Below, in pieces: positions 1 through 20,494 of a stretch of DNA of 20,494 nt. The stretch lies in the IMG/VR virus record IMGVR_UViG_3300029915_000163, positions 1-20,494 of that record. One strand, written 5' to 3'. A program made the position numbers and the translations under genes. The notes below the pieces were generated by a model. It had not been told where the DNA came from, made no database searches, and saw only the letters and a program-made list of their open reading frames with translations. Source of the stretch: a virus. Position 1 is the stretch's first letter, and every line of letters starts with the position of its first letter.

Positions 1-1461
1 CATTTGTGCTCGCAAAGCTTGAGCCATTACCCCACATTGAGCAGCAATAATGTTATAATCCCCAGAGTGCGGAAGATAATACTTCCCTGCCACTCTAATA
101 AAATTCATTATCGGATTGCTACCTTCAATCGTGGCAAGATGCCCTGCCAGATTCATTAAATCTGACTGTGCTGAAATGGTTGCCATACCAAGCCTACCCG
201 TTGCGCTCAGCGTCATAGCCCATTGATTAAAGCTAGTCCAAAAGTTCTTTTGAACAGGGGTGCGAGACTTTCCAGTTATCTCGTTAATGATCTTCTCTGG
301 CACAAGTCCAAGTATCCAATTTTTAGAAGTAACATCATTATGTAAAGCTTTTAGTGTACTGTTATCCTCTTGGTCTATGGCATTGTTTTCAATGAGCTTG
401 AAGATGTTCCGCATGTTTGCTTCTGCATTAATTCCCCAATCTCCTGCCAAAGCAATACGCTTGGCCATAGAAGCTAGGCTGGAAACAATTTGTTCACGGA
501 ATGATCTTAGCCCATATTTGTTGCTATAATTGTAAGCATCCAAGGTAGAATTAAAATGAATTGTCCTTTCGGCTGCGGCTTTCTTGGCAATGTTGCTTCC
601 TAAAGCTACTTTATGCGTATCAACCCCTTGTTCATATTCTTGATGCACACCTGAAATAATAGTACGGTACTTTGCTCGCATGAAGTCTTCCCACTTCTCT
701 TCATCGAGAGTACCGTAAGTATTGTAGGGGTTTAAGACAGGCATAATGTCCTTTGCCCATTGTTTAAATCCTGTATGGCGGATAACATCTGGGTCATGCG
801 TTTGTTGGCTGGAATAGCCTTGAAGTCTCGGAACAAACAAGCCTACCCGCTCACCCATCTTAAGGTACTTGTCCACTACCCCATGCACAACCTTCGCTAC
901 GGTCAAAGCGTCTTTGTTTCCAGTAAGGCCGAGATTACCCTTATCCTTGTTTAACTCGCTAAGCTCTTGTGCCACCTGCAATTCATCTATACCTTTAGAG
1001 AAATGACTACGGAGTCCCTGAGCATCTAAGGCACGATACAAGTCAGAAATAGCTTGATTTTCTAATGTTTTCATTCTCCTATCTGTAGAGAACTGCCCAT
1101 TATGCACCGTATCATAGGTGCCAAGGATATTACCAATAATGGTCTTAAGCTGGTCAGCCGCCTTCTCCTTGGTATTCACTAGAGCTATTTTAGTATCCCT
1201 AGTTTCCTTTTGCTTGATTTCCTGAAAGCTCTTTTGGAGTTTACCAATCTTTTCATCTTCGATTGCCTTGGCTAGAATCTGGGGGAGAATATCCCGCATG
1301 TTTGCATCTGGATTAAGCATCCGAGCTATCTTGCTAATCCGGTTAAGATTCGGGAGTAATTCTTGTGCTTCCTTTTCTGTAACCGCACCATTAGAAGCCT
1401 CAACAACTTGACCAATACAAGCCTTGTAAACCGTCTTCTCGAATTTATTTAAATCTGGCAT
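1..1461 (-). CDS. Partial large virion/ejection protein (runs off the left edge)
   Basis: An uninterrupted reading frame runs from the ATG at 1461 leftwards to base 1, giving 487 codons with no stop; the C-terminus lies outside the window. The product begins MPDLNKFEKTVYKACIG, is rich in Lys/Glu/Gln and probably helical or coiled-coil over its first 150 residues. It then has mixed segments including MGERVGLFVPRLQGY and a region around KIINEITGKSRTPVQKNFW. It follows the zincin-containing virion protein on the same strand, separated by only 1 nt. By position, after gp14-like and gp15-like proteins, it is the best candidate for part of the large ejection protein (T7 gp16 role) or another core protein. 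That role is inferred from order and size; I recognise no domain. A palindrome copy (601-613) lies inside this frame, encoding His-Lys-Val-Ala-Leu. Confidence 0.8.
   Translation of the reverse strand, partial: MPDLNKFEKTVYKACIGQVVEASNGAVTEKEAQELLPNLNRISKIARMLNPDANMRDILPQILAKAIEDEKIGKLQKSFQEIKQKETRDTKIALVNTKEKAADQLKTIIGNILGTYDTVHNGQFSTDRRMKTLENQAISDLYRALDAQGLRSHFSKGIDELQVAQELSELNKDKGNLGLTGNKDALTVAKVVHGVVDKYLKMGERVGLFVPRLQGYSSQQTHDPDVIRHTGFKQWAKDIMPVLNPYNTYGTLDEEKWEDFMRAKYRTIISGVHQEYEQGVDTHKVALGSNIAKKAAAERTIHFNSTLDAYNYSNKYGLRSFREQIVSSLASMAKRIALAGDWGINAEANMRNIFKLIENNAIDQEDNSTLKALHNDVTSKNWILGLVPEKIINEITGKSRTPVQKNFWTSFNQWAMTLSATGRLGMATISAQSDLMNLAGHLATIEGSNPIMNFIRVAGKYYLPHSGDYNIIAAQCGVMAQALRAQM
601..613. 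promoter_or_regulatory. Palindrome copy 1, TAAAG-CTA-CTTTA, intragenic
   Basis: It lies inside the partial ejection-protein gene, read as His-Lys-Val-Ala-Leu. It is a perfect 5+5 arm match. Confidence 0.6.
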
Positions 1462-1462
1462 A

Positions 1463-3607
1463 TTAATTAGTTTCAGTTACGCAACGAATGGCTTGGTTAT
1501 ATCCCGGCTGCTTTTGTTCTTCCAGCTTGTCAATTTTTTCAACAGTTGTCATCTTGGCTTCTGCCTCTTTAGGCTCTCCCGTAAGCTTCTTTTCAATCTG
1601 AGCTTTTTCGGCTTGCTCATAAGGCTTTAGTTGCTCTCTAACCGTCTGGTCTGCTGTCGTTTTGACAGGGGCAGGGGTCTGGGGTCTAGGCTTGGGGGTA
1701 GCTTCTAAAGCTACTTTACGTTGTAGGTCTTGGACACGTTTTTGAATTAAAGACTCTGTAGCCTTGCTATTTTCAAGAACATTTTTTAACCCTGATAAAT
1801 GCTCTATGGTTAATGTACCTAGCGATTCAGGTTCTTTTGGGTTCCTTGCTAAAAATAGTTCCCTAACATAACCACTAAATTGCGGATTCTTGAGTAATTC
1901 CCCTAGTTTACTTGCTTTAAAAATTCCTCTGCCACCATTGACATCTTTCATTACAATAGACCTATCTCCATACTTTGCAGCCATCGCGGAAAGATCATCC
2001 TTAGCTGTAAGGTAACTGTGTCCTTTTTCTTCTACATCTTTCCATGAACGAACAACAGTTGAATCAGTTGTTTTAGGTTTCTGTGCTTGGACAACCTTTT
2101 TAGGGCTATACTTAAAAGTTCCTAGTCTTGGTTCAGTAAGCTTTGCTTTTTCAGAATCAGTCAAAGTCCCTAGACGGAATAATTCGGCAATAGCTTCCTC
2201 TCTCTGGTGCGGGTCATTTATATCAGAATAACCGGGAGAAGCTGCTGCAATCTCTGAATGGTGTGCTTTAAGAATTTGTAGAATGTCATTTTTCTGAGCA
2301 TCACTAGACTTATCCCAAACTACATGGCCTAGTTCATGCAAGAATGTTCCCTTGGCATCGGTAGCATCTGGGTTAATTCTGATAGAGCCATCAGGTGCAA
2401 CACCCCCTTGTTGTGAAAGTTCAAATGAAGCTGGAGAGTCAATGCTAACTCTAGTGATACCAGAAGCTTTAGCAACAGCCGCAACAAAGGGGTCTGTTGA
2501 GGCTTCTTTTAAAGAGTTTGAAACTTCTGCCGAAGGTGGAAAATTAACTTCTAGGCTAATACTCCCTTTACTCTGAGGAATAACCGCAGGAGAATCAAAA
2601 CTTTCAGATGGTGCGGGTGTAGCAGGAGGTAAATCTACTTTAGGCTCCTCCAAAGGACTAACATAAGTCCCATCATCCATAGATTGTAGAACAGCCGCCC
2701 TTTGCTCTAAAGGCAAAGTTACCGGATGGCCTGCAATAGCACTTAAAGCTGCTTCATGCGCGACAATCCGCTTATCAAGGCCAACTAAGTCATTGATCGG
2801 GTCAAAGCTTAAATCTGACTGTGCTCTGGCAACAGAGGCTTGTGCCATTGCTGCTTTAGTTTCAGGCTGCAAATGATCTTCCAACTGTTGAAAAGCTGTA
2901 GGTACTTGAGGTTCACCCGCAACAGGTTCTTCCCGATAAGGCTTAAGATTATCTGCCCCAAAAAGACCATGCGTTAAGCCAAGGAACAAAGCCCCAGAAC
3001 CTAGACGCTGAGCCGCTTCGCTGAGTGACCAGTTATCATCCATTGCGTAGTGCAACGGCTCTGTAATGGCTGAGAAGGTAGCGGCTGTCTGTGCTCCTGC
3101 CACCATCCTAGCGGCTAGCCTAGAGGTAGCAGGCCCAACAATAAATCCCGGTCTAATCGGTGCAAACTTGGTTATGCCATCGGACAAAATGGCGGCACCA
3201 TCTTGGAAAGGGTCTAGAAGTCCTGCCGCTTGTGCTACCCCAGAACCAAGCCAAGTATTAGAGGCGGAAGCACTACCCCCTCTGGCAAGAGTGTCTTGTA
3301 AGCCAAAGGTAATTGCGTCTTGATTGGATTTAAACTGAGCATAGCTTCTAGAGACTGGTTCTGTAAACTTTGTCCTTCCACCGTTGCCAAACTCATTATT
3401 GGCTGCATCTGGATTAAGCATTTCCGAGCCGTCACGTTTAAGAGCAAAGCCTACATCCCCACGATAAACGTCACCTATCCAACTATCATTGACCGTTGAT
3501 AAGCCCCTAGAGATATACGTTGAAGGAATATCAGCAGCAGGCTGCATCCCGCTAGTGTCTTTAGCATCGTCTAAGGCTGAGTTATTTTGTGAGAAAGGGA
3601 ATGGCAT
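1463..3607 (-). CDS. Putative internal virion protein with an HExxH metallopeptidase-like motif
   Basis: The 714-aa product starts MPFPFSQNNSALDD. Its N-terminal third has small-residue and hydrophobic stretches (TWLGSGVAQAAGLLDPF; a segment near residues 145-220) resembling phage internal or ejection proteins. A zincin signature HELGH-VVW lies at about residues 424-428, in a context like that of phage-encoded ImmA/MuF-associated peptidases. The C-terminal quarter is Lys/Gln/Glu-rich and probably coiled coil. Known of the family: HExxH is the zinc-binding and catalytic motif of metallopeptidases. Inferred: a protease carried in the virion, possibly cutting a host or structural protein during entry. 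The ATG overlaps the palindrome at 3607 and there is no SD. The preceding gene ends 9 nt upstream, so translation is probably coupled. A second palindrome (1706-1718) lies inside the reading frame. Confidence 0.8.
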   Translation of the reverse strand: MPFPFSQNNSALDDAKDTSGMQPAADIPSTYISRGLSTVNDSWIGDVYRGDVGFALKRDGSEMLNPDAANNEFGNGGRTKFTEPVSRSYAQFKSNQDAITFGLQDTLARGGSASASNTWLGSGVAQAAGLLDPFQDGAAILSDGITKFAPIRPGFIVGPATSRLAARMVAGAQTAATFSAITEPLHYAMDDNWSLSEAAQRLGSGALFLGLTHGLFGADNLKPYREEPVAGEPQVPTAFQQLEDHLQPETKAAMAQASVARAQSDLSFDPINDLVGLDKRIVAHEAALSAIAGHPVTLPLEQRAAVLQSMDDGTYVSPLEEPKVDLPPATPAPSESFDSPAVIPQSKGSISLEVNFPPSAEVSNSLKEASTDPFVAAVAKASGITRVSIDSPASFELSQQGGVAPDGSIRINPDATDAKGTFLHELGHVVWDKSSDAQKNDILQILKAHHSEIAAASPGYSDINDPHQREEAIAELFRLGTLTDSEKAKLTEPRLGTFKYSPKKVVQAQKPKTTDSTVVRSWKDVEEKGHSYLTAKDDLSAMAAKYGDRSIVMKDVNGGRGIFKASKLGELLKNPQFSGYVRELFLARNPKEPESLGTLTIEHLSGLKNVLENSKATESLIQKRVQDLQRKVALEATPKPRPQTPAPVKTTADQTVREQLKPYEQAEKAQIEKKLTGEPKEAEAKMTTVEKIDKLEEQKQPGYNQAIRCVTETN
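1706..1718. promoter_or_regulatory. Palindrome copy 2, TAAAG-CTA-CTTTA, intragenic
   Basis: It lies inside the zincin virion-protein gene, read as Arg-Lys-Val-Ala-Leu. Confidence 0.6.
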
Positions 3608-3619
3608 AAAGTTACTTTA
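3607..3619. promoter_or_regulatory. Palindrome copy 3, TAAAG-TTA-CTTTA, gene junction
   Basis: It contains the TAA of the gp15-like gene and the A of the ATG of the zincin gene. The gap between the two genes is exactly filled by it. Confidence 0.8.
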
Positions 3620-6181
3620 GTACCCGTATATCCTAGGGGGAATATTATTGGCATCATGGTTATCAACTTTAGTGTTTGCTGCCTTATTAAGCATGTCATC
3701 AAAGGTACGCAAAGAATTAGGGACAGGTATCGCTTCGCGGCTGGCTGCTGGACCTTCCATCGGACGCATAGCCAAGTAAACGCCTGTCATGTCAGGAGTT
3801 GTTACCCAATAAGCCCTAGATTGAATGTCGTAGAGGGAAGCCTGTTGGCCCGGATTATTAAGAGCACCGAGCTTAGGCTCATCCTTGTCAGAAGATTCAT
3901 AACCAGTAGGGAATTTACTTGAAATGTCTAAAAGCTCTTTGTCTAATTGCCCCTTGATTTTGCTGGTATCCTCATCGGAATAAGTGCCGTTCTTACCTTC
4001 CCTATTGATAAGATAATTAACACCATTCGTTTGACCAAAATCAATATGATTGGAAACAGCACTTTTTACTGCGGCTGCTACAGCACTGTTATCATCATAC
4101 TTTGTACCAGCCGGAGGATTTAGATACAAGAATTTAGCATACTTGCCAATAGCATTAATTGTACTATTCGTCTGGTCAATATCCTGTTGTTTGTTACTTG
4201 CAACAGAATTTGCTTCCTTATACTTCATTAGTGTAGGGTCATTCCAAACTAGAGTATCAATCGACTTCTCATATTCAGGATGTTCCGTTTCGGCAAACCT
4301 CTTAGCATAACCGGGATTATCTTCTTTCTCCTTTTCCTTACCTTGACCGTTTCCATCTGGAATATTTACAGCCGTAAGAATGTCCCTTGTATTCGGCTGG
4401 TTTACATTGGCAGCAACCAAGCTAAGACCAGAGGGCAGGGGGTTCTTGGGGTTGTTGTGGAGTTGGCTTAAGGCATCTTGGAAGCGAGGGCCAAACTTTT
4501 CTTGCATGGAGTTTAGCGTCTGTGAAAGTTGGTCACTACTGGTTGTAGTTTTTAACTGTCCAATGTAAAAATCCGCATCATTCTTAGACATGACCATCGG
4601 TGCCGCATCTGGATTCAACTTGGCTTGCAAGGAAATAGAGCGTTCAACAGCTTGTTGACTTGCCGTATTGGAAATCTTAGGGTCAAGCTTGGCAGAGTCC
4701 TGTGCGGATTGCAGCAAGGATTGCATAGGCTTATCGTCTTGAACCGTAACACTGAAAGCATCATTTTGAATAGCCTTAACTCTTGCATCTGCAAATTTCT
4801 TCAAACCCTTTTCAACGTAGGTAGCGGAAGTAGGGTCTATGCCATCTGAAAAAGCTTTCAAGTCATCAACGGAAGCACTTTTAAGTGTAGTGGTTCCCTG
4901 ATTAATCTTTACACCATCTTGAACCTTTTGGTTAAAGTCAGCTTGGAAAGATCGAACTTTATCCAAAGTCTCAATAGGATTTTCTCCTGATTTCATTACC
5001 GGAAGGTAATTTAAATAATTTGAATCAGAGGCTTCCTGTGGAGTTATTTCATGGTTGGGGTCAGATAAGCTCTTAAGGAAGTTGTTCTTGGCTTCTTTTG
5101 TTGGGTATTTGTTCTCAATCTGTGCAGAAATTTGGTCTAGTTGTTGCTGAGCCTGAAATTTATCCTCTGCCGTTCCTGCTTCCCTCACAGCTTTAGCAGC
5201 ATAGCCTACACCGTCACTACCATAAGCTAAAGTAGCTTTATTGTTCAAATTGGTTTCAGCTACGGGGTCACGTTGGCCACTAGCCTCTACACCTAAAACA
5301 TAACCCTGTACAGACTTATGGAAATCCGTAATGGCTTGATTCGTGTCCTCATGCTGCCTGCTTTGCAATTCATAAATCTGCGATTGACGTTGTGGGATAG
5401 AAAGAGAAGTGCCTAGTGTGCCATCAACGATACCTTTTGCAGCTACCCCAGCCCCAAAACGAGCCGTAACGGTATCAATTTCTGCCTTATCCGTCTGGAT
5501 ATTAAACCGCAAATTTTCCTCACGCCTAGCTGCATCGGGTACAATGCCTTGAGCATTAGCTGTCATTTGCATATGCTGCTCCCGCACGTTATCAAAGTAA
5601 GTTGTGTCTAAAGAACCATCCGTCTTGTACCCTACCCATGCCCCCTCACTGTTAGCAATCTTGTCAAGATTCTGTGCAGTATTCTGAAAACTCTGCACGC
5701 TCCAATCTGTACTAGCCTTGGCTTGCAAGTGCAAAGCATCTTCAAACATAGAAGCTCCCACCGTATTAAGGTGAGACATAACAAGATTTTTAGCATTTTG
5801 AGTAAGGTTCGGGTTTCCTGCAATGGCTTGTTCCTGATAAGCTGCAAATTGAGTCTTGTAGGTATCCGCGTAATTAACCCCCTTGGAAGGGTCTAGCGTA
5901 AAGGCTTGAGCCGCTTGCGCCATGTTCTGCCGCCAATCAACCTCTGCCTTGGTTGCCACTTGCTGAGCATAGAGAGCATCACGCTTATTGGAAATCTCCA
6001 TCATTTGATCTGAGAAATTATCAAGTGCGTTTCCAGCACCTTCAATAGCCCCACCTACTTGACTTCCAAAGTCTTGCGGAGTTGCCCTTGCGTCAACAGA
6101 AAGAAGACGTAGAGACGGTGTTGGGGCAGAGGAGGAGGGTTGCTCTGCTGCTATGTTACCGGAAGGGTCGTTGTATGCCAT
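3617..6181 (-). CDS. Putative large internal virion (core) protein, gp15-like by position
   Basis: The 854-aa product is rich in Gln, Asn, Ala and Asp, with long predicted-helical stretches and no signal peptide or membrane segment. It opens MAYNDPSGNIAAEQPSSS and has heptad-like regions such as QVATKAEVDWRQNMAQAAQAF and QLDQISAQIENKYPTKEA. It lies between a short Ala-rich protein of the gp14 type and the zincin protein, the position held in T7-like phages by gp15, a core protein ejected to form the trans-envelope channel. The role is inferred from length, composition and order. The ATG at 6181 directly follows a palindrome and has no SD. The stop (3617-3619) is the outer TAA of the next palindrome. 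A further palindrome (5228-5240) is inside the gene, encoding Lys-Ala-Thr-Leu. Confidence 0.8.
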   Translation of the reverse strand: MAYNDPSGNIAAEQPSSSAPTPSLRLLSVDARATPQDFGSQVGGAIEGAGNALDNFSDQMMEISNKRDALYAQQVATKAEVDWRQNMAQAAQAFTLDPSKGVNYADTYKTQFAAYQEQAIAGNPNLTQNAKNLVMSHLNTVGASMFEDALHLQAKASTDWSVQSFQNTAQNLDKIANSEGAWVGYKTDGSLDTTYFDNVREQHMQMTANAQGIVPDAARREENLRFNIQTDKAEIDTVTARFGAGVAAKGIVDGTLGTSLSIPQRQSQIYELQSRQHEDTNQAITDFHKSVQGYVLGVEASGQRDPVAETNLNNKATLAYGSDGVGYAAKAVREAGTAEDKFQAQQQLDQISAQIENKYPTKEAKNNFLKSLSDPNHEITPQEASDSNYLNYLPVMKSGENPIETLDKVRSFQADFNQKVQDGVKINQGTTTLKSASVDDLKAFSDGIDPTSATYVEKGLKKFADARVKAIQNDAFSVTVQDDKPMQSLLQSAQDSAKLDPKISNTASQQAVERSISLQAKLNPDAAPMVMSKNDADFYIGQLKTTTSSDQLSQTLNSMQEKFGPRFQDALSQLHNNPKNPLPSGLSLVAANVNQPNTRDILTAVNIPDGNGQGKEKEKEDNPGYAKRFAETEHPEYEKSIDTLVWNDPTLMKYKEANSVASNKQQDIDQTNSTINAIGKYAKFLYLNPPAGTKYDDNSAVAAAVKSAVSNHIDFGQTNGVNYLINREGKNGTYSDEDTSKIKGQLDKELLDISSKFPTGYESSDKDEPKLGALNNPGQQASLYDIQSRAYWVTTPDMTGVYLAMRPMEGPAASREAIPVPNSLRTFDDMLNKAANTKVDNHDANNIPPRIYGY
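5228..5240. promoter_or_regulatory. Palindrome copy 4, TAAAG-TAG-CTTTA, intragenic
   Basis: It lies inside the gp15-like gene, read as Asn-Lys-Ala-Thr-Leu, a different peptide from copies 1 and 2. Confidence 0.6.
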
Positions 6182-6193
6182 AAAGTTACTTTA
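6181..6193. promoter_or_regulatory. Palindrome copy 5, TAAAG-TTA-CTTTA, gene junction
   Basis: It bridges the gp14-like stop (outer TAA) and the gp15-like ATG. Confidence 0.8.
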
Positions 6194-6715
6194 GAAAGTA
6201 GGTTGAGCCGTATCTGTGGTTGATCCAAAAACGGGTTGTACACTAGGTTGTCCAAAAGAAGATTGGTACTGTCCTGCGGCTTTACCTAAACCGGAAAGCA
6301 ATGCAGAACCTCCGCCAATCATGCCAGCCGTTTGAGCACTAGAAGCCTGCATAGAGTCCAGCGTGCTTTGATTCTCTGCATTATAAGCTCCTATTTGGCC
6401 ACGATACCTAATAGCCAAGGCTGCTTTGTCATTTTGCACAAGATCGTTGTATTGAATATCCGTAGAGCTACCACCCATCAAGCCACTAGCGGCGGCTGCT
6501 GCACGAGCCTTGCCTTGAATCATTTCCCCTTGCTGTTCTATATTAGCCGCATCAACTTGACCTTGCTGGTTTTGAATCTGAGCATTATACTTCTCCATCT
6601 GAGAATTATAATCAGCTGCCTTGGATTGAGCTTGTGCCTGCATGACGGTGCCTGCTGCGGCTGCGGCTGCGGCTGCTATAGTCACCCCTATCGCGATTGC
6701 TGGAATTGCTGGCAT
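6191..6715 (-). CDS. Internal virion protein B (T7 gp14-like)
   Basis: The 174-aa product begins with a hydrophobic Ala-rich segment (PAIAIGVTIAAAAAAAAGTV, residues 5-24). A Gln/Ala-rich helical region follows (QAQAQSKAADYNSQMEKYNAQIQNQQGQVDAANIEQQGE, residues 26-64), then a Gly/Ser-rich section with AAAAASGLMGGSS and a Gly-rich hydrophobic patch GMIGGGSALLSGLGKA. This layout is typical of the small ejected core protein gp14 of T7-like phages, which inserts into the outer membrane. The recognition rests on pattern and on position between the Gp13-like and gp15-like genes. ATG 6715 overlaps a palindrome. The previous gene's TAA here is the central TAA of that palindrome rather than the outer one. 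No SD precedes the ATG. Confidence 0.8.
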   Translation of the reverse strand: MPAIPAIAIGVTIAAAAAAAAGTVMQAQAQSKAADYNSQMEKYNAQIQNQQGQVDAANIEQQGEMIQGKARAAAAASGLMGGSSTDIQYNDLVQNDKAALAIRYRGQIGAYNAENQSTLDSMQASSAQTAGMIGGGSALLSGLGKAAGQYQSSFGQPSVQPVFGSTTDTAQPTF

Positions 6716-6727
6716 AAAGTTACTTTA
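6715..6727. promoter_or_regulatory. Palindrome copy 6, TAAAG-TTA-CTTTA, gene junction in another frame
   Basis: It overlaps the gp14-like ATG. The Gp13-like gene stops at the central TAA (6722-6720), not at the outer one. Confidence 0.8.
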
Positions 6728-7124
6728 GTATCATCAGGTGTACCTTATCACCCTCTTTTTTTACCTTAGTGAAACCAATGGACTCACACCATCTAACGTG
6801 AAAATCATCTGGTACTTGAATCTGAATGGCATCAAATTTAAAGTCACGAAAAGCGTCTAGGATAACTTGCCTAGCAGAACGATGTGGAGCCAATGGAAAC
6901 TTACGCAATAGTGCCGGATGGCTAATCATCCAAGCGTCACCGATTGCCTTCGTAAGAGGATACACGCCATGAAGCGAGAAGCAATTACCCATGTAAAAAG
7001 AGCCGCGAGTCAAGCCTTTGATGCACAATGTTCCCGCTATGGGAATAAGCATACCCGTACCGGGAATTTGCTTAGCCATCTTTTCAAACTCTTCAAACTT
7101 AATATAGCGTGAATATAAGTCCAT
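6720..7124 (-). CDS. Gp13-like (DUF2833/GNAT-type) small phage protein
   Basis: The start is taken at ATG 7124, giving 134 aa (MDLYSRYIKFEEFEK...). The frame is open further upstream, but those codons overlap the 3' end of the tail tubular B gene and do not look like protein. TAG of the upstream gene and this ATG are one base apart, suggesting coupled translation. The product has a compact alpha/beta look: a central GDAWMISHPALLRKFPL, then ARQVILDAF, and a C-terminal HVRWCESIGFTKVKKEGDKVHLMIL strand pattern, typical of GNAT-fold acyltransferase-like phage proteins. Its position before the gp14-like gene matches T7 gp13, a virion-assembly protein of unknown chemistry. Whether it binds acetyl-CoA cannot be judged; no clear Q/RxxGxG/A loop is visible. 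Confidence 0.7.
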   Translation of the reverse strand: MDLYSRYIKFEEFEKMAKQIPGTGMLIPIAGTLCIKGLTRGSFYMGNCFSLHGVYPLTKAIGDAWMISHPALLRKFPLAPHRSARQVILDAFRDFKFDAIQIQVPDDFHVRWCESIGFTKVKKEGDKVHLMILK

Positions 7125-7125
7125 A

Positions 7126-9315
7126 CTATTTTGGCTGTACCACAAGTTGAGGTGACATACCAAGTAAAGTAAGCGGATACGGCTCGTCTGATTGAATGGC
7201 AATTTGACCTAGCGTCTCACCTAAGCCAGCATTATGAAAAATGGGTTGATCTCCCGTAAACAAAGCGGGAGAGTTATCCATAAGGGAAGTGGTTGTACCA
7301 AAGAAGATAAAAGCAAGATTATTGAAGTCCTTTCCTGTCTTAAAGGTAAGGGAGTCTTCAATCCTGAAAATTATTCGGTCAATTCGCTTAACGGCACCTT
7401 GACCTGTTCCGGTATCGCCTTGAACTGGAATAGGAAGGGTTTGCATTTGTGCTACAAAAGGTAAACCTACTGTAATTACACTAGCAGCCGTTTGTAAATC
7501 AATAGAGCCGTCAGAAGCAACAACCTTGCTTGGTTGAACCGCACCGTCAGCACAGATAGCTACCGTTTGACCTTTCAAATGGTCTAAGCCTGTGATATGG
7601 CTGGCAGGAGAACCTAGAGGCAATGGAAAATTTGCATTCTGGATACCACAATCCACAAAGTTCATAGTATTCTTACCCATGATAGAAGCGTCAAAAGGAA
7701 CATCCATAAATTCAACGTACCGAACCGTATTACCATCTACAGTACGTTTAACAACCATCCAAAGTTGATCTTGTGTGCCGTCTGGGGTGGGAATACAGGT
7801 AATAGATTCAACTACAGCTTGTCCTCCCGCAAAAGTCCCACCGATAACATGCTTGTGAAAACCTACAATCTGTTGTTCCTTAACATAGGTCATCCCGATA
7901 AGTGTACCGTCTGCCCGAACTCCCCACCATATATTGCCCGGCTCTTGCTGATAAGCGGACTGCGTAATGCCGCCACCTTGTCGGAATAAGTGTTCCGAGA
8001 GCATGGAGATTTCAATGCTACGCCAGCCGTTGATAGACCAGTCATAAGTCATTTCCCGTAATTTCTGTCCTGAGCGTTGAACGTAAATGGAGCTTACTCC
8101 AATAAGGTAAGGACGGACTTTCTTAGAACCGAAAGCTGACTGCTGCTGAAAAGCTATGTTAGAGGGAGATAGAGGCGTTGAAGTCCCTGCTGTCAAAACA
8201 GCATATTCCGCTCCATAAGTCCCAAGCAAAAGAGCTTGAGACGATAGCATCCATTGCACAGAATTAAGCTGATTAGAAGCAATCGTGTAACCAATACCGT
8301 CTGAGTCAATGACAGTTGTATCCGCTTCCGTAGGACTAAACAAATTGAAGATGCCACTTTCGGAAGTCCAAAATCCCTCTGGTTCAGTTGGGGTATTCGC
8401 AAAACACAACCGACCTTGATGAAAATTGACAGTAGAAGGGTACAGGGTTGTATCGCTCCATGAACCCATGCGCCAAACAAAGGTGGGATAGATTGTATAT
8501 TCTGCATAGGTGTTTGCCCCTATGGTAATTTTAACATCCCCAGAATCTCCAAAGGGTACGGGGTCAAAAACAGTAGCTTGGACTACCGTAGAGCTTGTCA
8601 CAGAGGTAATCTGTGCTGCACCCCAAGCATCACCTTGTAGAATGCGTATCCACCTACCTACATCTGTTGAAACAAATGGTGCAAAAGGTGTCGTGCCATC
8701 CGTCGTACCACTTGCCGTAATCGTACCTGTCAAGTTATACCGTTGAAAATGGATACTCGTTATGGGGTCATAATAATCATACAACGTGAAGCCGCTATGC
8801 TCAAGGAAAGCCGTTTGAATCTGATTTTGATTCATGTAAGGCCCATCTTGAAAATTAAATGGAGTCAGAACAAAACTGGTTGTGCTTGTCCTTTGCAGCA
8901 TTTGAGGGGGATGATTCGGGTGTACCAAAAACATCGTATCCGCACTCTGGCAAAAATCTACTTGCTGGATTTCGGCGGTTGTGTAAGGACTGACAACCTC
9001 AACTGGTACATTGCTACCGTCAACAAGCAAGCCATGCTGAGTATAAAAACGAAAGTAAAGATTACCCATTTCAATAACATAAGCTGTTCCTCCTTCGATG
9101 GTAAATGGAATAAGCCAAGTTAAATCGGCTTGTGTTTTAACTGGATTGACAAAAACCGTCCCGCTACGTTTGCAGATACCCCCTTGGAGTTGAACGATAA
9201 AATTAAGGCAAGTGTTCAACCCTGATTCGTACTTTTTTAGATCAACCCTTGCCAGCATACGGGGAGACAGTTCCCCACTGATAAAATCACTATCCCATAT
9301 ATTTACACGAGCCAT
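7126..9315 (-). CDS. Tail tubular protein B / tail nozzle protein (T7 gp12-like)
   Basis: The 729-aa product opens MARVNIWDSDFISGELSPRM with LNTCLNFIVQLQGGICKRSGTVFV soon after. This is the characteristic start of the podovirus tail stabilisation/nozzle protein: a F-x-x-GELSPxxxARxDxxxY motif followed by a G-x-xxRxGxxFV motif. It is followed by beta-rich sequence. The usual length of 700-800 aa fits. It forms the distal part of the short tail below the gatekeeper ring (known of the family). It lies directly downstream of tail tubular A, as in T7 (gp11-gp12). The ATG is 2 nt from the palindrome 9318-9330, which contains the TAA of the upstream gene. No SD is seen. The last codons hold a palindrome half-site near 7163. 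Confidence 0.93.
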   Translation of the reverse strand: MARVNIWDSDFISGELSPRMLARVDLKKYESGLNTCLNFIVQLQGGICKRSGTVFVNPVKTQADLTWLIPFTIEGGTAYVIEMGNLYFRFYTQHGLLVDGSNVPVEVVSPYTTAEIQQVDFCQSADTMFLVHPNHPPQMLQRTSTTSFVLTPFNFQDGPYMNQNQIQTAFLEHSGFTLYDYYDPITSIHFQRYNLTGTITASGTTDGTTPFAPFVSTDVGRWIRILQGDAWGAAQITSVTSSTVVQATVFDPVPFGDSGDVKITIGANTYAEYTIYPTFVWRMGSWSDTTLYPSTVNFHQGRLCFANTPTEPEGFWTSESGIFNLFSPTEADTTVIDSDGIGYTIASNQLNSVQWMLSSQALLLGTYGAEYAVLTAGTSTPLSPSNIAFQQQSAFGSKKVRPYLIGVSSIYVQRSGQKLREMTYDWSINGWRSIEISMLSEHLFRQGGGITQSAYQQEPGNIWWGVRADGTLIGMTYVKEQQIVGFHKHVIGGTFAGGQAVVESITCIPTPDGTQDQLWMVVKRTVDGNTVRYVEFMDVPFDASIMGKNTMNFVDCGIQNANFPLPLGSPASHITGLDHLKGQTVAICADGAVQPSKVVASDGSIDLQTAASVITVGLPFVAQMQTLPIPVQGDTGTGQGAVKRIDRIIFRIEDSLTFKTGKDFNNLAFIFFGTTTSLMDNSPALFTGDQPIFHNAGLGETLGQIAIQSDEPYPLTLLGMSPQLVVQPK

Positions 9316-9317
9316 AG

Positions 9318-9330
9318 TAAAGTAACTTTA
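9318..9330. promoter_or_regulatory. Palindrome copy 7, TAAAG-TAA-CTTTA, gene junction
   Basis: It contains the tail tubular A stop; the tail tubular B ATG is 2 nt further on. Confidence 0.8.
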
Positions 9331-9918
9331 GATATGATTTGCTTGCATCCTTACTTCCTCATAGAAGTATTCTGTCTGCGTAATTGCACGACTCGTAGAA
9401 GCATCAATGAACTTGGCACGCGACAACCAGTTAGAGTATCCTTTCATCATCCGGTCACAGACCTGAGAATTTTGGACTAGAGCCATTGCAATGTCTTGTG
9501 CCAAGTACCAAGCAATGGTTTCCGCCAAGTGAGAATCTAACTGCACAATATCTGTCACACTATAAACATACTTAATAACGGCATTGTTTATATTGGACAG
9601 AAAAGTTGTTCCTTCAATCTGGAAGAAAAGACGATCATCATCATTAAGCGTCATCCGAACATAATCGGCTGGCAACTGGTACTGATACTGCCATTGCTTA
9701 AGATTGTTAGGAATAGATAAAGGAGTAGCAGGAAGAGGAGCGAGAGCAACCCGCTTAATAGCACACTTCCAAGGGTGTTCCCGCAGAACATAATCCTTAG
9801 CAAAAGAGAATCGTGCTTCAAGTAAAATCCCTTCCTTGCTTCCATCTGAGGTACTGACTTTAGGCATACCTCCTAGTTTGACTAATGCGCTGTTACAAAT
9901 GTCTAACTGAGATGCCAT
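9328..9918 (-). CDS. Tail tubular protein A / gatekeeper (T7 gp11-like)
   Basis: I start this gene at ATG 9918 (196 aa, MASQLDICNSALVKLGG), not at the earlier in-frame ATG at 9978. A strong SD, GGAGGT, lies 7 nt before 9918, and the longer version would begin inside the terminator hairpin. The N-terminus (I/L-C-N-x-AL-x-x-LG), a W-K-C-A-x-K-R-x-x-L motif near residue 50, and a C-terminal helix pair (WYLAQDIAMALVQNSQ, SRAKFIDASTSRA) are the hallmarks of the tail tubular A/head-completion family. That family joins the portal to the nozzle. It is the first gene after a terminator-like hairpin, corresponding to T7 gene 11 after T-phi. Its good SD contrasts with the SD-less neighbours and suggests independent initiation. 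Confidence 0.92.
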   Translation of the reverse strand: MASQLDICNSALVKLGGMPKVSTSDGSKEGILLEARFSFAKDYVLREHPWKCAIKRVALAPLPATPLSIPNNLKQWQYQYQLPADYVRMTLNDDDRLFFQIEGTTFLSNINNAVIKYVYSVTDIVQLDSHLAETIAWYLAQDIAMALVQNSQVCDRMMKGYSNWLSRAKFIDASTSRAITQTEYFYEEVRMQANHI

Positions 9919-9945
9919 AAAAATACCTCCATTAAAATAAGAAGA

Positions 9946-9971
9946 GTGCTCCCCCGCATCCGAGGGAGCAC
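9946..9971 (-). terminator. Intrinsic terminator-like hairpin after the cement gene
   Basis: On the minus strand a perfect 8-bp GC-rich stem (GTGCTCCC/GGGAGCAC, 10-nt loop) is followed by the pyrimidine-rich TCTTCTTATTTT. It lies 22 nt past the stop of the cement gene and just before the SD of tail tubular A. T7 has its T-phi terminator at the equivalent place, between the capsid and gene 11, so it would step down transcription after the highly expressed capsid genes. Confidence 0.75.
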
Positions 9972-9992
9972 CACACAAACCAACTCGCTCGC

Positions 9993-10562
9993 TTAGTCCG
10001 TTTCGGCGATGAACTCGACAATGATAACCAAGGCTTCGCCCGTCGCGTATGCCGCACCACCAGAGGTGGCGTAGATCGCAACGGGGCCAGTCTGGTTCTC
10101 AAAGCCAAGACCAGACGCAATGCGCGTCTCATCGTTGGCTGTAGTCTGGGGAAGGCCAGTAGCGTCAAACACGCTGATCTGGTTAATTCCTTCGACCGGA
10201 GTAGTAGAGGCGGCGGCTACAGAAAGGGCATTAACCAATTCCGTACCCGTACCCGTACCATAATCAGGCTGAGTCGTAGGAGCCGTAGCCGTAGAAGCAT
10301 CCGTACCAACGCTAAGGGTAGCACCTGTACCCATCGCGCCATTTGAAATCTTCACACTCGTTACACGCGCAAAACGAGGAAGATGACCGAGGAACAAACG
10401 GTCGCCCGTTGCGTTCACTCCGAAACCAGCCGTTGCCGTAAAGATGGTGCCTTGAAGAATACGCTTCGTGCCGTACTTTTCGTTATTCTTCAAACGCTGC
10501 ATCCGTTCCCCCGAACCTTGGGCCTTAATCTGTTCAATACTTAGATAATCTGCTGCACTCAT
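9993..10562 (-). CDS. Capsid cement/decoration protein (BPP-1 Bbp16-like by position)
   Basis: The 189-aa product starts MSAADYLSIEQIKAQGSGER. It is rich in Gly, Thr and Ala, with beta-strand patterns (RILQGTIFTATAGFGVNATGD, PRFARVTSVKIS, FENQTGPVAIYATSGGAAYATG). No enzyme motif is visible. It sits directly downstream of the major capsid gene and upstream of a terminator. In BPP-1-like podoviruses the cement protein (Bbp16) follows the capsid gene (Bbp17) in this order. The beta-rich composition and length fit a jelly-roll cement protein on the capsid surface; this is inference from order and composition. A purine-rich AAAAGGAAAA lies about 10 nt before the ATG and is a usable SD. GC content looks somewhat higher here and in the capsid gene, as expected for highly expressed genes. 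Confidence 0.75.
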   Translation of the reverse strand: MSAADYLSIEQIKAQGSGERMQRLKNNEKYGTKRILQGTIFTATAGFGVNATGDRLFLGHLPRFARVTSVKISNGAMGTGATLSVGTDASTATAPTTQPDYGTGTGTELVNALSVAAASTTPVEGINQISVFDATGLPQTTANDETRIASGLGFENQTGPVAIYATSGGAAYATGEALVIIVEFIAETD

Positions 10563-10585
10563 AGTTTTTGATTTTCCTTTTTGTG

Positions 10586-10598
10586 TAAAGTTACTTTA
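10586..10598. promoter_or_regulatory. Palindrome copy 8, TAAAG-TTA-CTTTA, capsid/cement gap
   Basis: It is fully non-coding, 3 bp after the capsid stop and 23 bp before the cement ATG. Symmetry extends to 15 bp (G...C). Confidence 0.8.
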
Positions 10599-10601
10599 CG
10601 A

Positions 10602-11513
10602 TTAGAACGCGGCTGATTCGTCGCACAAGATCGAAACAATACCGTTTTCCCGCATACGAGCCGCATCCCCTTGGAAGTCAGCCGAAACGAGCCAAGACTT
10701 CTTGTTAGGGACGTAGTTTATTTCCACTTCAATATCAGAGATATTGCAGTAGTTGAGGGCATCAGGAGTATAGGCAACGACCGTACGAGTATTACCAGAC
10801 TTGGGAACAAGCTTGGAATTAACACGCACAAAGCGCATACCCATGAACATGACATCGGGATTACCAGAAGCGAGAGCTTCGTAGGTAGTTCCCGTAACCT
10901 TCAACTCTTCCGCAGCCGCAAGCAAAGCCTGAGTCTGGAAAGCGGTATAAACTACCGTGATTTTAGCATGGTCATCGTTTTCGATGGCTTCCGTATCCGT
11001 CAACTTGGTAAGAGCAAGTCGAAGCTTGCCCGTAGTCAAGTTGCTGGAAACCGAAGTGGTATCTTCCCGATAAGTAGCCGCAATCTGCTGGTTCGCAGTG
11101 TCAAAATTATAGATCGTCGTACCGTCACGACCACCATAATTAGGCCCAAGCGCACGCTGGAGAATCATGCTGTCCTGCTGGCGACCGAGAGCCATAGCAG
11201 CAGCAGACGAAATACGACCAGACAAGGGAGCAGAAACAATTTTCTGTTCAAACTTATCGACGTAATCCGAGGATTCAAAAGTACGCTGACCGCACTTGCG
11301 ACGAGTGAAATCCGCAGGATTGGTAACGACTTCCTGAGCGCGACCAGTACGCTCAGTAACGGTCATAGTTCCGATATAATCGAAATAGCCGTTTTCTGCC
11401 GCGAGAGGGTCAGTGGTGATGGTAGGCCGGAGACGGCTACCCCTTTGCTGATAGACTTCGCGTAGATCACGCGAGAACTGATCAATGTTTGTTGCTGAGA
11501 TTGTAGGTGACAT
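10602..11513 (-). CDS. Major capsid protein
   Basis: The 303-aa product (MSPTISATNIDQFSRDLREVYQQRGSRLRPTI) matches the pattern of podovirus HK97-fold capsid proteins. It has an N-terminal helical arm, a long spine-helix-like region, DTEAIENDDHAKITVVYTAFQTQALLAAAEEL in the middle, and a C-terminal beta region with MFMGMRFVRVNSKLVPKSGNTRTVVAY and KSWLVSADFQGDAARMRENGIVSILCDES. Position after the scaffold and before the cement gene supports the call. The start is the first ATG; the leader CAAATAACACAAAATG is A-rich with no SD. The 369-bp leader is the largest gap in the late block and contains hairpins and a palindrome, consistent with special control of the most abundant virion protein. The stop TAA is 3 bp from the next palindrome. 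Confidence 0.9.
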   Translation of the reverse strand: MSPTISATNIDQFSRDLREVYQQRGSRLRPTITTDPLAAENGYFDYIGTMTVTERTGRAQEVVTNPADFTRRKCGQRTFESSDYVDKFEQKIVSAPLSGRISSAAAMALGRQQDSMILQRALGPNYGGRDGTTIYNFDTANQQIAATYREDTTSVSSNLTTGKLRLALTKLTDTEAIENDDHAKITVVYTAFQTQALLAAAEELKVTGTTYEALASGNPDVMFMGMRFVRVNSKLVPKSGNTRTVVAYTPDALNYCNISDIEVEINYVPNKKSWLVSADFQGDAARMRENGIVSILCDESAAF

Positions 11514-11562
11514 TTTGTGTTATTTGGTAAACCAACGATTTTGTTTCTGAACAATTTCGCTT

Positions 11563-11588
11563 GGCTTCCCCAAGAACACCTTGGAACC
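11563..11588 (-). promoter_or_regulatory. Hairpin in the capsid 5' leader
   Basis: On the minus strand GGTT-CCAAG-gtgtt-CTTGG-GGAAGCC can fold with a 5-bp core stem and a bulged outer stem, 50-75 nt before the capsid ATG. It may stabilise the capsid mRNA or mark a processing site. This is inference only. Confidence 0.35.
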
Positions 11589-11602
11589 TCGCTACCGAAG
11601 GC

Positions 11603-11615
11603 TAAAGTAACTTTA
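11603..11615. promoter_or_regulatory. Palindrome copy 9, TAAAG-TAA-CTTTA, capsid leader
   Basis: It is non-coding, 89 bp upstream of the capsid ATG, next to no stop or start codon in use. Confidence 0.8.
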
Positions 11616-11672
11616 CTTTTTGCCCATTCGGGTGATGGCTGATTTCTCAGCTACCAATGGGGGTCTAAAAGA

Positions 11673-11711
11673 CTTATCCCATACCCTGAGAGTATCAGAA
11701 TATGGGATAAG
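11673..11711 (-). terminator. Strong hairpin between scaffold and capsid genes
   Basis: Arms CTTATCCCATA (11673-11683) and TATGGGATAAG (11701-11711) are perfectly complementary over 11 bp with a 17-nt loop that has its own CTGA/TCAG stem. On the minus strand it is followed by TCTTTTAG, a weak U-run. It may act as a partial terminator or RNase III-type processing signal before the capsid gene; the sequence does not decide. Confidence 0.6.
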
Positions 11712-11724
11712 TGCAAGAACTATT

Positions 11725-11859
11725 TTAACTATTTTTACGATGGAAACTATTTCTAATCCAAGTGCAACCCATGAATTTTACTTCTCTAACCCCGGCAGCT
11801 AACCGTTCATAAGCCTGATTGTCTTTTACTCTTTCTGCAATAGAAAGAACTTTAAGCAT
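11725..11859 (-). CDS. Possible 44-aa small protein between scaffold and capsid
   Basis: An ATG at 11859, 23 nt past the scaffold stop, opens a 44-codon frame (MLKVLSIAERVKDNQAYERL...RNSFHRKNS) ending at TAA 11725. The composition is protein-like: amphipathic, with a helix-like first half and a basic C-terminus. The strong hairpin begins 13 nt after its stop, as expected at the end of a transcription unit. The upstream AGG eight bases before the ATG is a weak SD. No family is recognised, and it could be fortuitous. Confidence 0.45.
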   Translation of the reverse strand: MLKVLSIAERVKDNQAYERLAAGVREVKFMGCTWIRNSFHRKNS

Positions 11860-11882
11860 CTGTAAGCCTGTATAATAGACTA

Positions 11883-12728
11883 TCACGTTGCCTGCCGACC
11901 AAGTTCACCATTTTTAATGGCAAAAAGCCGAGTCATACGAGAACGAGCCAAAGCATAACCGGGGTCATTAACATTTGTGTAAGTGCTCATAAACACCTTA
12001 TCGGCATAGAGCAAGTCAATTTCCTGTGATGCTTGCTGTGGGCCTGCCGCAAAGCCACCGGAAGAAAGCTTGCCTGTAGCGGGGTCTTCCTTCATTAACT
12101 CAGCAGAGTTGGCAAGGAACTCAATAAATTCCGCACGATTGTTAAGCCCTGATTCAGAAGCAAGCTTGGAAAGCTCTTTGCCTCCAAGAGTATCAAGAGC
12201 CATCTGAGCACTATTCATTTTCTTCTGAAAATCAGTACCCCACTTTTTTTGTAAAGTAAGTGTAGAAGATTGGGCAAGCTCAGCACGCTTAGTAACCTCT
12301 GCCGCTTGCATTTCAGCAGACTTAGCAAAGAAAGGTTCAAGAATCGCCTTGGCCTGTGTATTCGTCAACCCTGCCTTGGCAAAGTTTTCAGAAAATTCAG
12401 CAATGCCAGATTCTTCCAGCTTCATACCCGTAGGAAGTTTCAAATCCTTGAAATCATAGCTCTTGCCATCTTTAGGAGCCTTCAAATGAGTCTGCGCCCA
12501 CTCATTAAACTTTTCGGGTTCAGGGGGTGGGACTGGCAAACCTTGTTGCCCGATCTTGCGTTGCTGGTGAATGGCTGTCTTGGCAAGGTCTTCAACAGAC
12601 TTCATGCCGGGAAACATCTTAGGAAACGCTTCACTAATCTCTGGGTCTTTAAACTCAAATTTATATTCGGTCGTCTGCTGTGTCTGCTGCGTGTTATCGG
12701 TCGTCTGCTGAATTTGTTCAGTTGCCAT
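11883..12728 (-). CDS. Capsid scaffolding protein
   Basis: The 281-aa product begins with a low-complexity Gln/Thr segment (ATEQIQQTTDNTQQTQQTTEY). It continues with charged, helix-forming sequence (ESGIAEFSENFAKAGLTNTQAKAILEPF, then MQAAEVTKRAELAQSSTLTLQKKWG), which is the usual phage scaffold motif: a helix pair, then a coiled coil ending with KxWGxxFxxxxxxAxxAL. It ends with a short basic region (ARSRMTRLFAIKNGELGRQ) that could contact the capsid protein. It precedes the major capsid gene, as in T7 (gp9-gp10) and BPP-1. The start ATG overlaps the end of the upstream gene by 11 bp and has a good SD (AGAAGGAAAT) inside that gene. Confidence 0.87.
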   Translation of the reverse strand: MATEQIQQTTDNTQQTQQTTEYKFEFKDPEISEAFPKMFPGMKSVEDLAKTAIHQQRKIGQQGLPVPPPEPEKFNEWAQTHLKAPKDGKSYDFKDLKLPTGMKLEESGIAEFSENFAKAGLTNTQAKAILEPFFAKSAEMQAAEVTKRAELAQSSTLTLQKKWGTDFQKKMNSAQMALDTLGGKELSKLASESGLNNRAEFIEFLANSAELMKEDPATGKLSSGGFAAGPQQASQEIDLLYADKVFMSTYTNVNDPGYALARSRMTRLFAIKNGELGRQAT

Positions 12729-12984
12729 AATTTCCTTCTAGGATTGATTCTGTTACTTCTTCTACGGGTTGTTTGTGTGTGTGATTAAGAATTGCCAAGG
12801 CTAAAAGCCTTGACCCTTCATTAAGCAAAGTTTTTTCAGGATTGGTGGGATTAAAAGTGGTTGTACTAACGTAACCAATCTTACAAATATAAGACAAAAC
12901 CCTTTTACCTTCTTCCGTGCCAAAGGTTGTGGCAAAATCAGCATGGAGCCTTTTGCGCCGAAAAATAGCATCCTTGATATTCAT
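12718..12984 (-). CDS. Bbp19-like small phage protein
   Basis: The 88-aa product contains FGTEEGKRVLSYICKIGYV, then TTTFNPTNPEKTLLNEGSRLLALAIL. This is the pattern of the Bbp19 family of small podovirus proteins (G-x-x-VL-x-x-L, then F-N-x-x-x-x-x-x-x-NEG-x-R-x-x-x-L). Members lie between portal and scaffold/capsid genes; the function is unknown and assembly-related by context. Here too it lies just before the scaffold. The ATG at 12984 overlaps palindrome 12984-12996, whose outer TAA is the stop of the preceding gene, and there is no SD. Confidence 0.75.
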   Translation of the reverse strand: MNIKDAIFRRKRLHADFATTFGTEEGKRVLSYICKIGYVSTTTFNPTNPEKTLLNEGSRLLALAILNHTHKQPVEEVTESILEGNYGN

Positions 12985-12996
12985 AAAGCTACTTTA
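12984..12996. promoter_or_regulatory. Palindrome copy 10, TAAAG-CTA-CTTTA, gene junction
   Basis: It joins the stop of the 86-aa gene to the ATG of the Bbp19-like gene. Confidence 0.8.
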
Positions 12997-13254
12997 CTGT
13001 TCCAAACAGTAATTGAGACAAATAGACCACTTACCCCATTTTAAGCCAACTGTCCTTGTAGGATGAATACTTAGTTCATAATCTAAAGGATTAATAATAA
13101 TCCTTGGATAAAAAAAGAAAGGGTGTTTAATTCCTGTTTCTCTCCCTTTCCAATCTTTACTTGAATCACTATGAAAACTAAACCCATAGTGTAATTTTCC
13201 TAAGTTAAAATACTTAGTTTGATAATTGCTACAATTCCAATCGTTAGTAGTCAT
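12994..13254 (-). CDS. Hypothetical small late protein
   Basis: The 86-aa product (MTTNDWNCSNYQTKYFNLGKLHYGF) is rich in Tyr, Trp, Phe and His, with beta-like alternation and no recognised motif. It is placed between portal and the Bbp19-like gene, with palindromes at both ends. The ATG at 13254 overlaps a palindrome and its TAA is part of the next one. Its position within the morphogenesis operon and proper junctions support a real gene. Codon usage looks more AT-rich than that of its neighbours, suggesting a later insertion. Confidence 0.7.
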   Translation of the reverse strand: MTTNDWNCSNYQTKYFNLGKLHYGFSFHSDSSKDWKGRETGIKHPFFFYPRIIINPLDYELSIHPTRTVGLKWGKWSICLNYCLEQ

Positions 13255-13266
13255 AAAGTAACTTTA
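13254..13266. promoter_or_regulatory. Palindrome copy 11, TAAAG-TAA-CTTTA, gene junction
   Basis: It joins the portal stop to the ATG of the 86-aa gene, 257 bp from copy 10. Confidence 0.8.
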
Positions 13267-14958
13267 CTGTTGAGGAGCACCAACCAACTGAGGCGAGGCT
13301 TGGGCAGCTTGACCTACGTTCTTAAGCGAAGTGGAAGCACTCTCAGCCGCTTGCAACTGTTGCTGTTGCTGTTGCTGTTCTGCCCTATCCTTGCGGATAG
13401 CTGCAACCTCTTGCGGAGTTCTAAATATCTTGCGTGTCACGCCAGAGAGGTAAGCCGATTCCGCAACGACTTCATCCATATCAACCGAGTCTTTAACTTC
13501 CGGTGCAACCTGTGCCATCGGTACAACCGTTTCAGTAATGAATGACCGGAGTGCTCCAAGCTTCCCGCTCTTGATAGCTTGAGCCGCACGCGAGACATAA
13601 ACAATCTTAAGTTGCTTGCCTTTAATCTTGATTGGATGAGGCGGAATCTTACCCCATTGCGTGAGTAAGTCGTAAGTCCTCATAATCATCGGGCCTAGCA
13701 ACTCTGCTTCCTGCCTGCCAACGAGAGGAGCAATATTCCGTAGAATGGAGTCCTGTTGTGCTTGAATTTCAGCCGTTGTTTGACGCTCCTTCTTGAACGG
13801 AATACTGCCCAAATCCGCATAAAAAATTTCCTTAACAACTGACCGTCTTTCTTCCTGTCTTTCGTTGCTGGTAGTGAGACTTACCGGGGGAGACAAAGGA
13901 CGAAAAGCATCTGTCGGAAGGCCAAGGGAAGAGTCATAATAATTAACGGCTCCCGGCGTTTGATCAAGCTGAGACATGAAGGCGTCATGCGGCGCAATCA
14001 TAGCGGGGTCAGTATTTTTCTGATCTGCCCGTAAAGCTATCTTCTCATTCTGATTAAGAATACGAACAGTAGGCAAAGCCGTCATTGCACAACTACGAGC
14101 GTATTGTTCCCCTTCGATCACTTCCCAACGTCCCGTATGATAGGGGAAAGTCCGATAGCCACCTTCCCAACAAATAAAAGGCTCATCATGGGCAGCAGGA
14201 CTGCCGCCACCACCACCGACAAGAGAACCACCTATGTAAATCCATACGCTCTTAAAGCGCATGTCTTTGGAACCTTTGCCCTTGGGGTTGCGTTCTTCCC
14301 TTGGCTCTACACAATGGATAAAGTCATTCTTAGGGCCATCTAAAGGAATCTTTTCGTCGGAAAGTTTTGGGGGAAGATTTTCTTTTCCAAAACGCTCAAT
14401 GGCTTGCCGCTTTGTCCATTGGACACGCCGATAAACTTTATTGATACGTCCCTTGTCGTCTTCTGAAATCCAAGTATTGCAAAGAGGGATACAAGAAAAA
14501 ACCGGAGAATCAATATCCTCGTCCCACTCTTGACATACCGTAGCTGTACCAAGGCAACCAATGGAAAGGAAATAGGAGTGAAGGCTTTGCTTATGGTTCG
14601 CTTGCGGGTTCGTGTAGCAGTTGGAAATTAAATCCGTCACTTGCTCACCCCAAGCCAAAACCTCCGGGTCTTCATTCAACTTTTCATTATGCAAGCGAAT
14701 CTGAAACCATTGCTCAAACGGATTGGCTACGGCTGCGTGCATCCCATTAGCAAACTGGTTGTTTGCCCAAGGCGCGGTTGAGTCATAAATTAATTCGACA
14801 AGGTAAGAACCCGGCTGCCGTGTTACCGTGAAATCATTGCTGTTAGGCCAAACTACATCTTTGCATTGCTGGTAAAGAGAATCCCAATTCCTCTGCCGAA
14901 CATCTTTCATGTTCTGCCAAGTCAAGATGTATTTCGTAGCGTCGGATTGGTCTAACAT
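13264..14958 (-). CDS. Portal (head-tail connector) protein
   Basis: The 564-aa product has the podovirus head-tail connector pattern: an N-terminal MLDQSDATKYILTWQNMKDVRQRNWDSLYQQC helix, YDSTAPWANNQFANGMHAAVANPFEQWF, SYFLSIGCLGTATV, and a clip/wing region with RWEVIEGEQYARSCAMTALPTVRILN. A stem helix region (TTAEIQAQQDSILRNIAPLVGR) and a Gln-rich C-terminal tail with an uninterrupted run of seven Gln near residue 530 follow. Length is as usual for T7/BPP-1-type portals. It forms the dodecameric ring through which DNA is packaged and ejected. The ATG is 1 nt from palindrome 14960-14972 and has no SD at normal spacing. The Gln tract (repeated CAA/CAG) is a simple repeat likely to vary in length. 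Confidence 0.92.
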   Translation of the reverse strand: MLDQSDATKYILTWQNMKDVRQRNWDSLYQQCKDVVWPNSNDFTVTRQPGSYLVELIYDSTAPWANNQFANGMHAAVANPFEQWFQIRLHNEKLNEDPEVLAWGEQVTDLISNCYTNPQANHKQSLHSYFLSIGCLGTATVCQEWDEDIDSPVFSCIPLCNTWISEDDKGRINKVYRRVQWTKRQAIERFGKENLPPKLSDEKIPLDGPKNDFIHCVEPREERNPKGKGSKDMRFKSVWIYIGGSLVGGGGGSPAAHDEPFICWEGGYRTFPYHTGRWEVIEGEQYARSCAMTALPTVRILNQNEKIALRADQKNTDPAMIAPHDAFMSQLDQTPGAVNYYDSSLGLPTDAFRPLSPPVSLTTSNERQEERRSVVKEIFYADLGSIPFKKERQTTAEIQAQQDSILRNIAPLVGRQEAELLGPMIMRTYDLLTQWGKIPPHPIKIKGKQLKIVYVSRAAQAIKSGKLGALRSFITETVVPMAQVAPEVKDSVDMDEVVAESAYLSGVTRKIFRTPQEVAAIRKDRAEQQQQQQQLQAAESASTSLKNVGQAAQASPQLVGAPQQ

Positions 14959-14959
14959 A

Positions 14960-14972
14960 TAAAGTTACTTTA
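14960..14972. promoter_or_regulatory. Palindrome copy 12, TAAAG-TTA-CTTTA, gene junction
   Basis: It contains the stop of the 85-aa gene; the portal ATG is 1 nt beyond. Confidence 0.8.
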
Positions 14973-15227
14973 GCCTCCCAAGAGCGTTGACTTCTGAACT
15001 GATCCTGAAGGAGTAGGATTTGCCGCACCTGTCAAAAGAGTAGAAGCATAAGTCAAACCCAGAGGGTCGCCATGCAAGGCTTGCTGATTAACGGCTGTAG
15101 CCGCCGCCGCATCAGCCGAAGGCACCGGAGGCGGAGGAGTGGGGGCAGGAGTGCTACCCCCAAACAAACCGCTCTTTTGATGCTGCTCTTGTTCGTAAGA
15201 CTGAAAATTATTTTGCTCTTGGTTCAT
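14970..15227 (-). CDS. Small Pro/Ala-rich late protein between GNAT-like and portal genes
   Basis: The 85-aa product has a Gln/Glu-rich start (MNQEQNNFQSYEQEQHQKSGLFGG), then a Pro/Ala-rich linker with TPAPTPPPPVPSADAAAATAV, then LTYASTLLTGAANPTPSGSVQKSTLLGG. Short disordered proteins ending in a T/S-K-T/S-LLG motif are common in this place in podoviruses; no function is established. The start overlaps the end of the upstream gene by 20 bp, so translation is probably coupled. The stop lies in palindrome 14960-14972. Confidence 0.7.
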   Translation of the reverse strand: MNQEQNNFQSYEQEQHQKSGLFGGSTPAPTPPPPVPSADAAAATAVNQQALHGDPLGLTYASTLLTGAANPTPSGSVQKSTLLGG

Positions 15228-15651
15228 AGTATCTCAGTATTTTTTTCGTATGGTATATATGTACTCTATCACCCTCCCGTTGGAAGGCAAGATAATCTTT
15301 CCAGCCTAACCGCTTGGCATAAATCTCTGTCATGGCAGGAACCATAGAGCAGGGGTTTATGATGAGGTCAACAAAGAAGCAATCACCTTCAAGGTAGTAG
15401 TAGTAGGCAGGAATATATCCAAGCTGGATAAAGTCACTAGCAACAGGTCTTCCCATAATAAGAGATGTAATCTTACAGTCTTTTGTGCTGTAGCCAATAA
15501 CACAAAGGTTACTCTTGATAAACCAGCTTACCCAAGGCTCTAGCCGCCGAATATTCCAATCTTTGCAGACAGCATACTTATCTTTGATAAGCCGACAAAT
15601 ATCATCTTTGTCACTTTCCTTGGCTAAAGTAACTTTAGTGTGCAAATTCAT
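15208..15651 (-). CDS. GNAT-fold-like small phage protein next to terminase
   Basis: The 147-aa product (MNLHTKVTLAKESDKDDICRLIKDKYAV) has a C-terminal CFFVDLIINPCSMVPAMTEIYAKRLGWKDYLAFQREGDRVHIYHTKKIL. This resembles the beta4-alpha3-beta5 portion of GNAT acyltransferases as seen in podovirus genes between terminase and portal. No acetyl-CoA loop is clear, so activity is uncertain. It shares the ending EGD-(R/K)-VH with the Gp13-like protein at 6720-7124, and the two may be distant homologues. ATG 15651 overlaps the terminase stop by 17 bp, and the palindrome in the overlap is translated here as Thr-Lys-Val-Thr-Leu-Ala. Confidence 0.7.
   Translation of the reverse strand: MNLHTKVTLAKESDKDDICRLIKDKYAVCKDWNIRRLEPWVSWFIKSNLCVIGYSTKDCKITSLIMGRPVASDFIQLGYIPAYYYYLEGDCFFVDLIINPCSMVPAMTEIYAKRLGWKDYLAFQREGDRVHIYHTKKILRYYEPRAK
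15625..15637. promoter_or_regulatory. Palindrome copy 13, TAAAG-TAA-CTTTA, overlapping genes
   Basis: It holds the large-terminase stop and is simultaneously translated near the start of the overlapping GNAT-like gene. Confidence 0.8.
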
Positions 15652-17170
15652 TGTAGTTTGTGATACTCCTATTCATTTCGCCCATCTTCTTTTTACGGAA
15701 AAGTGTTACTTCATTAAATCCCATTGCCCCACAACGCAAGGCGTCTGCTTTGTGACTTGCCCAATCATGCACCGGATTTTCCTTAAAGACTTGATGCTTT
15801 TCGTCAAATTCTTTTCGGTATGAGCGTATCCCATCAATAAGTTTTTCACAACGTCCTTTGTCAATCCAGCAACGCATGAGAAACGAGCGTGTCGTTTCGA
15901 TACCGTCCTCAATCGAATGTTTAGGAACAAGCCGAAACTTAATTCCAAGCTTGCGTGCCTGCTCTAGCTTGTTCTTACCATCCCCTCCCATGTACTCCCT
16001 CTGAGCCAAGTCATGCGGGCCGTAGTGCGTTTCGTAACAATAGCCAAGCTCCCTTGCTTTCTTGTCCATGATCGCAACGTAATGCGGAAAGCCTTCACCC
16101 TGATTGCTGTAATGATCTATCAAGTGAACTTCCTTGGCCACCGCTTGAAAGAAAATAATATCGGTGGAGTCATGGCCAATGTCCCACATGGTATAAACCA
16201 AACCATGATTATCAAAAGGAACATTAGTAATTCGAATCGTGCCTTCAATGGGCAAGCCGTCATCCCCGATTGAACCTTTTTCCATCTTGTCAATAATTGC
16301 ACCGTAGTACGAACCGGGCATAGGGGCATCAGCACTTCCGTAGTATTCCGACTGTACCGTTTCTTCCGGCATCCCGTCATCCCTGTCCTCTTGAATTTGT
16401 TCTTGGCTGACAACAGGACGAGGAACAAAAACCTTTTGTTTTGTCTCTTCATCAACTTCCGTTGTCTCAACCAGCTTATAAGTGTCTTCCACAGTAAGAA
16501 GCTGCACAAACCATTTCGGATTGGTCTTGTGCTTCTGCATCATCTTGTAAGCATGGTTTCTTCCGCGCATGGTAAAGATGAAAATTGCCCAACCCCCGTT
16601 TGCGTTAAGCATGGGCTTGTGCAGATGCCATGCCCTCTCTGGGCAAATGCTCCACTCAGAATAGACAATGCCAAAGGGATTAGGGCCAACGGTTGAGTCC
16701 GGGTCATCAAGTCCAATAATCTGATATGTCCCACCTGTCTCCCGCATTTCATGGGTCAGGGGGTCGCGGGTGGCTTTGAATTTAATTTGCATTAAATCCT
16801 GCCGTACACTCTCAACCAAAGACTCCTTTGCTCCCGGCTTCTTAAAACCGGGAAAATGGTCTAGGAAGGGTCTGCCGTCATCCGTTACACCATCCCAAAT
16901 TGTCTTTCGTCCCTGTAACTGCGTAGGGAAGCAATGCCAGTAAAGTCCGGGCCTCTCCATATTGGAAACGCCAATCTCATTAATGCTAAACAAATCCTTG
17001 CCTGCCCTTCGATGCCAGCAAAGACATTCCCTTAAAATATGATTACGCCTAGCCTGCCATGCGTCATCCTGATAAAGTCTCGGCTCCCACCGATACGGAA
17101 TCTGGATTAGTGTGCTGTTGTTGTCGGAAGCTAAATCCTCTAGCTGCTCTATATGGTTGGTTTCAGGCAT
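15635..17170 (-). CDS. terL: Terminase large subunit (packaging ATPase/nuclease)
   Basis: The 511-aa product has a Walker A-like CWHRRAGKD at residues 51-59. A Walker B-like hydrophobic strand GIVYSEW lies near residue 190. The RNase H-like nuclease domain starts at VYTMWDIGHDSTD (Asp about 330), followed by YGPHDL (Asp about 387) and DWASHKADALR (Asp about 476). These acidic residues are those expected to bind metal. The length is normal for the family. It cuts concatemeric DNA and drives it through the portal. The ATG is 5 nt past palindrome 17176-17188 without an SD, and the stop is the outer TAA of palindrome 15625-15637. Unlike T7, where terminase is late and downstream, it is near the head of the operon here. 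Confidence 0.94.
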   Translation of the reverse strand: MPETNHIEQLEDLASDNNSTLIQIPYRWEPRLYQDDAWQARRNHILRECLCWHRRAGKDLFSINEIGVSNMERPGLYWHCFPTQLQGRKTIWDGVTDDGRPFLDHFPGFKKPGAKESLVESVRQDLMQIKFKATRDPLTHEMRETGGTYQIIGLDDPDSTVGPNPFGIVYSEWSICPERAWHLHKPMLNANGGWAIFIFTMRGRNHAYKMMQKHKTNPKWFVQLLTVEDTYKLVETTEVDEETKQKVFVPRPVVSQEQIQEDRDDGMPEETVQSEYYGSADAPMPGSYYGAIIDKMEKGSIGDDGLPIEGTIRITNVPFDNHGLVYTMWDIGHDSTDIIFFQAVAKEVHLIDHYSNQGEGFPHYVAIMDKKARELGYCYETHYGPHDLAQREYMGGDGKNKLEQARKLGIKFRLVPKHSIEDGIETTRSFLMRCWIDKGRCEKLIDGIRSYRKEFDEKHQVFKENPVHDWASHKADALRCGAMGFNEVTLFRKKKMGEMNRSITNYNEFAH

Positions 17171-17175
17171 GATCT

Positions 17176-17188
17176 TAAAGTTACTTTA
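17176..17188. promoter_or_regulatory. Palindrome copy 14, TAAAG-TTA-CTTTA, gene junction
   Basis: It contains the stop of the candidate small terminase; the large-terminase ATG is 5 nt beyond. Confidence 0.8.
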
Positions 17189-17815
17189 ATCGTCAAGTGC
17201 ATTGACTTCTACAGCCGTAGCTTTTTCCATGATGGTGAGGGTGTTGTCCACTGTCTGCCCGAACAAGGCTTTGAGTTTTGCCGGTGTACCCGCATCTGTC
17301 CTAATGACTTTTTGTTGTGGTGCGGTATGGATAACTTGCACAGTCATTCCATGCTGAATTTCTGCCGTTACCTCAATGGACTTGAGTTCCGGCGTTTCAA
17401 ACTTGGATAACTGCATGCAAAGGCTTGCGTAGAATTTCTTGTCTGGTTGGGGCAAGGCATCTATAAGCTCAGGAGCAAGGTTCATGTCCACCGCACGATT
17501 GTAGGCTTCCAGCTTTGCTCTCTCGACTTTGGCTAGGAGTACCAAGTCAGTCGTAGGGGAGAAATTATATTGCTTGAAGACGGCACTAATCCGGTCAGAA
17601 GTTGTGAGTTTCTTTTTCTTGTTGGGAGAATCCCCAAGCATTGCCGTGTTATCATAAGTAACACCGAGCTTTTGCTCTAAGGTTCTAGGGTCTTGGGGAT
17701 TTACGCCGATCAGGGACAGGGCTTGGGAGCGTTGCTCCGAGGATACTGGTGGCGCAAGTAAATCCTCTTTGGTAACTTCTACCGGCTCTTTGTATTTTGC
17801 TTTTGGAGAAGGCAT
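17186..17815 (-). CDS. Candidate terminase small subunit
   Basis: I take ATG 17815 (209 aa, MPSPKAKYKEPVEVTKEDLL); an in-frame TTG two codons upstream (17821) is possible. The product is charged, with helical stretches (DRISAVFKQYNFSPTTDLVLLAKVERAKLEAYNRAVDM). A C-terminal beta-like part follows (KSIEVTAEIQHGMTVQVIHT), then a short helix (AKLKALFGQTVDNTLTIMEKA). There is no classical helix-turn-helix I can identify. The call rests on position immediately upstream of the large terminase and on size. It is the first gene of the late block, downstream of promoter-like sequences at 17924-17952 and 18094-18122. No SD precedes the ATG; the leader is A/T-rich. Confidence 0.55.
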   Translation of the reverse strand: MPSPKAKYKEPVEVTKEDLLAPPVSSEQRSQALSLIGVNPQDPRTLEQKLGVTYDNTAMLGDSPNKKKKLTTSDRISAVFKQYNFSPTTDLVLLAKVERAKLEAYNRAVDMNLAPELIDALPQPDKKFYASLCMQLSKFETPELKSIEVTAEIQHGMTVQVIHTAPQQKVIRTDAGTPAKLKALFGQTVDNTLTIMEKATAVEVNALDD

Positions 17816-17923
17816 ATTCAATAATTTAAAGCATGTTACAGGACACAGTTATTGTTGTTTGAGCATAATGACTTGAGCAATGGGTTGCAAGGCTCCTGCT
17901 TTTCTCATGCCTTACCGGGGCTG

Positions 17924-17952
17924 AGTGTAAAGTAGCTTTAAGCTTGGGTCAA
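17924..17952 (-). promoter_or_regulatory. Promoter-like element with palindrome in its spacer
   Basis: On the minus strand TTGACC, a 17-bp spacer and TACACT give a plausible sigma70-type promoter for the late block. The palindrome at 17928-17940 fills the spacer and touches the -10 box. A protein bound there would block RNA polymerase. The predicted start is about 100 nt before the first late gene. Confidence 0.5.
17928..17940. promoter_or_regulatory. Palindrome copy 15, TAAAG-TAG-CTTTA, promoter spacer
   Basis: It is non-coding and lies between the -35 and -10 boxes of the putative late promoter. Confidence 0.8.
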
Positions 17953-18093
17953 GGAGAAAACGTAGATTATCTTTTGTTATGACGTATGCTTTGAAAATCT
18001 AAAAATTGTATGGGTGAGTCCCGAATCAACTTTTGAGCGCGACAATTCCCCCTATGGCACCCTCCTAAGTCCTTCTGGCTCAACGACATCCAC

Positions 18094-18122
18094 AGTGTAA
18101 AGACATTGTAAGCTTGGTTTAA
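18094..18122 (-). promoter_or_regulatory. Second, related promoter-like element with decayed palindrome
   Basis: TTAAAC-17-TACACT on the minus strand matches the element at 17924-17952 at 22 of 29 positions, including CAAGCTTA in the spacer and the TACACT box. The palindrome position is degenerate (TAAAG-ACA-TTGTA on plus), so a factor binding the intact site would probably not bind here. Confidence 0.4.
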
Positions 18123-18244
18123 TATAACTTAGATTGTGCGAAACGATCAATAGAAGTGGTTGACTATCAATGAGTTATGAGTGTGCTCTGATGTTGGTTG
18201 ATACTGCCAGTGGCTAGGGTAAAAGGCTTGGGGATGTAGATGAC

Positions 18245-18301
18245 AGCGGAAAATAAGTCCCTTTACTACATCGTTAAAGTAAAGGAGAAAATTATTCCGC
18301 T
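18245..18301. repeat. Imperfect 57-nt hairpin
   Basis: The outer arms AGCGGAA (18245-18251) and TTCCGCT (18295-18301) pair over 7 bp. Inner arms CCTTTACT (18260-18267) and AGTAAAGG (18278-18285) pair over 8 bp with a 10-nt loop. On the plus strand it is followed by TTTTGAG. The inner arms contain AGTAAA half-sites like those of the dispersed palindrome. It could be a terminator, an origin stem or an operator. Confidence 0.5.
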
Positions 18302-18355
18302 TTTGAGCAGGGATGAGGCACTTAGCTCTTACCCTCAACTTGTATTATTTAACGA

Positions 18356-18425
18356 CGTAACAACCTGTTGTCAAGTGGTCAGTAAAGTAAGTATATAAGC
18401 AGCTAAAATATAGAGATAGGCACCT
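18356..18425 (+). repeat. Left arm of 70-bp inverted repeat carrying a rightward promoter-like signal
   Basis: The arm matches the reverse complement of 18476-18545 at 54 of 70 positions with no gap. It carries TTGTCA (18368-18373), an 18-bp spacer and TATATA (18392-18397), reading rightward through the partner arm toward the gene at 18564. The spacer contains TAAAGTAA, a half-site of the dispersed palindrome. Confidence 0.75.
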
Positions 18426-18490
18426 AATACACGTTAAGATCAATATGTATTTACATAACTGCCTTATAGTCTTTCAGGTACCTATCTCTA
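18411..18490. promoter_or_regulatory. Bidirectional leader hairpin between facing promoters
   Basis: Positions 18411-18425 pair with 18476-18490 over 15 positions with one mismatch (TAGAGATAGG-C-ACCT with AGGT-A-CCTATCTCTA), around a 50-nt loop. Transcripts started in either direction would contain it, followed by AAATTTTGAT on plus or TATTTTAGC on minus. It may attenuate both; this is inference. Confidence 0.45.
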
Positions 18491-18545
18491 AATTTTGATG
18501 AGTTATATATATACTTTGCTAACCACTTGACAATCTGTTATTACG
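18476..18545 (-). repeat. Right arm of 70-bp inverted repeat carrying a leftward promoter-like signal
   Basis: On the minus strand TTGTCA (18533-18528), an 18-bp spacer and TATATA (18509-18504) point leftward toward the late block. Spacing and boxes are identical to the left arm. The conserved parts are the -35 region with following AAGTGGT, the TATATA area and the 10-bp TAGAGATAGG; the outer -40 region differs more. Confidence 0.75.
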
Positions 18546-18563
18546 AGAGCATACTACTTGTCT

Positions 18564-19499
18564 ATGAGATCAAGTAACTTTACAGACAAAGACTGGCTTA
18601 GCTGCCTCTCCCTGACCAACAAGCTGCCAGCCGCAACCAAGCCAAGACAAAGACACAAGCCGCAAGTCCCATATCCTGACACTTGCGTCACAAGCGCACA
18701 ACGACGACGCTTTACGGCCATCCAGCTAATTAACAAGCGCACTGTAGAATTGAATCAACAAGTCTTGGCCAAGCTGTCACAATTCCGTAAGTTTGGCACG
18801 AATGACCTAAATGCCAAAAGCCAAGATGCCATACAAACGCCAAGACATTTAAGGGAAGAGATTACAGCGTTAAGACGCAAAATTTATCGGGAAAAGTATC
18901 GCTTAGCAACCTATCAAGAAAATAGAAGCCTGAGCACTAAATTACACTATAGACCTGCAACCCTGTTCTTCCAATCTGACGACAACGCTTTCATCTGGCT
19001 TAAAGGATTACTTTCTAATCTCTACATGAAGAGAAGACGCTTTGTAGATAAGGACACACTAGCCATGTCTGGTAATGACCAAGACTCTAACGCATGGTCA
19101 CGCCTAAGACGATTGGCTAAGTGGACTCCAAACGCTTTCAAGGTACATCAAGACGATGGTCGCTGGCTCATCCTATTCATGCGGTCATGTCTCAAGAGAC
19201 TAGAGCGGGAACATGCCCAAAATAGCTACTTACCGCAAGAGAAGAAATTCAAGCCGGAAGGTCAGACATTTTGGGAACACTGGAGCTATGAAGAACTAGA
19301 GGCAATGTCAACCATGCGCGCCATTCAACGCCTAGCAGATAACCCTTGGATTCAATTACGAGAGGATGAGCGGGATTACCTCTGTAAACTTACTTTAAGC
19401 CTGAAAACGCATTTTCAGGGCATGTTTGTCGTAACAAAATCATTACAAATTTGTAATGTTCCACAAGTCGTTGCAGGACAAGCAAATAAAAATGAATAA
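18564..19499 (+). CDS. Basic protein of unknown function (rightward)
   Basis: I take ATG 18564 (311 aa, MRSSNFTDKDWLSCL); a TTG two codons earlier is also in frame. There is no good SD. The product is strongly basic, with Arg/Lys-rich helices (SAQRRRFTAIQLINKRTVEL, REEITALRRKIYREKYRLATYQ, MRSCLKRLEREHAQNS) and several Trp (FWEHWSYEE). A nucleic-acid-binding role is possible but no family is recognised. It is the first gene reading away from the divergent region, so it would be an early or regulatory gene. Near-copies of the palindrome occur at codons 3-7 (18570-18582, one mismatch) and at 19385-19397 (one mismatch). Its last 35 codons contain a perfect hairpin and an 18-bp palindrome. Confidence 0.7.
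   Translation: MRSSNFTDKDWLSCLSLTNKLPAATKPRQRHKPQVPYPDTCVTSAQRRRFTAIQLINKRTVELNQQVLAKLSQFRKFGTNDLNAKSQDAIQTPRHLREEITALRRKIYREKYRLATYQENRSLSTKLHYRPATLFFQSDDNAFIWLKGLLSNLYMKRRRFVDKDTLAMSGNDQDSNAWSRLRRLAKWTPNAFKVHQDDGRWLILFMRSCLKRLEREHAQNSYLPQEKKFKPEGQTFWEHWSYEELEAMSTMRAIQRLADNPWIQLREDERDYLCKLTLSLKTHFQGMFVVTKSLQICNVPQVVAGQANKNE
19400..19419. repeat. Perfect hairpin inside the 3' end of the basic-protein gene
   Basis: CCTGAAAA and TTTTCAGG form an 8-bp stem with loop CGCA, starting 3 bp after a one-mismatch palindrome copy. It has no U-run after it and is translated, so a terminator role is unlikely. Confidence 0.6.
19441..19458. repeat. Perfect 18-bp palindrome, operator-like
   Basis: CATTACAAATTTGTAATG is a perfect self-complementary 18-mer inside the last codons of the basic-protein gene. 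Its symmetry is of the size typical for a dimeric repressor site. It is unrelated in sequence to the TAAAG/CTTTA palindrome. Confidence 0.6.
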
Positions 19500-19788
19500 A
19501 TTTCCATGTTTTTCATGCCAAGCCATGCCAACATTAAATCCCTGTCCTTCGCGTCTTGCCTCTCAATTAGTGTAACCTCATGTCAGAATCTTTACACTTT
19601 ATGTCAAGTCCAATACACCGATTACACTGTGCTTAAAGTAGCTTTACCAATTTATGAGAGGTAACAACAAAAGATATAACATTGGCATGGCGATTGCCTT
19701 ATAGTTGGCACTGAGTAAATCGCGGCGAATGCCATAGGGAGCCGTTTAACCTTGGAATTAATTGCAGTACTACTACTACTAAAATAAA
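19500..19788. other. Leader region of the pentapeptide-repeat gene
   Basis: This 289-bp non-coding stretch contains a weak promoter-like ATGTCA-16-TACACT (19601-19628) followed by a palindrome at the expected start point (19634-19646), and an imperfect fold at 19683-19734 (TGGCAT...ATGCCA with inner GATT/AATC pairing). A short (TAC)n run with A-rich sequence directly precedes the ATG. No tRNA is found. Confidence 0.5.
19634..19646. promoter_or_regulatory. Palindrome copy 16, TAAAG-TAG-CTTTA, rightward arm
   Basis: It is non-coding, 142 bp upstream of the pentapeptide-repeat gene and just after a weak -10-like TACACT. It shows the element also serves plus-strand genes. Confidence 0.8.
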
Positions 19789-20169
19789 ATGAAAATAAAG
19801 TTCAAAGACGGTACGGAAAAAGAAATTGAGATTCTTAGCTGGGCCGATCTTCGCTGGGCCGATCTTCGCGAGGCCAATCTTAGCGAGGCCAATCTTCGCT
19901 GGGCCGATCTTAGCGAGGCCGATCTTCGCGGGGCCGATCTTAGCGGGGCCAATCTTCACGGGGCCGATCTTAGCTGGGCCGATCTTCGCGAGGCCAATCT
20001 TAGCGAGGCCAATCTTAGCGAGGCCAATCTTCGCTGGGCCAATCTTCGCGAGGCCAATCTTAGCGAGGCCAATCTTCGCGGGGCCGATCTTAGCGGGGCC
20101 GATTTTCGCGAGGCCGATCTTCGCGAGGCTAGAATAACCATTGGCAATGTAGAAAGGATTTTAACTTAA
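19789..20169 (+). CDS. Pentapeptide-repeat protein
   Basis: The 126-aa product has a short charged N-terminus ([17 protein letters not shown]), then 19 successive five-residue units of the form A-(D/N)-L-x-x preceded by W, E or G (residues 18-112), ending [15 protein letters not shown]. Such repeats build a right-handed beta-helix; some members mimic DNA and inhibit gyrase, others have unknown roles. Only a single Phe replaces the central Leu (GADFR). At the DNA level the units are 15-bp repeats that keep other frames open, but only this frame has the canonical pattern. The ATG has an A-rich, SD-less leader. A GyrA-binding role would be speculation; the protein is shorter than Qnr-type proteins of about 200 aa. 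Confidence 0.9.
19840..20124 (+). repeat. 15-bp tandem repeats encoding the pentapeptide array
   Basis: Nineteen 15-bp units alternate between versions such as GCCGATCTTCGCGAG and GCCAATCTTAGCGAG. The near identity indicates recent expansion, and the unit number is likely to differ between related phages. Confidence 0.9.
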
Positions 20170-20176
20170 ACCTACT

Positions 20177-20223
20177 TTAGACACCCTGCCCGCTTGCATA
20201 GAAGCTAGTGGGCAGTAGTCTAA
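20177..20223 (+). terminator. Long hairpin after the pentapeptide-repeat gene
   Basis: TTAGAC (20177-20182) pairs with GTCTAA (20218-20223), and CTGCCC (20186-20191) with GGGCAG (20210-20215), with further GCTT/AAGC pairing inside. It starts 8 bp past the stop. There is no U-run, so it is a processing or stability element or a weak terminator. Confidence 0.5.
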
Positions 20224-20265
20224 GGCAATCACGCCATAGAATAACAAGAAAGCGAGTAATGTAAT

Positions 20266-20494
20266 ATGAGAAAAGTAACTTCGACAATCATTCAAGCATT
20301 TAGAAATCGTGAAAAGAAAAGCGTCGGCTCAAGTCGTACTGATGGCCAAGCGTTATACTTGCATGGCAATAAGATCGCAGAATTTCGGGACTGTGAGCTA
20401 TGGGTAACGCTTGCGGGATGGCCGACAATAACGACGCGAGAAAGGCTTAATGGCTTGCCCAATGTCAGCGTACAGCAAAGCAAGCATACGCAAT
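20266..20494 (+). CDS. Small conserved phage protein, partial at right edge
   Basis: An ATG at 20266 opens a frame that reaches the window end (76 codons): MRKVTSTIIQAF, then SRTDGQALYLHGNKIAEFRDCELWVTLAGWPTITTRERLNGLP. The motif TDG-x-x-L-x-LHGNKIA with a later GW-x-T-x-TTRERLN is one I recognise from many small uncharacterised podovirus and cyanophage proteins. The function is unknown. An in-frame TAA three codons upstream fixes this ATG as the start. Codons 2-6 contain AAAAGTAACTT, a decayed palindrome copy at the same distance from the ATG as in the gene at 18564. Confidence 0.7.
   Translation, partial: MRKVTSTIIQAFRNREKKSVGSSRTDGQALYLHGNKIAEFRDCELWVTLAGWPTITTRERLNGLPNVSVQQSKHTQ

Follow-up and report, generated by a model that had tools for sequence, protein, structure and literature searches.

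A Dispersed 13-bp Palindrome in Phage Genomes and a ParB-like Protein as Its Candidate Reader

Sixteen Copies of the Palindrome in the Window

Why does a stretch of phage DNA carry the same perfect 13-bp palindrome about once per thousand letters, and what might read it? The window, i.e. the whole analyzed stretch of 20,494 nucleotides, contains 16 copies of TAAAG-YWR-CTTTA, all with perfect TAAAG/CTTTA arms and all where the first-pass annotation had placed them, with the centers TTA (6), TAA (4), CTA (3), and TAG (3). Dinucleotide shuffling of the window, which had been proposed as a check, gave a mean of 0.00 copies over 100 shuffles, ruling out a chance origin. One-mismatch arms occur at only 6 places in the window, so that copies are either near-perfect or absent. 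The motif is best written as TAAAGTWACTTTA, a 6-1-6 palindrome. A search of the open-licence literature for motif strings and for combinations of ParB, cyanophage, and palindrome found no description of the system; among the matches listed, those to the motif strings had titles on unrelated subjects (C. elegans promoters, bacteriocins, human/animal genes).

By simple longest-ORF gene calls, 9 of the 16 sites overlap a start and/or stop codon. The site at 3607–3619 (center TTA) contains the stop TAA of gene 3617–6181(−) together with the first base (A) of the ATG start codon of gene 1463–3607(−), and a stop and a start are similarly combined at 6181–6193 (TTA; stop of 6191–6715(−), start of 3617–6181(−)), 12984–12996 (CTA; stop of 12994–13254(−), start of 12718–12984(−)), and 13254–13266 (TAA; stop of 13264–14958(−), start of 12994–13254(−)). 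Stop codons are overlapped at 9318–9330 (TAA; gene 9328–9978(−), with the site 2 bases ahead of the ATG of 7126–9315(−)), at 14960–14972 (TTA; gene 14970–15227(−), directly ahead of the start of 13264–14958(−)), at 15625–15637 (TAA; terminase gene), and at 17176–17188 (TTA; gene 17186–17821(−), directly ahead of the terminase gene start). The terminase large subunit gene itself (15635–17170(−); PHROG phrog_2 terminase, E = 5.8e-14) has a 100% match in G001, a 41-kb phage contig that encodes a ParB-like protein and to part of which the window is essentially identical. The site at 6715–6727 (TTA) overlaps the start of 6191–6715(−) and bridges the junction of the two contig ends of G001; the ORF upstream of it, 6720–7202, is a doubtful call.

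Two further sites lie between late genes, at 10586–10598 (TTA; between 10602–11513(−) and 9993–10562(−)) and 11603–11615 (TAA; between 11883–12728(−) and 10602–11513(−)). Late-gene interiors hold the sites at 1706–1718 (CTA; gene 1463–3607(−)), 5228–5240 (TAG; gene 3617–6181(−)), and 601–613 (CTA), the last because it maps to G001 position 6097 within ORF 5249–7813, a late gene running off the window. To the right of the late block are the sites at 17928–17940 (TAG), outside the listed ORFs, and 19634–19646 (TAG), outside the main listed ORFs but in a 52-aa ORF.

The description of the sites as lying mostly at late-gene junctions is therefore correct within the window, but too narrow. When the count was extended over the rest of the genome, as had been suggested, G001 was found to have 36 copies spread over its early and late regions; the palindrome is thus not a late-gene feature, and the late-gene-only interpretation was rejected. 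In 14 of the 15 non-strict copies in G001, position 6 or its mirror is occupied by a C.

Recurrence in Other Phages

Motif scanning identified further phages dense in the palindrome: G003 (68 copies), G004 (69 copies), G024 (36 copies), and G006, a distant relative of G003 with 29 copies and a looser center. There are thus at least five dense phages, a lower bound, as G024 was found solely through one close site pair. Apart from the G003 relative, they are otherwise nearly unrelated: G004 has no protein in common with G001, G003, or G024 at a blastp threshold of 1e-3, and at the same threshold PolA is the sole protein common to pairs among G001, G003, and G024, together with the ParB-like protein for G001/G024.

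An identical 13-bp element in phages with nearly disjoint proteomes could reflect a DNA-binding protein of the host, such that unrelated phages of one host lineage each gathered sites and the ParB-like genes are coincidental. The occurrence of ParB_N in 3 of 12 non-dense virus records (one of these matches is, by eye, a methyltransferase fusion) shows that the domain is not rare in phages, and is in line with such coincidence. Against a host reader, however, stand the strongly phage-dependent flank preference and center tolerance. The first-pass statement that the sites share no flank holds roughly for G001 (C at 31 of 72 half-sites), but not for its counterparts, in which the flank base is C at 112 of 136 positions (G003) or T at 67 of 72 (G024), a difference with P = 1.2e-38; variation by phage is the expectation if every phage has its own reader. 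Further, one pair-pattern scan of 84,980 species genomes (two sites 15–45 bp apart) returned 8 stretches, and the 7 genomes counted from these had just 2–6 YWR copies each, i.e. no host chromosome rich in the motif was found by that scan. We consider a host reader improbable.

The two outcomes named at first pass as refuting, equal frequency in shuffles and absence from close relatives, did not materialize: shuffles gave no copies, and in a related system, that of the palindrome TAGAGTSACTCTA (below), sites are common to orthologous junctions in phages that are ~73% identical. G003 and G006 have diverged much further and do not share positions, with an upstream site present in both for 6 of 21 orthologues versus ~5.3 expected (margins 14, 8). 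The motif is not general to the relatives of the window phage: MW202510, which has the closest terminase in the phages collection, lacks it altogether (0 copies), and none of its palindrome arms reaches 4 copies.

Placement, Spacing, and the Center of the Sites

The sites avoid gene interiors in all four of the phages analyzed in this respect, with 13 of 36 interior sites versus 28.9 expected in G001, 22 of 68 versus 51.7 in G003, 15 of 69 versus 54.0 in G004, and 7 of 36 versus 30.1 in G024, giving 57 interior sites in sum. Three of these genomes have a spacing more regular than expected at random (CV 0.56–0.59 versus 0.96–0.98); in G024 its regularity does not exceed that of uniform chance (CV 0.86 versus 0.96, P = 0.24).

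The overlap with stop and start codons (TAA...ATG) in the window raises the possibility of a translation or RNA signal, which could fold into a hairpin, either in mRNA or in single-stranded DNA. Consistent with this, the center read on the gene strand is TAA 74 times versus TTA 31 times outside genes (G001, G003, and G004 combined), and 15 of the 36 sites in G024 are followed by an ATG after 2 bases. In contrast, the center is unbiased inside genes (27 TAA versus 24 TTA), and the interior sites are distant from starts. The bias outside genes may have its source in TAAAGTAA, which gives stops in two frames. Watson-Crick covariation of the flanking bases at −1/+14 is not significant in G001 (11 of 36 versus 10.9 by shuffling), G004 (19 of 69 versus 26.6), or G003 (51 of 68 versus 47.4, P = 0.08), which disfavors a hairpin. 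N4 promoters are of the hairpin type, and an element of that kind was rejected on the same grounds. A translation or RNA signal thus appears very unlikely.

A ParB-like Candidate Reader

The first-pass annotation had proposed that the symmetric arms form a site for a dimeric protein and that a DNA-binding protein should be sought in the phage itself. The dimer proposal is supported by the symmetry of the motif and by the lack of significant pairing covariation. The search gave a ParB-like protein, of a family whose members bind palindromes in dimeric form, in all five dense phages, two by Pfam HMM and three solely by profile comparison, which covered ParB-like proteins among the DNA-binding proteins of these phages.

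In G001 the candidate is P0001 (361 residues; G001 25628–26713, outside the window), with matches to HTH_ParB (31.1 bits, cut-off 22.6; 2.7e-7) and ParB_N (26.1 bits, cut-off 26.3; 9.1e-6). In G024 it is P0002, with ParB_N at 32.3 bits (cut-off 26.3; 1.1e-7) and HTH_ParB at 22.4 bits (cut-off 22.6). With both domains detected, one over its cut-off and the other just under it in each case, P0001 and P0002 are predicted from their sequences to belong to the ParB superfamily. Their top PDB sequence matches are KorB (8qa8, 2.1e-7) for P0001, which scores 13.6 bits (cut-off 22.3, E = 0.065) against the KorB domain PF08535, and Noc (7nfu, 2.7e-10) for P0002.

The remaining assignments come from profile–profile comparison: the family profile A6 of P0004 (G004) matches a phage-ParB profile, A7, at 96.4% (1.2e-9), P0003 (G003) matches ParB at 95.8% (6.9e-9), and the G006 protein at 88% (3e-6). 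Three of six phage homologues of P0004 are annotated Spo0J/ParB. Weighing against the ParB reading, the Pfam ParB cut-offs are not passed by P0003, P0004, or the proteins of the phages A-1(L), YongM, and N1, and G003, G004, and G006 have zero matches to PF02195. Six-frame pairwise comparison of G001, G003, and G004 left their ParB-like proteins unlinked, profile A6 did not find ParB in the PDB, and related-locus searches with P0001 and P0004 returned the source contigs only. AlphaFold models of P0003 and P0004 were unusable (mean pLDDT 36 and 44, respectively).

Presence of a ParB gene and of a repeated palindrome do not always coincide. Considering the best four palindromes per stretch, a one-base-centered palindrome with at least 7 copies is found in 4 of 10 ParB-bearing phage stretches and is absent from 6. 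In G012, there are 6 copies of TAAAGCWGCTTTA (half-site TAAAGC), yet its 25 kb hold no ParB-like match. Pairs of TAAAGCWGCTTTA in G008/G010 were rejected as ParB-parS, as visual inspection suggests that the ParB_N match of G010 is a methyltransferase fusion; those sites belong to a local 45-bp repeat.

A ParB-like protein together with palindromes might indicate a classical ParABS system that partitions a plasmid-like prophage, the palindromes being its very numerous centromere copies. The cyanophage Mic1 likewise combines a phage ParB with a palindrome, but has ParA and one putative palindromic parS (PMC7156551), whereas here there are tens of sites, scattered genome-wide rather than clustered, and no clear ParA. 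None of 10 phages has a match to the ParA family PF13614 above cut-off; G003 (1.7e-4) and G004 (0.002) show weak partial ones. Partition was therefore rejected as scarcely credible, although a match to CbiA, a P-loop family of ParA type, in one protein of G003 (3.1e-5) leaves that phage less settled.

A Sister Palindrome in Cultured Nostocales Phages

The sister palindrome TAGAGTSACTCTA (half-site TAGAGT) is found in cultured phages of Nostocales whose ParBs are related to that of G004. An A-1(L)-type ParB (A1L_85 in A-1(L)) is present in 7 phages, and the counts of such sites cover all of these but A1 and YongM2: TAGAGNNNCTCTA occurs 30 times in A-1(L), 29 in YongM, 29 in Dfl-JY23, and 35 in Elbi, all four of which have the identical segment IYKRQHHYIRNLLRV in the predicted HTH. 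The fifth, N1, has a ParB that is 45.5% identical, with IYKKTPGNVRQLLLI at that HTH segment and hence an altered recognition helix, 0 TAGAGNNNCTCTA sites, and another element, CCCCGGAATCA. The site system thus co-occurs and co-varies with the ParB-like gene. That A-1(L) and Elbi, both with PCC 7120 as the record host, have these palindromes and N1 has none also argues against a host reader. The host in the N1 record is written PCC7210, the same as for A1.

Variation in specificity among relatives (TAAAGT in G004, TAGAGT in A-1(L), TAAAGC in G012, another element in N1) would also suit dispersed operators of a phage repressor halting transcription within operons, in the manner of palindromic stoperators, for lysogeny and superinfection immunity, the reader being either the ParB-like protein or an unseen repressor. 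Repressor types of cluster A mycobacteriophages likewise differ in specificity, and in phiC31 conserved inverted repeats are dispersed across the phage genome as they are here, but bound by a repressor of another family. The junction preference, the junctions conserved at ~73% identity, and the phage Milano, which encodes a Noc/ParB-like protein and has 7 copies of one palindrome between TTGAC and a TATA-like box, point the same way. However, no integrase family is present among the 25 of 33 Pfam families listed for 28 G001 proteins, and neither the gene-interior sites nor the even spacing in three phages favor operators. The stoperator precedent invoked at first pass survives as an analogy only: stoperators are also 13 bp, in many copies per phage genome, with a phage-encoded reader of the kind proposed here, but they are asymmetric, and the protein that binds them does so as a monomer, with an HTH and a stoperator domain (PMC9283540), i.e. 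a different fold from the ParB-like candidate proposed for the symmetric arms here. An immunity repressor of stoperator type is not supported, and we regard repressor operators in general as unlikely.

Proposed Role and Comparison with Known Systems

Most of what is known of ParB-family clamps comes from the segregation of chromosomes and plasmids, along with Noc and the regulators KorB and VirB. We consider it likely, while well short of assured, that a DNA clamp of the ParB family, encoded by the phage, nucleates at the palindrome, with P0001 as the candidate predicted to bind it; the ParB-like proteins of the dense phages probably grip their palindromes. The binding, clamp behavior, and function that we infer for these proteins would be as follows. 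A dimer would read two TAAAGT half-sites through its helix-turn-helix, and the clamp would then, by analogy with ParB, Noc, and KorB, close with nucleotide and slide. Sites every ~0.7–1.7 kb on average would allow clamps to cover the entire phage genome, amounting to a phage-wide loading system instead of a single switch. The likeliest use would be KorB- or Noc-like, i.e. genome-wide control or organization of phage DNA rather than ParA-driven partition, with coordinated transcription damping, compaction, and tethering as possible roles. More tentatively, and with somewhat less than even confidence, we propose that a ParB-type clamp without a clear ParA, loaded every ~1–2 kb along whole phage genomes, coats or organizes the DNA (for protection, compaction, membrane tethering, or global transcription control), that unrelated phages pass the system to one another, and that entire site sets are rewritten when the recognition helix changes.

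If correct, a phage ParB with 29–69 dispersed sites per genome, recurring in several phages with little relation to each other, would add a genome-wide role during infection to those of the family, and poorly annotated phage 'ParB' genes would gain a testable job. The natural series of matched readers and sites, with TAAAGT, with TAGAGT, or, in N1, with neither of the two, is useful for following the joint change of a protein and its dozens of targets, and the culturable Anabaena phages A-1(L) and Elbi, with the sister system, make direct testing feasible.

The closest parallels are two dispersed-site members of the ParB family. KorB, the top PDB match of P0001, is a global regulator acting at several dispersed operators (OB) on plasmid RK2, which number about a dozen; the present system differs in its TAAAGT half-site, its tens of sites, and its phage location. 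The KorB operator oligonucleotide, from a source that gives OB as 16 bp, contains TTTAGCGGCTAAA, likewise a 6-1-6 palindrome (PMC11790492). Noc of Bacillus subtilis, the top PDB match of P0002, likewise has many discrete palindromic sites, ~70 of them, distributed over most of the bacterial chromosome (PMC4331003). Those of the dense phages are not chromosomal and number 29–69 in 41–65 kb, mostly at gene junctions.

Palindrome Copies in the Window and Its Parent Contig

Exactly 16 copies of TAAAG-N3-CTTTA, all with a YWR center, are present in the window at the positions where the first-pass annotation had placed them, and its view that so many copies are not expected by chance is supported by 100 dinucleotide shuffles of the window, which contained 0 copies. 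The window carries late genes of podovirus type, which encode the terminase, connector, capsid, and tail proteins. Its terminase is a 100% match to that of IMG/VR contig 3300029913_000052 (G001, 41,015 bp). The alignment of the window with G001 covers 11.6 kb at 99.97% and 6.7 kb at 99.985%, and the window bridges the two ends of the contig. G001 has 36 palindrome copies, which occupy its early half (Pfam matches include helicase, primase, and polymerase families) and its late half alike. For 15 of the 16 sites in the window there is an exact counterpart in G001; because the 16th spans the junction of the G001 ends, the closed genome would carry 37. The repeat array of a window pentapeptide-repeat gene (19789–20169) differs from that in the near-identical G001 (protein 91%). 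Two small window ORFs (6720–7202 and 15208–15651), for which a PHROG search returned no match, have C-terminal parts that look alike by eye (EGDKVH/EGDRVH) and are possibly paralogues.

Recurrence in Nearly Unrelated Phages

Scanning IMG/VR for the DNA motif, without use of gene homology, identified at least four other phages with dense sites: G003 (3300050498_000031, 47.8 kb, 68 copies), G004 (3300035686_000005, 65.4 kb, 69 copies), G024 (3300025925_000002, 62.8 kb, 36 copies), and G006 (3300046395_000001, 43.5 kb, 29 copies with a freer center, 13 of them strict). By blastp of called ORFs (E 1e-3), PolA is the sole protein common to G001 and G003, and G004 has no protein in common with G001, G003, or G024. 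G024 shares PolA with both G001 and G003, and one further protein, which is ParB-like, with G001; G006 and G003 are distantly related (53% for the terminase). The main hint as to hosts is the kinship of G004 to Nostocales phages. A third palindrome variant, TAAAGCWGCTTTA, occurs as six dispersed copies in G012 (L227 and L228; 25.4 kb), a contig in which one encoded protein has 34% identity to the polymerase of G004.

The palindrome is a sharply defined sequence rather than a drifting repeat. One-mismatch arms occur at only six places in the window, and scoring against TAAAGTWACTTTA gave 67 strict copies and three one-mismatch places in G003, and 68 and one, respectively, in G004. The G001 motif is looser (21 strict copies plus 15 with other centers), and 14 of the 15 non-strict copies have C either at position 6 or at the mirror position.

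Placement, Spacing, and Flanks

Sites avoid gene interiors, with 13 interior sites versus 28.9 expected in G001, 22 versus 51.7 in G003, 15 versus 54.0 in G004, and 7 versus 30.1 in G024. All 57 interior sites lie in one reading frame (x-K-V/A-T/A-L), that in which neither center base yields a stop. On the gene strand, in G001, G003, and G004 together, the center is TAA in 74 and TTA in 31 copies outside genes, and TAA in 27 and TTA in 24 inside; the stops in two frames offered by TAAAGTAA may suffice to cause the TAA excess outside genes. In G001, G003, and G004, the sites are spaced more evenly than expected from a uniform distribution (CV 0.57, 0.59, and 0.56, against 0.96–0.98; 0/5000 simulations each). 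The spacing in G024 is not more even than uniform chance (CV 0.86 versus 0.96, P 0.24), with P 0.015 against a class-matched null; the CV for G006 is 0.75. The flanking base is symmetric and differs phage by phage, being C in G003 (112/136), G004 (74/138), and G001 (31/72), and T in G024 (67/72) and G006 (39/58). No significant Watson-Crick covariation was observed between the two flanks, which is what independent reading of each half-site in duplex DNA would produce.

ParB-like Proteins as Candidate Readers

Each of the five dense phages has a gene for a ParB-like protein. That of G001 (P0001; 25628–26713, minus strand, outside the window) matches ParB_N and HTH_ParB, as does that of G024 (P0002); their best PDB sequence matches are KorB and Noc, respectively. 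The G004 protein (P0004) has six phage homologues, three annotated as Spo0J/ParB, and a profile of its family gives a 96.4% match to phage ParBs. The G003 protein (P0003) shows a profile match only (95.8%), and that of G006 a weaker one (88%). The ParB_N domain alone is not rare, since three of 12 virus records that lack dense sites also gave a PF02195 match at 1e-3 (G007, G008, and G010, the G010 protein resembling a methyltransferase fusion by eye).

In a reverse check, 10 ParB-bearing phage stretches (28.5–50 kb each) were scanned for dispersed palindromes. Four contain a one-base-centered palindrome with at least seven copies (A-1(L), 22; YongM, 22; Dfl-JY23, 20; Milano, 7); none was among the best four palindromes listed for each of the N1, RG-2014, Megabear, DirtyBoi, ZHS, and Versailles stretches, where the top-ranking ones were, for example, a 6-4-6 in Versailles (six copies) and a 7-11-7 in Megabear (four). 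The seven copies of ACAAATNATTTGT in Milano, an Agrobacterium phage encoding a Noc/ParB-like protein, lie inside promoter-like sequences, between TTGAC and a TATA-like box (L216, 23396–34833).

Co-variation in Cultured Cyanobacterial Phages

The P0004 homologues come from Anabaena, Nostoc, and Dolichospermum phages. Whole records of Elbi, A-1(L), Dfl-JY23, and YongM contain 35, 30, 29, and 29 copies of TAGAGNNNCTCTA, respectively, with C or G as the center in the 64 copies listed from the latter three, and the ParB-like proteins of all four have IYKRQHHYIRNLLRV in the predicted HTH. The whole record of Nostoc phage N1 contains no copy of TAGAGNNNCTCTA, and its ParB-like protein, 45.5% identical overall to that of A-1(L), has IYKKTPGNVRQLLLI in place of IYKRQHHYIRNLLRV. 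Four residues are described as determining specificity in ParB and Noc (PMC7383237). N1 instead has 59 copies of the asymmetric CCCCGGAATCA in 50 kb (L212, record 14961–64960), single or as inverted pairs ~20 bp apart in 45 dispersed clusters; the A-1(L), YongM, and Dfl-JY23 stretches have 0, 1, and 0 copies. L212 also contains, at 1750–2050, five CRISPR-array-like AATCCCT-N3-AGGGATT repeats ~70 bp apart.

Orthologous junctions share sites beyond chance (0/5000 permutations for each pair): for 39 A-1(L)/YongM orthologues, 6 upstream sites are common versus 1.2 expected and 11 downstream versus 3.4, and for 54 A-1(L)/Dfl-JY23 orthologues, 9 versus 2.7 and 11 versus 4.1. Site positions are not common to the far more diverged G003 and G006 (6/21 versus ~5.3 expected from margins).

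Putative Function

ParB (PMC12704722) and KorB (PMC11790492) are described as loading on their own sites and then sliding as CTP clamps, with KorB silencing genes at a distance (PMC11790492); Noc is described as a CTPase nucleating on NBS sites (PMC8429893), with ~70 palindromic sites (PMC4331003). We rank first, as a putative function, a similar loading of candidate ParB-like clamps over the whole phage genome, which would serve a regulatory or organizing use. ParA-driven partition is an unlikely use of the sites, since ParA PF13614 was over the cut-off in 0 of 10 phages, despite one G003 protein matching CbiA at 3.1e-5. Transcription control also fits, because junction positions are conserved at ~73% identity and the Milano palindromes are embedded in promoter-like sequences; genome-wide clamp loading is favored over individual-promoter operators because the sites are dense, evenly placed, and position-flexible. 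In the literature searched, the papers that contain the motif strings are unrelated by title, and nothing connects cyanophage ParB with dispersed palindromes.
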